DNA from: Vavraia culicis subsp. floridensis
Taxonomy: Eukaryota; Microsporidia; Pleistophoridae
Length of the DNA stretch: 64,000 bases
Reading direction: 5' to 3'
NCBI RefSeq assembly: GCF_000192795.1
Contig: NW_007360613.1
Coordinates: 78,876-142,875 of the forward strand
The position numbers and the translations under genes were made by a program. Within the stretch, counting starts at the first letter, position 1. Every line of letters begins with the position of its first letter. Below are positions 1 through 64,000 of the stretch, one piece after another. A model generated the notes under the pieces. That model was not told the origin of the DNA. It saw nothing but the letters and a program-made list of their open reading frames with translations, and did no database searches.

Positions 1-519
1 TGTCATTGGTGTATATTGAATTGCACATCAAACCTGATTTTGAACCGTCTTTTAGTAAATTTTATGGGGATATGCCTCTACCTGCCTTATCCGCTTAAAT
101 TTTTTTCATCACATTTATCTACCACCTTACACCGAATACGCTTTAACAAACATGCAACTGCCTTCCTAGTCCGCTGGAACGCATCATAGCCACCAGTCTT
201 CAGTTCACGGATTACGCGCTTATCGCTATAGATTGATAGGTCACTAACTGAAAGGTTTGACTTTGCGCTTTGAAATTGCAGTAAAATCATCTATTTATAA
301 CAACCAAAGGTGCTCATATCAACCCCTTTTTAGACCATAAGTTGAGTCAAGTAAGATAAAAAAGCTAAAACATGCAATTGGGCTGTTCTGTAACGAATAT
401 AAAAATCTTTATTTAGCCTTTAATTATTTATTCATATCGTAAATCGCGTTCCTACCGGTAATAGGCTCATTTTTTCTCCTATTAGCATATTTTAACGGAA
501 CCCTTTATCCCTTCCCTTT
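1..519. other. Gene-free left edge
   Basis: No convincing gene is seen. A 67-codon frame on the minus strand (87-290) has no recognisable domain, no signal peptide and no CCC or TATA element at a useful distance, so I do not call it. The last 30 bases hold the promoter of the next gene: a TTTTAA about 30 bases before the ATG and three CCC triplets. Confidence 0.6.
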
Positions 520-1425
520 ATGGACACATTTTTCGTAGTAGGCAATTTGGTACGTGTACTCGTCATTTGGTCGCTAGCTTTCATAGTTTACGCGTTGATA
601 CGGTCGATATTTGCTGCATTTTTCTTAGAGATAGCCAAACTTAACTATTACATGCCGTGCAACTATGATCCAAACAAATTTATCAGACACATTGATGTTC
701 ATGGAGATGAAATTACTGTAATTGATCAGTTCGATAGACAAGAAGTTGTGAAGAGCAGTGCAATCGACCAGGTGTTCCAATATCCTACATCATACAATAT
801 TCAGTACGAAAAGTCTATAAGAGCACTGTTATTCTTCCGTAAAGCACCGTGTTTATTTCCGGATAAAGTGGTGTTTCTAAAACATGAACCGCAAAATATA
901 CACGGATTAAGCTTCGTAGATCTCTGCCAGACCATAACTAATGAACGATACTCGGTCAATGATGTGACATCTTTTAAGACGCTTTTCGGTTTCCTAGTTT
1001 ACGGATTATTGGATGGATACGAAATACAGATCCATAGTAACTGCATTCTTGTGGTATTTGATGGCATGTACCTGTTCTGTGTACAAGTTGATGATTGCTG
1101 TCAATACTTAGGAACAATACACGTGGCATGGAGCTATCCAATCGTGTTAAAGGTTGATCAATCGTTTTTCAGAATGGTTATAAGCACAGAAATTTATGTT
1201 GGAATGGTTTACAAGAAAATAGTTAACATCAAGCCGCGGAATTTTTGGTTCGATGAAAGGTTGCAGAGTGAAGAGCTTAATAAAATATTTGGCTCGTTGA
1301 TTTTTACATCTTGTGTGGATCAACTACCCGAAACAGAAACAGACTACCTAAATAAGTGTATTAGCCAATCACAAAAGGTTAAAGAATACCGAAAAACTAG
1401 TAGCGATGAGATTTACGATCTGTAG
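520..1425 (+). CDS. Orphan protein with N-terminal membrane anchor
   Basis: A 301-residue protein I do not recognise. Residues about 5-38 are strongly hydrophobic and make one membrane segment or uncleaved signal anchor. The rest looks like a folded, mixed alpha/beta soluble domain with scattered cysteines and a charged C-terminus. The ATG at 520 is supported by a CCC triplet six bases upstream and a TTTTAA about 30 bases upstream, the pattern of the intracellular genes here and not of the secreted ones. It may therefore be an ER or other endomembrane protein rather than an exported one; that is inference. It has no operon-like neighbour and reads forward into an 867-base gap. Confidence 0.7.
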   Translation: MDTFFVVGNLVRVLVIWSLAFIVYALIRSIFAAFFLEIAKLNYYMPCNYDPNKFIRHIDVHGDEITVIDQFDRQEVVKSSAIDQVFQYPTSYNIQYEKSIRALLFFRKAPCLFPDKVVFLKHEPQNIHGLSFVDLCQTITNERYSVNDVTSFKTLFGFLVYGLLDGYEIQIHSNCILVVFDGMYLFCVQVDDCCQYLGTIHVAWSYPIVLKVDQSFFRMVISTEIYVGMVYKKIVNIKPRNFWFDERLQSEELNKIFGSLIFTSCVDQLPETETDYLNKCISQSQKVKEYRKTSSDEIYDL

Positions 1426-2292
1426 AAGGTGGTTTGAAGTAACTGATGGAATCAAGTGATTATGTTTACATTTGGCATAGATTCTACGTAGATGAATATT
1501 ATATTACATGTTTGTTGTAACGGTCTCAGGTGGGCCCGTGACCGCGATACCGGCTTGTTAGACCATGAGCAAGGAGTAGTTCTGAATTGTTACTTAAGGA
1601 GAGTGCTTTATTCAATGGTGATATAGGAGAGTAATTATTTCAACAGCAGTATAAACAATCGCTCTACGCAACATTCATATGCGATCACTAGTCACAATCC
1701 ATTCACTAACGTTTAGGCACTTCTAATCATTGGTTCAGATCGCAACTTCTGCCATAACAAATTGTTATAGCAGGTGAGCTTAGCCACGATTTAAATTATT
1801 TTAGTGGAAGTACCTTTTTAAATAAATATGTTTGAACAGTTGCTGAACGTAAATAGTAGTGCGCTGAATTACGGTGCTGATACTAGTAAAACACTTGCAA
1901 TGCTGGCACCGCAATCAATTCATCGCATTTATTTTACACGCTTAGAGAGATCAATTTAAAACATTTGACTTACTAAAACCACATTTATTTATCCCGGGAA
2001 AATGGCTAGAAACGGAATAAATTGGGTAACTGTAAAGGAGGAATGTCATATATTGAACATATGCATGAATATTTGCTTCAATTTTGAGATATAATTGGTC
2101 TTTTAAGCCTTTACCATAAATATGATCGCCATATCATACTTTAATTATTTTTATTTACTTATTCACTAAAGCTGTACAACGATACGGCCGTACAGAGGTA
2201 CGCTTTACGATCCGTTAGGTCGCTTTAAGTCGCTGGAATGCGTTACAGCGAAACCCTTTCCACAATTTCAACTCTAAATTCGCTGGCCCTTG
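1426..2292. other. Intergenic; contains a GC-rich foldable block
   Basis: No protein-coding gene is seen. Around 1517-1593 there is an unusually GC-rich block, for this AT-rich DNA, with nested complementary arms (GTAAC/GTTAC and GGTCT/AGACC). The remainder is ordinary AT-rich spacer. The last 20 bases hold a CCC triplet just before the ATG at 2293. Confidence 0.5.
1517..1593. ncRNA. Candidate structured RNA (weak)
   Basis: GTAAC at 1517-1521 can pair with GTTAC at 1589-1593. Directly inside, GGTCT at 1522-1526 can pair with AGACC at 1560-1564. The enclosed part is GC-rich and contains GGGCCC, unlike its surroundings. I find no tRNA boxes and no match I recognise to snRNA, SRP or RNase P RNA. 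The pairing could be chance; the call rests only on composition and two short helices. Confidence 0.15.
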
Positions 2293-2825
2293 ATGGACAA
2301 GGACAAGCGGATAGATGATTTGATTTTAGAAATGAGAAACATCAACAAACTAAACTCAGAACTACTTGAAAATTAATTAAGGAGAAGGACAGTTTGGTAT
2401 CGCAGGAAAAGCTAAACAACAATCTGCGAGAAAAGGCGGAAAGTCTTAGAAAAGAAAACAAAAAATTAAAAAATGATATAGTAGGGAAGAACAAAGAGAT
2501 ATTGAGGATCAAAAAACACTCTGAGGTGGCAATGAGAAGAATGGAGCGTGATCTGGCAAGTGAGCAATGTCCAAAAAAGCGCAAAGAACACAACAGGCCA
2601 ATCGATTACGAGCAGAAAAACAAAATACTTGAATCATTACTCTTCCTTCTCGGAAAAAAGTTCCAATTTGATGGTGAACTGCTGGTTGATGTGTATAAAG
2701 TGGTGAACAATCCTGATGATGATTTTTTGAGATGCCTGGTAGATTCAATCAAGGATTCGCATGATAACTATGTTAAGATGAGCCGAATAGAGGATGAAAT
2801 AGAGTTCAATTTGGATGATAGTTAA
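2293..2825 (+). pseudogene. Coiled-coil protein gene with a -1 frameshift
   Basis: Two reading frames join into one coiled-coil protein. An ATG at 2293 opens a 27-codon frame ending at a TAA (2374-2376). The next frame is open from 2370 to 2825 and carries on the same heptad-like, Lys/Glu/Leu-rich helix. A shift at the AAAA run around 2369-2372 would connect them into about 177 residues. The first half is coiled coil; the C-terminal part is acidic and mostly helical. The ATG has CCC six bases upstream, like the other intracellular genes, so this is the true start of a real gene. Function unknown; it could be a kinetochore, spindle-pole or trafficking coiled coil. The shift may be a sequencing error in a homopolymer, a recent pseudogene, or programmed frameshifting. 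Confidence 0.55.
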
Positions 2826-3159
2826 TTAAATTGGTTGTCACAGAAGGATGTTTCATCCAGGTCTGATGAGCGAACAGTGGTCTTAACAGGATCAGAAATA
2901 ACATCGTTTTATGATGCTATGCGTAGCTGATTCAAAACTACTAATCGCAGTTTTTTCTGCTCATTTCCTCATGAACATAAAAACAAAGCTTTTGCCGCAT
3001 GAACGAAAATAATTTTTGCTAGTAACGAAAATCATCCAACTATTCGTTACCGTGGGTAATAGTGGCAGTTTAAAAGCTGAACCTTTATCAACATGCTCAT
3101 GTAAGCAGCATCCAAAGGCTATAACCAGCACGTATTTCTCGTAAATAAAATGCCTTTAA
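2826..3159. other. Short intergenic spacer
   Basis: This lies between the stop of the coiled-coil gene and the stop of RPL12, which converge. I see no gene, repeat or RNA in it. Confidence 0.6.
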
Positions 3160-3654
3160 TTATTCAGCAGGCAGTCTCAGCTCACCCTCGTTAATCTCTT
3201 TCATAACCTCTTTAGGACACTTTCCTTCAATTTTACAGCCAATCGAAACGCATGTCCCCAAAACCTGCATAATAGTACCCTTGAATTCATTGGACAAGCT
3301 TCGCACTTTCACAGCTCTCGCTATCTCAACAACATCAACCAGCGTAATACTCCCTGTATGCTTAATATTCTTCTCCTTCTTTCTATCGCGAGGCGGTTCG
3401 TTCAAAGCCTTGAGAATGAGAGTGGCCGTACTGGGCATCACCTCAATGGTTGCCTTCCTATCTTTGATGGCCAATCGGACATTTATCTTCAAGCTCTTGT
3501 AGTCCATCGTTGCCTTTTTGATATCTTCACCAACCACCTTAGCAGGAATGCCCAATGGTCCTACTTTTTGTGCCAATGTCGCACCCGGCACTTCTCCTCC
3601 AACGCAACGTAGTGACACGTATTTTATTGAATCGTCTACTGCTGGTCCTGCCAT
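3160..3654 (-). CDS. RPL12: 60S ribosomal protein L12 (uL11)
   Basis: A 164-residue uL11-family protein, the usual length for eukaryotic L12. It binds the GTPase-associated centre of 25S/28S rRNA at the base of the P stalk. The N-terminal domain shows the conserved VGGEVPGATLAQKVGPLG-type segment (residues about 18-35). The C-terminal rRNA-binding domain contains the KNIKHTGSI segment and ends in the basic-acidic helix seen in eukaryotic L12. The ATG at 3654 has CCC nine bases upstream and a T-rich TTTTTGAAA about 26 bases upstream. It converges with the coiled-coil gene. No sign of truncation; identification is firm. Confidence 0.97.
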   Translation of the reverse strand: MAGPAVDDSIKYVSLRCVGGEVPGATLAQKVGPLGIPAKVVGEDIKKATMDYKSLKINVRLAIKDRKATIEVMPSTATLILKALNEPPRDRKKEKNIKHTGSITLVDVVEIARAVKVRSLSNEFKGTIMQVLGTCVSIGCKIEGKCPKEVMKEINEGELRLPAE

Positions 3655-4925
3655 GTATGAGGGTCACCGGATTTCAAAAATTTTTTATTTGATTCTGAGT
3701 GGCAGAAAAATGGGAAGGGTGCTGGTGTCCATGATATGCTCCATGGTGTTTTAGCATTGCTTGTTTTATTTTTATAACTAGAAAGTGCAATATTTGTACG
3801 GAATGTTAGTTACTTTACTCACCACAGGAGGAGTGTAATCTCTTTGTTTTATACTCCGCGTCTATTCAATGTTGTTTAGTGGCTGAGTTTGAACCAATAA
3901 TGGGACGGAGCAGATACTTACCTTGAACTGAGATGAACGACCGGGGTATACCACTGTTTTTCTGAATGTTGACTTATTCCGGGGTATTTCTTGCCCACAA
4001 ACGCACAAGTCCATTGCCAAGTTATGTTACCGATCATGGTTGTATCGCCATGACCAATGACTACTTACCGTTTTTTAGCATGTTTTCTTGTTCTAAGCCT
4101 TGTGTATGGTACATCCATCACAACCATTTGGTACTGCGGTACAAAATGAATTAGTTCAAGATTTACTCCCACAAATTGTTTATACAGGTGTAATAGCACG
4201 TTAATTGTTATTTATGACCTACGAATCTTCATTACTGTCCAATTATAGATCAGTCTTCAAGTTGGTGTACTAAGTACGATTAGTTGTGCTATTGTCAAAA
4301 CTACACGTAAACCATGAGTGTGTGATTATGAACAGCATGTGAAGCGATATAAAATATCTTTAACACGGCACTTTGACCTGACCTTGCTCAAAACCACAGT
4401 GTAGTGCTCTCTATTTTTGTTAGAGAAAATAGCTGATAATAAAATTGTTTTACCAATACAACATGTACCTCTGATTACCTCGTATATACACGTTTTACAT
4501 GCTTTCTTTCTTGTAAAACAAATATTCCGATGAGATAATAACTGGATACGTGATTAATTCGTTCTAACGTGCCATCTTATCTCCTAGTTTCAAAATTCCT
4601 AAGCGTATTCATTAAAGCTGAAAGTATAATAAATAAACACTGACGTATGCTTTGATTTATGGTGCAATCACCTAGACAGATCATTTCCTTCCATGGTATA
4701 TAAAAAAAGAAACAATCCTGCCGGTAAGCTCAACTCAACACGGTTCTGCAGGCCTTGAGTAACTCCAACCTCTACTGACGTGTTCATATCAAAATACACT
4801 TGTGTTCTCTTATGTAGCCTAATTCGAAACACGTAATGATCGTGCATAACACATGTTCACGATAAAACAAATATGCCAATTGGTTACATATCTAAGTTAA
4901 AAGAATTTTTTTTCGAGGCTCTTAT
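3655..4925. other. Intergenic, nothing recognised
   Basis: About 1.3 kb of AT-rich spacer. A 62-codon frame at 3966-4154 has no supporting element. The right end holds the TATA-like box of the next gene. Confidence 0.5.
4897..4903 (+). promoter_or_regulatory. TATA-like box of the 4926 gene
   Basis: TTAAAAG begins 29 bases before the ATG at 4926. No CCC triplet lies in the 40 bases upstream, which is the pattern of the secreted genes in this window. Confidence 0.5.
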
Positions 4926-5552
4926 ATGTATATCATATGTTTAGTCGCACTTGTTCACTGTTCAAAAAAATTTCATCGCTATTTGATAAAATCCTACGAT
5001 AATCGAAATGCACTTATGAAAATGAGCATGAATTTCAACGTCAGAGTTACTGAGGAAAGTTTAAATGCTCCTTTTTTGTCGGATTCTGTGGTAGCAGAAG
5101 TTGAAGAAGTTCAGAAAATTTTCGCAAAAATAAAAATGCACGGCATGTATCTGTGCAAATCGGACGAAAGTAGCAACGTGATGGGACTGTCTATTTATTC
5201 AGAGGACAATTGTCTTTGGAAAGTAGATCCAATCTCGAAGGATGGTGGCGTAATGCTGAAGATAGGAGGAAACTTTCTGGTAAAAACAGGTGAAATGGAT
5301 AACAGAGAGTCCTCACAAGGCTACAAATTGAGATTGGTGCCATTCGCCACGGCTGATAATGGTGGGTGGGTCATGGAAAAATATAGACCATACAGGAATG
5401 AGGGAACCGACAAAGATGATGTTTACTCCAGTTCGTCCGATAGTGATGATAGCGACAGCGAAGCGGAACAACCACCAAAGAAAACCAGTGTTATAATAGG
5501 CGTGGAGAAAAAGTTAAGACCCGACGAAAAGAAGAAGTACCATTTAAAGTAG
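4926..5552 (+). CDS. Secreted beta-trefoil (ricin-B-lectin-like) family protein
   Basis: A 208-residue protein with a short hydrophobic N-terminus (residues 1-12) that looks like a signal peptide. The middle (about 90-180) repeats the family pattern seen at 7103, 9661, 14139, 33762 and 35944: a buried 'LCK' strand, an acidic turn, then a 'W-x-V' strand, again 'G-x-x-LVKTG', 'D-x-RES', and a final 'GGWVMEKY'. This spacing fits the three-lobed beta-trefoil of ricin-type B-lectin domains, known in microsporidian secreted proteins. The classical QxW triplets are not preserved, so sugar binding is uncertain. The C-terminal 40 residues are a low-complexity Ser/Asp tract followed by a Lys-rich tail, unique within the local family. 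There is no toxin catalytic chain. Likely exported to the host or spore surface (inference). Confidence 0.6.
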   Translation: MYIICLVALVHCSKKFHRYLIKSYDNRNALMKMSMNFNVRVTEESLNAPFLSDSVVAEVEEVQKIFAKIKMHGMYLCKSDESSNVMGLSIYSEDNCLWKVDPISKDGGVMLKIGGNFLVKTGEMDNRESSQGYKLRLVPFATADNGGWVMEKYRPYRNEGTDKDDVYSSSSDSDDSDSEAEQPPKKTSVIIGVEKKLRPDEKKKYHLK

Positions 5553-7102
5553 ATGAAAATTTATGTGACCTTGTTCATAGGTTTGGTATGGTACTATCTA
5601 TAAAATGTATTTTTATTGTATTTGCTCAATTTAAAGAAGATGCAGCTCTGTATCATATAACATCACAAACAGTTAATTTTCAGGTTTGGTACGTACTTTT
5701 CTGAAGCGCAAGACAGCTCTTGTTGTTAGTTTTAATAAAACGTTAGTGGTTACGAGTGAATATTATCTACAAATTTATATCCAGAACAAATCAAGTTACC
5801 GGCCATAAAACAGTTTCAAAGCTTATGGTTTCCATTGGCAGAGAATTTTTCTACCAATAATCACAACTTATGTTATAACACGTTATATTTGAAGTAGCTT
5901 TGATTCAATCGGTTCGATGTAGAAATAAAAGTTGGAAAGGTTTGTGTTGATAAACCGGTGATAACACCGTAATTATGCGCGAATATGTTCACAATGACTA
6001 GTCCTTGGTATAAAATTCATTTCTAATTCAAAATTGTAAACCATCTCTCGTACGTATGACCACTAATAAACACAAAAAGGCCCGTCTAACACGTGGTAAA
6101 ACCAATAAAATACCGTAGATGCAAAACGCATCAAGGATGATACTTCCGTAATTCGTTTCAAGATGATAGTTAATTCAGAGAAACCTACTTCGAGAAAGAA
6201 AAGGATCAACGATGCAGTATGCTTTGTGAAAACACTAAAGACCTAAGATAAACATTAAGGCAATATTATGACATTTTATAGTATCCAGAACATGCAATTT
6301 TTCATTTTAATTAATGTAATATTAGTTTTTATATTTTGCTTCACCTTAAAGGTTGGTCCAAACTCTAATAAATCGGTAATGATCCACTGCTTGATCAGTA
6401 GGTACGGACTCGTGAATATCTGTAATACATCCAATATTAACACGTTGATGATTGCTTTGAAATATAAATAATTCTTTCGTTTTGTCCGAAGAGGTGCTTA
6501 AACAGTACTTAGTTTATGATTGGAAGGCTTGACTTGAGGACAATTTGAATCGAGAAAACGAGAGTAGTGAAACATTAAATTTGAAAATGTTATTATGGTT
6601 GAACTTATTAAACGAGGTAAGGCAGAAATACGTAGACTTTTAGGAGTAAGAATAGACTTGTTACCAATTTTTACGAACAGCGGTTGGAGAAAATACATAA
6701 GGGAGCGTAAGGTCATGTTGTTAATTAAGGAAAGAGCTCAATACACTTAATCTCTAGTGATTGTGTTGCTTTGGTAGGCAGTACTTTTACGTGGCAGATA
6801 TAATGCTACAATATGATATATGTGCGACGCCACGGTCTAAAACACGACCACAATCATAAAATTTACCTAACCGAGGTAATATACCTGCTGAAAGTATACC
6901 AAAATTATAAACGTAGGAAAAGTTTTGTGCGTAAAAGCATTCTTTGATTTGTACACAGAAGAATGCCCTTAACGATATGCAGTGATTTGTTGAGCCATAA
7001 CACCGAATCATGGTTTGCTACACACCAGCCAAAAAAGCCAATATTGAACGCAAATCATGGTTTATTATATTTCTAATAAATTGCAGACAGAGCTTACTGT
7101 TT
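5553..7102. other. Intergenic, nothing firm
   Basis: About 1.5 kb. A 67-codon frame at 6268-6471 begins with ATG and contains a hydrophobic stretch, but its upstream region has neither a well-placed TATA box nor CCC, so I leave it uncalled. Two minus-strand frames (6498-6716, 6787-7011) show no domain. Confidence 0.45.
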
Positions 7103-7801
7103 CTAGCCACCTGAAACGAAGCCTCTGTGGTAGTGTGGTGTCACTTCTTTGCTGTAGTACGGTACCGCCTCTCTGCGGTAATAGGCCACTGGTTCTTCGT
7201 ACGCTTTGTATGTCTCGATATGATCCAAATCACCAACCATAAGTGTGCTTGGCTCACTCACTTCTTCCACATCACGTTTAACCTTCATCCTATTGCCCTT
7301 CACTTCTAAGGTGTCATCAGATGCATCCGAGCTTTCATCAGCAATCTTCAAATCATCAATGATCCATTTAAAAATCTTTCCACTACCGCACGATGCAGCA
7401 TTCATATAGAAACCACCCGCTCCAGATCTCTTGTCTTCACTCATCTTCTTCAAGCACAGGTTGCTCGTTTTAATTTGGTAAGCGTCGCCATCTCGTACCA
7501 CATCCCAAACTGTGTAAGGATCGTCCTTGTTGTCGCAAATTTTTAACCCAGGATTTTTGGCATTCTTGCACAAGTAACCGTTTTTGTATTTGATTCGGAA
7601 AGTGGTGATTGAATTAGGAATGAAGTACGCAGCAGCTGTGTCATCTTTCGATTGCGGTGTTTCCTTGTTTTGAATCCTAGCAACACCTTTGTCGAGTGAA
7701 ACTTTTATATTAGGATCGCCCTTCCAGGATATCACCCTATAAACCCCCTCACCTTCATCTGCAACCACGAAGTTTACTAGAAAATAAAAGAACGAGAACA
7801 T
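7103..7801 (-). CDS. Secreted beta-trefoil (ricin-B-lectin-like) family protein
   Basis: The frame is open further upstream, but the ATG at 7801 is preferred: it gives a clean signal peptide (about 14 hydrophobic residues ending near VVA) and lies 27 bases after a TATAAAAG. The 232-residue product has the family layout: 'KYKNGYLCKN', 'VWDVV', 'SNLCLKK', 'FKWIIDDL', i.e. alternating LC and W strands typical of a beta-trefoil core, at about residues 30-160. After it comes an acidic stretch and a Tyr/Pro/His-rich C-terminus with repeats of the type 'PYY-x-K/R-EV', absent from most paralogues. The closest local relative is the 9661 gene. Probably secreted; ligand unknown. Confidence 0.65.
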   Translation of the reverse strand: MFSFFYFLVNFVVADEGEGVYRVISWKGDPNIKVSLDKGVARIQNKETPQSKDDTAAAYFIPNSITTFRIKYKNGYLCKNAKNPGLKICDNKDDPYTVWDVVRDGDAYQIKTSNLCLKKMSEDKRSGAGGFYMNAASCGSGKIFKWIIDDLKIADESSDASDDTLEVKGNRMKVKRDVEEVSEPSTLMVGDLDHIETYKAYEEPVAYYRREAVPYYSKEVTPHYHRGFVSGG

Positions 7802-7820
7802 GTTGAAACGTTCGTTTTTT

Positions 7821-7828
7821 CTTTTATA
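7821..7828 (-). promoter_or_regulatory. TATA box of the 7801 gene
   Basis: TATAAAAG on the minus strand begins 27 bases before the ATG at 7801. This spacing recurs in other secreted genes and argues against the more upstream in-frame start at 7903. Confidence 0.6.
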
Positions 7829-8729
7829 TTTTTGTTTTGACCTACGGATTAATAAAATCTGAAACTGATCAGTGTTAGTATTTTGATCTTTTTGGTAGCT
7901 CATCCACCTAATGACTGTGCAAAATCGATGAAATATGTTTCAGAGCTGAAACTTGTGCAACATCATTTTTAGGCTACAAGAAGAAAAACTTTCGTGTTGC
8001 GTTGATATGGAGTTATTGAGAGTAACAAGTGATATGTTGGAATAATGCATCGTGCAAAATGTTATGTAATGCTGTCATAGGGCACCACCAGAAAAGATAC
8101 GCTCAGGACCTGCTTTCTATTCTCATTTCCTACGAGAACATTTCATCTTCACCGGCACTGAGTCGAATAGTTCAATGTTTAAATCCAATTAAGATTTGTG
8201 AATCAAGTCGATCAAAAAAAAGAATATGAATGGTTCCAAAATTGTTCTCAATATAAAAGAATATATTGAATAAATTTAACTTGGTTCTACAAAGAATATT
8301 CTATACAAGGTATTTGGAACTGTACAAATAAGTTTCATGGAACTAAATAATCTCTTATGTGAACATTTATTGGTCAGGTATTCAAAACATTTCCTCATTT
8401 TTACATTTCTTGGTTGTGAAAAGGCTTGCTATCATACAATACCACCATTATTTTGTGTGCATTTAAATTTGCTACGCGATACCATTATAGCAATTTAAAA
8501 TTTTTATGTTTTTCAATTTCTAAAAAAGAAATTGAAACTTATCTCTATGGTGGGCTGAGCGATGTGTAGACGAGGAAGAAGCTGTGTACACCGGGATGTT
8601 TTATATATGGCATAAGATTCACAATTTTACCAAATATTCGCATCTATCTTTTTTGAACAAAGTACGTTTGTTTAACCGCAATATAAAGGGACGTGGTTTT
8701 ACAGTAATTAGGTATTGAATATAGCTGAG

Positions 8730-8893
8730 GCTTCTTTACCATAAATTTTATCTTTGTGTTCGCAACTAAAAATCAGCACGATCGCAAATATCTAGCATGA
8801 TATTCCGGAGCGCTTCTTTACCATAAATTTTATCTTTGTGTTCGCAACTAAAAATCAGCACGATCGCAAATATCTAGCATGATATTCCGGAGC
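8730..8893. repeat. Perfect 82-bp tandem duplication
   Basis: The unit beginning GCTTCTTTACC at 8730 is repeated without a mismatch that I can see from 8812 to 8893, each copy ending in CCGGAGC. Perfect identity implies a recent duplication. It lies in non-coding DNA. Confidence 0.95.
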
Positions 8894-9660
8894 AAAGCTT
8901 TGGCCAATAGTCTAAATTCTCTTTAAAAATATTGCAGCTACTTTTTCGATGTAGGTCAGTGCATTCAAGGTGCTTGTTGGTAATGCTTTCGTTGAAATTG
9001 TTTTAATGACTGAATCGCTAGCTCTTACGTTTGTATTCTCTCCGGGAATTGTCCGACTTTCAATTGCATCGGATGTATTTCCGGTATTGTGTGCTTAATT
9101 GCATTTATCTTATTATGGCTGCTCTGTTTTTTTAGTTCGAGATTATAAATTTGGTTTGCTGGTAACAGAGGATTATGGCAATATCCTTGTTACGGTATGA
9201 AGAGGTTCCTTGATGTAAGCATAAAAAGATTATCATGAATTATCGTACGGCTTTGTTAACGATTTTGAAAATTAAAACACCGTTTCAAACACTTATTGTT
9301 CACAGAATATCCTAAATCCCGATAGTTATTGTCATTTTAAAGATGAAAATAACTGTGGAAACGCTGATATTTGCGCTAAAATCCCACATTCTTGCAATTC
9401 TCATTGAAAATAAAGAACAAACTTTAGCTATGGTTTTACGTGTGGAGTAAATACAAAGTAACGTAACTTGTTTTGTTGCATTAGCACATCTATTTTGTGT
9501 GTTTCTCAGAATGTCTCTTGCCATTATATTGCGGTTCAAGATGTAACATTTATGTAGCGCTGTTTATTGAAAGTCTTTATTTAGCTCTCGATTTAGAACT
9601 GCTCATCCATCAAGCAATTCACAACCTGAACTTCTTTTTGCCCGTAAAATTGCCAAATGT

Positions 9661-10344
9661 TCAAATATTACGGGAGTTGGGGAAATCAGCATGCGGATAT
9701 CCACCAAAAGGAAAAATGTCGGGAGGTCCGTGTGGTATCAATCGATGACCGACATTTGGAACAGCATCAACAATCATACCGGGTGCATCGTACATCTGAT
9801 GCCTTATTCGTTCAAGCGCAACGTTATCCCAATCTGTGTTGCCCTCCATAACAACACCCGAACTAACAACTGGCTCCTCTTTAGAATACTTTAAGTCAAC
9901 TATTTCCCAAAGATAAGTTTCATCCGTGCACGGTTTCGCCTGCAGATACCGTCCCTTGGTTTTTTCTCTATTGTCAAGACCTGTTGGCAAAAGACATAAG
10001 TTACCGGCAGTCTCTATCTGGGCACCAGACTCACCAGCCATATTTACCTTCCAGACGGCGTACTTACTTTCTTCCGATTTGCACCCTACGACACCGGCAT
10101 CACCTTTCTTATTCTTGCACAGAAATCCGTTTTTAAACTTGATAAAGTATCCGTTCGGAGCCTCAATAAATTTGAAAACACCATCCTCATCACTATTTTC
10201 GGGTAATTTTTGCGCTCTCAGTCTCATTGTCTTGCCAATACCAACAATAACCCGGGTGCCATCATTCTTTAGTACAATAGCTTTGTCAGACTCGGTCAGT
10301 GATGCGGTCAAAAACGAGAAAACGAGAAAAAAAACGATGAACAT
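9661..10344 (-). CDS. Secreted beta-trefoil (ricin-B-lectin-like) family protein
   Basis: A 227-residue protein. The ATG at 10344 begins a textbook signal peptide (residues 1-16, Phe/Val-rich, ending LTA); the frame extends two codons upstream only to a TTG. The core (about 20-160) is the clearest example of the local family: 'FKNGFLCKNKKGD', 'VWKVN', 'AGNLCLLPTGLDNR', 'YLWEIVDL'. These give three lobes with a Cys-containing strand and a Trp-containing strand each, consistent with a beta-trefoil. The C-terminal 60 residues are Pro/Gly/His-rich. ATAAAA sits 27 bases upstream and there is no CCC. I infer secretion; carbohydrate binding is only suggested by the fold. Confidence 0.68.
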   Translation of the reverse strand: MFIVFFLVFSFLTASLTESDKAIVLKNDGTRVIVGIGKTMRLRAQKLPENSDEDGVFKFIEAPNGYFIKFKNGFLCKNKKGDAGVVGCKSEESKYAVWKVNMAGESGAQIETAGNLCLLPTGLDNREKTKGRYLQAKPCTDETYLWEIVDLKYSKEEPVVSSGVVMEGNTDWDNVALERIRHQMYDAPGMIVDAVPNVGHRLIPHGPPDIFPFGGYPHADFPNSRNI

Positions 10345-10976
10345 TGCCAACGATACGCAACTTAATTTTATTCTCCGAGATGAAACAATGTTGTAATCAT
10401 TTGATTGTATCGATTATCAGTGTTTAAAACAATTTGTGGCACATGTGTATGAGTTGTAAGCGGTGTTGTGTGCTCTAACACAAAATTGCTATGTTTCACC
10501 TGTTAATCCACTTCAATCAAGAATACAAACGTGTTTGTTTTAGTTTTGAGATCCAAACAGGCATCCAGATTATTTTACAAAGCTGATCAATTCGTGATGG
10601 AGCGTTTCGCTCTGTGATGGATTTGCAACATTGATGGATTAAATGTATTCCATCGTTTTAGTTCTGCACCAAAGACTGGTTAATGTCACGCTAGATCCAG
10701 TTCGTTACCATATTATCTGCTAAAGGGGACTCACTCTTCCTTACTTTATCGCTTGTGCGAGTTATTCTACCTCTAATTGGTCAAAACATACGTGTTAACA
10801 CGGCAAAAGAGATTATATTCTCCTATGACAGGAAGAAGGTACAAACTTACGCATAGCTTTAGGCAAACTCGAAATAAAGAACATCAACGTATATCGTGTG
10901 ATGGGCACTGAACCGAAAGGTATACATGGCAATATCCTACGGTGCAAATGGATTGTAAGAAAAATTGTTATTTTCT
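10345..10976. other. Intergenic, nothing recognised
   Basis: About 630 bases between the promoter of the beta-trefoil gene at 10344 and the 3' end of FHIT. I see no gene or repeat. Confidence 0.55.
10366..10371 (-). promoter_or_regulatory. TATA-like box of the 10344 gene
   Basis: ATAAAA on the minus strand begins 27 bases before the ATG at 10344. Confidence 0.45.
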
Positions 10977-11444
10977 TTATTTAAACTGGTCTTGCTGAAA
11001 GTATGGCAAAAACTTCTCTCTCAGATACGAAGCCTCCTTGGACATTTCTTCAAACGATCTGTTCAACCTAACTCGATCATCGTCATCATAATTGCACTCA
11101 AGTGCTCCTTTTCTGTAAATATCGTTGTTCACCTTCAAATCATTGGGCAAGCGCGGTATCAAGTGGATATGCACATGTGGCACTGTCTGTCCAGCAGCTT
11201 CACCATCCTGCAATGTCATTGTAAAATCCTTGGCGTAGAACTCCAATGCTTTCATACAAACCTTTCCCGTATTAAACAGGTCGGCTGTCTCTGCTTCTGT
11301 CATATCGCGAAGAGTTTTTGTAATTCTGATCGGCGAAATCAGGAGATGATACCTCAGGAATGGGCGTATGTTTACAAAAACAAAGGAATTAGCGGTCTTT
11401 ACGACTACGTGACCTTCAGGAATATCGATATGCCCGAATTTCAT
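10977..11444 (-). CDS. FHIT: FHIT-like HIT-family dinucleoside polyphosphate hydrolase
   Basis: A 155-residue histidine-triad protein. The catalytic triad reads HVHIH (His90, His92, His94), preceded by the 'QDGEAAGQTVPH' segment that marks the FHIT branch (Ap3A hydrolase; HNT2 in yeast) rather than the HINT branch. The N-terminal half has the expected substrate-binding strands ('FVFVNIRPFLRYHLLISP'). Length matches the family. Expected reaction: hydrolysis of Ap3A to AMP and ADP, probably cytosolic, since no signal peptide is visible. The ATG at 11444 has CCC four bases upstream, the local intracellular-gene pattern. It is transcribed away from RSA4, from a shared 391-base intergenic region. 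Confidence 0.92.
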   Translation of the reverse strand: MKFGHIDIPEGHVVVKTANSFVFVNIRPFLRYHLLISPIRITKTLRDMTEAETADLFNTGKVCMKALEFYAKDFTMTLQDGEAAGQTVPHVHIHLIPRLPNDLKVNNDIYRKGALECNYDDDDRVRLNRSFEEMSKEASYLREKFLPYFQQDQFK

Positions 11445-11835
11445 TAGGGTTAGCGGTAAAATGAGAAATTATCGTGCGGCGGTTCATTCCACGTGATTTT
11501 GTGCACTTAGGTATGTCCAAATGACCCTCAAGATAGTTGCGGTACGAATTACACAATCGTAAATATTTCAAAACGATCTGTTAATTGTCCTGCCATGTCT
11601 GAAAGTACCAAAAATAGTTCTGCTTTCCGTAACGTGCAGGACTGTGGTAACACCGTAGATCGACGAGAAAAAGTATTTTTTGAACCTTTAACAACTCAAT
11701 AAAGATTCTAACTCGGAAAATGGGCATTAGGGCGATCAACGATCAGAGAGAAACCACCATGTGCATCTTTTGCACCGTGCCATCCGTATCCGCAACACAG
11801 TTATAAAAATTTTATGATTTACCGATTGCCCTTTA
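11445..11835. other. Divergent promoter region of FHIT and RSA4
   Basis: 391 bases separate the two divergent start codons. CCC triplets lie next to both: AACCCT before the FHIT ATG and GCCCTTTA before the RSA4 ATG. A TATAAAA starts 34 bases before the RSA4 ATG. Confidence 0.55.
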
Positions 11836-13020
11836 ATGGAACCCAATTCAGATGAAATAGTTGTTATTCAGTTCTATGATACGCTAACAGGAAAAAACTC
11901 ACAGTCGTTCCAGGTACCCGTTAAAATACGCCGCTCTCAGCTGTTAGAACTGCTTGATCGCAAGAGTACGCTGTATTACAGCGGACACATCATCACACAC
12001 GATCTTATGTCTGTCCTACCGAAGAATTTTAACAGAGAAGAAACGATAATTATCAAAACCTCGGACGAAGATGAGCAAAAAGCTGCTATTTATTGCAGCA
12101 GCTCGTTTTCTGGGCACGAAAGCGCTGTTTTAGCAGCTTTGTGCGATGGGAATGATGTCTACACGGTGGGTGGCGATGCTACGATAAGAAAATGGGATTT
12201 TGACATGAAGTTGCAGAAAAAAATTAGCAAGGATCACACGCACTGGATACAGGTCGTCAAAATACTGGGCAACATGGTGTTTACCGGTGGTATGGACTCA
12301 CAGATTTGCGTCTACGACCGGGATTTGAACCTTCTGTGTACGATCACAGGACATAGCAAAGGAATCACAGGAATCGATGAAATTGAGGAGATGATTGTTA
12401 CAAGCTCACGCGATAAGACCGTTAGATTCTGGAAGAGGGAAGAAAGCAGCGATAGGACAGACTATAAATGCGTGTACACATACGCACACGATGATATAGT
12501 GAACGGCATTTGTGTCCATGGTTCCCGTGTTTACTCGTATTCAAAGGACTGCAGCGTAAAGATCTACGAGAAAACGACATACATTTCGGAAATGAAAGCA
12601 AATTCGTCCATCAATACGCTTAAGCTGCACGAAAACGATGTGTACATGGGATGTGAAGACGGGTCTGTATACAAGAACAGCACGGTTATTGTCAGGCAGA
12701 ACAACCTCATAAGCAGCATAGATGTCTCTCAGAACGGTATTTATTTCGTAACAGGATCGTTCAGCAAAAAAGTGTGCATTTACACCACCGATGGTGATCT
12801 GGTCGCAGAGTACATGCACTTTGATAGCGTTTACAAGGTGAGAATGGTGAGTTACATGGTGTACAGCTCTGGTAAGGACAAGACTATCAAAATATTTTCG
12901 CTTAAAACGAAAAAAGTGGTGTCTACATTAATTTGCAAGGATGAGGTGTACGACTTTGATCTCTGCGGAGAAAAAGTGGTGGCTGCGTGCAAGGATAGCA
13001 AGGTGTACTTTTTTGAATAA
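11836..13020 (+). CDS. RSA4: WD40 ribosome-assembly factor, RSA4/NLE1-like
   Basis: A 394-residue protein with an N-terminal ubiquitin-like region (about 1-75) followed by WD40 repeats to the C-terminus. The linker 'CSSSFSGHESAVLAAL' (near residues 88-103) matches the 'C-x-S-x-x-GH-x-x-AVL' joint of Notchless/Rsa4, which distinguishes it from the related Ytm1. Several blades are visible: 'GGDATIRKWDF', 'SSRDKTVRFWK', 'SGKDKTIKIFSL'. Rsa4 binds the MIDAS domain of the AAA ATPase Rea1/midasin through its ubiquitin-like domain and is pulled from pre-60S particles during maturation. At under 400 residues it is shorter than yeast Rsa4 (about 515), as usual for microsporidia. CCC lies seven bases before the ATG. 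Nucleolar or nuclear role inferred from the family. Confidence 0.72.
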   Translation: MEPNSDEIVVIQFYDTLTGKNSQSFQVPVKIRRSQLLELLDRKSTLYYSGHIITHDLMSVLPKNFNREETIIIKTSDEDEQKAAIYCSSSFSGHESAVLAALCDGNDVYTVGGDATIRKWDFDMKLQKKISKDHTHWIQVVKILGNMVFTGGMDSQICVYDRDLNLLCTITGHSKGITGIDEIEEMIVTSSRDKTVRFWKREESSDRTDYKCVYTYAHDDIVNGICVHGSRVYSYSKDCSVKIYEKTTYISEMKANSSINTLKLHENDVYMGCEDGSVYKNSTVIVRQNNLISSIDVSQNGIYFVTGSFSKKVCIYTTDGDLVAEYMHFDSVYKVRMVSYMVYSSGKDKTIKIFSLKTKKVVSTLICKDEVYDFDLCGEKVVAACKDSKVYFFE

Positions 13021-13062
13021 ATTAACATTTTGAGGTAAACTCTAAGCGGTCCTCATATCAAC

Positions 13063-13215
13063 ATGCTTAGCGAGGATGGTTTAATAACGGTGCTATTGGA
13101 TATATACCGGTCAAAGGACGTAGTAATGTACAAAGATATTTGCAAAATGCTATCTCTGATCAGTAAACAGCATATTGCGTGGTGTGCAAGCATTTTGCGG
13201 TCTGTCACCTCGTAA
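13063..13215 (+). CDS. Possible 50-residue small protein
   Basis: An ATG frame of 50 codons close downstream of RSA4, beginning MLSEDGL and ending SVTS. Composition is protein-like (helical, no low complexity), but no family is recognised. It lacks both start-proximal elements seen on the other genes, so it could be chance. Confidence 0.2.
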   Translation: MLSEDGLITVLLDIYRSKDVVMYKDICKMLSLISKQHIAWCASILRSVTS

Positions 13216-14109
13216 AATCACCAGAAAAGCTAAACAAAGGTTCTTGGTTGACTTGCAGTTCATAGTCGAAATATTTTACGCTATACCACGTATTGACGGC
13301 TCAGCCGCAATGTCCTGAATGAAAACGTTCACATGCCCTATGATTATCGGTTTCTTACCTGTGAGGCTTATCCTCATGAAGTGTTCATTTTGAATAACAC
13401 GCTGAAAGCGTGTTCTGGAAATGTTTGCCCATAGAAACAATAATCTGTTGCAGGCACGTAGGCCTTGTAACATGCCTTTCGTGGGGCAATATGTGGATCA
13501 TAGACGTACAATGCTATTTAGGAGTGCTAGGCAAGCGATAGAGTTATCGCAATTGCGGATGTTTCGTTTTTGGCGTGTTCCACCGAACCATTGGGGTACC
13601 TGATCGAAGCACTTAAAACACGCCGTAGAAAAGCGGTGTGCAGGAACGAAACAAAAATGCCAATCATTTTGTGATGAAGTGTCATTTCACCTCTACAATC
13701 ACTGTTTGAATTGTGATTAAAACAATTCTTATCGCTTGATTCTAATTTGCAGGATAGTACGTGTCACTTGACCGAGATTAGTATCGTTCGTATTTCCTGA
13801 ATGTATCCGAGACAAGGGAGTGCAGTGCAAGTCTTTAACAGGCCTTTTCTAGCAAAGATACCTTTTTGCATCTCTATTTGACCAAATTAGCATCCTTTGG
13901 GTTGAAGCCGTGTCATTGGAGAAAAAATTCTGCCGTGATGCCCTTTCCAAGAACAAGCGATGGAATCGGCATACCAGTTAGTGCCACATCATCACTTCGC
14001 CCGGCCCAAAACCATCAGCACGTTCACTTTTATGGGCCTGCGCTCATACTTTTAGTTTGTCTACTACAAAACTAAATCATGTCATGTTTCAATGATCGTG
14101 ATCCATTCG

Positions 14110-14119
14110 TATTTTTAAG
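14110..14119 (+). promoter_or_regulatory. TATA-like box of the 14139 gene
   Basis: TATTTTTAAG begins 29 bases before the ATG at 14139. No CCC triplet follows. Confidence 0.45.
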
Positions 14120-14138
14120 ATGCATATGAACGAACAGC

Positions 14139-14756
14139 ATGCTTTTTGTGCTCTTTGGCAACATTCTATGCGGTAGTGATCTAGCATTCGGCTATAAAAC
14201 GATTAGATCTGTATCTGAACCGCATTTGTACATCACGTTACGGGACGGCATAGTTAGGCTGAAAGAATCTCGGCCGCCAATGACCGGGCTGGAGTCAAAT
14301 ATTATTAAATTTGAGGGGCTGGGCGATGGACTGAGGATTGTAGTTAATGGCAAAGCGATATGTAGGGCAGGGCCTGATAACAGCATGGTAGTGACGTGCG
14401 AAATAGCAACAGAAAAGAACACGGAATGGACCGTCGTGAAGAAATCAAGCGGAGAAATCATAGAAACAGATGGGTTCTGTCTTGTAAAGGATGAGCGAGA
14501 TAGCAGGTTGGAGACGGGGGGATACAGACTAAGCGTGGAAAAATGCACAGAAACATCTAATTACGTATGGAAGATCAGCGACATTGATCCGCTGATTTAT
14601 AATGGTAATTTAGGTGAGAATATACATTCGGTATCGACTCCTACACCGTATATTAATTTGGTAGGTGATAACTCGGCCAGAAAAAGAAATATAAGCGTAA
14701 ATCCGCAGTTCTACGAACTAAAACAGTTATCAGAAACAGTCTTTGGTAATTTCTAA
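14139..14756 (+). CDS. Secreted beta-trefoil (ricin-B-lectin-like) family protein
   Basis: A 205-residue protein with a short signal peptide (residues 1-13). The core follows the local family: 'LYITLRDGIVRLKES', a 'GKAIC' strand, 'EWTVVKKSSG', 'DGFCLVKDERDSR', 'YVWKISDIDP'. These give Cys and Trp strands in each of three lobes (about 30-155). The last 50 residues are Ser/Asn-rich and unstructured. 'DERDSRLETGGYRL' aligns well with 'DNREKTKGRYLQ' of the 9661 gene, supporting common descent. Start chosen at the ATG with a TATTTTTAAG 29 bases upstream. It is the last member before the 3.9-kb gene-free stretch. Confidence 0.63.
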   Translation: MLFVLFGNILCGSDLAFGYKTIRSVSEPHLYITLRDGIVRLKESRPPMTGLESNIIKFEGLGDGLRIVVNGKAICRAGPDNSMVVTCEIATEKNTEWTVVKKSSGEIIETDGFCLVKDERDSRLETGGYRLSVEKCTETSNYVWKISDIDPLIYNGNLGENIHSVSTPTPYINLVGDNSARKRNISVNPQFYELKQLSETVFGNF

Positions 14757-16861
14757 GCTAGTAAATAAACCTTTTAGCACAATTTTACCGGTTCACATAC
14801 ACTATCGTCGTTTTAGGGCAGTATATTTCGGACAGAACGATCTACAATGCACTCTATGATACTGTTCGCATGGTATAGAAAAAATAGTGATAACATTCTA
14901 TACGTACATCACATGTGTACAAATGCACTCAATTTTGTGTTTCACTTCAGGGTTCATTTCATCACACCTGACGTGAAGACTTAGTACAAGCAACGGTATT
15001 GGTAGAAGATTTTACAATAGTATCAAATATTCTTCACCAAAAGGCTTATCGTAACATAGTGAACAGCTCAGCGCAGACCATGTTGGCTGTGAGCAATTAT
15101 TTATACTGCTGGTATAAAATTGGTATTTTATGCCAAATTTCCAGCTATATGATGGTATCTTTTACCAAATAATATTTCTATGTTGTTTTAATATCGTGCT
15201 CTTGCTCAGATACCGCACACAGGCGGTTTATATATTTCAGAACCTGACCAAAATTTTTTGTAAGGATGCAGCATTTTCTCCAAATTTATTTCCACACAAA
15301 TACCAACAAGGGGTAAATTATTTTTGTGATGACTGCTATTTGTAGCGTATTATTTCGGTTAGGACTCGTGCGCTTATTATCTGGCGAAATAGAACGAATC
15401 GTTAAGTCATAATTAAACAGTCTGTCGCACAAAAATACAAAAAAAATTGCATCTTCTTGCTTTTTAAGGCACTATTTGATGAGCATATAGCACCTATCAT
15501 TCATGGTTGAACAATACCTTGTTCGTTACTAAGATGCATCGTAACTTACATGCAGTACGAGTGTTCTAGAATACAAAGATATTTGAAATACTTGTTAATG
15601 TACTCATCCGTTTTCAATCGAACGAATCAAATATATTGCTGTTTTATTACTAAATTTGTGCACTGTCCATTTTAATAACCATGCCTTATTAGTCAAGTTC
15701 GACATGTTTCTCGTGTTTTCTAAAAATTTACTGTTTTTTACGCTCATTTTCACATTTTATTGTAGCTAAAATGCAAATTTGATAGTATTGTGCAATTAAC
15801 GAGTAGCACCTACAGATGAATCATTTTTTGCTGAAAAAACAACAGCACCATAGATTTGGCCGTTTGCTGCGGTAAATAAAATATTACGGAGAATTAGCTT
15901 AGTCAAACCATGACATAATGATTGATGTTGTAGTGCAAGGTGCATATCGTTCTTCTTTGCACAAACACTGCTTCCTCTATAAAAAGCGATAAGCACACAA
16001 CAGCGGAATCATTTTGTATGAATACGCTCAGCTTAATTGAATAGCCATGTCCATCTTGTGTTCTAATCGGGCGCAAGTGGTAATTTATAGCACGTACAGT
16101 TTCTTGTTATCATAGCAATTTTGCTTCTCAGTTGCGTATTTGGTACCGAACGAATTATTTTGTATGACTGGAAAGCGATTATTACATCTCCTTGCATCTT
16201 ATAGAACATCTGACAGGACGAGTCTGAAAATAATCAAAAATTTTAAATATTTGTGTAAAGCACTGTATTCGAACATTAAAACGCGATTGTTTGTCTTTTT
16301 GGGCCATGCTGAGTTAATTTGTGGTTCCTGGTCATTGTGCACTAGTTTGGTTGTTTCGATGTCAAATTGCTCGATTCTCTTGTCATTGGAATATTTTTTA
16401 TGTTCTACTCCGTGGCACACTGGATAAACTGGTAGTTAAAGTCAAATTTCATTAATATTGCGTTATTTTTTTACTTTTTTACATAATGGTCTGTCCCACT
16501 AGTTTTGATATAAGGAGCTGGAATTAGAACATTTCCATTTTACGATCAGCTCAAAAGGATTATACGGTCATTTTGGCAGCAAATGATGGTTTATGTTTGG
16601 TATTTCAGAAAATTTTTTAAATTTGGGAAATATTTGGATAGAAGTAAAACGTTGAAGAACACTGAACTGGCAGTGGCGGATACGTAGACCGTAAGTGTGG
16701 TGTTATGGTGGATGAATGTAATATGTAATAATGGTGTTATGGATGCATTGCATCGGTATACAAGTACGTGAATAAACCGGGAATATTAATATACAAAATT
16801 GGTAAGATTGTGGTGATCTTGGTTTACGAATATATTTACAGTTTCTTACCAAATAAATAGT

Positions 16862-16883
16862 AGAGTGGTCAAAGCACCACTCT
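16862..16883. repeat. Short perfect hairpin
   Basis: AGAGTGGT at 16862-16869 is complementary to ACCACTCT at 16876-16883, with a six-base loop. It is isolated in gene-free DNA; no function can be assigned. Confidence 0.5.
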
Positions 16884-18645
16884 TCGGGCTATAAGACGCT
16901 TTCCAACGATTGCTTCCGTATTTATTATGGCTTTGTCAAACACAAGCGATCGCACTTACATAATAAAATGTTTTTAGATCAAATTCATTAATCACCAAAG
17001 CGTTGATCAGCTGGATGAATCACTTGTAAAATGTCATCGCAAATTAAACCACTATTCCACGCAGCATACGCACAAATAATTGCTGCTCCTGTAAAACAAA
17101 CCGTAGTCAAAGTGAAATAGCTTCATCGCAAACCATGTATGTATTAAAGATGAACTAAATGGTTTGTTATTTGGTGTGTGTATTCTGCTTCATATTAAGC
17201 ATCCTTTAATTAACCTATCTTAGTTAATCAATATGGTGGTAATTTATGAATAAAACGATGAATTTGCTCAATAAACAGCCATTTCATGGTGTTTAAGTGA
17301 GCACTTTCCAAATATATTACTCATACAAACGAATTGATAAGTTTTCCGATAAAGTTTAAATGACAGCCGCAGTGACAGCGAAAAATTGGCGTGCACGAAC
17401 AACCAAATTATTCAAAAAATCCCTTACAAAGAATTATATTAATTCTGATAAATTTACCAGCAGATGCAGATTTGTAGTTCGCTGAGCAAAAGTGATTGCT
17501 GCTGAAATCTCTTGAACCAAGAGATAAGGAACAATTTTAACATGGTTTTTGCTACTGTAACGACATAATGTTTACGATATTGGTTTGTCGCTTTGATCTT
17601 TGCTTCTTAATCTGATTGTGATAAAGGAAGAATTTTACGAAACAATGAGTGTTTTGACATATTTTGTGAGTTAGATGGAAGATGAAGTGTCGGTGTCATT
17701 CTCTGATCGGCACACCGGGATGCCCAATTTCGGTATTATCTGAGAACAAGCAATGTAATGCGCTCAAAAACGGCTTTCGTCCGTTTTTGCTGTACTGAAC
17801 AAAGGATCTCGCTATTTTAATTTTAATTTTCTACTGATAAAACAGCTAAGGGATGTATTTACGCTTTGATACTTCCCTATTTCATATTTACGTTGACAAG
17901 TTTAGATAAATTCGTGTTAAAACGCGAAGTGAGCAACAAACAATTTTCTGATGCACAGCCTCCTATGACACATGAGGGCCCTGTAATTAACAAATACGTA
18001 ACATTGCATTTTTTGTGAAAAGTCCATAATTTTCACAACAGCAAATATCCTGCGCACGCGTAATAACGAACAAAAATTGCCGTGGAAAAGAGCAATGAAT
18101 AAATAAATTAGTGATCATGGATATAAAACTTGATAGAAGCGTATTATCATATATTATGCCGCTATACACACATTGGCTGTAAACGGCAAACAAGGCTTTT
18201 TAAAAATCCTTTGGTTCCGTTAGAGGCAATTGCCATCTCGGAAAAAAACCAAAGCTCCGAGCATGTCATGGTTACGTTGACCATGACAGACAGTTTTTAT
18301 GAGTTAGCCACCAATTTTGGCCATGGTGCTATATTGCCCAACTATTCACAATTAGCGCGCTACTGCTTCCAAAAGGCACCAATTAGATGGTAAATGCTAT
18401 ACACGGGCTCGTTTTCTACAAGTTTTATGTTTTAACTATCTCTAACTGTTCCTCCGAATCTCAGTGGACAACGAATATCAACAATCAATGAAATTGGTCA
18501 TAAGCACGTTTAAGTAAAAAAATTTTAGACTTTTAAATTAATCACCAATTAAAACATCAAAATTAAATAAAATCAAACAAATCAAAATTCTGACCAGATT
18601 TGTGTTTAACCCGTGAGTATAATATCAAGCCGTATTTTTATTATT

Positions 18646-18653
18646 TATAAAAA
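18646..18653 (+). promoter_or_regulatory. TATA box of SIN3
   Basis: TATAAAAA begins 27 bases before the ATG at 18673, and a CCC triplet lies ten bases before the same ATG. Both mark 18673, not the upstream in-frame GTG at 18613, as the start. Confidence 0.6.
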
Positions 18654-18672
18654 ATCGGCGTACCCATACATA

Positions 18673-21288
18673 ATGACCGTCGAGAAAAAAGAAAAGAAGG
18701 ATGAGAGTGGATTCGCACAGCATGTCGGTGGTTACAACAGGGAGAATGGCTATCATCCGGGCAGTCCCCGTCACGGTATGGCAAAAAATGAGTACGCAAT
18801 GTCGTACACAAACAGTCCGGCCGACAAGGACATGAAAGAGATTAAGGAAAGTGCGTATCCCCGCGAGGGCGGATTTGGCAATTTCGGGTACAACAAGGAT
18901 GCTGGCTACAGCGCAGCAATGAGTGAGCGAATGCACGGCAATGTTTCAGCACATACCACGCCGAGCCACAGCATGGCGAGCATTTCTGGTGCCAGCAACG
19001 GGCACAGCATGCCCTTCAATATGCCCCATCCCTCGTATCCGAGACCATATCCTTATAAGGAATATTATCAGAGGAGATACAACGATTACCAGAAAGACTT
19101 CATAATAAACAAGAAAAAGGAGGATTTGAACTTAAATGACGCTATCTCGTTCCTGGAAACGGTAAAAACAGTTTTTTCAGAGGATCCGTCGATCTACGAT
19201 AGCTTTTTGGAAGTAATGAGAGACTACAAGCATGGAAAAATTGATGCAGGTGGCGTGGTGCGTGCCGCTACAACGCTTTTCAAAGGCAAACCGGAGATAC
19301 TTGAGGGATTCAACGACTTCCTGCCGCCTGAGTATAAAATCGACCGGGGTAACAGGAGACGCATGCGAATGGAGCCGCCAGGTCGACCTATTGAGCGTAT
19401 GAATGAGAGATTTATACCCTCTCACGAACGCATGATGGACAGACCAGAGCGAATCACCGATAGAATTCCACCTGATCGGATGGGGGAAAGACCGGTCCCG
19501 CACGATAGGATAATCCCGAAAGAAATACCCAAGGTAATAGATGCGAAGCAGTTTGTACCGGGCAACAACCCGCCAATCAATGCGTGGGATGGTCAGCAGG
19601 CAGAAGAGCAGACTGTTGCTCTGAATTTCATCAAGAAGGTGAAAAGTAAATTGAACAACATGAAATTGTACAAGGATTTCATAGAGGCACTCACACACTA
19701 CCAGAAAACGAAGGATGAGCTTGTCTTGGCAAAAATAAAGAAAATACTGGGTGATAACAGAGACTTGATTGAGGAGTTTTTGACTTTTATGCCCAAGGGC
19801 GAGGACAGCGCTTTGGCGGAGGTGAAGAAGATTTTGGAAGCCAAGAATGTGTATGAAGAGTTTTTGAAGGCTATGAATCTGTTTAATCAGAAGTTAATGG
19901 AGGGAAGGGAGCTCATCTTCTTTTTGCGTGCGTATATCAAGGATGAAAAAATGATCGAGGCATTTAAAGAACATTTGGGACAGCACAATGCAGGTCTGTT
20001 TGAGAGTAAGGGTGACAAATTCGTAAATACAGAGGATCTGGGTGGTATTTTGGGGTCTTACAGAATATACAAAGATAAGGGCTTTAGATCCAATCAGGAC
20101 TCTCTGTCAAGACAGGTCCTCAATCACATTTGCTACTCCTTCCCGTTGTATGCGAGTGAAGAGGAAGATGTTCAGTTCAAACGAAGCGCGTACATGGAGA
20201 CGTTGTACAGGTTGGAAGATGAACGCTATGAGATTGAGCTTCTGATAGAGCGGGGAGAATCACTAATTTTCTCGTTTGAGGTGTTTCTGAATTCCGAGCG
20301 CAGTAAGAATGCAGAGAACGATTATACAGGAGAGGGTGACGATCAGCTGCAGGACGAGTTGGATCTGTCGCAGTTGCACATGCCTGCACCGCTTGTCAAC
20401 GAACTAGTACTTTTTGTTTACGGCGATCGGGGAGAAGAAATCTTTGAGGAGCTGATTGGCAAGCCCAGGGCTGCGATGCCTGTGATCCTGAAGAGAATGT
20501 ACAAACTGATCAGGTATTGGAAACTGGAGCTTAGAGAAAAAGAGAAGCTTTGGAAGGACACCAATGAGCGGGCGTTTTACAAAGCACTAGATTTCCATTT
20601 AGACTTCAAGGCAGCAGACAAGAAGTACCTCAATTTCCGGAATTTCGTCAAGCATCTTGGATGTGACATTGATGTCTCCAAGATGGAAGGTATGAGAGAA
20701 TTGGTCACGGAGCTGTACAAGCTGAAACATAGTGACGACTCACTTGACGATGTTCTTGCTATCAAAGACGGGAGGGTTGTTGTAGAGACAGCCGCAAGGC
20801 TGCGATATCTTTATTTATTGATGGAGAGGTTTGCAGAGATCAAGGATGAGCCGTTTTTTACAGATGTTATAGATCTGTTGAAAGGCCATTTGGTAACGCC
20901 CGTGGCCGATTTTGAAGAGAAATTGCGAATAGTGAGTAAGGCGCGAGCATACAAGCTGGCAACCATCGACAAGCTGCTTGATAAGATTAACAAAAGGGAA
21001 AACGGACATGATGATATGTACGAAGTGTCGCTTACCAACCGTTTAGTCATACGATCGAAGAATGAGGAAGACGAGTACGCGGAGAAATATTCCACGAATG
21101 ATATTGACAATGAATATATCAGAGACAAGGTGTTTATGGAACGAGCTCTTAGAGACTGCTGTTTTTGCTTCTGCTATAGAATTACTGTGAAGATATGTAG
21201 GAAAAGCTACAAAATTAAGTACTCTGAGGATGAGATTGATTACGTATTTAGAAAAGGTTTCCGTAGGCAGATCCGGACAACAAAATAG
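18673..21288 (+). CDS. SIN3: SIN3-family transcriptional corepressor
   Basis: An 871-residue SIN3 scaffold, which brings the Rpd3-type histone deacetylase to DNA-bound repressors in the nucleus. A Gly/Ser/His/Tyr-rich tail (1-145) leads into PAH1 (about 150-222, 'DAISFLETVKTVF...YDSFLEVMRDYK'), a Met/Arg/Pro-rich linker, PAH2 (about 313-376, 'ALNFIKKVKSKL...YKDFIEALTHY'), and a degenerate third PAH-like helix set (about 378-435). The HDAC-interacting domain follows (about 460-560), with 'GSYRIYKDK', 'LNHICYSFPLYASE' and 'YRLEDERYEIELLIE'. The C-terminal half is helical and keeps SIN3-like segments. Much shorter than yeast Sin3 (about 1,530 residues). The linker repeats short 'ER-M/R-DR' units. 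TATA at -27 and CCC at -10 fix the start. Confidence 0.92.
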   Translation: MTVEKKEKKDESGFAQHVGGYNRENGYHPGSPRHGMAKNEYAMSYTNSPADKDMKEIKESAYPREGGFGNFGYNKDAGYSAAMSERMHGNVSAHTTPSHSMASISGASNGHSMPFNMPHPSYPRPYPYKEYYQRRYNDYQKDFIINKKKEDLNLNDAISFLETVKTVFSEDPSIYDSFLEVMRDYKHGKIDAGGVVRAATTLFKGKPEILEGFNDFLPPEYKIDRGNRRRMRMEPPGRPIERMNERFIPSHERMMDRPERITDRIPPDRMGERPVPHDRIIPKEIPKVIDAKQFVPGNNPPINAWDGQQAEEQTVALNFIKKVKSKLNNMKLYKDFIEALTHYQKTKDELVLAKIKKILGDNRDLIEEFLTFMPKGEDSALAEVKKILEAKNVYEEFLKAMNLFNQKLMEGRELIFFLRAYIKDEKMIEAFKEHLGQHNAGLFESKGDKFVNTEDLGGILGSYRIYKDKGFRSNQDSLSRQVLNHICYSFPLYASEEEDVQFKRSAYMETLYRLEDERYEIELLIERGESLIFSFEVFLNSERSKNAENDYTGEGDDQLQDELDLSQLHMPAPLVNELVLFVYGDRGEEIFEELIGKPRAAMPVILKRMYKLIRYWKLELREKEKLWKDTNERAFYKALDFHLDFKAADKKYLNFRNFVKHLGCDIDVSKMEGMRELVTELYKLKHSDDSLDDVLAIKDGRVVVETAARLRYLYLLMERFAEIKDEPFFTDVIDLLKGHLVTPVADFEEKLRIVSKARAYKLATIDKLLDKINKRENGHDDMYEVSLTNRLVIRSKNEEDEYAEKYSTNDIDNEYIRDKVFMERALRDCCFCFCYRITVKICRKSYKIKYSEDEIDYVFRKGFRRQIRTTK

Positions 21289-22999
21289 ATGTGAATTGTT
21301 TTTATGTTGTCCCTATCTGTGAGAGTTCGTGTTTGGATCAGATAATTTGTTAAAATAAAAATATGTTCATATTCCGTACGATATGTTTGTTGGTCCTTTT
21401 GTCCATTTTTGCAATTTCTGAGGAGCATCTTAGGATAGATCTGTAATTTACGTGTTTTATTATCATTTTTGCCGTAGGTGCGAATTTGTGTGCTGCGGAT
21501 CAGCATTATATGTTCGATACGCGATATAATGCTGGTTCCGAAAGAAAAAGAGAGACAGATAGACCTCCACATAAGGCACACACGTGCCGAGTATATTTAA
21601 TTGGTTAATCGCTAGGTTACAGAGAATTAGTTTTACCTGGACATTCCCGCGAAGAAGAATTCCTCAGGGTGTTCTTGCGAGGAGATGTTGCTCAAGTTAC
21701 AACTTGCATGTAAGATCATTGCTGTGTTGAGAGTGCGAGTTGGCATGCTCAACTCCCTATGGATCTAAAGTTGCGTGAATAATGATTGGTCCCAGTGAAC
21801 CAAAAAATGTATTTGTTTAGACGTTTTTATATGAAGAAAAAGCTTATGATGAACATGAGAGGATGAGATAAATAAATGTAACGTTAGTTGCAGAAAAATA
21901 TGAGACATGCTAATTTCAACAAACTGAAAGAGGAGTTTTAGACAAAGGCATAGCCCATTATTGTGCAGGGCAGTAAACGTCATTGGTTCATAAATAGTAC
22001 ATTAAAGCTAAAGTTCAGAATTAATTTTATTTCATTTTAATGCCTGTAATTTACACTACGATGTGCACAAACACATTTTATTGTAAATTTATGAATAATT
22101 TACCAAGAAGTGGTCACTTTTATATGTTTTGATCGGTGATACGCTTTTAAATTTGTTGTGTTGGGGATGTACCTTCTCTGTTCAGCACGTACTATACCCA
22201 TAATAAGTATGTAACACATTATTGGCAGCTTTTGGAAACGATTTTTTTGGTTCTCATTTTATACAGGAAAATTATTAAACTTCTTTGAGACCTGATTTTT
22301 TAATTGATTGGGTAATTAAGAACGGCCTTTTTAGCTACTTTTAAGAGAAATATGACAATTATGATGGATGATAAATGAAATAAAGGGGGCGCACCTGGTG
22401 ATAATGAATTAAAAGAATTTGCTTGTGCGTGAAGTGTTTTGTCCATGTGATGTAAGGTTTTACACGATGTAATCGAGACATGGTATACCATAGTGTGGGA
22501 AAGAAGCATCAATTTCTATCGGTTGAATTGAACCAGATCGTATCCGAAATAAAATGCTATTCGTGAAATACTGTGAACAGACAGACTGATTGCTTCTGCA
22601 TGGCGAATTTAATGGTAAAGTTCTAGAAATGATCATGTACTCGCTGCGGTGCATTGTAAAAGCATTTTCCCACCTGGATTATCAGATATTATGTAATAAT
22701 CACTTCAAATTTATTCGTACGGATCACAAACTCATTTGAATCTCACAAATTTATCATGTTGATACATATTTAATTAAATACACGTGTACTGCAGTTCTCA
22801 ACGAAATTGCTGCACTACTAGCGATAGCATTGCAGACATTTTCTGCGTATACAAACAAATTGGTAATAAAATAGAACGAAAATGTGTGAAAAACCATTCA
22901 ATTGATGATTGTGCAATTTTTGTTTTGAATTGATCATGATCCCGCAGAATTTGTGGTGATAGATTGTTAGCAATTTAAAGGACAAGGAAATGAAAAAGT
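21289..22999. other. Intergenic, nothing recognised
   Basis: About 1.7 kb with only short chance frames (for example minus-strand 21765-21983 and 22300-22512). The right end holds the TATA-like box of the next gene. Confidence 0.5.
22974..22981 (+). promoter_or_regulatory. TATA-like box of the 23000 gene
   Basis: TTTAAAGG begins 26 bases before the ATG at 23000; there is no CCC. This matches the secreted-gene pattern. Confidence 0.5.
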
Positions 23000-24040
23000 A
23001 TGCACATACTAATAAATTTGTTGATGTGCCATTCACTTTACGTATCTGAAAGTGGTAGTGGGCAGGAAATGCCTGTTAGGGAACATCGAACGTTAAATAG
23101 GGAAGGTAGAAGTGGCTTTATATCATCTTTGTGTTGCAATGATATGCAACGTGACAATAACACATATTGCAATCACGTGGATAAATTCAAGTTTACTGTT
23201 CCTGCATGTATTTATGAAAATAGGTCATTCTCAAAAGAAAATTTTGAAGATCTGGTAATATTTTCCGAAAAAATGATAGATAACATAGAGAATAACCTAC
23301 CTACACCATATTACGGACACATAATAGACAAAGTACGCAAAAATCCGCAGTGTGGATTGATAAATTTTAACGCACACTGCTATATCAATGCTGTTATACA
23401 AATTTTGTTTTCATCACGAAAATTCGTAAAGTGCATGCGGGATAACATGCATACGTGCAAACTTCTGTATTTATTGAACGAGCTATACGTAAAAATGAAA
23501 AACTGCGTGCTCGTAAGTCCTCTTTCCGCCTACCGCAAAATATCTGAAGAGTGCAACATCCTGTTCAACGTGTATGAGCGGAGCGGCTATAGCTCAGATG
23601 TAATAAGCACAGTATCAAGCAACTTGGAAAAGCACGCGATACGTACCATGAGTATAAAGGCAAGGCAGGAATGTTTCTGGAAGTATCCGTTATTAGATAT
23701 TATGGACGACGGCAACGTGCAAGAACGGATAGATAAGTTTCTGAAGCGCAAACCGAAAGTAGAATTTAACGATATCATTGTTTTCAGTGGATTCCTTACC
23801 GATAACATGTTAAAATGTCGGATTGCCGATCACAATATCATAACGGTGAAGAATACAAAATATGAACTGCTTGGCGTGCTGGAAAGAGTACCTAACAATT
23901 GTAACGAGTACCACATAATAGCGTTTGCGAAGCGAAATGGTGAATGGTTCATGTTTAATGACGAATATGTCCTGAAGATAAGCGCAGATAGAGTGCTGAA
24001 AGACAAGGAGACGTATTACATGTTTTATGAAAGAATTTAG
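23000..24040 (+). CDS. Secreted ubiquitin-specific-protease-like protein
   Basis: A 346-residue protein resembling the USP/UCH fold of cysteine deubiquitinases. The Cys box reads 'CGLINFNAHCYINAV': Cys127 is the candidate nucleophile and Asn122, five residues before it, sits where USPs keep the oxyanion-hole Asn. The usual 'GNTCYMN' is changed to 'NAHCYIN'. The His box near the C-terminus reads 'EYHIIAFAKRNGEWFMFND': His305 is the candidate base, and the following aromatic-Asn/Asp stretch supplies the third residue. The finger region is short, so this is a minimal USP. Unlike nuclear or cytosolic USPs it starts with a hydrophobic, signal-peptide-like segment (1-17) and has the TATA-type promoter of the secreted genes. 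I infer an exported deubiquitinase or ubiquitin-like protease that could act in the host; activity is untested. Confidence 0.72.
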   Translation: MHILINLLMCHSLYVSESGSGQEMPVREHRTLNREGRSGFISSLCCNDMQRDNNTYCNHVDKFKFTVPACIYENRSFSKENFEDLVIFSEKMIDNIENNLPTPYYGHIIDKVRKNPQCGLINFNAHCYINAVIQILFSSRKFVKCMRDNMHTCKLLYLLNELYVKMKNCVLVSPLSAYRKISEECNILFNVYERSGYSSDVISTVSSNLEKHAIRTMSIKARQECFWKYPLLDIMDDGNVQERIDKFLKRKPKVEFNDIIVFSGFLTDNMLKCRIADHNIITVKNTKYELLGVLERVPNNCNEYHIIAFAKRNGEWFMFNDEYVLKISADRVLKDKETYYMFYERI

Positions 24041-25003
24041 GGCACATAATGCTTGCAGGAATGAAGGTGTTTGGTCTTGAGTTGCATTTGTGAGCTAAGT
24101 TTTACAAAAATAGTTTTTTATGATCCTATGAACCACGGGCCAGCGGCAGATCGGTCCTAGAAAACCAGAAAAGTGTTTTTGTGATATTATATGAGAAGAT
24201 AAATGAATACATTTTCAGTAAAGAAGCATTTACTATCAAATATATAACACAAATTTTACAAACACACTTTTCTAGTCTGTTACCCTATTATTTCTGCAAA
24301 GAAATGATTTATTCACGCTTTACACCTGGTGATTGGGTGTAAGGTGAACAATTGTATGCTATAGTTGTTTCGTTTCATTTTGTATTTGCTTTCTTTGTGT
24401 AGTAATTCATAGGAATGGTCCATTTGCACCGCTTAGGAGCGTGATGTATTCAAACAGAGTGAAGTTTGGGATCGGTGATAACCTGTGTTAAACATTTAAT
24501 TGGCATGCTCTGCTACGAGAAACGATATTAAATAACAGCAATCTGCAAACAAACTGAATCATTCAATTCTATGAATGATTACAGAATCACAAATTAGTGA
24601 AGCGTATTGGCTTAGCGCAGTGCTCACGATGCACAGAATAAAAGTACTGCACAGAAGATCGTTACTTATCATGATTGAAATGGGAGGACGCTCCTTATGA
24701 AAAGCGTAAAAATATGTTGAAAATCTTATCGATCTGATAAATACTGTGACATGTCTCGGAACGACCGCATCATAAATTACACCAAGAAAAACCGCAAAGA
24801 TGAGGCGTACATGGAGTTATAAATGAATTTATTGCCGTATTGTCGAGGTCACACAGCTATTATTTGCACATATTGAATGAAAGCTAGCATTTTCCTCTAT
24901 TCTCAGTATAAACAACGAACTGTTTTACAGAAATTCTCATTTTTAAGATCCAACAAAATTACATCAAACACACCTGCAAGCACAATTGCAATAAAAATGA
25001 ATT
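24041..25003. other. Intergenic between convergent genes
   Basis: About 960 bases between two converging stop codons. I see no gene, repeat or RNA. Confidence 0.5.
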
Positions 25004-26365
25004 TTAATCGATTTGTAGAAGAATTCTAGCAATTCCGCGTAAAGTGGCGTCACATATGCTCTCAAACGTAAAATTTTTGTACTTATACGATGAGGAATCG
25101 GCACACAGTCTCCGTATCTCATCTATAAATATGCGTCTGTCGTAATCTTGTTCAAAAACAGTGCCATTCAGAACAATTTTGATTCTTGAATTTACCTCCT
25201 GTGCCTCAAGAATGCCGAAGACCATGGAGGCCAATATGCGCATCGTACGCTTTTTTATGCTCAGAATGACGTAAAACTCCTCCGTGTAGTTGCTATTTCC
25301 TGGTGGCAGGTCAAGAAGGTGCACAATATCATCAAGTGTGTAGTTCTCTCTATCGAATTGATCCTTGATTGCAATATTAAACAATTTTACCAACTGGTAA
25401 CCGCCCAGCATGCAATCCAATGGCTTGTATATTTTGTTGCTCGACAGGATGTCCTCCCTTATCTTCATGTCATAGATATTCTTTCTGAGATGATCGCTGT
25501 CAAAGGACGCTATTTCAGTATTTATAACCTGATTTTCATAAAGTACCCTATCATTAAACGCGATGTTAGTGCCTGTCCCAAGAACAATGCCAACATAGAA
25601 TACGTTATCTGATCTGACAGCGCTTGCCAGCGTGGCAGTGGTGTCGTTGAGTAGCACCTTGATCTGAATATTGATATTGTACCGCTTGAACGCCTTTGTG
25701 GTACATTCAACAAGTTCCTCCTTCTGGATATCAATCCCTTTGAAGGGAAAGTCTTTTCCTATCTCCCGTATATACCCGCTGTTGAGTGCACAATGCTGAA
25801 TCGGATATGATATTGTCATTCCTGCGGTTAAATTGTTCATAAAGTCCTCATCGATCAGTCTGCACAGCGTTATATTGCTCTTCTCGCTGTCAATTACTTT
25901 TTCTCTGATCTCGCACATCAAAAAATCGTGTGTTTTGCTCGCGACCCAATCAAACATTGAAGTATTGGACAAACTGCCATCCTTCAGAATCTTGTACTTC
26001 TTGAGCCGAGTATGTGACACAATTTCATCGTTTCTGAGTTTGTATACGCACAGTTTTAGGAAACTACCGCCCAGATCGATCGCTAGCACCTTCTTCTCCT
26101 TGTCACTCGGGCACAAGAGATTCACAGGCTTAGCAACCAATGCGCCACCTCCTGGTTCCATCGTATTGTTGAGAATGTCTGGTTTACTACCTATTTTGCC
26201 GCTACCACTATTTTTGCCCACATTGTGGATGTAAAGATGCGTAGGAAAGAACATTTTCTCATTTCTGACCCTCCTGTTTTCGATGATAGCATCACGAAAG
26301 GCAGTCTTTAAGTTTTTCATGTCAGACAACGAATAATAAAAAGAATTGTTCGAGTTTTCTTCCAT
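25004..26365 (-). CDS. HXK: Hexokinase
   Basis: A 453-residue hexokinase, which phosphorylates glucose from ATP at the entry to glycolysis; in microsporidia the sugar is taken from the host. Phosphate-1 motif 'LAIDLGGSFLKLCVY' (near residue 95) replaces the usual Thr-Asn after LGG by Ser-Phe. The adenosine/phosphate-2 region 'LNDTTATLASAVR...VGIVLGTGTNIAF' is intact, including the catalytic Asp of NDTT. A C-terminal 'VLNGTVFEQDYDRR' gives the expected 'GS/GT' adenosine loop. The upstream extension begins with TTG, so I take the ATG at 26365. No signal peptide is seen, which suggests a cytosolic enzyme, although secreted hexokinases are known in related species. CCC lies 18 bases upstream, further than in other genes. 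Confidence 0.9.
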   Translation of the reverse strand: MEENSNNSFYYSLSDMKNLKTAFRDAIIENRRVRNEKMFFPTHLYIHNVGKNSGSGKIGSKPDILNNTMEPGGGALVAKPVNLLCPSDKEKKVLAIDLGGSFLKLCVYKLRNDEIVSHTRLKKYKILKDGSLSNTSMFDWVASKTHDFLMCEIREKVIDSEKSNITLCRLIDEDFMNNLTAGMTISYPIQHCALNSGYIREIGKDFPFKGIDIQKEELVECTTKAFKRYNINIQIKVLLNDTTATLASAVRSDNVFYVGIVLGTGTNIAFNDRVLYENQVINTEIASFDSDHLRKNIYDMKIREDILSSNKIYKPLDCMLGGYQLVKLFNIAIKDQFDRENYTLDDIVHLLDLPPGNSNYTEEFYVILSIKKRTMRILASMVFGILEAQEVNSRIKIVLNGTVFEQDYDRRIFIDEIRRLCADSSSYKYKNFTFESICDATLRGIARILLQID

Positions 26366-28044
26366 CAGAACAAAAGCACAGGGATCCCTCAATTTTGTTA
26401 TCCCTTTTCTGTTTTGAGCTCCTTAAAAGGAATCAATTAAAAATTGGTACCGGATAAAACGATATCACTGGTTAGAAGTGCGTATGAAGATGTTTTATTT
26501 AGTAATACTTGCCGAAGAAAATACCTTGTTAACATAAAAAACATTTTTAATAGGAGATGTGTTTTCGTAGTCTTTGCTGGCCCAGATCTATCAAAGTATG
26601 TATACTGCTACGTTCCATCATGTAATAATGCTAATATAAAACTCCTCATTAATTTGTTGCCAGTCAACGTACAATCATCAATAAAAATCCTGTTAATTTC
26701 TACAACACAACTGCACAATCACCATGTGCTAAATCGAGCGTGTCACTGCAGCAGATATTTTACCAGCTGTAAAAAACATTCAACGTATTAATGCCGCCTC
26801 ATTACCCCGTGTTCATTATTATAAATCTGAAAATATCATAAATGCCCATGAAAGACGAAAGTGTTTTAAGTGTCCTAAACCTTAAAACCTCACCATTTAT
26901 ACCGGATACAAACCACAACATTGCCCATATTTCTATAACGTGTTATTCCTATGCCCTAATCAATAATTACCTTGTCTAATGTTTTGATTACACCCCACAT
27001 CACTACAACAGCCCAAATACGTTTGCCAACCTTCATACCCAAATCAAACCGTGCCTACAACATGTACGTTTGATTTGAGGTACAACCGAAATGGTAAGTA
27101 AATTTAATTTATTTTTACCCATGCATACTTCCGCTCAGGTAAAGCAATGCGTAAAAACACATACATTGTACTAATCTTGATTGTGGCATGCTCAGCCGTA
27201 TCCACTTCTATACGCTACTGGCACGTGTTACTAAAAATACGTTATACGAACATAAAAAAGTCAAATAAATTGTTATTTAGCGTGTCAGCAACGGAAGTAT
27301 GAATTTAGAAATAAATTTTTTATAAAAAAAAGAACATTTGCACAACGAACTACAAATCGGTAAATGACCCGTTTTGTAAATGGTATGAAAAGGCTAAGCG
27401 GTTAAGATCACTTGGTGGTTGTTCCTCTTTTCCACGATCATGATATTACTTTTTTGACCTATGGTATAACTGTTGTTTGAAATGGTAATTTTATTTAATA
27501 TGGTGTGAGTAAGTAATAATTTTAGCAATAACATCACATAGCGAAAGAAAATAAAAGTATATTTTTTACTGGAAGAATTGTTTTAACAAGTGCCACAGCT
27601 AAAATACTTATTACTATTTTTGTATAGTAAATGTGCATTTATTTATCTCTTCATACAACACACCCAAACAAACTTGCTTACACATGAATAAAAATAGCTG
27701 CCACACCAACGCAATCAAAAAGAACAATTTTTATCAAAAATCGTTCATTTATCACGATGCTAACTGTAAGCATATTTTACTACCGGGATCGAATTTTATA
27801 TAGATCGTTAAAAACGACTTTTCTGTGTTAACAGTTCTGGAATCATCATTGTATAGAATAATAAAATGAGGTTCATGATGAGAGAAATTATTTTAGTCCA
27901 TAATTCTTCTTCTGAAAAAGAGTGCTTGTCCTAAGATCGAACAGATTTAAATGTAAACTACGTTTACAACGATAGGAATGCAACCACTGCCAGACTGAGG
28001 CTAAAAATCGTAAGATAATGCAACATTCTGTACTTTGTGTTTAT
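26366..28044. other. Intergenic with a long hairpin
   Basis: About 1.7 kb. The only notable item is the inverted repeat at 27036-27081, listed separately. A 115-codon frame at 26444-26791 has no ATG near its start and no recognised domain. Confidence 0.5.
27036..27081. repeat. Long imperfect hairpin in gene-free DNA
   Basis: CAAATCAAAC at 27040-27049 pairs perfectly with GTTTGATTTG at 27068-27077. After a single unpaired A, TACC (27036-27039) pairs with GGTA (27079-27082). The loop is 18 bases. It could fold as RNA or be the remains of a short transposon. Confidence 0.5.
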
Positions 28045-29130
28045 TTATCGTTGCGGTTTAAGATTAGGAATTATCTGTCCTGCAATTGTTCGGTTATACT
28101 CTGCTATTAAGGGTGTTAAACTATCAATTTCTAGTGTTGTAATCTCGATTATGTACCCAGATGCATCCTGATCCATCTTTTGCGTCAGACTAATGATATC
28201 GTTCTTCATTTCCAAATTATTGGCGGCAAGTACATTTAGTATGGTTGTTATTTCGCTAGAAGAAACATCATCTGTGATCTTTTGAACACTTACCAGAGTG
28301 TTGTGACGTATGGTATTTAGTTGTTCAGTGTATGAGGCTGTGCCAGTACCTATTATTGATTGTTGGTTTGTTAATTCGTATTGCTCTACCTTCTGTATTT
28401 CAGATTTTATCTGTTCCAGCAGATCAGAAACAATTTTTACGAGGTTGTCATGTAGTTGGTTTTTCCCAGGTACGATGCTGTCGGCAATCGTGACGGGATC
28501 GGGGAACTTTAGTTGCGGGATTATTGGATTTGTATTCTGTGGGTCGGCCAATATATCCTTAATCTGTGTGTAAATTGTTTGATTCTCTGATTTGATCAAA
28601 CTCTCAAGGCCTATAAATTCCTCATTCGTATGAGCATCCACTAAGTCCTTAATTTTGTTGTTAGTGCCATTAATCAGGTCTTGTATTGTTTTTACAAGGG
28701 TGGTTTCTTTCTCTTTGAGTAGCTTTGATGTATCTGTTTCTTCTGAACCGGTGATCGCTTGTATCAGGTCCGAAATGGTTTTCGTAGTTGTTTGGAAAAG
28801 ATTGGTAAGCTGGGAGACACAAAGAGTATTGCTGCCATCTACTACACCTTCTATCTCCTTTATTTCCTTGGTGATCGTGTCCGCTATTATTTTCGATGTT
28901 TCGTCCTCTGTTTGAGTCACGATAGCGGCCAAATTTGTGTCAAGAGTCTCACAACCTTTTACAATGACATCTAACAACGGTTTCAAATCAGGAACTTGTA
29001 CATTCAGTGGCGTGAACTTCTGAGCAGCTTTGGCAGTTGCTCTAAGTGGCTGGAACCATTTCTGTGGTCTCAGAGTAGGAAAAGAGAGAACACATAAACA
29101 GAACAGTGGTATATATGCAAAGCAGTACAT
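28045..29130 (-). CDS. Secreted coiled-coil protein, paralogue of 37291 gene
   Basis: A 361-residue protein not matching a family I know. The ATG at 29130 gives a signal peptide (about residues 1-17, Cys/Leu/Phe-rich) and lies 26 bases after an ATAAATATG; the longer frame begins with TTG. The mature part is almost entirely amphipathic helix rich in Thr, Ile, Glu and Lys. Landmarks shared with the gene at 37291 are 'VPDLKPLLDVIVKGC' near the N-terminus (one Cys conserved), 'SENQTIYTQIKDIL', and the central break 'NPIIPQLKFPDPVTIADSI'. It probably folds into long helical hairpins, as in surface or spore-wall coiled coils. The only Cys after the signal region is the conserved one, which might allow an inter-chain disulfide (inference). 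Confidence 0.7.
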   Translation of the reverse strand: MYCFAYIPLFCLCVLSFPTLRPQKWFQPLRATAKAAQKFTPLNVQVPDLKPLLDVIVKGCETLDTNLAAIVTQTEDETSKIIADTITKEIKEIEGVVDGSNTLCVSQLTNLFQTTTKTISDLIQAITGSEETDTSKLLKEKETTLVKTIQDLINGTNNKIKDLVDAHTNEEFIGLESLIKSENQTIYTQIKDILADPQNTNPIIPQLKFPDPVTIADSIVPGKNQLHDNLVKIVSDLLEQIKSEIQKVEQYELTNQQSIIGTGTASYTEQLNTIRHNTLVSVQKITDDVSSSEITTILNVLAANNLEMKNDIISLTQKMDQDASGYIIEITTLEIDSLTPLIAEYNRTIAGQIIPNLKPQR

Positions 29131-30949
29131 GCCATTCTCAATCAAAGCATATTTATGTTTTATTTTCAAATCGTTCTAGAACGATTACGCATAATTTTCT
29201 CAAAACAGTCAAATTTGCTCCTTTTCACAGAAAGTACGTTTATTTAGCTCTTCATGTCGCAACACCTAAACAACACATCTTTCTCACCAGCACTTGTCAA
29301 CCACTTGTCGCCTTAGCCTCTGCCAGCGGTCCTTGCTCGCTCTGCAACTTCTTAGCACAACGCATTCATAAACATGCTCTATACCACTATAAATTAAAAT
29401 TTGGTTGTGTAACCGCCAATCAATAACAACTCACCATAAAGCCTTAAAAACACTTTTTCTGACTGCATTAAGCATAAAAATGTGCTTGTAATTTACTAAT
29501 AGTGGAGTTAAAACTTAAGAATGGTTAATTTTGCTCTTAAGCGAGAAATACAGATGTAACGTTTATTTCCTTGGAAATTCGTTTAGTTAACAGAAAATAC
29601 CCTACAAGTTCTTTTAAGCACCTGTCTGGTGCTAATCTATTCAACGGGGATAGAATATTTTTATCGAAACCGGAAAAGCGTGTTTGTTTGGATGATGTGG
29701 TACGAGAGATAGACAAGCATTCTGTAAAAAAAAATTATTCCCATCGTGGCAAATTTAATTTAAAATAAACTGCGGACTTTCCACACAAAAGAATATCCAC
29801 TTAATTTGAAGTAGGCCTGTGACCTTACTTATCACTTTGGATGTGATGATACGCATTTATCAATTCTACGGTGTAATAGTGCATTAAAACATTTTTTGCT
29901 CATCTGTCACACGAAATAAATTATCTTTTCTGCCAATCATATCTTATAGGACTACCTGTCGTAGAAGCAATAGCGTGATATTTTATACAAAGGTATAAAA
30001 GATAGTGTGAACAAACCATGAAACGTTGAACTGCCGCATCGTATTCATTTACACACCAGAACCGTGAAATATTGCAGAGCTGACACGTGATTAAGATGCT
30101 TTTTTGATAAGCAAAATGTTCATTTTTTCAATTTAATACCTTTTTGGAAAAATATAAAATTGGAAATTCTACTTCCAACACACCGGAATGTCCTAAATCA
30201 ACCACAGCGATATGCAAAAAAATTATTTATGGCTCTAAGCGGGTACACACCGACCAATTGTGTTAGACAACGGTTGAAAGATTATAAAATCATTTTTGCA
30301 GGCAGAATAGAATGTAAGCTACTGAGAATCTCATACCAAAGCACTGATCGGTAGCTTGTTACGATTATGAACGATAAAAATGGATTACAGCAAATTTTAT
30401 TTTTGAATTACAAGGTCCTTTCATACAGCGATACGAAAGGTACACGCATCTCCATTCGTGCTCGCGCATGGTGTTCGTTGCCGAATTAGTCCAATACTTC
30501 TTATTTGACCTATGCAGGTCGTACCTAGTTTTGAACACGATTTGATCTGCCTGTTCTAAGATTATTTTATTTTGGTATCTGCTTTTCTATCAAAAAATGT
30601 GCAAACCTAAATTTGTCGATAAAAAGCATATTTTATTCACGTGTAGTACGCAAATACCATGTAGTGACCGTGCCGTATTGAATACTGCTCTGCACGTGTT
30701 TTGAGACCGGTTAGTTTTGGTGATTGTCGTTCTCTGTCGCTTATCGCTGTTTGTTGCCACAAATAAAACCGTACCTGCGTTCCTCTTATCTCCTCTTTGT
30801 TGCCCGCGCTTACCGGCAGCTTTGTTCACCAAAAGCATGTTTATTTTCTGATCGGAAATTGCTGTGCAAAATTTTTGCTATAAAATTTATTTATCGTTCA
30901 AAATCCGTAATGTTTGTTCAGAAGCTTCTTTTAAACCCTTGAGTTTGCA
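29131..30949. other. Intergenic between divergent genes
   Basis: About 1.8 kb. Frames at 29571-29768 and 30160-30354 both begin at TTG, lack a start-proximal element and show no domain. The right end holds the YAK1-like promoter, TTTTAAACCC, with the CCC 14 bases before the ATG. Confidence 0.5.
29148..29156 (-). promoter_or_regulatory. TATA-like box of the 29130 gene
   Basis: ATAAATATG on the minus strand begins 26 bases before the ATG at 29130 and supports this start over the upstream TTG. Confidence 0.5.
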
Positions 30950-32275
30950 ATGTATAGAGATAGCACCATATTCGACAGCTTAACAAACATAAAACTGAAG
31001 AAAAACGATCTTATTTGCACCGGTCGGAACAAATTCATAGTTCAAGATTATTTGGGGTGTGGCACGTTTGCTGACGTATACAAAATTGAGGACCTGTATT
31101 CAAACAACCAGTTTGCTATAAAAATATTTAAAAGCGGCACGTGTTACCTAAAGGTGGGGATGAACGAGGCCTTTTTGCTCAAAAAATTGAGGAACTACCG
31201 CAGCCATTTTGTGGTGTTTTACGAGGAGTTCTTCTACAAGCAGCACTTCTGCATTGTTGAGCAGCTGCTTTCCAACAATTTGTACGAGTTCATAAAATAT
31301 ACGAATCACCAGGGCTTTGACCACGGTATGACAAAGAATATAGCGATACAGCTTTTGAACGCGCTGTTTATTCTACAAATGGAGGGAATAACGCATGGCG
31401 ATATAAAGCCGGAAAACATATGCCTTGACAGGATCGATGACAAGAGCTTTAAGGTCAAGATAATTGACCTGGGGTCCTCCTTCATTCAACCCAAAAAGAA
31501 TTCGTTTTACATACAGAGTAGGTATTATAGAGCGCCAGAAACCATTCTGGGACTGAATTACGGACATGGAATCGATCTTTGGTCATTTGGATGTGTCATC
31601 TACGAGATATTCACCGGTTTACCTCTGTTTCCTGGAAAAAGTAACAAAGAACAAATCATGAGATACACCAAGCTGCTAGGAATGCCGCCAATTGCAATGC
31701 TGGAGAACGGAAAAAATGCGCAGCTGTACTTTTACAAGAAAGATGACGATATGGCAAAGAGCTGCGGCACGTGGCACAACTTCTACGACAGAAACGAGGA
31801 TACGTTTGGTATCGTAACGAACAAGGAGAACAACACGGATTTTTTGGATAACACAGCGGGATTCGCGCATCCAGGAAAGTCGCACGACTACAAAATGTGT
31901 TATGGCGAAACGAATGATGACAAGGATTACCTCACTATGTCAGGATTTCGCAAGTCCATTACATCAAGGTCAAGAAACAAGATAGATAACGCCAATTTTA
32001 TAGATTTTCTGCTTTCCATACTGAAAATGCATCCCATGGAACGGCCAATTATCGAAGATCTCAAGGAGCACCCCTATCTCGTGATAACAGATATAAGACA
32101 CAAAAGAATACAAAATCTGGGAAAAGCACACAGAAACATTGTCAATCCGTTACCGCAGGAGCAAAATGTGAGGAGAAAATCGGAGTACGGCATAAGAACG
32201 CTGAAGGTTACAAATCAACCGAGCAGAAAGTTTTCGGTGTATGAGAATTTAAGTGATAGTGAGGAGGATGAATAA
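30950..32275 (+). CDS. YAK1: DYRK-family protein kinase, YAK1-like
   Basis: A 441-residue Ser/Thr (dual-specificity) kinase. Gly-loop 'LGCGTFADVYK' (35-45), catalytic Lys58 ('FAIKIF'), catalytic loop 'HGDIKPEN' (Asp151), metal motif DLG (173-175, instead of DFG), and activation segment 'FYIQSRYYRAPE'. 'YIQSRYYRAPE' and 'GIDLWSFGCVIYEI' place it in the DYRK group. The downstream 'LLGMPPIAMLENGKNAQLYF' resembles the Yak1 'LGYPP...GKN' segment. The second Tyr of the activation YxY (Tyr187) is kept, but the first position is Ser185. A long insert in the C-lobe (about 245-340) precedes the last helices ending in 'HPMERP'. Yak1 restrains growth under starvation; here it may link development to nutrient state (inference). 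CCC lies 14 bases before the ATG. Confidence 0.85.
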   Translation: MYRDSTIFDSLTNIKLKKNDLICTGRNKFIVQDYLGCGTFADVYKIEDLYSNNQFAIKIFKSGTCYLKVGMNEAFLLKKLRNYRSHFVVFYEEFFYKQHFCIVEQLLSNNLYEFIKYTNHQGFDHGMTKNIAIQLLNALFILQMEGITHGDIKPENICLDRIDDKSFKVKIIDLGSSFIQPKKNSFYIQSRYYRAPETILGLNYGHGIDLWSFGCVIYEIFTGLPLFPGKSNKEQIMRYTKLLGMPPIAMLENGKNAQLYFYKKDDDMAKSCGTWHNFYDRNEDTFGIVTNKENNTDFLDNTAGFAHPGKSHDYKMCYGETNDDKDYLTMSGFRKSITSRSRNKIDNANFIDFLLSILKMHPMERPIIEDLKEHPYLVITDIRHKRIQNLGKAHRNIVNPLPQEQNVRRKSEYGIRTLKVTNQPSRKFSVYENLSDSEEDE

Positions 32276-32975
32276 AAGGCTATTCTATGTGAGCATGTCC
32301 TCATGTGTTTTATGTCAACAGTTCGGTACTTTATGATCCTCCTTTATTCTTGTCCCATACCATTTTTTCTGTATTTAACATTCTTACGAAGGAATAGCAA
32401 ATAATTCACAGGATGGTCCCACGAATTGTTCTGCCTGTTTTGATTCGGTTAACTGAATTAGTAAGTAAATTATTTATTTTATCTATTTTTACTGCAAGGC
32501 ATTTGGCAGGATCAAAACATGCTTAATGCGGTGTTCAATCGTTTCCAAATATAGCATTTGTTTTTTCGTGTGTTCGATGGGCTCTTTCGTAGTAAACCAC
32601 GTTCATACAGTTCGCTCCTTAATTTTTGTTTGGGCATGTCATAATCTAATGTTAAGTACTGCAAAGATAGCTATGAGCTATTTAATGTATCCATACAAGC
32701 GTGGATTTCACCGTGTAGCACTTGAACAGCCGGCATTCTTAGTTTAGCTGCTTTTAAAATAATGAAGGAAAGGTCTTCGGTGCTTATTACGCTGAAAAAC
32801 GTATTTTTCTGGATGATATTGAACATGGAGGTGATACCTAACCGTATTTTTAGTGCAAAATGTTCCATAACATTCTTTTGGAGTGTTGTACGGTAGTAAT
32901 ATAAAGCATATGAGCGGACTGTTTTATTCTCACATCTAAAAACGTACCGTATGGTTGTAAGAGATGGTCTGAGTA

Positions 32976-33320
32976 CTACAACTCAAGTTATTCATAGTTG
33001 CGACCAGCGAGCCATGCGATAAAGTACGTGTTCTGAAAGGTAATTGTGCCTGTGATCAATAACTAAAACCTTCTTCAGCATCACTTCCTTTTTATCTTGT
33101 AGTATTTGAATGGTCGGATTACCAATTGGGCAATTGGTGTGCAAATAAATTTTTACTGAGTGGTTTGCACACAACGCAGGTCGTATGCATGTTTTAAGTA
33201 TTGTGTTAAATCATATGCGGCGTAAATGTCAATTATTAGGTCATTTTGGCGTTGGCACACCTTTTCAATCGAATTGCGAGCCAATAAAGAACAATAGCAT
33301 ACTTTGAATCAAAATGCGGT
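32976..33320 (-). pseudogene. Possible phospholipase-D-like domain relic
   Basis: Read from about 33320 downward, one frame gives 'NSIEKVCQRQNDLIIDIYAAYD', resembling the first strands and helix of a PLD/cardiolipin-hydrolase domain (the 'I-x-x-A...I-D-I-A-x-Y' region). After a shift, the frame at 33174-32992 continues with 'VKIYLHTNCPIGNPTIQIL' and then 'MLKKVLVIDHR', where the HKD motif would be H-x-K-x4-D. Lys and Asp are present but His is Leu. A further frame change follows within the next ten residues ('ITGTITFQN', like the 'TGSxNFT' end of HKD). At least two frame changes and the lost His indicate decay. PLD-like proteins are common in microsporidia. The resemblance is by eye and moderate. 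Confidence 0.3.
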
Positions 33321-33428
33321 GGGAATACGTGTTAACGCATCATTTACGTCCACCAATACTTCAAATTTAGCCGCAATACGTGCGCAAACACCAATTTTAT
33401 CCTGATACACCGTCTCTAAGACGGTCTT

Positions 33429-33626
33429 TTGCCGCTCGCAATAGCAATCCTCCTTTTATGGTGCATTGCTATTGCAAGGCATTTGATCGATGCCATGCAA
33501 TCCGAAACGGTGTTTCAGGAATCATCTAATATCCATTTACAAAACGGCATCGTATTCGCAATACAGGCATACCGCCATCAAAATCATTACAATTTGTTGA
33601 TCGATAAATCAATTCATTGGATGTAA
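33429..33626 (+). pseudogene. Possible relic of a secreted beta-trefoil gene
   Basis: A 65-codon frame starting at TTG, with no upstream in-frame ATG. It begins with a signal-peptide-like segment (LPLAIAILLLWCIAIA) and continues with 'SNIHLQNGIVFAIQ', resembling 'NAYLQLKDGMIGII' of the 35944 gene and 'LYITLRDGIVRL' of the 14139 gene. It stops before any Cys/Trp core. It lies 136 bases upstream of an intact family member, as expected of a decayed tandem copy. Weak evidence. Confidence 0.22.
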
Positions 33627-33735
33627 AAAGCGCTTTGATACCATGAACAAGTACCGAAATGGGCTGCTCAAATGTACTTGATTCATTAGCCTGCTCATTT
33701 ACTAATTACATTCAATCATTCGAAACATGATAACC

Positions 33736-33743
33736 TTAAAAGG
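33736..33743 (+). promoter_or_regulatory. TATA-like box of the 33762 gene
   Basis: TTAAAAGG begins 26 bases before the ATG at 33762; there is no CCC. Confidence 0.45.
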
Positions 33744-33761
33744 AAAAACGCTTGCGTTGTG

Positions 33762-34262
33762 ATGCTGCTCTTTTTAACACAACTGTTCGCCTGCGATTAC
33801 ACCCAGGGCCTGTACAACGTTTCCTTGGGATCTTCAGGCGATTTCTTACTTTCCAATCTCAATAACAGCGATCCTGCAATGATAAAAACTGCGATGAACT
33901 GGACACAGATGAACAGCTCAATCGTATTTATGAGAAATAGAAATGGATTTACGATCATGCTTGGCAGCAAAAAGCTTTGCTTGATGGGTGCTGATCAGGT
34001 CATGCTGTGCAATCCATATGATAAATCAGTGTTGGATGATTGGCGATTCGTGGAAACATCCAAAGGTACGAGCATACGAACTAGAAATATGTGTCTTACC
34101 GTGTCTATGACACCTCATAGCTTTATGAGCCATCCGTTCTTCTCTCTAAGGACTACGCCTTGCGGCAGCAAAGTGTACAGTTATTTTTCAATAGATAGAA
34201 TCGATCCCTACGCTTTTAATCCGCACGGAGGGTTCTCTTCCTACGGTTCCGGGTTCAATTAG
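33762..34262 (+). CDS. Secreted beta-trefoil-like small protein
   Basis: A 166-residue protein; the frame's GTG at 33759 is one codon before the ATG, which is preferred. Residues 1-11 form a short signal peptide ending FAC. The rest keeps the family order in compact form: 'LYNVSLGSSGDF', 'RNGFTIMLGSKKLCLMG', 'DDWRFVETSKG', 'TRNMCLTVS', 'YSYFSIDRIDP'. Each lobe has a Cys strand followed by an aromatic strand. It lacks the charged C-terminal tail of the larger paralogues and ends in Gly/Ser/Phe-rich residues. The final 'SIDRIDPYAFNP' matches 'KISDIDPLIYN' of the 14139 gene, so these two may be nearest relatives. Probably secreted; ligand unknown. Confidence 0.58.
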   Translation: MLLFLTQLFACDYTQGLYNVSLGSSGDFLLSNLNNSDPAMIKTAMNWTQMNSSIVFMRNRNGFTIMLGSKKLCLMGADQVMLCNPYDKSVLDDWRFVETSKGTSIRTRNMCLTVSMTPHSFMSHPFFSLRTTPCGSKVYSYFSIDRIDPYAFNPHGGFSSYGSGFN

Positions 34263-35943
34263 GTGTTTGATCTTTATGAGAACAAAATTTGCCATTAAAA
34301 CAGTTCATTGAAATTGAACAGCCTTCCGTACACTTTGTTTTTTTGTTTCCCAAAAAGGAAAAATTGTAAAAAATGGAGTTTAATCACTACAAATGTTGTT
34401 CAGGGTAGAAGAGTGTTCCGATCCATACATGTATTTCTGCAATAATGATTGCATACGTTGGAGCAATACTGGAACGTGTATTAATATCGGTATAGGTTGT
34501 GTTCAACAAATACCTTCGTTCTTATGTTGAACACTACTTAACACTCATTGTACAAAAATTGAATGTGACCCGTTAAATAGCGAAGTAAACGTAGTTGAAT
34601 ATACAATTTTTAATTAACACGGCTTCTAGGATAAGTGGCAGTGAAATAGACATGAGTAATGAACTTATAAATTTGAAAATATAACGAGTGTTTGCTGGGG
34701 AATATTGAGCGAATAGCAAACACGTATTTTTACAGCTCAGAATGCGAATCGTGCAATAGAAGATTTGATTCTGTGTAAATCTGCTCGAGAGATGAAGTTA
34801 TGTGCTGATAAACCTGGTGAAGAACGTACGCCTGAAAATTACTATTACTACGAGCGGTAGATGCTAAATACCGTGCTATTAGTAGCATACACTGTGTGCA
34901 GATGATTCCTTAGCAGAAATTGAGAGAAAAATGCTTAGTTGCAAGAACTGCCGGTTATTTTAGTAAACGAACAAGTTTAAACTCGTTTTGGTGCGCAATA
35001 ACGGCAAGTGAAGACGTGGTTCAAATATAATCAGAGGCTTACAAGCTTAACAAACATGATAAACCAGCTAATGTATGCTAATTCACTAATCAGCAATAAG
35101 CTGTTCTAGGATGGGATTGTAGCAGGATATGCTGTAAATCAGCAGATTCACGGTACACACCAAAAGCACGATGTGCATAGAAAAACTGGTCCAATAAAAC
35201 GTGCAAAATATGTCTCAAATCAAATTGTAAAGTCCTTAAAACATAAATTTGTTGTTACTGTCCAATAATCGTGTCTTGGTGAAAACATGGATGGTCCAAT
35301 TACTATACTCAAACCTAGCAACTTTATTTGATAAATAAACCTATTTTAGTTAAACAAAAGCATTTTCATGATGCACTTCCTTATCCAAGCCTGGTAGGAC
35401 AGCAACTCTAACAAAAACATTTTCATGATGCACTTCCTTATCCAAGCCTGGTAGGACAGCAATTCAAACAAAAGCATTTTCAAATTAATTGCAACTCACC
35501 ATATAAGGAGCAATGGTAAAAGCTAATCTACAAGAACATAAAAACTTTGTTTACCGATGTATATTGTCATCAAAATTGCGTACTACACCAAATGGAAAAG
35601 TTGATTGTTCTTGTCGTTACACATGTTTTTGATGTGTGAAGAATAAATAGACGTACTTTGGTAAAAAATGTTGGTGATAATGAACATTATTCTATGAATC
35701 GGTGACTGGCATTAACCCGCCAGATTTTCAACCAAATTCGTGCATGATATGCATGCACCGATGAAAGCTCATAACTAACCATACGACCCGTTCTTTCGTA
35801 CAAAATTGCCTACTCGATGCAAACTCAGATCTCAGCCATAAAATCTGTTTCATCCTACCATAAAATCAGCTCTTAAGTAAAACAAATATGTCAATGATTT
35901 GAATCAATATCATAGAAATATTCTCTATAGCGACACTCTGCGC
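34263..35943. other. Intergenic with a 57-bp tandem repeat
   Basis: About 1.7 kb. The tandem repeat at 35352-35482 is listed separately. No other structure or gene is seen. Confidence 0.5.
35352..35482. repeat. 57-bp tandem repeat, about 2.3 copies
   Basis: The unit CATTTTCATGATGCACTT... starts at 35361 and again at 35418, with a truncated third copy at 35475 (CATTTTCA). Flanking 'AAACAAAAG' is repeated before each copy. The two full copies differ at only a few positions. Confidence 0.92.
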
Positions 35944-36594
35944 ATGTTTTTCTATTTGATCGCTTGTTATTGTTTAGACTTGACCCAGCAAAAATGGCTG
36001 ATAACACCGAAGGTGAACAGCAATGCATATTTACAGCTAAAAGATGGCATGATAGGCATTATCAAGGACGTATTTCCACTAAACTACGATGATGACAGGG
36101 TTGTCAGTTTTACGGCGAAGAACCCGAAAGAGTATGCACAGAAACTGGCAAAACAGAGGAAAACGCCAACCGATGAGCCCTTAAGCGAGGATGTATCGTT
36201 TATGATCAATTTTAATGAAGGAAAGATGTGCAAGTTGGACAATTTTAGGAGTCTCATTCCCTGTGAGGGATCACCTAGAGAGAGAAGTACGTGGAGAGTT
36301 AACGAAACGAGCAACGGATTTAAAATCATCAACGGTGATATGTGTCTGAAGGTGACTACGGTTGGTGACAACTTATACACGAACACGTTGGAAGTAGAAT
36401 TAGATGAATGCATGGATGATTTGACCTTCTACTGGGATATTGAGATTATGCCAAGGAACTTTTCATTACCTGAAGATCTTGACGAGAAGTACGAAATATT
36501 TGTACCTAAGCATACGGGAATAAACGGTGAAGAGATTAATGGTCATAACATTTTCCACTATGGAAAATATAATAGACATGTAAAGTATGATTAA
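35944..36594 (+). CDS. Secreted beta-trefoil (ricin-B-lectin-like) family protein
   Basis: A 216-residue protein. The open frame extends upstream to a TTG, but the ATG at 35944 gives a signal peptide (residues 1-11, 'MFFYLIACYCL'). The core shows the family strands 'NAYLQLKDGMIGIIKD', 'NEGKMCKLDNF', 'TWRVNETSNGFKI', 'GDMCLKVT', 'TFYWDIEIMP'. An insert with many Lys/Pro (about 55-80) separates the first two strands. The C-terminal 40 residues are charged and Asn/Tyr-rich. No convincing TATA box is present, only AATATT 27 bases upstream, making this the weakest promoter of the family; there is no CCC either. Confidence 0.6.
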   Translation: MFFYLIACYCLDLTQQKWLITPKVNSNAYLQLKDGMIGIIKDVFPLNYDDDRVVSFTAKNPKEYAQKLAKQRKTPTDEPLSEDVSFMINFNEGKMCKLDNFRSLIPCEGSPRERSTWRVNETSNGFKIINGDMCLKVTTVGDNLYTNTLEVELDECMDDLTFYWDIEIMPRNFSLPEDLDEKYEIFVPKHTGINGEEINGHNIFHYGKYNRHVKYD

Positions 36595-37290
36595 AAGCAT
36601 GTTTTGGGTACTAAGTGCATGCAAGCACATTTTACGTAATATATGAGTGTTTTAGTACCTAAGCAATGCTATCAATTCACAATTGGTGCGCATAGCATGT
36701 ATGTTCCGGTGTAAGACTAAGTAAATCCGCTGTTAGTAACGCCATAACCGACCTTTATACTGTAAAATGAGTCTCTATTTACGTTTTACACGCATTTGTA
36801 GTGCTGATCACACGCTATTGCAACACTTTTAACTCAAAAATTAAATTAAACATACTTTTGTACACCGAGTACATCACGTGCAAAACAAAAACTATCACAT
36901 CTCCTGATCAGCATTAATAAAGTGTTTTTTAGACCAATATTAGCAGTTAATGTGAAGATTACCACCTCACGTTAACATTAAATAAAATATCCTTTAAACA
37001 GCCATAAATTTTAGCTCTTTGTAGAAACGATCAATTGCGTGTACAATCATTTTAATTCCACATTTTTACGGTTTAATAAACGTGTAGACATGTAGTACCG
37101 TAACATGTGGCCGTTCTATACAAATAATTGCTCGACTGGTAGTGATGTATCGTTATGATACCGTACCATCGAATGATTCGTTTTCATTGCTTTATTCTTA
37201 TTGTTTGGAGAGTTAGCAGAGCTAATAATGCTTTTTAACCGTATTGAACCGATCCAATGCTAAATTGCACAAATATTGTTTAATTGCAAC
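36595..37290. other. Intergenic between convergent genes
   Basis: About 700 AT-rich bases between two converging stops. I see nothing in it. Confidence 0.55.
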
Positions 37291-38385
37291 CTAAGGTGCT
37301 GATAGCTTTGATTTGAACTGCTTTGCTATTGCTTCGTTATAATCAGCTATTTCTTTCTGGATTGCTTCCATTTCCAATTTTGTAATTATACCTATGATGT
37401 TTTCTGTGCTCTTCTTCATTTCTGACGTTTTGATGGTTATATATTCTTCAAGCAGTGAGTAATTTCTGTACAACAACTCTATTAACGCACGAGACTCCTC
37501 GTTTATAACACCACAAATTTTTCCTTGAACTAAATCGAGTGTTTCAGATTCAATTTCTTCGAGTGCATTTACCACCATGGTCACTCCCTGATCCATAATG
37601 TTTCTCTGGCCGAGCAGTTCCAGTTCTTCCGTCCGATTTATTTCCAACTTTACCTGCTCCATGAATTCTTTGATCAATTTTTTTATCTCCTCCATCAATT
37701 CCGGTTTATTTGATGAAATCATACTTGCGATATAAGCCGGGTCTGGAAACACAATTTGCGGTATAATAGGGCAGAAGTTGTGAGGATCACTCAAAATATG
37801 TTCGATCTGTGAGCGCACCTTTTGATTTTCTGCTCTAACTACCGTTTCGACGCTCTCTACCTCCATCTGATTGGAATTGAGGACAGCATCTCTCACGCTA
37901 TTGCTCGTATGCCTGACGAGAAATTTTATGTTTGCCTTTAACTCACAGCATTTATCATTTAGCAAGTTATCCGTTTCGGTGTATTCCCACTTTGACACTC
38001 TATCGATGCATTTAATGATAGAATTTGTTGCATCATCGAAGATCTGCGTGAACTCAAGCTGCAATGCCTCATACTGACCATTCACTATTTTGATAATTTC
38101 TTCCTTCAACGTCAAAAGCATTTTTTCCATTTCATCAGCGATTTCCGACTCAAAATCATTCGTTAACACCTCCAAGTTTTTTTCTAAGGACATGCATCCA
38201 TTAACAATTACATCTATGATCTGCTTTAAATCCGGTATTACCACACTTATCTCATTTTTGTTGTTCTGGTCCCACCGTAGGACGGAACTTATGTTTCCGA
38301 TCGGTAAAGGACTGTCAATGAATCCTCTCTCACTGGCATCCAAACGAGCCAAAAGCGTAAAAAAAACAAATAAAGTTGTGATCAT
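37291..38385 (-). CDS. Secreted coiled-coil protein, paralogue of 28045 gene
   Basis: A 364-residue protein with a signal peptide (residues 1-17, 'MITTLFVFFTLLARLDA'). The mature chain is nearly all charged amphipathic helix, predicted coiled coil. It aligns along its length with the gene 8 kb to the left: 'VIPDLKQIIDVIVNGC' matches 'VPDLKPLLDVIVKGC', 'CPIIPQIVFPDPAYIASMI' matches 'NPIIPQLKFPDPVTIADSI', and 'EQVKLEINRTEELEL' matches 'EQIKSEIQKVEQYEL'. The PIIPQ...FPDP segment is a proline break between two long helical halves. This copy has several extra Cys in the first half. Function unknown; an extracellular structural or adhesive role is a guess. TTTAAAAG lies 28 bases upstream and there is no CCC. 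Confidence 0.72.
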   Translation of the reverse strand: MITTLFVFFTLLARLDASERGFIDSPLPIGNISSVLRWDQNNKNEISVVIPDLKQIIDVIVNGCMSLEKNLEVLTNDFESEIADEMEKMLLTLKEEIIKIVNGQYEALQLEFTQIFDDATNSIIKCIDRVSKWEYTETDNLLNDKCCELKANIKFLVRHTSNSVRDAVLNSNQMEVESVETVVRAENQKVRSQIEHILSDPHNFCPIIPQIVFPDPAYIASMISSNKPELMEEIKKLIKEFMEQVKLEINRTEELELLGQRNIMDQGVTMVVNALEEIESETLDLVQGKICGVINEESRALIELLYRNYSLLEEYITIKTSEMKKSTENIIGIITKLEMEAIQKEIADYNEAIAKQFKSKLSAP

Positions 38386-39623
38386 GTATTCGCAACAGAG
38401 CCATGCTTTTAAATTTACTTATCAAAATGTTCTAGACCTAAATAAGATTGTGCTTTAAATACGAATACACCAAATACGTGTGCACTTAAGCGTATTCATA
38501 TGATAGTATGCTCACATTGGTTCGAACATGCATTTAATTACGTAAGTTGTGTAAACATCTTAGCTGTTAGCAGCAGTAGCGGATAATAAACAGCGAAAAG
38601 TTCTATGCTACAAAATTATGGTGTTATTTTCAACAAAATGAACTTGTTCATTACAAATACCCTATTTTACAGCTATTTTTGCATACCTGCCATTAAACTG
38701 GCGTTCCTAATTGAGCACAGATGACCGCTTATCACACGATTAGGCAAATTCATATAGAAATTAGCAGATGGCATTTTCAGTCAGCTTTTCATTGCTGTAA
38801 TATAAGTTTACAAACATAAAACGGTTATTTTCTCTCACAAAACATCCAAATACATAGAGCGGCGCATATTAAGAGTTTACTCGTCTCCACGACAAGGATG
38901 TGACCGGATGAAAATTCTTTCTGCCCTGCCAGCCTATTCATCGTGTAGAAAACACGTATTAGAATCGGTACCTAAAATGTAAATAGCAACGGTACGTTCA
39001 CCTATTGCCCAGTTACACCTCACCGCACGATGCAACAGCAATGGAATGTGCACACTTTAACCTAAATACGTACAAAATGTGGTATAATTGTGTTTTGGGA
39101 GATTCTCCGTTAATGTGAGCAATATGTGAATTCATTTGCTACGCCAGTTTTAATGTTGCTTGGGAAGATCGCTTCAAGGGTAATCCTACCATCCGTGTGG
39201 ACATGATTTAACGGTATCGTTTGGTTTAGCATGGAGGTAGCACTGCCATCAGCTATCTAAACGGTTTGGAGATCGGAATGTGGTTTATTGGTGATCATTC
39301 AATACAATCATTGGCAGTTCTTTATTCTGTCACGTGTTGGATGCACAGCAGTATTCCGGTAATCACTCGTTTATTGCACGAAGAACGCATTCATCTGTCA
39401 CCTCACGCTTGACATAGAAATCGTTTAGTATGCGACAAATTGTGGGCAATTCCCGTAATCACATCCATATTCGATGAAGAGAAGCCTAGGATGAACTTTC
39501 GTGAGCTAGCAAAGATATTACATGTTCCATGATCACTGACATGTTCTGAACTGTGTATCAGGCACGTATCAGCTCTTGACCACCTTCTCATTGCAGGATT
39601 TTTTTTCTATTTTTTTAGTTCCC
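38386..39623. other. Intergenic between divergent genes
   Basis: About 1.2 kb. No gene or repeat is seen. The last 30 bases are T-rich and end in TTCCC immediately before the next ATG. Confidence 0.5.
38406..38413 (-). promoter_or_regulatory. TATA-like box of the 38385 gene
   Basis: TTTAAAAG on the minus strand begins 28 bases before the ATG at 38385. Confidence 0.5.
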
Positions 39624-40583
39624 ATGTTCTTACGGCGGCTGTACACATTCCGGCACAACCACAACATAAACCATGTCTACGAATCAAAAAAATTTGTTTT
39701 GGTGGCCGATCAGACAAAAATATACTTTTGGGACAGAAAAACGAAAGCGCTGCGGCACACAAAAACTTTTAAGACCGAGATACAAAAAATACACAAGTTG
39801 GAAAATATTGGATGTGATGTGCTCACAGGGTACGCTGATGCCGAGTACAAAGGATGGAAAGAGTGCAAAAAGTTTGTGTTTCAATCGGTAAAGCGGCTTT
39901 TCAACGGCTCAATCTGCATCAAAATAGCAAGCCTGGCGAAGGCGTGTCTTAAAGGTGCCGTGATAATTGGCGATGAACACAAAATAAATGTTAATGGTAC
40001 ACTGATAAAGCACAAATACGGTAATCTGCTCGATGTGCAGAACTTGCACGGCTATTTCTTCGCCTCGTTTGAGATCGGTAAAATATGCTGCGTACAGGAA
40101 AGGTGCTTGTTCGAAGTTTTTTGTATCAACGATGTGCTTGTTTCGTTCTCATGGGACCAAAACTCGTTTTACTGCTGTACGCTCTCCGGTTTTCTGTATA
40201 AAATGGAATTGACGGTGAACGCTCTCACGAGCATCGTACGAGCGGTTCAAAATGCTTTTGAAGACGGACAAACAGCGAACATAAGCATGCACGACATCAA
40301 AGACGGGTTAGTTACTGAACAGCAGTACAATGTAGAGGAGCTGAAAATAAGCACACTTATGGTTCTTGATAGGTACACGGATGTGGGAAGAAAAATAAAG
40401 AAGGTTGTTGCAAAGGATGACGTAGTGGTTTTGCACACGGTATGTGGAAATTTAATCTTTTTGAACCACAACCTAGAGATTGAGGGCTTTTTGGAGGATG
40501 TGGACGATGTTTTTGATCGTGAAAACGGGATTTATATTGTGAATGGGTACGATGTTACAGAATTGGAGTGGGGGTGGAGGTAA
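39624..40583 (+). CDS. Beta-propeller-like orphan protein
   Basis: A 319-residue protein of unknown family. The frame is open upstream to a TTG, but the ATG at 39624 follows TTCCC directly, like other intracellular genes. The sequence alternates short beta strands with turns. Several segments resemble degenerate WD-type blades: 'KFVLVADQTKIYFWDRK', 'DVLVSFSWDQNSFYCCTL', 'DVVVLHTVCGNLIFLN', 'NGIYIVNGYDVTELEW'. No signal peptide, no membrane segment. It could be a divergent component of a nucleolar (UTP), nucleoporin or vesicle-coat complex; I cannot tell which. It is followed by SNAPC3 on the same strand after 317 bases. Confidence 0.68.
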   Translation: MFLRRLYTFRHNHNINHVYESKKFVLVADQTKIYFWDRKTKALRHTKTFKTEIQKIHKLENIGCDVLTGYADAEYKGWKECKKFVFQSVKRLFNGSICIKIASLAKACLKGAVIIGDEHKINVNGTLIKHKYGNLLDVQNLHGYFFASFEIGKICCVQERCLFEVFCINDVLVSFSWDQNSFYCCTLSGFLYKMELTVNALTSIVRAVQNAFEDGQTANISMHDIKDGLVTEQQYNVEELKISTLMVLDRYTDVGRKIKKVVAKDDVVVLHTVCGNLIFLNHNLEIEGFLEDVDDVFDRENGIYIVNGYDVTELEWGWR

Positions 40584-40900
40584 GCAATTGTACGGTAGTG
40601 CTGGCGGTAAAAACGGTAAGGGCACTGCACGCTGCTGAGTGCTAGGATTGCATCATGGGTCATATTTCGAATAAATATTAATTAGCTGCACGGGTCAAGG
40701 CAGCACAAGAGTTGATCAGGCCGTAAATGTTGAATAGAACGAACAGATTGCTTTTGTGCCATAGCACCTATCAAATAACATTTATGTTTTTATTTCACCA
40801 AGCGTACATTTGGTCGCCCCCTCATACCGCAGCACCCAAACGCACCGTGGTAGGTCGCTTAGTTATTAAAACACCCTTTACCACGTGTTTGCAGCCCTTC
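40584..40900. other. Intergenic / SNAPC3 upstream region
   Basis: 317 bases. The SNAPC3 frame is open back to an ATG at 40727, but the segment to 40900 encodes no conserved part and probably belongs to the 5' region. It contains TTAAAACACCC and, just before 40901, GCCCTTC. Confidence 0.5.
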
Positions 40901-41623
40901 ATGAGAACGGATCATTTACAGCGTTTAGAAAATGCTTTGAGGACCAGTGATCAGAGCCTGCCCGTCACCGAAAACGGTGCAAAAGTGAACCAATCAAGAA
41001 AACTTAACGTATTTTCGAAGTTGTTTGATGTGCGGGACAAAAATATAAAATATAGAATCGATCCCACGATTTGTGGCCGTACAGGCAACGGGGTAGTGCA
41101 TGTAGAGTTTATTGTATACCGGAAAAAAAAGGAAATCGGCATCTTCCAGATCAACAACACACATACATTGGGAAACATGGTGCTATCGCTATTAAACCGA
41201 CTTGGAGTGCGCTGTAATGTGAATACTCTGTCAATATACGTGGATAACTTTCTGTACGTTAATGATGTGAATAGCTACACGGAGACTACGAATTACCAGC
41301 TCAGAAATTGGAATGGCCATAAAATGGAGGATTTAATTCTATTTAACAGCCTTTCTTTGAACAGCAGACTGGAGATTCTTTATGAGCTGCGTATCAGGAA
41401 CATCATAGGTAGAAATAGAGAATGCAAAGATTTCATAATGAAAATATTTGAAAAAGGGCACCAGTGTGTTATATGTACCAAAAATGTAGCAAAATTCGTT
41501 TTAACAGATGAACCTTTGCTGGTAAAAACGAAGAAGTACGTGTGTAAAACATGTTTCGATCTTTTTTACTGCGATGAGCTGGATTTGATATATCCACATT
41601 TGAAATATTCAAAATTAAAGTGA
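40901..41623 (+). CDS. SNAPC3: snRNA-activating protein complex subunit 3 (SNAPC3) homologue
   Basis: A 240-residue protein (298 if the upstream ATG at 40727 were used; 40901 is favoured because GCCCTTC precedes it). The C-terminal two-thirds match SNAPC3/SNAP50: a strand 'IGIFQINNTHTLGNMVLSLL', then 'LSIYVDNFLYVND' (the 'FFIEGxFYND' motif), 'NYQLRNWNGHKMEDLILFNSL', and a terminal zinc-binding unit 'CVICTKNVAKFVLTDEP...YVCKTCFDLFYCDE' with CxxC...CxxC spacing. The usual 'C-x-H-x-GxCEH' segment before it is reduced to 'ELRIRNIIGRNRECKDFI'. SNAPc binds the proximal sequence element of snRNA and other small RNA genes with Pol II or III. Nuclear role inferred. Confidence 0.75.
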   Translation: MRTDHLQRLENALRTSDQSLPVTENGAKVNQSRKLNVFSKLFDVRDKNIKYRIDPTICGRTGNGVVHVEFIVYRKKKEIGIFQINNTHTLGNMVLSLLNRLGVRCNVNTLSIYVDNFLYVNDVNSYTETTNYQLRNWNGHKMEDLILFNSLSLNSRLEILYELRIRNIIGRNRECKDFIMKIFEKGHQCVICTKNVAKFVLTDEPLLVKTKKYVCKTCFDLFYCDELDLIYPHLKYSKLK

Positions 41624-42078
41624 TATAGCTGTATATGTGCCGTGCACAGGCACACTGTTGCTTGAACGGTACTTCTTTACCATTACGTGCGAATGTCCAC
41701 GGTTATTTCGCAACTTTCTCGTTCAAACAGACGAGTCCCTTTGCTAAAAATAGTTCGTCTCCCAACACCACAGTGTAACATAAATAAAAACTAACAAAAG
41801 TTTTTTGGTCTATTCAACAGTTCGTGCACGAACTGTTCTAATCGGTGTGCGAAATAATATTTTGATACGACACAGGAATAAAACTGGTTGTGCCGTTGGA
41901 TTGTTTCGCATTTTTCAAGAGTATGCAACATCTCTGCAATTATTTATGCTTTTTGTTGCACGAACGTTATCGTGGCAAACAACCAAAACAGTTTTGTAGC
42001 TATGAATGAGTTTAATTGCTCAAAAGCGTAAACATTGGCGCTAGCAGAGCCTGAGGTAATCGTATTAGATGTTTTTAA
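41624..42078. other. Convergent intergenic region with a perfect palindrome
   Basis: 455 bases between two converging stop codons. The palindrome at 41816-41837 is listed separately; nothing else is seen. Confidence 0.55.
41816..41837. repeat. Perfect 22-bp palindrome
   Basis: AACAGTTCGTG (41816-41826) is followed with no spacer by its exact reverse complement CACGAACTGTT (41827-41837). It is GC-containing, so not explained by AT richness, and lies between converging genes. Confidence 0.9.
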
Positions 42079-42720
42079 TCATAACTTCGTTTCAAAATAT
42101 AATAGTTCATCTAATACGGCAAATAGTGATACCTGTTCAACCTCAAACAGAGCTTTCTTCATTTCTGTTTGGTTGATCTCATTCTTGCTGTTATTTATTA
42201 TGGATTTGAAGTGTGCATCAACACATTCTTCAGAAAAATTTTGAGCGATGCTGTTGTTTATGATTCCCAAATAAATTGTGTGATAGGCCTTTTGCTGCTC
42301 CAAAAGTTCTTTGATCGTATTTTGGATAACGTCCAAAACATTTGAAAGTCTGAGTTTCAACAAACCAGTATCGTATGCTTTAATCTGTGGATCCAACTGA
42401 TTCTTAAACGTTAATATACTCGTGTATATTCCATTGAATAGGTTGGTATAGCTCGACATTCTTTGTTGGTTCAACTTTTTTATTTCTCCTGTCTTAAGAA
42501 TGAGCAGGTTCCTATCGTATTTACTTTTCATTTTGAACAGGTTCAAGCATCTTCTATGGTTCTCACTGCAAACAAAGGATTTGATATCCGTAGAAATTTT
42601 TGCTTTTCCTAAACTCTTCATAATTTCATTTACAAACGCATCAATATCTTCCGATATAGCACTACAATACACCCCGAGTGGTTGTAACAGAGACACGGAA
42701 CAAAAAAGAAAAAATAACAT
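42079..42720 (-). CDS. Small secreted helical protein
   Basis: A 213-residue protein with a signal peptide (residues 1-20, ending YCSA). The mature chain is helical, with four Cys in the first half and one near the C-terminus. The opening 'ISEDIDAFVNEIMKSLGKAKISTDIK' can be laid against 'TEESLETYISTILKQLGDVKDDIK' of the 56729 gene, and 'VLDVIQNTIKELLE' against 'VYDEIKNTIKDKK', so it may be a diverged member of that family. However, it lacks the C-terminal 'DVC-I-x-R...H-x-C-x-x-C' signature. TTTAAG lies 30 bases upstream and there is no CCC. Function unknown; likely exported. Confidence 0.65.
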   Translation of the reverse strand: MLFFLFCSVSLLQPLGVYCSAISEDIDAFVNEIMKSLGKAKISTDIKSFVCSENHRRCLNLFKMKSKYDRNLLILKTGEIKKLNQQRMSSYTNLFNGIYTSILTFKNQLDPQIKAYDTGLLKLRLSNVLDVIQNTIKELLEQQKAYHTIYLGIINNSIAQNFSEECVDAHFKSIINNSKNEINQTEMKKALFEVEQVSLFAVLDELLYFETKL

Positions 42721-42744
42721 AAAGCTCGGTTTAATACTTGAATG

Positions 42745-42750
42745 CTTAAA
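42745..42750 (-). promoter_or_regulatory. TATA-like element of the 42720 gene
   Basis: TTTAAG on the minus strand begins 30 bases before the ATG at 42720, within ATATTTAAG. Confidence 0.35.
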
Positions 42751-43044
42751 TATGGTTTGATATTACATATTAGGTAAATGGTATTGGTAGCAATTTAGGA
42801 TGTTTGATGTTGTACGAGAATGTTCTTTAATATTCCTGTAGTGCGAGCTGTATGCTAAACCCGTTGGTGAATGACCACACTCCTATGGCAGCGTGTACAT
42901 AGTACTGTTTATTTTTTGTTAAAACGTGCCAAATAACTAGCATTATCACGAAAGTAGAGGCATTGTTCGTAACAGTTGTATTTAAATAATGTTGATGCAC
43001 AATGGCAGATACTGCTCCTCTGGTTTTAGATTATTTCTTGCCAA

Positions 43045-43069
43045 ATTTATGCATTAATAATGCATAAAT
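43045..43069. repeat. Perfect 12-bp-arm palindrome
   Basis: ATTTATGCATTA (43045-43056), one A, then TAATGCATAAAT (43058-43069). The arms are exact reverse complements. In AT-rich DNA this is less striking than the palindrome at 41816. Confidence 0.85.
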
Positions 43070-44269
43070 ACCTTATGAGAAAGTTCTGTGTGATGAAAGG
43101 ATATTAAGAGATGATTATTATCGTAATTAACTAAGGTGGATTAATTTAGATGCTTTACTGTGCTGCTGATCCTTTTAATTGATATATATCAAATAGCACT
43201 TATTTAGAGTAATTTACCTAATTTGCAAAGGTTGATTTATTGTTATGCTTTGTGTGCAGTATTTGCGATTGGACATCGATGTATATCGTGTTAAGTTCGT
43301 TGTTTCCCTGCTTCAATTAACAATTTTTCATCTATGAGTCTACATGGTGAGTATGGTAGAATTATTTACTGGTAACTTTATTCAGAATCCGCTTACAACA
43401 TATTTAGGGCACCATATCTCTCATTTATGACGCTGCCTGACACCCTTCACAACAAGCAGGAACTTCTCGCTTATTGTGCTCACCGCTTTGTTCCTACACA
43501 ATACGGAAAGGCCGTATAATTTACGCTAAATCTGCTTGCCAAGCTCATAAGCTACCGTGCATGCAACAATCACATAAACCAGCGAATAGGCACAAGAACA
43601 TGCCGGTGTCATTCATTTACACGTATTTTTGTGCTTGATGTTAGTGCGGTTTTTTTGCAAATCCTCGGTTTTGCAGGACTATCTCTCTACCTTAGCCCTG
43701 TGTTCTTAATTCACAGCGATATTTTCGTTCGCTAAATCGAGCTATGTTAGCAGCTCTGATTTTCTTAAAGCCATTTCCTACAGCATCTTTCAACAGTAGA
43801 GACTCCGCACTTCTTTAGAACTTCACGGCCCTCTACCCACCAACTGCTAGTTAATACTTCCTGTTCTTTAATACAACCTGTCGGTTTACCTCCTTGGTGT
43901 AGCAACCTGCATCTTGGACATCGTCACAAACTCATCAAACCAAGGGAGATTAAAAATTCAGGTCAATGTTAACAGAAAGGTCAATCTCCCTGCTCAATTA
44001 CTGGTCCTTTTTGCGAGGTACGATCCAAGTTCATTGTTGCACCAAGCTCGTGCTACTTAGGTTACTCATACGGTATGAAACCCTTAGCTCTATAACATGG
44101 TGTACTTTGCCCATTAACATGTACATGACAGTAAAGGGCATTACCTAATACATCATTCCCAGTGAATACGACCGACCACGTGCATCAGCCACCGGTAACA
44201 CGTTAATTCTTCATTGCTCCCATAAAACACACATCCGTTCGAAACAAGTACTCTTGGTACACCCACCAT

Positions 44270-44644
44270 TTAATTACATATCTCACACATCTTTGCGCAC
44301 TTCTTCCTGCCATTAACCCTTCCAATCAATTTTCCCACAATTACGCTGCAAACAACCCACACGTTAAAGGTCATACATATCATCATTGTTATAAAATTGA
44401 TGAAAATGGTTACGAAATTGACAGCCATGATATAAACCTTCCATCGCTTGTGCTTCAGCTTTTCTGTATTCGTTGACATTTTCTCGTTGATATAACAATC
44501 GATCAGTTCGTTTAGACAGGACACCAGGCATGCAGAGACGAGCAGCACAAAGAAGCAGAAGCCTTGTATGCACGTATTGGATATGATAAAGTTCTTTATC
44601 ATAAAATCGTATTTCGGTGCGAGTGACATCCCACAACAGGCCAT
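44270..44644 (-). CDS. Small two-pass membrane protein
   Basis: A 124-residue protein of unknown family with two membrane segments: about 23-45 ('IQGFCFFVLLVSACLVSC') and about 74-102 ('MAVNFVTIFINFITMMICM' and the following hydrophobic run). The loop between them is Lys-rich. The N-terminus and last ten residues contain several Cys. Two in-frame ATGs lie six bases apart; 44644 is preferred because TATAAATA lies exactly 27 bases before it, the spacing seen in other non-cytosolic genes. No CCC. Orientation and location in the cell are unknown. Confidence 0.6.
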   Translation of the reverse strand: MACCGMSLAPKYDFMIKNFIISNTCIQGFCFFVLLVSACLVSCLNELIDCYINEKMSTNTEKLKHKRWKVYIMAVNFVTIFINFITMMICMTFNVWVVCSVIVGKLIGRVNGRKKCAKMCEICN

Positions 44645-45278
44645 GTACATGAATGTGTCGCGTTATTTATATAGTACTTTGCATGAATGCATAAACGAGC
44701 ACAATTTTTTGCAACTTCACTTTTTATGAGACTGTCGGTACGGCACCAGATAAACTTCTATTTTTCACAAACACTGGTGCTCGTCGACAAAACCCATTTT
44801 TAACAGCCACAGCGCATCACGAGTATCGTGATGAATGCAAAATAATTAATTTGAGAGTGCGCGTCTTTTTGTCATCTAAGAGGAACATGCGCATCAAATT
44901 TACAGCTACTCATCATAGCACATCAATAATGTTTGTGGTAGTGTAACATGCGCCTTGTGCATGTTTGATTGAGTTGTTGGCGCGCTGAGAAATAAAAATT
45001 AAATGGTGCACACGAACATGGCCTGGTGCAAAGCACATCCCAACTGCTAACCAAGTTTACCGTGCACTCCGGTAAAAGATGCATAAAGTTGCGCGTTATT
45101 GTCACCCGTGCTTAGTTCTATGGGAATAAAATAGTTCAGACAGGAATTAGGCCAATGGGCTTGATGACCTACCGCGTGTTTAGTGCGGTCATGGGTGTGA
45201 TTGACCATTCGAATCGTTTAATAAGATCTTTTGGTGCAAACATCGGCCAGCAGTTCGTTTAAAACAAATTTTCAAGTT
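44645..45278. other. Intergenic, nothing beyond a promoter
   Basis: About 630 bases between the TATA-type promoter of the membrane protein and the stop of NBP35. No gene or repeat is seen. Confidence 0.5.
44664..44671 (-). promoter_or_regulatory. TATA box of the 44644 gene
   Basis: TATAAATA on the minus strand begins 27 bases before the ATG at 44644 (21 before the alternative ATG at 44650). Confidence 0.6.
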
Positions 45279-46139
45279 TCATTCACCCAGCTCAGCCCGA
45301 ATATTCTGCGCGATATCCGTGAACAGACCGTCATAGATCAAACCACTATCAGCATGCATACCCACCATCTTTGTACACTCCATGCCGCCCAAATATCGTA
45401 TATTTCTCGCCATGCATTCCGTTTCCACGCTGAGTGTGCCCATAGGCACTCTGCACCCACATTCACACACAAATTCTTTCATATTCTCGATCACTCCCAG
45501 CACGCCAATCCGTGCCTTCTCACAGAAATCGATTTGTCTTGCAAGATCATTCATGGAGAGCACGCTCGGCGTTGTTACGAGCACGCACGACATTTTAAGA
45601 TAGTTGGAAATGAACAGGTGCTCGTCTGTGATACCCGGCGGCGTGTCAATCACGATGTACGTGTAGGCGGTAAAATCGCAGTTCCTGAGCACATCAAGCA
45701 AAAACTCATTTACGAAGGATGAGTCATCCAAGTACTCCAAGCAATTGCCATCATTGGCGTGATACGCGCTCACAACACCCATATCTGTGCCTTTCACGCG
45801 CACGGGCACGAACTTGTCCCGTACATTCGTTATGATTTCATCTTCTGTGCCGCTCATCTTTGCAATGGACGGTCCGCTTACATCGAAGTCAAGCACACAG
45901 CAGCTCTTCAGTGCGTTCGCTATCATCATGCACACTGTACTCTTACCGACTCCTCCCTTTCCGCTCATTACGGCCAATATTTTCTTTCCATCCACGTTTC
46001 GGGCAATTTGAGATTTGTGAATGTGCGTATTATCGGTCTTCTGCTGGCAGTACGTGCTGTTGGGACAGGATGCACATGCTGGTGCCTGTCCTGCACTGTC
46101 AGAATGTATTCCTGGGCACTGTGACATGGGGTTCCGCTC
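45279..46139 (-). CDS. NBP35: Cytosolic Fe-S cluster scaffold ATPase NBP35
   Basis: A 286-residue Mrp/NBP35-type P-loop ATPase of the cytosolic iron-sulfur assembly (CIA) pathway. The N-terminus carries the exact NBP35 cluster motif CX13CX2CX5C ('CPGIHSDSAGQAPAC-x2-C-x5-C'), which separates it from Cfd1. The Walker A is 'SGKGGVGKST', followed by 'VLDFDVSGPS' and 'YIVIDTPPG'. At the C-terminal site where NBP35 normally has CPxC, this protein has 'VCECGC', a different Cys spacing. The start is uncertain: ATG 46139 (MSQCPG...) follows CCCC directly and gives a human-like short N-terminus; ATG 46184 would add 15 Cys-containing residues. NBP35 delivers Fe4S4 clusters to nuclear and ribosome-associated proteins such as Rli1. 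Confidence 0.93.
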   Translation of the reverse strand, partial: ERNPMSQCPGIHSDSAGQAPACASCPNSTYCQQKTDNTHIHKSQIARNVDGKKILAVMSGKGGVGKSTVCMMIANALKSCCVLDFDVSGPSIAKMSGTEDEIITNVRDKFVPVRVKGTDMGVVSAYHANDGNCLEYLDDSSFVNEFLLDVLRNCDFTAYTYIVIDTPPGITDEHLFISNYLKMSCVLVTTPSVLSMNDLARQIDFCEKARIGVLGVIENMKEFVCECGCRVPMGTLSVETECMARNIRYLGGMECTKMVGMHADSGLIYDGLFTDIAQNIRAELGE

Positions 46140-46832
46140 TGGCATTCGAATTTCAACGCATGGGCATGCGCATTTTGGTACCATTTCGTTTGTCAAGTGC
46201 CACCAACGAATGCATCAGCTGTGTGTGGCAGACAGAGCAAAGTTTTTTGAACCTCCTGTAGCGCTACACAAAGCATTAGCAGTTTTTACGATTGATGAGC
46301 GTATCGTGGTACCGTAAAATGAAAAATGTACTACTGCATCACTTTTTACGCAGAAAAAAATGTTAAATCGCTGATACCACAAATTTTATGCGATTCCCAA
46401 CAAAAATGGTCTTGCCGGTCCGTTTGTTGCTCCTGGCACGATCAAATAATTTACTCAGCGCTACAAATGCACGCTGTGTTCGTACTGCGCTATTTCTTGT
46501 GGTACCTAGCCGGAAGAGCAGTTCAATTGAAATGAACCGTTCTCTTGAAGAGAATCACGCTTTGTTCCACATAAATTTGTGCAATAGCACAGATACAAAC
46601 ATTTCCTGCCGTACTGTCATAAATTTGGGCCGCTCAGCAATCCTTTCCTCGGCCAAGGGAAGAATGTTGAACTGTCTGATGTGAATAGTACGCCTCATAC
46701 ATGTAAGTGCGTTTAATTCGTTGTAGTACGATGTTCTATCTGGTGTTGACATTGTAGGATCGCTCTTCAACGCAACTTGGCCATCTTTGACCGGTGTATA
46801 ACGAATTTTAATTTTTAACCCAGAACCGCAAA
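46140..46832. other. Divergent region between NBP35 and BMS1
   Basis: About 690 bases. The BMS1 side shows TTTTAA at -27 and AACCC at -14 relative to the ATG at 46833. No other feature is seen. Confidence 0.5.
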
Positions 46833-49322
46833 ATGAGTACCAAAAAGAAGAACAGCAAAACAAAACAAAAGATTAAAAGTACAAAAAGAAGCAGCGATCC
46901 TGTAAAAAAGGACAGCGCACTTTTGAACGGGCCGCTTCCCAAACAAAATAATTCAAAAAATACGGTGGAAAGGCACAACCGCACTGATAACGTGGTGTTG
47001 GATCTAAACGAGCAAGTAATACAAAACATGAAGTACAAGGATGCTGCGCCGTCTATAATAACATTGATTGGTCCGTCTGTGCTCTGCACGAATTTGCTCC
47101 GGTCGATTACCACGATTTTGTACAAAAAGAGCAAAAATGTTGATGGACCTGTGACACTGCGCACGAGTAAGACACGTAGAGCAACGTTCATCAAAGTAGA
47201 AAATGATATTATGGAGATGGTAGATGCCGCCAAAATATCTGATCTTGCTATTTTGGTGGTAGACGGTGACAAGGGCGTGCAAAGGGAACAGATAGAATTT
47301 ATTACGCTGCTGAGCGCATTTGGTATGCCCAGGATGTTAGTGCACGTTACCGTTGATGACAAATCGGGCGTAAACATCAATAAAATTGTAAAGGACATCA
47401 AAAAAGTGGTGTGGAGAGAAATAGCACCAGGCATAAAAGTGATTACCAACGTAAAAATATTGGTAAATTGTATAGCGGTGTTTAAGAACCGGCCGCTCAG
47501 CTTTAAATGCTCCAATTCGTACATTGTAGCGGATTATGTCAGGAAAGAAGAAAATGGCATGCGGTTGAGAGGTTACGTACGGGGAAAGCGGATGCTTAGA
47601 AATGCAAATTTTTATGTACCGGGCGTGGGAAATGTACAGGTTGGTGACATTACAAGGATCAAAGATCCATGTGAGATTCAGAATGATGAGAAAGTTTTGG
47701 AAAGAAGGAAGGTGTTCATGTACGCGCCACGTGCTCTTGGTGATGAGGAAGTGGCCGAGGAGGAGGTGGTGGAACTGTCTGAGAGTGAGGAGTTTGTGTT
47801 GTACGAGGGACAAAAATTTGAGTGTGAGGGAGTAAGTGCAGAAGACTCAGCAGGTGATGGGCAGGACGAAGGTGAGCAAGAGACATTTCAAGACTCTAAA
47901 GATGAACATACGTTGGAGAAAGAGCAAGGTGCCGTAAACTCGGTAGCTCACGAGAACGGCAAGGCTGCAGCAGGCCCTCAGAAATGTAATCATGTGGATG
48001 AAACGGAGTTGAGCTTTGAGAGCCTGCGCCAGAAGGCACTTCAAAAATTGAAAGAGAGCTACGAGGTCAGGGCAGATCACTCGTCTGAGACGGAAAATGA
48101 GACTGAAAGGAAAGAAAACATGGCTGATTCGGTTGGACACATAAAGAACGCACGCAATTCTTCAAATATTTTTGTGCCGGGTGATTACGTTGAAGTGTTC
48201 ATGAACAGCACCTTCGATTACAAGACAGACGGCATTGTGATCATCTCGTCGGCGACCTACACGAATGCCACGATTAATACCGCATCTTTTACGAATGCAA
48301 AGTATTTTCCACATTTCGTGAAGAGCGACGATCCGATCATCGCATCGGTGGGGTGGCAGCGATTCATCACCTTTCCATCATTCTTCAAGAGATCGAATGA
48401 CATGAACATTTATCTGAAAAGTAGCAGCGATAACTGCTATTTCAGCTATTTCGGGCAGATGGAGAGCAAAGGAAATGGTGTAGTGCTGGTTCGACAGGTA
48501 AATGAGGGGAGAGCAAAGAACAGGGACAACAATTTCTTTTACAACTTTAGAATAGTAGGCATGGGACGGGTGCAGAGCACAAAGATGGTGAACATGCATG
48601 CGACCAGCTCGGAAGAGATCAGCAATGACCATTTCATACATAAGAAGCTCAAATTGATTGGAAAGCCGTATGCAATAAAGGGCAACACAGCATTTGTCAG
48701 GGACATGTTCAACACTAATTTGGAAGTGAACAAGTTTTTGTACGCAGGTGTTAAAACTACGAGCAACATACGGGGTGTGATAAAAAAGGCGCTTGATAGG
48801 AACGGCAGTTTTAGGGCATCGTTTGAGGGTGAGATCGCAAAGAATGATGCGGTAATTCTGAACACGTTCGTAAAGATAAGCATTAATGAACTGTTTTACA
48901 CCGTGGACGAGAAGTTAAAGGAGGTGCAAAGGCTTAGGCTGAGACGAGAAATTGTGGGAGGTGCTGGGCATGGTAAGAACGATAGAAGAAGCAAGAGCAA
49001 TGATTGGCGGCGTGAGGACGGAGAAGACAAGGTTGTTAAACGCGGCATAAAAATTCCTGAGCACATAATTAGCAGGCTGCCGCTGGACAGGAGGTTGTGC
49101 TACACCGATGTGGTTGAGGATGAGGTTGGATCTGTGCTCAGCCCTTTTGAATTCGATGACATTGCGCTGAAGAACGAGGTTAAAATGAAAAGGAAATTGA
49201 TGGAGAGAGAAGCACAGAAAGAGAAAGAACAGAACGAAAGAACATTAAGGGATGTAGAGAAGGAAAAGCTGAGGATAAAGAAAGAAGGAATTATCAAGCA
49301 CAGGATTAAATACAGGAAATGA
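46833..49322 (+). CDS. BMS1: 40S ribosome-assembly GTPase-like protein BMS1
   Basis: An 829-residue BMS1/TSR1-family protein, shorter than yeast Bms1 (about 1,180). It has a Lys-rich tail (1-45), a GTPase-like domain (about 75-235), a beta-barrel region with 'RLRGYVRGK...FYVPGVGNVQVGDI', an acidic, low-complexity middle (about 300-410), a second conserved block (about 430-700), and a coiled, Lys/Glu-rich C-terminus. 'GPVTLRTSKTRRATFIKVENDIMEMVDAAKISDLAILVVDG' is typical of Bms1 and argues against Tsr1. The P-loop reads GPSVLCTN where Bms1 has GPxGxGK[ST], so GTP binding may be lost. Bms1 acts with Rcl1 in the 90S/small-subunit processome. CCC lies 14 bases before the ATG. Confidence 0.8.
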   Translation: MSTKKKNSKTKQKIKSTKRSSDPVKKDSALLNGPLPKQNNSKNTVERHNRTDNVVLDLNEQVIQNMKYKDAAPSIITLIGPSVLCTNLLRSITTILYKKSKNVDGPVTLRTSKTRRATFIKVENDIMEMVDAAKISDLAILVVDGDKGVQREQIEFITLLSAFGMPRMLVHVTVDDKSGVNINKIVKDIKKVVWREIAPGIKVITNVKILVNCIAVFKNRPLSFKCSNSYIVADYVRKEENGMRLRGYVRGKRMLRNANFYVPGVGNVQVGDITRIKDPCEIQNDEKVLERRKVFMYAPRALGDEEVAEEEVVELSESEEFVLYEGQKFECEGVSAEDSAGDGQDEGEQETFQDSKDEHTLEKEQGAVNSVAHENGKAAAGPQKCNHVDETELSFESLRQKALQKLKESYEVRADHSSETENETERKENMADSVGHIKNARNSSNIFVPGDYVEVFMNSTFDYKTDGIVIISSATYTNATINTASFTNAKYFPHFVKSDDPIIASVGWQRFITFPSFFKRSNDMNIYLKSSSDNCYFSYFGQMESKGNGVVLVRQVNEGRAKNRDNNFFYNFRIVGMGRVQSTKMVNMHATSSEEISNDHFIHKKLKLIGKPYAIKGNTAFVRDMFNTNLEVNKFLYAGVKTTSNIRGVIKKALDRNGSFRASFEGEIAKNDAVILNTFVKISINELFYTVDEKLKEVQRLRLRREIVGGAGHGKNDRRSKSNDWRREDGEDKVVKRGIKIPEHIISRLPLDRRLCYTDVVEDEVGSVLSPFEFDDIALKNEVKMKRKLMEREAQKEKEQNERTLRDVEKEKLRIKKEGIIKHRIKYRK

Positions 49323-49566
49323 ATGCTGGCAAATGGCAGACCATTTCTGGTCTCACTTCGATACCGGCGTTTCCAGGGCACTGAACCGATACATAGTAAT
49401 TCGCCTGATTAGCGCACGCAATGCGCCCTGAGCACGTTAATTAAATTATTCTATCCATTTTTCCTGCAGAAACGGCGTGTTTACTCCGCTACAACCACTA
49501 AATCTGCAGGGGTAAAACGCTCACGATGAGAATGCCACATACACCACAAGCACATTTTATTATAAT

Positions 49567-52341
49567 TTATTGGTAGATCCTTTCGCCAAGTAGCTCCAGC
49601 TCATCGTTGTACTCATCGTTATCGAAGTACTCCAACGCTCTGATCTTAAAATCTTTCACATGCTCGAACAGCACCTTCCTGCTGTTTATCTCAACCATTC
49701 CCTTTATGAACAATAGCACGTACTCCTTACTGATGTTCTGAAGTGCCGAGAGCAGCTCTAACAGGCTGGTCTGTGCATTCATGTAGTTGTTCTTGAGTAG
49801 ATACTGCAGCAACACAACACATTCATTGAAAATGTACTCCTTGTCCTTGTCGAGTATTATTCCTATCAGGTTCTCAACACTTCTTAGAACATTCCTCTCC
49901 ATGAAAATAACCAGGTCACGCTCTGCCGATACCTGGTACAGCCGGCTGAGTATCTTTACGCATTTGAGTGATATGTTGTACTGATAGGTCAGGCCAGCGT
50001 ACACGGTCTCCATGAATTCGTCGTTCAGGAGAATTTTGTTGATGAAAACAATGTTGACGGACTTTTCTATGAAATTATAGTACGCGTACGCAAAATCATC
50101 GGACCGTTTTATCCCTGGGATGGACGGAATTATCAACAGATTGATGATAGAATCAAAGTAACTGTTAGTGATAGGCGTATCGACCGGAATTGCAGATACC
50201 TGCCTTGTCTTTCTCTCAACTCTGTTTTCATCATTCTCGTCCGAGGGATCCTCGTTCTCCTCATATCCGTTTATTCGAGCGCTTAACGCACTCAAAACGT
50301 TCAAGTTCCGGAAATCAAACGGTCCCAAATTGATGAAAAAGCCAGCCATGTCAAACGTTGCCTCTTCAAACTTAACATGCCTAAAATATGCCACAAAGTA
50401 CTCAAGTACGTCATATTTGACGTATAAATCACTATTATTGAAGAAATTCAGGATGAACTTGGCCTCCTCGTAGCTCACATAGTACCTGAGGACCAGAGTC
50501 TGTGATTTTATGTAGTGACAGGTCTCTTTCGTACCAAAGTTTGTGTTCTTGAGCACCGCACACAGCTTCTCTATGAGATCGGTCCTGTTCTGTATCACAA
50601 TCAACACAGAGGTGTACACGATTCTCTTCTGGTAATTCTGCAGGAGAAGCGTGATTTCATTAAGATTTTCGATAATCTCGCCAACAAACTCCTGGTTCAG
50701 ATCCTGGATTGTCACCTTCTCACATATCATCAAAAGCGTGTCACACGCCATGTCCTTAATGCCCTCGTACTCCTCCTTCATGAATTCAAAAAGCTTTTTT
50801 ACGACCGTTCTCAAAAAATTTCTGTTGCGTTTCAAGAATTGGTAGTACTTTCCAACCACATACATGATATTGCTTGCAATAATTGCCTTGTCTTCCTTCC
50901 TGTGTCTGTTCTCACATAGCGTGAGCAAATCCTTAAGCACATCGACATAGAACGGATCCTCCTCCTCAGAGCTAAGGGCACCCTGTATACATCCCACCGT
51001 CCAGCACATTCGATTCAGCAGATTTGAATTCATTTCATCCTCCATGCTGAAGAGGCTCTCTAGAATCTGCAAAAGATGAGACTTTGCGTATCCCGAATTG
51101 CTGTGTGCAAACTGCCATGCTTTGTACGCCATCATCTTTCCAAACTCCAGGTTCTCTGTTCCCTCAACCTTTTCTCTTACGATCTCGCCATCCTCGTTTT
51201 CTACGATCAAAACTTCGATTGGCCTCGGCATTTTGCTGAGTATGACGCTGAATGTTTTGTTTGTCAGCGGCAACTTGTCAAGCAGCACCTTAAAGATTCG
51301 CAGATCACTCAGCTCAGCAAATGCGATAACGAAAGGCGTAAAAGTATCGTTTTTGATGGTCGTCATCAGATACGATGACTGAAGTAGGAAATCCCGTTCT
51401 GAGGGTGTCATTCTACCGTATTCTCTCCTGAAATTGCCCGATATGAGTTTGTTAATACATTTTGATCCATCAACTGGGATGCTTGAAAACATGTCCGTGT
51501 TGTGTGCGCCGTGGTCACTCTTGAATTTGTTGAAGTACATCGATAGAAAGCGAAAGAACTCGTCATTCACGAGTTCGTTCTCCTTCTTTCTGTTGATTTC
51601 GTACAGCACTTTCACCACGCTGATCGTATGTCGCGAATTCAGATATGATGTGACATATCGCACAAAATTATCATCAAAATCATCCAATACGTATTTCACG
51701 AATGTGGAGAGCATTACAAACGCATTTTCCACCAAAGACTCGTCCATCCCCTTGCCTTTCTCCATGACCATGTTCACAAAATCGAGAATAAGCGGCACAT
51801 CTCTTGTGATCTGTCCCTTATATTTCCTGAACTTCACCTCTACGTTCTGTGCACAGTAAATCTCCTCGATCAATAGCTTAAACACTCTGAAGGTGTTCGT
51901 GCAGCATGCTATATTAATACTCTGCGCGGTATTTATAAGTTCCGATACCAGATTCGGGTATTTTGAAGGCCATTCTCGCTTTATTAGGTTAATGAACACC
52001 TGATTATACTTAGGTAGTGCAATATCGTTTATTCGGCTCTTCTCAACCATCAATTTAAAGAGAAATACCCTGAAATTAACCTTCTGTTCGTCATTAAACG
52101 TGTAGAACCGCGTTTTAATCAAGTTCTCAAATATTTGAAGTGCTATAAAGTGCGATTCGGTAAGCTTGCACCCTGTCAGAATAGGTTCTATCCTCAGATA
52201 CGCCTCCTCGTTGTTTTTAAATTTGTGTAGTGCTATGTCACTCTCTTTGGAGGCAGGGGACGATTTGTCAAGCGCAGAGGATACCAGCTGGTCAAAAAGC
52301 GTAGGATTGAACGGTTCTTTAAAGTTGAGAATATCAGCCAT
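49567..52341 (-). CDS. XPO1: Exportin-1 (CRM1)
   Basis: A 924-residue HEAT-repeat karyopherin, somewhat shorter than yeast or human CRM1 (about 1,080). The N-terminal Ran-binding (CRIME) region has 'ALQIFENLIKTRFY' and 'FINLIKREWPSKYPNLV'. The acidic-loop region shows 'MPRPIEVLIVENEDGEIVREK'. The NES-groove repeats contain 'DKAIIASNIMYVVGKY', 'LRTVVKKLFEFMKE' and 'IKDMACDTLLMIC'. It exports leucine-rich-NES cargo and pre-60S subunits with RanGTP. At the position of human Cys528, the leptomycin B target, this protein has Val543; a different Cys (540) is three residues before it. The C-terminal helix region is shortened. ATG 52341 has CCC 12 bases and TTTAAA 26 bases upstream. It converges on BMS1 with only 244 bases between stops. 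Confidence 0.95.
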   Translation of the reverse strand: MADILNFKEPFNPTLFDQLVSSALDKSSPASKESDIALHKFKNNEEAYLRIEPILTGCKLTESHFIALQIFENLIKTRFYTFNDEQKVNFRVFLFKLMVEKSRINDIALPKYNQVFINLIKREWPSKYPNLVSELINTAQSINIACCTNTFRVFKLLIEEIYCAQNVEVKFRKYKGQITRDVPLILDFVNMVMEKGKGMDESLVENAFVMLSTFVKYVLDDFDDNFVRYVTSYLNSRHTISVVKVLYEINRKKENELVNDEFFRFLSMYFNKFKSDHGAHNTDMFSSIPVDGSKCINKLISGNFRREYGRMTPSERDFLLQSSYLMTTIKNDTFTPFVIAFAELSDLRIFKVLLDKLPLTNKTFSVILSKMPRPIEVLIVENEDGEIVREKVEGTENLEFGKMMAYKAWQFAHSNSGYAKSHLLQILESLFSMEDEMNSNLLNRMCWTVGCIQGALSSEEEDPFYVDVLKDLLTLCENRHRKEDKAIIASNIMYVVGKYYQFLKRNRNFLRTVVKKLFEFMKEEYEGIKDMACDTLLMICEKVTIQDLNQEFVGEIIENLNEITLLLQNYQKRIVYTSVLIVIQNRTDLIEKLCAVLKNTNFGTKETCHYIKSQTLVLRYYVSYEEAKFILNFFNNSDLYVKYDVLEYFVAYFRHVKFEEATFDMAGFFINLGPFDFRNLNVLSALSARINGYEENEDPSDENDENRVERKTRQVSAIPVDTPITNSYFDSIINLLIIPSIPGIKRSDDFAYAYYNFIEKSVNIVFINKILLNDEFMETVYAGLTYQYNISLKCVKILSRLYQVSAERDLVIFMERNVLRSVENLIGIILDKDKEYIFNECVVLLQYLLKNNYMNAQTSLLELLSALQNISKEYVLLFIKGMVEINSRKVLFEHVKDFKIRALEYFDNDEYNDELELLGERIYQ

Positions 52342-53555
52342 TTGTTCGAAGGGAGCAAAAATTTAAAATATTTATTGTAAATTTTTTACAAACCGAGTTT
52401 TAAACGTAAACTTGGTTAAAAGAGCGTTTCTAGCACAGAAGTGCAGCATTACACGGCAATTTGCGCAAAATGAACATTTTTGTGCTATTTGCGGTCCTAT
52501 TACAGCGTAGCGTAATATATAGGGGATAGCAAACTTATTCACCTGAGAACGATGTTCGTATTGATGTATAGATGGTATATCAGGTCTATATAACAGATTT
52601 ATTTGACCGAATGGCTTCTTTGGTGTGATCCAAGCGTAAAATTTGTGGTATGCAGTTTATAATAAATTATGCGCTCCGTTCACTTTGATATATGTCATAA
52701 AATGAACGGGCCTGCGTCGTTCCTTTAAGCACTCCAAGCATCGATGCGCAGCTTGCTACACTAAAATGGACACAGTGAAAAATTCTAGTATTGTATCCGG
52801 TAGATAAATGTTCTTTGCATGTTAAAAATGCCTTGCATGCCATCCTGAGCAAATGCACAAGGCATAGCTTAACTTATCTGTTATTGGTGCCAAAGAATTT
52901 TATTAAACGTGCTCTAAAATAATCTGCTTGCCTTTCTTTACAGACCAAACTTGATTTTCCTTCGATCAAGTTCATATCTCAGATTTGCTCTCCTTGCCAC
53001 TGCAGAGGAAGAAACCTTCACAAAGTCTGCTTCATGTGAATGAAATACCGAGTAAAATTATCATCATTGTGTACGACATTTGCTTGGAAGCAACACTATG
53101 GCAACATTCTGCAAACCTCAATCCAGGCTGCAAGCATAACCTTCTGTTTAAGAGAGACACGATACTTGACGCAAGAATAGCGTTGAAATGTGGTATTGGC
53201 AAAACTAGCAATCTTCTTACCGATAGCGGTCAGATGCTTTATCTAGAAACACTGCTTGCCATATAATCACATGGTACTCATATCAGTTAAGTGTTTGATC
53301 ATAATTAAAGAAAATTATTGTTTGAAACAGGCACACAAACTCGTATACAATAGTTCCTGAAAATATACCAAGTACTTATATATCACGCTATAAACTCCTT
53401 GCAGCTGCTCAATATCTGCTATTGATAACGTTCTCTTGATACTTCCGCTCCTAGTACCAATCGGTACACAAAGAGAAAATGAGCGGTTCATTTCATTGCA
53501 AAACTGTGGTAGAATTTTAAGACTTTAAATTTTTTAAGCCCTTTGATCCCCACGG
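52342..53555. other. Divergent region between CRM1 and the EDC4-like gene
   Basis: About 1.2 kb, with promoter elements at both ends (TTTAAA...CTCCC for CRM1; TTTTTTAAGCCC...ATCCCC for the other). The middle holds nothing I recognise; the frame at 52985-53266 starts at TTG and has no domain. Confidence 0.5.
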
Positions 53556-55685
53556 ATGGAGAACAAAATCCTTGATTTAATAAAGAACAGAAAAGGTGCT
53601 CGTAACGAGAGCAGCCTGAGCGATTTTATCAAAGGAATAAAAAAGGATATGAGCGGAACAGGAGATGAAAAGGTTAACAGTTGCAGACACGGCGATGCCG
53701 AGCCGAAGAACGAGATTTTGAATTTAGATGTCGACCCTCTGTACTGCGCGTTTGATTCGAAGAAGGAGAATTTGCCTGATCTCATGATTTACAAGTATTA
53801 CGTGGATTTGGCACGTCTTAAGAACTTCCAGATCAAAAGCAAAGACAACATCGTGGTGTACATTAACAATGATGTGGTGTATTTGTGTGAAAGGGATGGA
53901 AAGGGTATGCAGATTGACACGGATACTCTTCTGAAGAACTACAAATCGTTGGTTGATCGGAATGATGAGCCGGACGAGACAGATGGTGACGAGGAGCATG
54001 GAAGCGGTGCACCGGAGGGACTTGCGAGAAAGGATGTCTCGCTGTACGATGTGAATCAAAACTACCTCGTGTTACGGATAGGCAACGACTTTGTGTTTTA
54101 CGAGATTGTACGCGGCGATGATCTGGTTATTAAGGAAGGCTTCGTGCTGCCAAACGCAAAGCAAGTCGTGCTGTTTGATGACCACTTCATATACGTGGAC
54201 GATCGTGTGATGGAGAGAAAGCTTGGTGATGGCGAGGAGCGCGTAATACTAGACGAGAACGTGGAAAAGATATTTATCGTTGAAGACATTGTGTATTACA
54301 AGATAAAAAGCAAGATCTACAATAAGATGAACAGCAAAATGCTAGAAGGAAGCACCCTGATAGGTGTGGACAGTAGCATTCTCCTTAAAAATGACGAATG
54401 GTACATCCTGCTGGACAGCGATTACACGGTACAAGACAAGATGACAATCGGTGATAACGCGTTTGTGCTCGACAATTTGATCGGTATTTTGAGAGGAAAC
54501 GTGATTAACTGGCTGTGTGTAGAGAACAACAAATTTAAGGTGTATGGCAGCACAAGCATAGGAAGTAATATTACCGTGAGTGGTGATAAGAAAGAAAATG
54601 AACTGTTTTTGTATGTTATTAGGGAGGGATCTGCTATTGAGGGTGTGAGCAATGCCAACAGCACAGCAAGTCCTGATGCCACGGATGCAAGAAGTGAGGG
54701 AAAAAGTGTAAATCGCAGAGTGGGCAAGAAGGTAAGTCCTAAAAGTACGGTCAGCTCGCTTGCTGGTGATAAAAGCGGTGCATCACAAAAAAACATGAGC
54801 AGGGTGTTCGATGTGTTTGATGGAGCTCCGAAGGCCCAGTTATACAACAGAAAAGCGAAGTACCCTATGAAAAAGGAAACGAGTGATCAAAATGACACGC
54901 AAAGCGAGACGGATGTTGAGGACAAATTTGAGAGGATAAGCATCAATGAGAGCAAGCTTGACGTATTGGATGGAACGGCAGACATGTATTCCAAGGTGGA
55001 GACGCTCATCGAGAAGATGTTTGCGAGATTTGACAGCGAAATGAAGAAACGTGAGAACAACTTTAAGAAGAAGCAGGCGGCGCTTCTCACAGGGATAAGC
55101 GAGCAGATGAACAAATGTTTTAACAATCTCGCGGAAAAATTAACACGCACAGACAAAGGCACGGTGGGGAGGAAGGAGATGGTCTCTGAGTTTAGGAAGA
55201 TGTTCAACGATCTGCTTATACCGTGTGTGGAGGCAGGTATTGAGGAAATGCGCCTTCAGGTCGTTGGTGAGGTGCGTCGGATGAGCAAAGATGAGAATAA
55301 GATTAAAAGTTTGCTAAGCAATGGGAAGGTTAAGGAGGCATGTGTGTGTGCGCTGGAAGGAAATGATGACGATTTTGACGTGTTTGTCAGCTCGGTTGAC
55401 AGCGATTCGCTGAAGCAGCTCAGCACAGGTCTTTGTGTGTCTTTGGTTGATAGGTGCTCGTTCATGTTAGACAATGGAGACGAAAAGAAAATTGAGATCA
55501 TAAAAAAGATACTTGGAATAATTGACGCTCATGAATTTGAAGAAAACGATTTCACGGTGTTTAAACGTGTACTTAAAAGGCTTGATAGCTTAGGAAATGA
55601 TGATAAACTTTTGGGCTTGCTTGTGGAGACGCAGAAACACCTCTTTGGAAAGGCCGTGGTTAAGAAGCAAATGAAATCTTCCTAA
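53556..55685 (+). CDS. EDC4/Ge-1-like mRNA-decapping scaffold (tentative)
   Basis: A 709-residue protein. Residues about 55-370 alternate beta strands and turns like a degenerate WD propeller. A low-complexity Ser/Lys/Asp linker follows (about 370-470), then a coiled coil (about 490-545, 'MFARFDSEMKKREN'), and an all-helical C-terminus (about 560-700). The segment 'IKSLLSNGKVKEACVCALEGNDDDFDVFVSSVDSD' corresponds in pattern to the EDC4 C-terminal repeat 'I-x-x-LI-x-x-G-x-x-x-EAF-x-x-AL-x-x-x-D'. EDC4 bridges Dcp2 and Xrn1 in processing bodies. The whole order propeller-linker-coil-helices is that of Ge-1. Alternatives are another propeller-plus-helix scaffold. The ATG has CCC seven bases upstream and no signal peptide, so it is intracellular. 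Confidence 0.5.
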   Translation: MENKILDLIKNRKGARNESSLSDFIKGIKKDMSGTGDEKVNSCRHGDAEPKNEILNLDVDPLYCAFDSKKENLPDLMIYKYYVDLARLKNFQIKSKDNIVVYINNDVVYLCERDGKGMQIDTDTLLKNYKSLVDRNDEPDETDGDEEHGSGAPEGLARKDVSLYDVNQNYLVLRIGNDFVFYEIVRGDDLVIKEGFVLPNAKQVVLFDDHFIYVDDRVMERKLGDGEERVILDENVEKIFIVEDIVYYKIKSKIYNKMNSKMLEGSTLIGVDSSILLKNDEWYILLDSDYTVQDKMTIGDNAFVLDNLIGILRGNVINWLCVENNKFKVYGSTSIGSNITVSGDKKENELFLYVIREGSAIEGVSNANSTASPDATDARSEGKSVNRRVGKKVSPKSTVSSLAGDKSGASQKNMSRVFDVFDGAPKAQLYNRKAKYPMKKETSDQNDTQSETDVEDKFERISINESKLDVLDGTADMYSKVETLIEKMFARFDSEMKKRENNFKKKQAALLTGISEQMNKCFNNLAEKLTRTDKGTVGRKEMVSEFRKMFNDLLIPCVEAGIEEMRLQVVGEVRRMSKDENKIKSLLSNGKVKEACVCALEGNDDDFDVFVSSVDSDSLKQLSTGLCVSLVDRCSFMLDNGDEKKIEIIKKILGIIDAHEFEENDFTVFKRVLKRLDSLGNDDKLLGLLVETQKHLFGKAVVKKQMKSS

Positions 55686-56728
55686 TTAAATAACTGGCAT
55701 ATTAGTACTAGTCGAGCGCGGGAAGGAACTAACAGTGCTTTTCTCGTAATCGTCACTCATTTTTTGATTTTTTGTTGGAATATGTTTGTTTGTAGCGTTT
55801 TGCAATCAATCACTCGGTGATAGGTCATTCTCTATGCATCGGTCTCTGAAAGGACACAAAGTACAGTGGCAGTGGCTTTCTCTTCTCAGCAGTGGCAACA
55901 AAATAATCTTTTTTACTGGAAGAACATTTTTCTATCTTCTCATACACATAAAAATGGATCACTCGCTTGGCTGTTCATGTCAAGGGTATAGCGTTATTGG
56001 CTCCTAACTTATTTTTAACGATTTGCAAGCGGTTGTAGACAAGAAGTATAAAATATATGGGGTTTAAATTATTATATAACATTTACTGGGATATTTGCTG
56101 TATTTATATGGCAAGAACATACCCGAAATAACCGGTCCTCGACTAGTTGTTTGCTAATCACGATCCAACGAACTGAAGGCTGCTAAAGGAAAGCCTGGTA
56201 ATTAGAGTGGTGTATGCATCACAAAAGAGTTGTTTTTATCGCATCAAACAATGATCAACCTCTCTGCTTCGTTATAGATGAACCGTACTCGTTGGCTCAC
56301 CGTAAAAGACAAGTATAGCATATTATTTGCCGTAGAAAATATGTTTCGTATCAACATTGTCGACAAACATGCCTTTATTGTTGTTAGGTTGGCACAGCAT
56401 TGTTTAATTATATCTTGTCATTCCCATAAAATGCCTAGGCTGCGGCAAAGGATGCAAGAGAACAAATATGAATTGCATGCCGGTAATATAACTCGAAATA
56501 GCAAGGATATGCAGCTCCAATTAGATAGACTTTCAAAAATGGCAAATTAAATGACCTATGATGCGGTAGAAGAAACAGTTAATGATAAATTGAGGCGTAA
56601 AAAGTAAAACATTAATAAAACAACTAACAACTTCGCACATATAACTTTAATTATTCTTTGCTGTCATTATTTTCAGATTATGATCCACTAAATTCGACCC
56701 ATTAACCACTTTCTAACCCACAAATTCG
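55686..56728. other. Intergenic, nothing recognised
   Basis: About 1 kb between converging stops. A 90-codon ATG frame at 56278-56550 and a 73-codon frame at 55786-56007 have no domain or start-proximal element. Confidence 0.45.
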
Positions 56729-57361
56729 TTATTTGCGTGCAGGTTCGGTTTTTTTCGTGTTGTTTACTCCGGCGCTGCATGCTTTGCAGCTATGTCGACT
56801 GATAATACTTCGCAAAATACACACATCCACTGTTATATCGTTGAGAACTTTAAGACAAAGACAGTCAAGCTCGGTTGTAACCTCCAGAAATCGGTCTAGA
56901 AGGGTTAACAAACTCTCATTAAATTTGACAACCTTTTCTCCATCGACACTTATCTCACCATGATGCTCCGTAAGTACCTTTTTGTCCTTTATGGTATTCT
57001 TGATCTCATCATATACATCTGGACTCAATTTCACCACATCATTTATTCCTGGTTCACACACAAACTGCTTTATGAGGTTCAGCTGGTCGATTGCATACGT
57101 CATTGTCTTAGTGTAGCATTTAAGGCCATCAGATGAATTCTTATAGTCCTTATAGCCATTTTGGAAGGAATGATGCAATTTCTGCGCATTTTTAAACATT
57201 TTGTTATCCATATTTCTTAGTTTTTCTACTGCACTATTTGATTCAAGCATCGCTTTAATGTCATCTTTTACGTCACCAAGCTGTTTAAGAATTGTAGAAA
57301 TATACGTTTCCAGACTCTCTTCTGTCGCAAAAATAATTGGTAGAAACACGTATACCAACAT
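56729..57361 (-). CDS. Secreted helical Cys-rich protein, paralogue of 58265 gene
   Basis: A 210-residue protein (215 from the ATG at 57376). The later ATG at 57361 gives the signal peptide 'MLVYVFLPIIFA' and lies exactly 27 bases after a TATAAAT; the first ATG would be only 12 bases from it. The mature chain is helical and charged. Near the C-terminus it carries 'DVCILRSIISRHSCKAC', matched by 'DVCFIKREIFRHQCDGC' in the next gene to the right: a shared C-x(n)-HxCxxC signature, either disulfide-forming or metal-binding. No family is recognised; probably exported. The tail is Lys/Thr/Asn-rich. Confidence 0.72.
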   Translation of the reverse strand: MLVYVFLPIIFATEESLETYISTILKQLGDVKDDIKAMLESNSAVEKLRNMDNKMFKNAQKLHHSFQNGYKDYKNSSDGLKCYTKTMTYAIDQLNLIKQFVCEPGINDVVKLSPDVYDEIKNTIKDKKVLTEHHGEISVDGEKVVKFNESLLTLLDRFLEVTTELDCLCLKVLNDITVDVCILRSIISRHSCKACSAGVNNTKKTEPARK

Positions 57362-58264
57362 AAGCCATTCTTTCATGGTGCATTTATACTTTTATTGTGA
57401 TATACTTGCCTTGGATATCAATAATGATTGATGGACGATGTGAATGACACTTATATCAATGATAAGTTATACATAGGGCCTTACTAGAGTAGTGAGAATG
57501 TGTGTTTTTGTACTCCTAAAGCAGAACAAATCTGAGCTTTCAATAGCGATTGTGATTGCTGTTGGATGTGATATAGTCTGGTATTGATTTCGACAGCCAT
57601 CTCGTAAAACGTGAAAAGGATGAGAAGATGGCATTGATAATGTTTCTATAAAAAATATTTTATTGTTTTAGTGACTATCTTATGTCAAATAGAATATAAA
57701 TTTGCCTAAAATAATAAATAGATCAACATTTTACATAAAAATATCAGAAAAATACATGTTTCGTCTTTATAGATCGTAACATTTTTTCATGCATAACTGA
57801 AAACCATTTGTGATACTTTGGTGTTGTAAGTAGTTACCAACCAAGCATTCTCTCATGGCTATCATGCAAACCATTATTACTTGATTGGGACTGTGATATT
57901 ACATCAAATACAAGGCAATATATTGAATTGATTAAACGTTATATCAAAGGAAATAGAATATTTTATTGTGTTAAACATCAACTATTATCCTAATATAGCA
58001 ACATGAAATATCAGGTGTGGGAAAATTGATTATTAGTTAGCACCATGAAGTATAGGATTTAGTGTTCATACGGCAAAAAATTATATATAGTACCTGAGAG
58101 ATGCCATCATTACCAAAGCATTGATGTTGTTTATACATACGATATTTACCTGATACTTTTATTTTAACTATTATTATTATAACATCTTTTTAATCCGTTT
58201 ACATGAAAGAACCACCAATTGCAAGCATCTCGTGTATCCAAACACTTATCTCACAGACTGCAGA
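57362..58264. other. Intergenic, AT-rich
   Basis: About 900 bases of very AT-rich DNA between two tandem paralogues on the minus strand. No gene or repeat is seen beyond the promoter at the left end. Confidence 0.5.
57382..57388 (-). promoter_or_regulatory. TATA box of the 57361 gene
   Basis: TATAAAT (within AAAAGTATAAAT, shared with the next gene) begins 27 bases before the ATG at 57361. Confidence 0.6.
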
Positions 58265-58900
58265 TCACAACTGCACAGGCATCCCCTTGCTGTTGTGTTT
58301 TGTCGACTCTTTACAGCCATCGCACTGATGCCGAAATATTTCTCGTTTAATAAAACAAACATCGATAATATTTCCATTTTCAACGCAGTAATACAGCTGC
58401 TTTATATATAGCATGGCTTTGGATATGTTGTTCGTGATTAACCTCGATTTCTCTATAAATACGTTGTTAACCTGCTTTTCGTGGTATTTTTCCATGAGAA
58501 AATCGGTTATGGATTGTTTATTTGCAATATGCTCCTTTATTTTCTCGGTGTACGATGTATCAATGGTCATTTCTCTGTTCATTCCCGATAATTCAATAAA
58601 TGCTTGAAACAGAGAGAGATTATCTTCGAGGTACTTCAATGAGTTATAGTAATAGTCAATGGTTTCGGGTATTTGCTGGACTACCCAAGGATTTTTCCTA
58701 AATTCAAATTTGGCTGGCCGGGTACATTTGAAAACTTGTTTGGCGCTCTGCGATAATCTTCTCATACAATCAACCGAATGAAAAATAGCATCTGTCTGTT
58801 CAATTAGTTTCCCGGTTGCAGCCTCGACATCGTTGAATATTTCCAATATTTTTTCATCATCCATCGCAACTACAATTTTTAGTACTATGAGTAGCAACAT
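58265..58900 (-). CDS. Secreted helical Cys-rich protein, paralogue of 56729 gene
   Basis: A 211-residue protein. The frame is open to 59047, but the N-terminal 46 residues there are not conserved and lack a signal peptide. The ATG at 58900 ('MLLLIVLKIVVAMDDE') gives a signal peptide, sits 27 bases after TATAAATA, and makes the length equal to its tandem neighbour (an ATG three codons earlier, at 58909, is the alternative). The mature protein is helical with an early Cys pair ('DCMRRL', 'VFKCTRP') and the C-terminal signature 'DVCFIKREIFRHQCDGC' shared with the 56729 gene. 'MTIDTSYTEKIKEHIANK' aligns with 'SPDVYDEIKNTIKDKK'. A tandem duplication is the simplest origin. Exported protein of unknown role. 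Confidence 0.72.
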   Translation of the reverse strand: MLLLIVLKIVVAMDDEKILEIFNDVEAATGKLIEQTDAIFHSVDCMRRLSQSAKQVFKCTRPAKFEFRKNPWVVQQIPETIDYYYNSLKYLEDNLSLFQAFIELSGMNREMTIDTSYTEKIKEHIANKQSITDFLMEKYHEKQVNNVFIEKSRLITNNISKAMLYIKQLYYCVENGNIIDVCFIKREIFRHQCDGCKESTKHNSKGMPVQL

Positions 58901-59388
58901 ACTTGCCATATTGGTCGTATATTTATACTTTTTCACTTGGCTTATCACGTCAAAGAGATGATAGTCGTATGATATACTAGAATACATTGCAGGACACTTT
59001 GAAAAATTGTGAAACAATGAGTTGTGCTGCAGTGTGTACCAAACCAATTGGTGTTTGTTGATGAACTATACAAGTATCGAGAGCAATAGTATCATGTTAT
59101 AGTCTTGCTAAACATACTAGGGAGTTGTTTATAAGTTACTCTTTTTTGCATCGTCGTGACAAGATTATATGTAATTTTTGTACTATATTTATGACATATA
59201 TTACGATAAGAGTGATTAAGATGTGTAAATAAACCATACTTCTACAGTATAACTAGCTGCACTATCCCTTTTTTCAAAACGGGTATATGAATGGATAGTA
59301 TATCAATCAGCGCTTTTGAATGTGACTAGGACATCAGGTCATTCCTTTCTACTAACTGTTCTGTGGTTACAAAATCAATAAATCACTT
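58901..59388. other. Intergenic between secreted gene and Helitron remnant
   Basis: About 490 bases. The 3' terminus of the Helitron should lie here if it survives, as a CTRR end with a nearby hairpin. A CTAG occurs near 59324, but I could not confirm an adjacent hairpin. Confidence 0.35.
58920..58927 (-). promoter_or_regulatory. TATA box of the 58900 gene
   Basis: TATAAATA (within AAAAAGTATAAATA) begins 27 bases before the ATG at 58900; the neighbour at 57361 shares the AAAAGTATAAAT core. Confidence 0.6.
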
Positions 59389-60463
59389 TCATTCCAGTAT
59401 CTCATTGCATACAACATTTCTTGCGTATACTTTACCATTCTCATGCTTTCCTTGGTCTCCATTGTCAGCAACATACACTCTTAGACCGTTTGCATAGCGC
59501 ACTCTCGACAAAGCTACGTATAACTGAACATTCACAAATACTGGGCTGTGCAGATAAACACCTACCTTGTCAAATGACTGGCCCTGTGACTTGTGGATTA
59601 TCATCGCAAACGAAACAAGAACCGGAAACTGTCTTCTCTTGAGCATGAATGCTCGCTGTGTTTCGCTATATATCATCGCGATCTCGCCCGTTGTAGGAAT
59701 ATTGTACCTGTTCATGTCACGATGAATGTTCTTGTTAGACATCACATTTACCATCAACATGTTTCTTTCACGCACTGCACTTCTCTCAACCTCAGCAAGA
59801 TTTTGCATACGGGTTGACTTCTCTTATTGTCCTGTCAAGATTGTGTAGTATTGCTCTGTCACACTTCTCATTTGCAGGGTTTCTCAATCTCAGATCTGTG
59901 GCATCATTCGTATCAATCACATACAACTGCGAGTATCTCCTGTTAGTGTTTTCAAGCGGGTTTATGTTGTATGTGTTGTGATAGACCTGACCATGCACCT
60001 TGAAGAAGTACACTCCTCATGTGAATTGCTCTACATGTACACCCATTGACGCAAACGACAGGGCACTGTTGTACGATCGTATGTTGGCCTTGAAGTTTTT
60101 ATGATCGCTGTTTGCTGTATCGGTGAACAGCGATCTGATATACTCTGGATAGCTATCTCTTGGTGTGCAGGCCAGCTTGCCGAAGTGACAGCAGCTCTTG
60201 TACGCATGTCTACGGTGTGCCTCGTCTTTAAAGTGCATTGCCAAACAATTTGCACAAATCTGGTTGAGCTTACCAGCATAGTGCTCGGCTGTTTCACTTT
60301 GTACGTGATAGCCGTTACTATCAGTACTTTCATCAGATTTATCGCCACCGGCAGGACGATCATCTGATGACTCATCGTCGTGATGAGATTTGTCACCACA
60401 CTCACCTATGAAGGTGATGCAGTCCCTGAGATTTAATGCTTTTTGACTAAGTATTTGGCTCAT
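59389..60463 (-). pseudogene. Internally deleted Helitron Rep/helicase
   Basis: Reading down from 60463: an acidic leader, then the Helitron N-terminal domain with 'CANCLAMHFKDE', 'CCHFGKL' and 'NIRSYNSALSFASMGV'. A TGA at 60017-60019 interrupts it in frame; it continues 'YFFKVHGQVYHNT', 'RYSQLYVIDTNDATDLRLRNP' and 'REVNPYAKS'. A frameshift near 59800 leads to 'NLAEVERSA...NRYNIPTTGEIAMIYSE'. It then jumps straight to the end of a PIF1-type helicase: 'KRRQFPVLVSFAMIIHKSQGQSF', 'VQLYVALSRV', ending 'RNVVCNEILE'. The replication-initiator core (HUH and paired Tyr) and helicase motifs I to about IV are missing at the junction near 59640. Nonsense, frameshift and deletion make this a dead, non-autonomous copy. 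Confidence 0.88.
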
Positions 60464-61378
60464 CTGAACAAACTACAAAATCCAAACAAACACACTTTTC
60501 TGGTCTGCTGAGAAGATCGTGGTCACTAGCTCTCAGTTCATGAAAGAAAGTAGTGTACCATCTCGCACAAAGACTTCATTATAACATGAAGATATGCTGC
60601 AATCGCAATGCTGATCCTAATATAAGCCATGATTTGCACGACTCATCGAAAAACCTTCTTCTCGGGATTTGCAGATAAATGTGATTCTCGATAACCTAAC
60701 ACCCAGTCAGGAAAGCGTGCTCAATACTCAACCTATTGTTATTATTCTTAGAAGAGATGCTGAGTGGTTTTTCTCTCATACTTTTCACAGAACGACCATT
60801 TTCTCCTGTCAATATTTATCAGGCAATAGACAAACATGAACGTGCTAACATGCATTTATTAATGTAGAATATCAGTTGCCCGATTAACAACAACAATTTT
60901 CTAAAACAATGGAGGTTAATTCATGAAATTAGCAAATCTAGAACATGTCACGTTTTATCGGTGCATGACAGCTAGACTATCTCACAACATACGGTACAAA
61001 TCGCTTTCTTGCGAGATATGTCGTCCGTAGTATGTTCGAATAGATCACAACATTATACCAACTCTTACTTTTGGTAAATACTTCATTACTGTTAAACATG
61101 ACAGAGCAGTGATCTCAACGCAAGCGGTTTTAAATCACTTTACTCTTAACAAAGATCTTAATTGTTCATATCAACAAATTTTCTGCAGCAATGGCGTTGA
61201 TCATATGCAAGAGACACAATCCATTGTGTTTAGAGCAATAGCATCATTCATTCTGCTGTTGGCACATGTCATTAACATGTTATAGATTGCTTGAATACCA
61301 TGAACAATGAGACCTGAGATCATTACAATCATAAAAAAGAAATGATCAGCACAAAAATATCGAAAAATAGCTTAACTT
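60464..61378. other. Intergenic, nothing recognised
   Basis: About 900 bases upstream of the Helitron remnant and downstream of the LRR gene. The 5' end of the element may lie here but cannot be fixed by eye. Confidence 0.4.
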
Positions 61379-63505
61379 TTACTTATAAAGCTCGAAAATG
61401 GTTTGTTCTTCATCGCACTTATCTAACCACTCACATCGCTCCTTGACCAATCTACACTTCTCAGAAAAAAGCTTATAAAGAATATGAGCCTTTTCTCTAG
61501 ATATGTAGGAACTTTTATAACAGAACACAAGTACATCAAGCTGTTTGAGCGTCTCAAAAATATTTTTGATCAAGTTATTTAGCAGATCTGGCGAAAGTTC
61601 TGATAACTTCTGAATTCTTTCTAACCTTGTCCAAGAATCTGTTGGTGCTTCAAATATCACCAGTTTCTTAATACCTGCGAAAGCTTCAAAATATTGACAC
61701 AACATAAGTTCGATTAGTTCTTCATAAGCTAAATCGCTAAAATAAAGAGTGTGGAGTTTTAGATGCACCATATTCTTACTTTTCACCAAATTCCGTTTGT
61801 TCACATCAACTTTTGCAGGTTGGTGTTTACCATCATTTCGATTGGTGAGGCTATCAAATGATGACCGAATGAATCTACTGTTTGTAACAAATCTTTTCAG
61901 CTTGTTTAAACAGATTTTCACGGGTTTATATATACCATAATTTCGATTGGTGAGGCTATTAAATGACGACCGAATGGATCTACCGTCTATGTAGAATTCT
62001 TTTAGCTTGTTCAAAGGTTCTATTGACCTTACCAGTTCACCAATGGTCATCTTAGAATTAACGAATAGTTTTTCTATTGGACCTTTTAAACTGCTTAGTT
62101 GTCTTCGTAAAAGTTCATACTTGACATCCCAACTTTTTACAAGAATTTCAAGATGTTTTAACATTTCCAGTTCAGTTATCATTTGCATGATTTCTTCATT
62201 TATAAAATTGCACTTAATTTTTAGCGTTTCCAACTTTTTCATTTTTACTTCAATTGTGCTATAATCCCTCAGCTCAAAATTAAATAGGAAAGCATCAATT
62301 TCTAGAATTTCAAGAGCAGCAAAGTCTAGGAGAGATATATCGAAAACTCTACAAACATTCCATGCTACGTTAATACTAAAACAAATCAATATTAAATGCT
62401 TAAGTTTGCTTCGGTTAATTTCCTTTAAAAACTTAATAGCAATCTCTAGATCCCAAGTGTTAATTACTAAGTATTCTGGTCTAGCACCATAACACTGAGA
62501 AGACGAAAGCAGCTGTTCACAATATTTCTCGCCTAATGATAAATACTGTGGATCACTTACTATTTGGTCACTGAGTACAACACTCGCATATTTATCCATG
62601 TTTACCGTCAGATTGCATAGTTTTGTGCACTTATTTAGATTGATTTTGATTATTACACTTTTTTTACTAACCGGAGAATATGGATAGTCAAAACACCTCT
62701 GGCACTTATTGAAGCAGATAGTCTCATATGATTTTCCAAAAGCTACCTCAATTTCTTCCGATTGTTGCACAGTATCCTTGAAAGTGAGAAAAACACATTC
62801 AGCAAAACTTAGACTTTCTAGTGCCATGTTACTCACTTTTTCTAGAAACTCATCCGTAACTAACATATGTTTCATTTTAAGTGTACGTAATCTTGGAATC
62901 GTTTCGAGACTAATAAAATCTTGCACTGTTTTACAAGATTCACCGTTCTGATGTGCATGTAGATGTGTCAAATTTAGAAGATATAAATCGGTAATGGAAT
63001 CAAATTGCTGCATTGTATTACTAAGATCGACATCAGATAAATTTTGTAGGGAACTGCGAACAACAACTGTCAAATACACACGGTCGAGTTCTTTAAAAAC
63101 ACCTTTCATCATCTCAATCTTCGTTTCATTAATAAAAACTTTCAATCCCTCCCTTGGCTCTACATTACCTTCCTGTTGAGCAGAAAAATACAAGCTGAAC
63201 TTCTCTGCTTCGTAGACAAATTGTATTGCCTTTGAATACTCGTGATTGAATCTTTGCCCGTTCATGTACCTGTTGCATCTTTCTAGATCCTTACCCAGCG
63301 TTTGATAGTTTAGATCTTTGAGATATTTTACAATACGGGCACATCTTTTGTCCGATTCTTGCTTAGGTCCATCCAGTAAGTGTTCAACATCATACCTAAG
63401 TTGTTCCTCTGCGTACACATATTCTGAACCGTCATCACCCTCTTCACTACCTGTGTTGGCAAATAACAATTGATGAATGAACAACAAGTTATTGAAAAAA
63501 ATCAT
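61379..63505 (-). CDS. Large secreted leucine-rich-repeat protein
   Basis: A 708-residue protein; the frame's GTG at 63514 is three codons before the ATG at 63505, which is preferred (TATAAAAG 28 bases upstream). Residues 1-19 are a signal peptide ('MIFFNNLLFIHQLLFA'), followed by an acidic stretch. Much of the rest has irregular leucine-rich repeats: 'LRTLKMKHMLVTDEFLEKV', 'ALESLSFAECVF', 'LKHLILICFSIN', 'LEILEIDAF', 'LETLKIKCNFI', 'LHTLYFSDLAYEEL'. A Cys-rich stretch 'CFNKCQRCFDYPYSP' lies near residue 270. A 35-residue unit ('IRSSFNSLTNRN...' then 'IRSSFDSLTNRN...') is tandemly duplicated. Secreted LRR proteins form large families in several microsporidia and are thought to meet the host; target unknown. 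Confidence 0.8.
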   Translation of the reverse strand: MIFFNNLLFIHQLLFANTGSEEGDDGSEYVYAEEQLRYDVEHLLDGPKQESDKRCARIVKYLKDLNYQTLGKDLERCNRYMNGQRFNHEYSKAIQFVYEAEKFSLYFSAQQEGNVEPREGLKVFINETKIEMMKGVFKELDRVYLTVVVRSSLQNLSDVDLSNTMQQFDSITDLYLLNLTHLHAHQNGESCKTVQDFISLETIPRLRTLKMKHMLVTDEFLEKVSNMALESLSFAECVFLTFKDTVQQSEEIEVAFGKSYETICFNKCQRCFDYPYSPVSKKSVIIKINLNKCTKLCNLTVNMDKYASVVLSDQIVSDPQYLSLGEKYCEQLLSSSQCYGARPEYLVINTWDLEIAIKFLKEINRSKLKHLILICFSINVAWNVCRVFDISLLDFAALEILEIDAFLFNFELRDYSTIEVKMKKLETLKIKCNFINEEIMQMITELEMLKHLEILVKSWDVKYELLRRQLSSLKGPIEKLFVNSKMTIGELVRSIEPLNKLKEFYIDGRSIRSSFNSLTNRNYGIYKPVKICLNKLKRFVTNSRFIRSSFDSLTNRNDGKHQPAKVDVNKRNLVKSKNMVHLKLHTLYFSDLAYEELIELMLCQYFEAFAGIKKLVIFEAPTDSWTRLERIQKLSELSPDLLNNLIKNIFETLKQLDVLVFCYKSSYISREKAHILYKLFSEKCRLVKERCEWLDKCDEEQTIFELYK
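61816..62020. repeat. 105-bp tandem duplication inside the LRR gene
   Basis: The segment ATTTCGATTGGTGAGGCTAT occurs at about 61836 and again about 61941, 105 bases (35 codons) apart. Similarity extends over roughly 100 bases on each side with scattered substitutions. The frame is kept, so one repeat unit was added to the protein. Confidence 0.85.
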
Positions 63506-64000
63506 GAGAACCACAGAATTCTTTCCTTTTATAGTTTTAAATTTGCAAAAATGATAAGGAAATTCATTCTTATCGGAGCGTGCTTTTTGTCCATCTCACA
63601 TGTGAACAGTCATGTGATTAGAGGAGACTGTCAGCATTAAATTATGAATTTGTTGACACTGACAATGCTGCTGCACACATTTTTACAAGTTTAGTGTGTT
63701 CTTTTCTTGTTTATGGCATCGATCACCAAAATAGGCCTGTTTTTCTCGTCAATCTGTTACATAAAATTATAAACTAGTTGTTTGTATGAACGAAGTATTT
63801 ATGGTCAACACACTGTTGTTAATTGTGTGAACTTCGGTATGATGCAAGAATATGATAATGGAAGAATAAAAGTATTGTTAAGTGATCAGTACATTGCTGT
63901 TAAACACATATTTTGCTTTTGATCAGAAAGCTCATATTGTAATTGTGTTGATCTACCTCACGAAAAGCTGAATGCTACATTACAATATGCAATTATCATA
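63506..64000. other. Right edge, promoter of the LRR gene only
   Basis: About 500 bases. Apart from the TATA box at 63526 I see nothing. Confidence 0.5.
63526..63533 (-). promoter_or_regulatory. TATA box of the LRR gene
   Basis: TATAAAAG on the minus strand begins 28 bases before the ATG at 63505; there is no CCC. Confidence 0.6.

Follow-up and report, generated by a model that had tools for sequence, protein, structure and literature searches.

Background

Microsporidia are hard to manipulate, and their secreted proteins are fast-evolving and unrecognisable. If secreted genes shared a short, searchable promoter layout, candidates for host-exposed proteins could be listed from DNA alone, even where homologues are missing.

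A CCC-like motif close to the start codon is known in this group (Cornman 2009, PMC2685015; Peyretaillade 2009, PMC2803860; PMC3486916; PMC3726280; PMC4948709). It is carried by gene models of N. ceranae and by most genes of E. cuniculi (PMC2685015, PMC2803860). In N. apis an ACCCTT motif lies at 37% of genes (PMC3726280), in Spraguea the motif was counted at 1,439 of 3,172 genes (PMC4948709), and in T. hominis CCC is present at 977 genes and a TATA element, at a conserved position, at 194 (PMC3486916). A TATA box was also reported from N. ceranae, in the window from -25 to -32 at 12.5% of 280 conserved genes, with a peak near -27 (PMC2685015).

The C triplet described below is the same one, about 15-20 bases from the ATG and on the sense strand. 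The passages compared present the motif as general and leave the genes without it unspecified; here signal-sequence genes form one such group. The TATA element and its distance likewise resemble those of N. ceranae and T. hominis; as far as these passages go, the link to secretion, which concerns TATA without CCC, appears here only. In the passages searched we found no published tie of TATA-only promoters or of CCC absence to secretion, and PMC3879972 and PMC3749934 contained none of the terms looked for; this does not prove that no such tie exists. Both elements being already known, their split by signal sequence would be a refinement that we have not found reported, moderately supported by the sequence comparison.

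Window and gene sample

The window is a stretch of 64,000 nucleotides of Vavraia culicis subsp. floridensis DNA (C10:78876-142875 of an assembly of 5.63 Mb in 80 contigs). Protein matches identify it as microsporidian and kin to Trachipleistophora hominis, whose proteins are the nearest named relatives (64% identity for gene 10344; 63% for the exportin, over 60% of the query). It encodes eukaryotic proteins of the ribosomal L11/L12 type, exportin, Sin3, Tsr1/Bms1 and hexokinase, and 18.9% of its bases are C. Rfam at gathering cut-offs gave no match in the window; a Pfam search for Ricin_B_lectin was without a match, but so was its control, which leaves that result uninformative.

For comparison, 25 stretches of 10 kb were taken from outside. 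Together with the window they yielded 175 ORFs without overlap, each 90 codons or longer, of which 112 were kept after filters for length, coding score and edges, 84 of these outside the window. Starts of outside genes were set mechanically at the first ATG, and signal peptides were scored by a home-made measure. Pfam was scanned at E<=0.01 in one set of scans and at E<=1e-5 in another; three of the 73 non-signal genes (L025 9067, L026 2421, L026 3451) were not scanned and stand outside the counts of soluble and of membrane genes by Pfam match. The whole analysis covers the DNA sequence of one genome.

C triplets before start codons

The original prediction, made from the window alone, placed CCC 3-18 bases before the ATG of 14 non-secreted genes and claimed its absence from the 40 bases upstream of 14 genes with a signal peptide or multiple membrane segments. 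The absence is exact (0/14), with a triplet 59 bases before the ATG in the case of secreted gene 23000. The presence holds for 13 of the 14 starts as given; the remaining one, 46139, is not an ATG, and mending it to 46127 yields an ATG with CCC 3 bases before it, in a place where the longest ORF starts at 46184.

On the forward strand the triplets lie at 514..516 before membrane-anchored gene 520 (6 bases from the ATG, with more CCC at 11 and 19), at 2287..2289 before gene 2293, whose frame stops after 27 codons, at 11829..11831 before the WD40 gene starting at 11836, and at 18663..18665 before the Sin3-like gene at 18673, which has TATA-like sequences too, at 27 and 29. Further ones are found at 30936..30938 (protein kinase, 30950), 39621..39623 (gene 39624), 40895..40897 (gene 40901, with a SNAPC3-like frame at 40727-41623), 46819..46821 (Tsr1/Bms1-like gene, 46833) and 53549..53551 (gene 53556, CCC also at 8 and 17). 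On the reverse strand they occupy 3661..3663 (ribosomal protein L11/L12-type gene, start 3654), 11447..11449 (HIT-domain gene, 11444), 26381..26383 (hexokinase, 26365), 46128..46130 (NUBPL-type P-loop NTPase gene, ATG 46127) and 52351..52353 (exportin-1 gene, 52341, with a TATA-like sequence at 26). Three of these starts (39624, 40901 and the former 46139) had been picked partly by means of the CCC itself. Among the secreted genes, blastp joins 4926/7801/10344/14139, 29130/38385 and 57361/58900 into paralogue groups (33762 was outside this comparison), so that the 14 genes represent at most nine families and are not independent.

The expectation that about one window in nine would show CCC by chance was about right: the triplet occurs in 22 of 244 background bins (9%). 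These bins, four per gene and 20 bases each, cover -100 to -21 of 61 outside genes that are neither signal-peptide nor membrane genes. At -20..-1 of the same genes it occurs in 36/61. For 11 outside signal-peptide genes the figures are 2/11 at -20..-1 and 7/44 in upstream bins. The triplet is thus enriched at non-secreted genes over the local background, within about 15-20 bases of the ATG as expected of the microsporidian motif, and secreted genes stand near background rather than being unusually depleted.

In its first form the idea was a rule of destination, in which presence of CCC means an intracellular product and absence a secreted or membrane one. After the one start correction, all 28 listed window genes fit it. 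Outside the window, when each gene is given the start that yields its best in-frame signal peptide, CCC within 20 bases precedes 39/73 non-signal genes and 2/11 signal-peptide genes (p=0.049), so a link between promoter type and secretion is present there too, but the 14/14 split does not generalise. The two CCC-bearing signal-peptide genes are multi-pass proteins, one HlyIII-like (L019 5766) and one Erv26-like (L023 7476). The triplet also precedes an acyltransferase (L009 8133) for which membrane segments are predicted and, among conserved families inspected at 12 loci, three HSP70 genes, both NTT ATP/ADP transporters, a Sugar_tr gene on contig C27 and two thioredoxin-fold genes; for the HSP70 of C36 and the thioredoxin of C51 the CCC-preceded ATG is one among several candidates and not the first. 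At one of these loci, L110, the start was not reached. One HSP70 has a signal peptide, TATA and CCC together and is likely BiP. CCC is missing from the Sugar_tr gene on C11, from a PDI-like gene that has a signal peptide and only TATA, and from a subtilase (L116), whose frame runs off the locus edge and whose start is uncertain. The names BiP and PDI are likely ones, suggested by family match plus signal peptide. Grouping signal-peptide and multi-pass genes together as lacking CCC therefore fails in its multi-pass half for conserved proteins (NTT, Sugar_tr of C27, HlyIII, Erv26).

Soluble genes depart from the rule in the other direction. At the first ATG, CCC is present in 33/55 outside soluble genes and missing from 22/55, although some mechanical starts among the latter look miscalled. 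While the motif is stated to precede almost every gene of E. cuniculi, here it is present at 33/55 soluble and 2/11 signal-peptide genes. With such exceptions on both sides CCC is no clean marker of destination, and we consider the rule as first stated very improbable.

A TATA box at secreted genes

Many secreted genes of the window possess a feature that the original prediction did not mention, a TATA-like box about 27 bases before the ATG. On the reverse strand, TATAAA is found at 7823..7828 (ATG 7801, first T at 27, score 11.2; a signal-peptide gene without CCC), at 44666..44671 inside TATATAAA (ATG 44644, at 27, score 7.6; a multi-segment membrane protein), at 57383..57388 (ATG 57361, at 27, score 12.1), at 58922..58927 (ATG 58900, at 27, score 11.3; a paralogue of 57361) and at 63528..63533 (ATG 63505, at 28, score 9.4). 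The same strand has the TATA-like CATAAA at 29152..29157 (ATG 29130, at 27, score 7.9) and TTTAAA at 38408..38413 (ATG 38385, a paralogue of 29130, at 28, score 7.7). On the forward strand lie TTTAAA at 22974..22979 (ATG 23000, at 26, score 2.3), before a UCH-domain gene with an N-terminal signal and no CCC within 40 bases, and a weak CTTAAA at 33735..33740 (ATG 33762, at 27, score 1.8). Weak sites alone (scores -0.7 to 4.7) are present in 6/14 secreted genes: 4926, 10344, 14139, 33762, 35944 and 42720.

The scores come from a position weight model built from 8 ORFs elsewhere in the genome, none of them in the window, whose signal sequences were judged by eye. Secreted starts on the two lists score higher than non-secreted ones, the medians being 6.1 and -0.2 (one-sided p=0.0004); at control positions -61..-50 the difference is small (p=0.056). 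The plain pattern T[AT]TA[AT]A is present at 26-29 in 7/14 secreted and 2/14 non-secreted starts. The TATA box at about -27 is the positive mark of the secreted set. On this moderately supported reading, the original prediction caught one side of a pattern that does exist, but fixed on the wrong element.

Promoter classes outside the window

The 84 outside ORFs were sorted into four classes by first-ATG starts and the TATA model from the 8 other loci. A hydrophobic N-terminus was found in 6/7 genes with TATA and no CCC, 1/5 with both elements, 4/38 with CCC only and 6/34 with neither; these last 34 of the 84 match neither layout described below. TATA-only genes differ from all others (6/7 vs 11/77, p=0.0002), and they do so in 12/12 combinations of cut-offs (p 0.0002-0.014). 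With the model shifted to 35-39 or 50-54 no combination falls below 0.05, except for one loose cut-off among the 12 tried at 50-54 (p=0.028). Compared with TATA+CCC genes alone (6/7 vs 1/5), the difference is not significant (p=0.07).

Among outside genes, hydrophobicity is correlated with the TATA score taken at 25-29 (rho 0.33, p=0.002), but not with that taken at 50-54 (rho 0.05). Further, T[AT]TA[AT]A at 25-29 occurs in 10/25 genes with a hydrophobic N-terminus and 6/61 others (first ATG, window plus sample); it is found in 0/25 of the former in each of the bins 20-24, 30-34 and 35-39. Counted as hits, not genes, the pattern was seen 13 and 8 times, respectively. Outside the window alone the contrast is 9/17 vs 4/45 (p=0.0005). 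A TATA[AT]A-type box at a fixed distance from the start, as in a TATA-box core promoter, is thus present.

At the starts chosen for the best in-frame signal peptide, TATAWA precedes 5/11 signal-peptide genes and 7/73 other outside genes (p=0.007). A looser TATA-like pattern at the same starts gave 5/11 vs 14/73 (p=0.11), and a comparison of the best model score of each gene over -33..-22 between the 11 signal-peptide and 61 other outside genes gave a one-sided p=0.11. K-mer enrichment in the 200 bases upstream of genes with a hydrophobic N-terminus yielded nothing convincing. An AAATTT-like box, considered as a companion of CCC, was dropped, being not clearly commoner at non-signal genes (18/61 vs 6/25).

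Patterns independent of gene calls

The whole genome was searched for TATAWA N18-28 ATG followed by one free codon and then four NTN (hydrophobic) or four NAN codons, with a reversed control. The NTN version has 57 matches against 29 in the control, the NAN version 40 against 51 (NTN vs NAN, p=0.004). Among distinct ATGs, 22/55 with NTN codons have a TATA beginning 27-28 bases upstream, compared with 6/39 of those with NAN codons (p=0.012); the window site of 58900 was recovered in this way too, as C10:137759-137802. Bare TATAAA N18-28 ATG is not enriched genome-wide (1976 vs 2221 in the reversed control), so the signal appears only alongside hydrophobic codons. ACCC N1-14 ATG gave 54 vs 39 for NTN and 62 vs 31 for NAN, which is the expected direction and not significant (p=0.29); the ACCC lists include a few repeated places, a dispersed repeat and tandem copies on C53.

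Random places were taken from these lists, 20 each for TATA-NTN, TATA-NAN and ACCC-NTN and 18 for ACCC-NAN, where 2/20 were omitted as C53 tandem duplicates. Requiring a stop upstream and an open frame of 110 or more codons left 10, 5, 2 and 5 ORFs in that order. Judged by eye, eight of the 10 from the TATA-NTN list begin with a signal sequence; by the script cut-off, 6/10 do. In the eight, TATA distances are 26, 26, 28, 27, 28, 27, 28 and 27, and CCC occurs as well in two, L037 and L042; it does so in 4/5 TATA-NAN ORFs. Over the ORF-confirmed TATA lists, CCC at 1/6 hydrophobic vs 5/9 other ORFs is not a significant difference (p=0.29).

These counts bear on the objection that the split arose from choice of starts combined with chance. 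The three starts picked by their CCC and the shared ancestry of the secreted genes speak in its favour. Nevertheless, the association persists outside the window, where starts were set mechanically, and in counts of patterns made without any gene calls. The artefact reading is largely refuted, and the chance we leave to it is slight.

Two proposed promoter layouts

We suggest that this genome probably uses two start-proximal core-promoter layouts, TATA-only mostly for signal-sequence genes and CCC for most others. In layout A, a C triplet lies 3-18 bases before the ATG of many intracellular genes, conserved or not, and of most conserved membrane proteins examined; it may work like an initiator close to where transcription begins, making a strong TATA dispensable. 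In layout B, the first T of the TATA box lies about 27 bases before the ATG, no C triplet is present, and products mostly begin with a signal peptide or anchor. TBP presumably binds the box, and RNA polymerase II would start at the ATG or a few bases from it, giving a near-leaderless mRNA. A TATA 27 bases above the ATG would put initiation at or next to it, in agreement with the 5´ UTRs of less than 7 nt reported for Encephalitozoon (PMC2803860).

Such short leaders touch on a translational alternative, in which CCC in a very short leader helps cytosolic ribosomes to initiate, while mRNAs encoding signal sequences rely on a different context. Proximity of CCC to the ATG and the short 5´ UTRs of E. 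cuniculi (PMC2803860) suit this idea, but with leaders below 7 nt much of the 3-18 base range falls outside the mRNA, and a TATA fixed at -27 is a feature of transcription. We regard it as hardly probable.

Exceptions to the two layouts exist on both sides. Signal-sequence genes with CCC include the likely BiP, L007 3894, L037, L042 and L047; those without a strong TATA include the subtilase and window genes 14139 and 42720. The best reading, and the simplest one to fit, gives TATA-only promoters to signal-sequence genes, most of which have no Pfam match, and CCC to most other genes, with these exceptions and a large class of 34/84 genes that has neither. Layout is set neither by destination alone nor by conservation alone.

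Another possibility is history: a few founders would have passed a TATA-only promoter on to young, duplicated, lineage-specific families, secretion being incidental. The secreted window genes do include three paralogous groups, 6/7 outside TATA-only genes have no Pfam match, and families specific to T. hominis and V. culicis are described as rich in signal peptides (PMC4654818). On the other hand, outside signal genes are mutually dissimilar at E<=1e-3. Three genes for conserved enzymes also lack CCC and have TATA or TTTAAA: a trehalase (signal peptide, TATA only), the PDI-like gene and the UCH gene; the trehalase and UCH genes match the trehalases with secretion signal and secreted ubiquitin hydrolases described for V. 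culicis (PMC4435813). Soluble genes without Pfam matches carry CCC as often as matched ones (10/17 vs 23/38), so conservation was rejected as the driver of CCC in soluble genes. Among hydrophobic or membrane genes CCC is present in 3/6 with and 1/9 without a Pfam match, a contrast left unused because the PRKCSH_1 and Bap31 matches lie below the Pfam cut-off and their reassignment turns it into 1/4 vs 3/11. We find family history rather unlikely as the explanation.

The two-layout reading has practical consequences. MicroAnnot moves starts of Glimmer-predicted CDS lacking the expected signals to an ATG closely preceded by them, and it counts strongly A+T-rich upstream DNA as a signal too (PMC10815200). 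Where starts are shifted by reference to CCC, TATA-only genes could lose their signal peptides. The two layouts would also go some way to explain why N. apis and Spraguea show the C-triplet motif at no more than 37-45% of their genes, and they provide a model, open to testing, of how a highly reduced eukaryote chooses its promoters.

Yeast promoters reportedly show a comparable dichotomy between TATA and TATA-less (SAGA/TFIID) types, a division ascribed to Basehoar in 2004 and cited in PMC2685015. Alike are the existence of two core-promoter classes and TATA at a minority of genes; unlike yeast, the split here follows signal sequences, a C triplet stands in place of TATA-less architecture, and the classes are defined by sequence only. 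Division into two layouts might allow joint regulation of secreted genes, as with yeast TATA genes.

The yeast parallel favours the strongest competitor, an expression programme, in which TATA-only genes would be stage-regulated (spore or infection) and CCC genes constitutive, with secretion merely correlating. TATA plus CCC at the likely BiP, two tubulins and thymidylate synthase would fit this; the PDI-like gene, TATA-only though expected to be constitutive, does not. We give this reading a considerable chance, somewhat short of even. A bolder combination with the two layouts, which we offer tentatively as a rather unlikely guess, would put the secretome on its own promoter class, TATA at -27 without a C triplet and near-leaderless mRNAs, switched jointly in infection or sporulation. 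The C triplet would then be a housekeeping initiator that, when added to a TATA gene as at the likely BiP, renders it constitutive. Besides the tubulin and thymidylate synthase genes, both elements occur together at a gene whose match to eIF2B-epsilon is weak and below cut-off and at signal-anchor gene L007, and such genes suggest that TATA and CCC are separable.

Signal-peptide genes

Protein comparison revealed four mutually paralogous signal-peptide genes at positions 4926-14756 of the window (starts 4926, 7801-, 10344- and 14139; trailing minus, reverse strand). The T. hominis homologue of one of them bears the name "ricin B lectin domain-containing", and Pfam scans of three of the four gave no match. 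The ubiquitin carboxyl-terminal hydrolase (UCH) gene at 23000-24040 (forward strand; UCH domain match, 48.8 bits) encodes a hydrophobic N-terminal signal and has no CCC within 40 bases upstream. Judging by its sequence, we regard it as a candidate secreted deubiquitinase, like the secreted ubiquitin hydrolases recorded for V. culicis in PMC4435813. Outside the window, the trehalase gene (L018:5151-7175, reverse strand; 437.6 bits) combines a short signal peptide with an upstream box of TTTAAATA type, and CCC is absent upstream.

Other genes and repeats

ADA2-like (L017:1708-2715, forward strand) and TAF9-like (L008:8281-8691, reverse strand) genes were found; SAGA/TFIID parts are thus present in the genome, which bears on a TATA versus TATA-less promoter dichotomy.

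At 2293-2825 (forward strand), the frame opened by a CCC-preceded ATG stops after 27 codons and a second ORF occupies 2532-2825; an intron, frameshift or pseudogene may account for the break. The SNAPC3-like frame at 40727-41623 (forward strand; 25.2 bits), by its similarity possibly a snRNA-activating complex subunit, has its first ATG at 40727 and a CCC-preceded one at 40901.

Whole-genome matches to an ACCC-ATG pattern included the short sequence ACCCCTTACCAAATATGCAAAT at four places (contigs C6, C17, C20 and C64 of assembly G000); its continuation is nearly identical at each, and it is probably a dispersed repeat.
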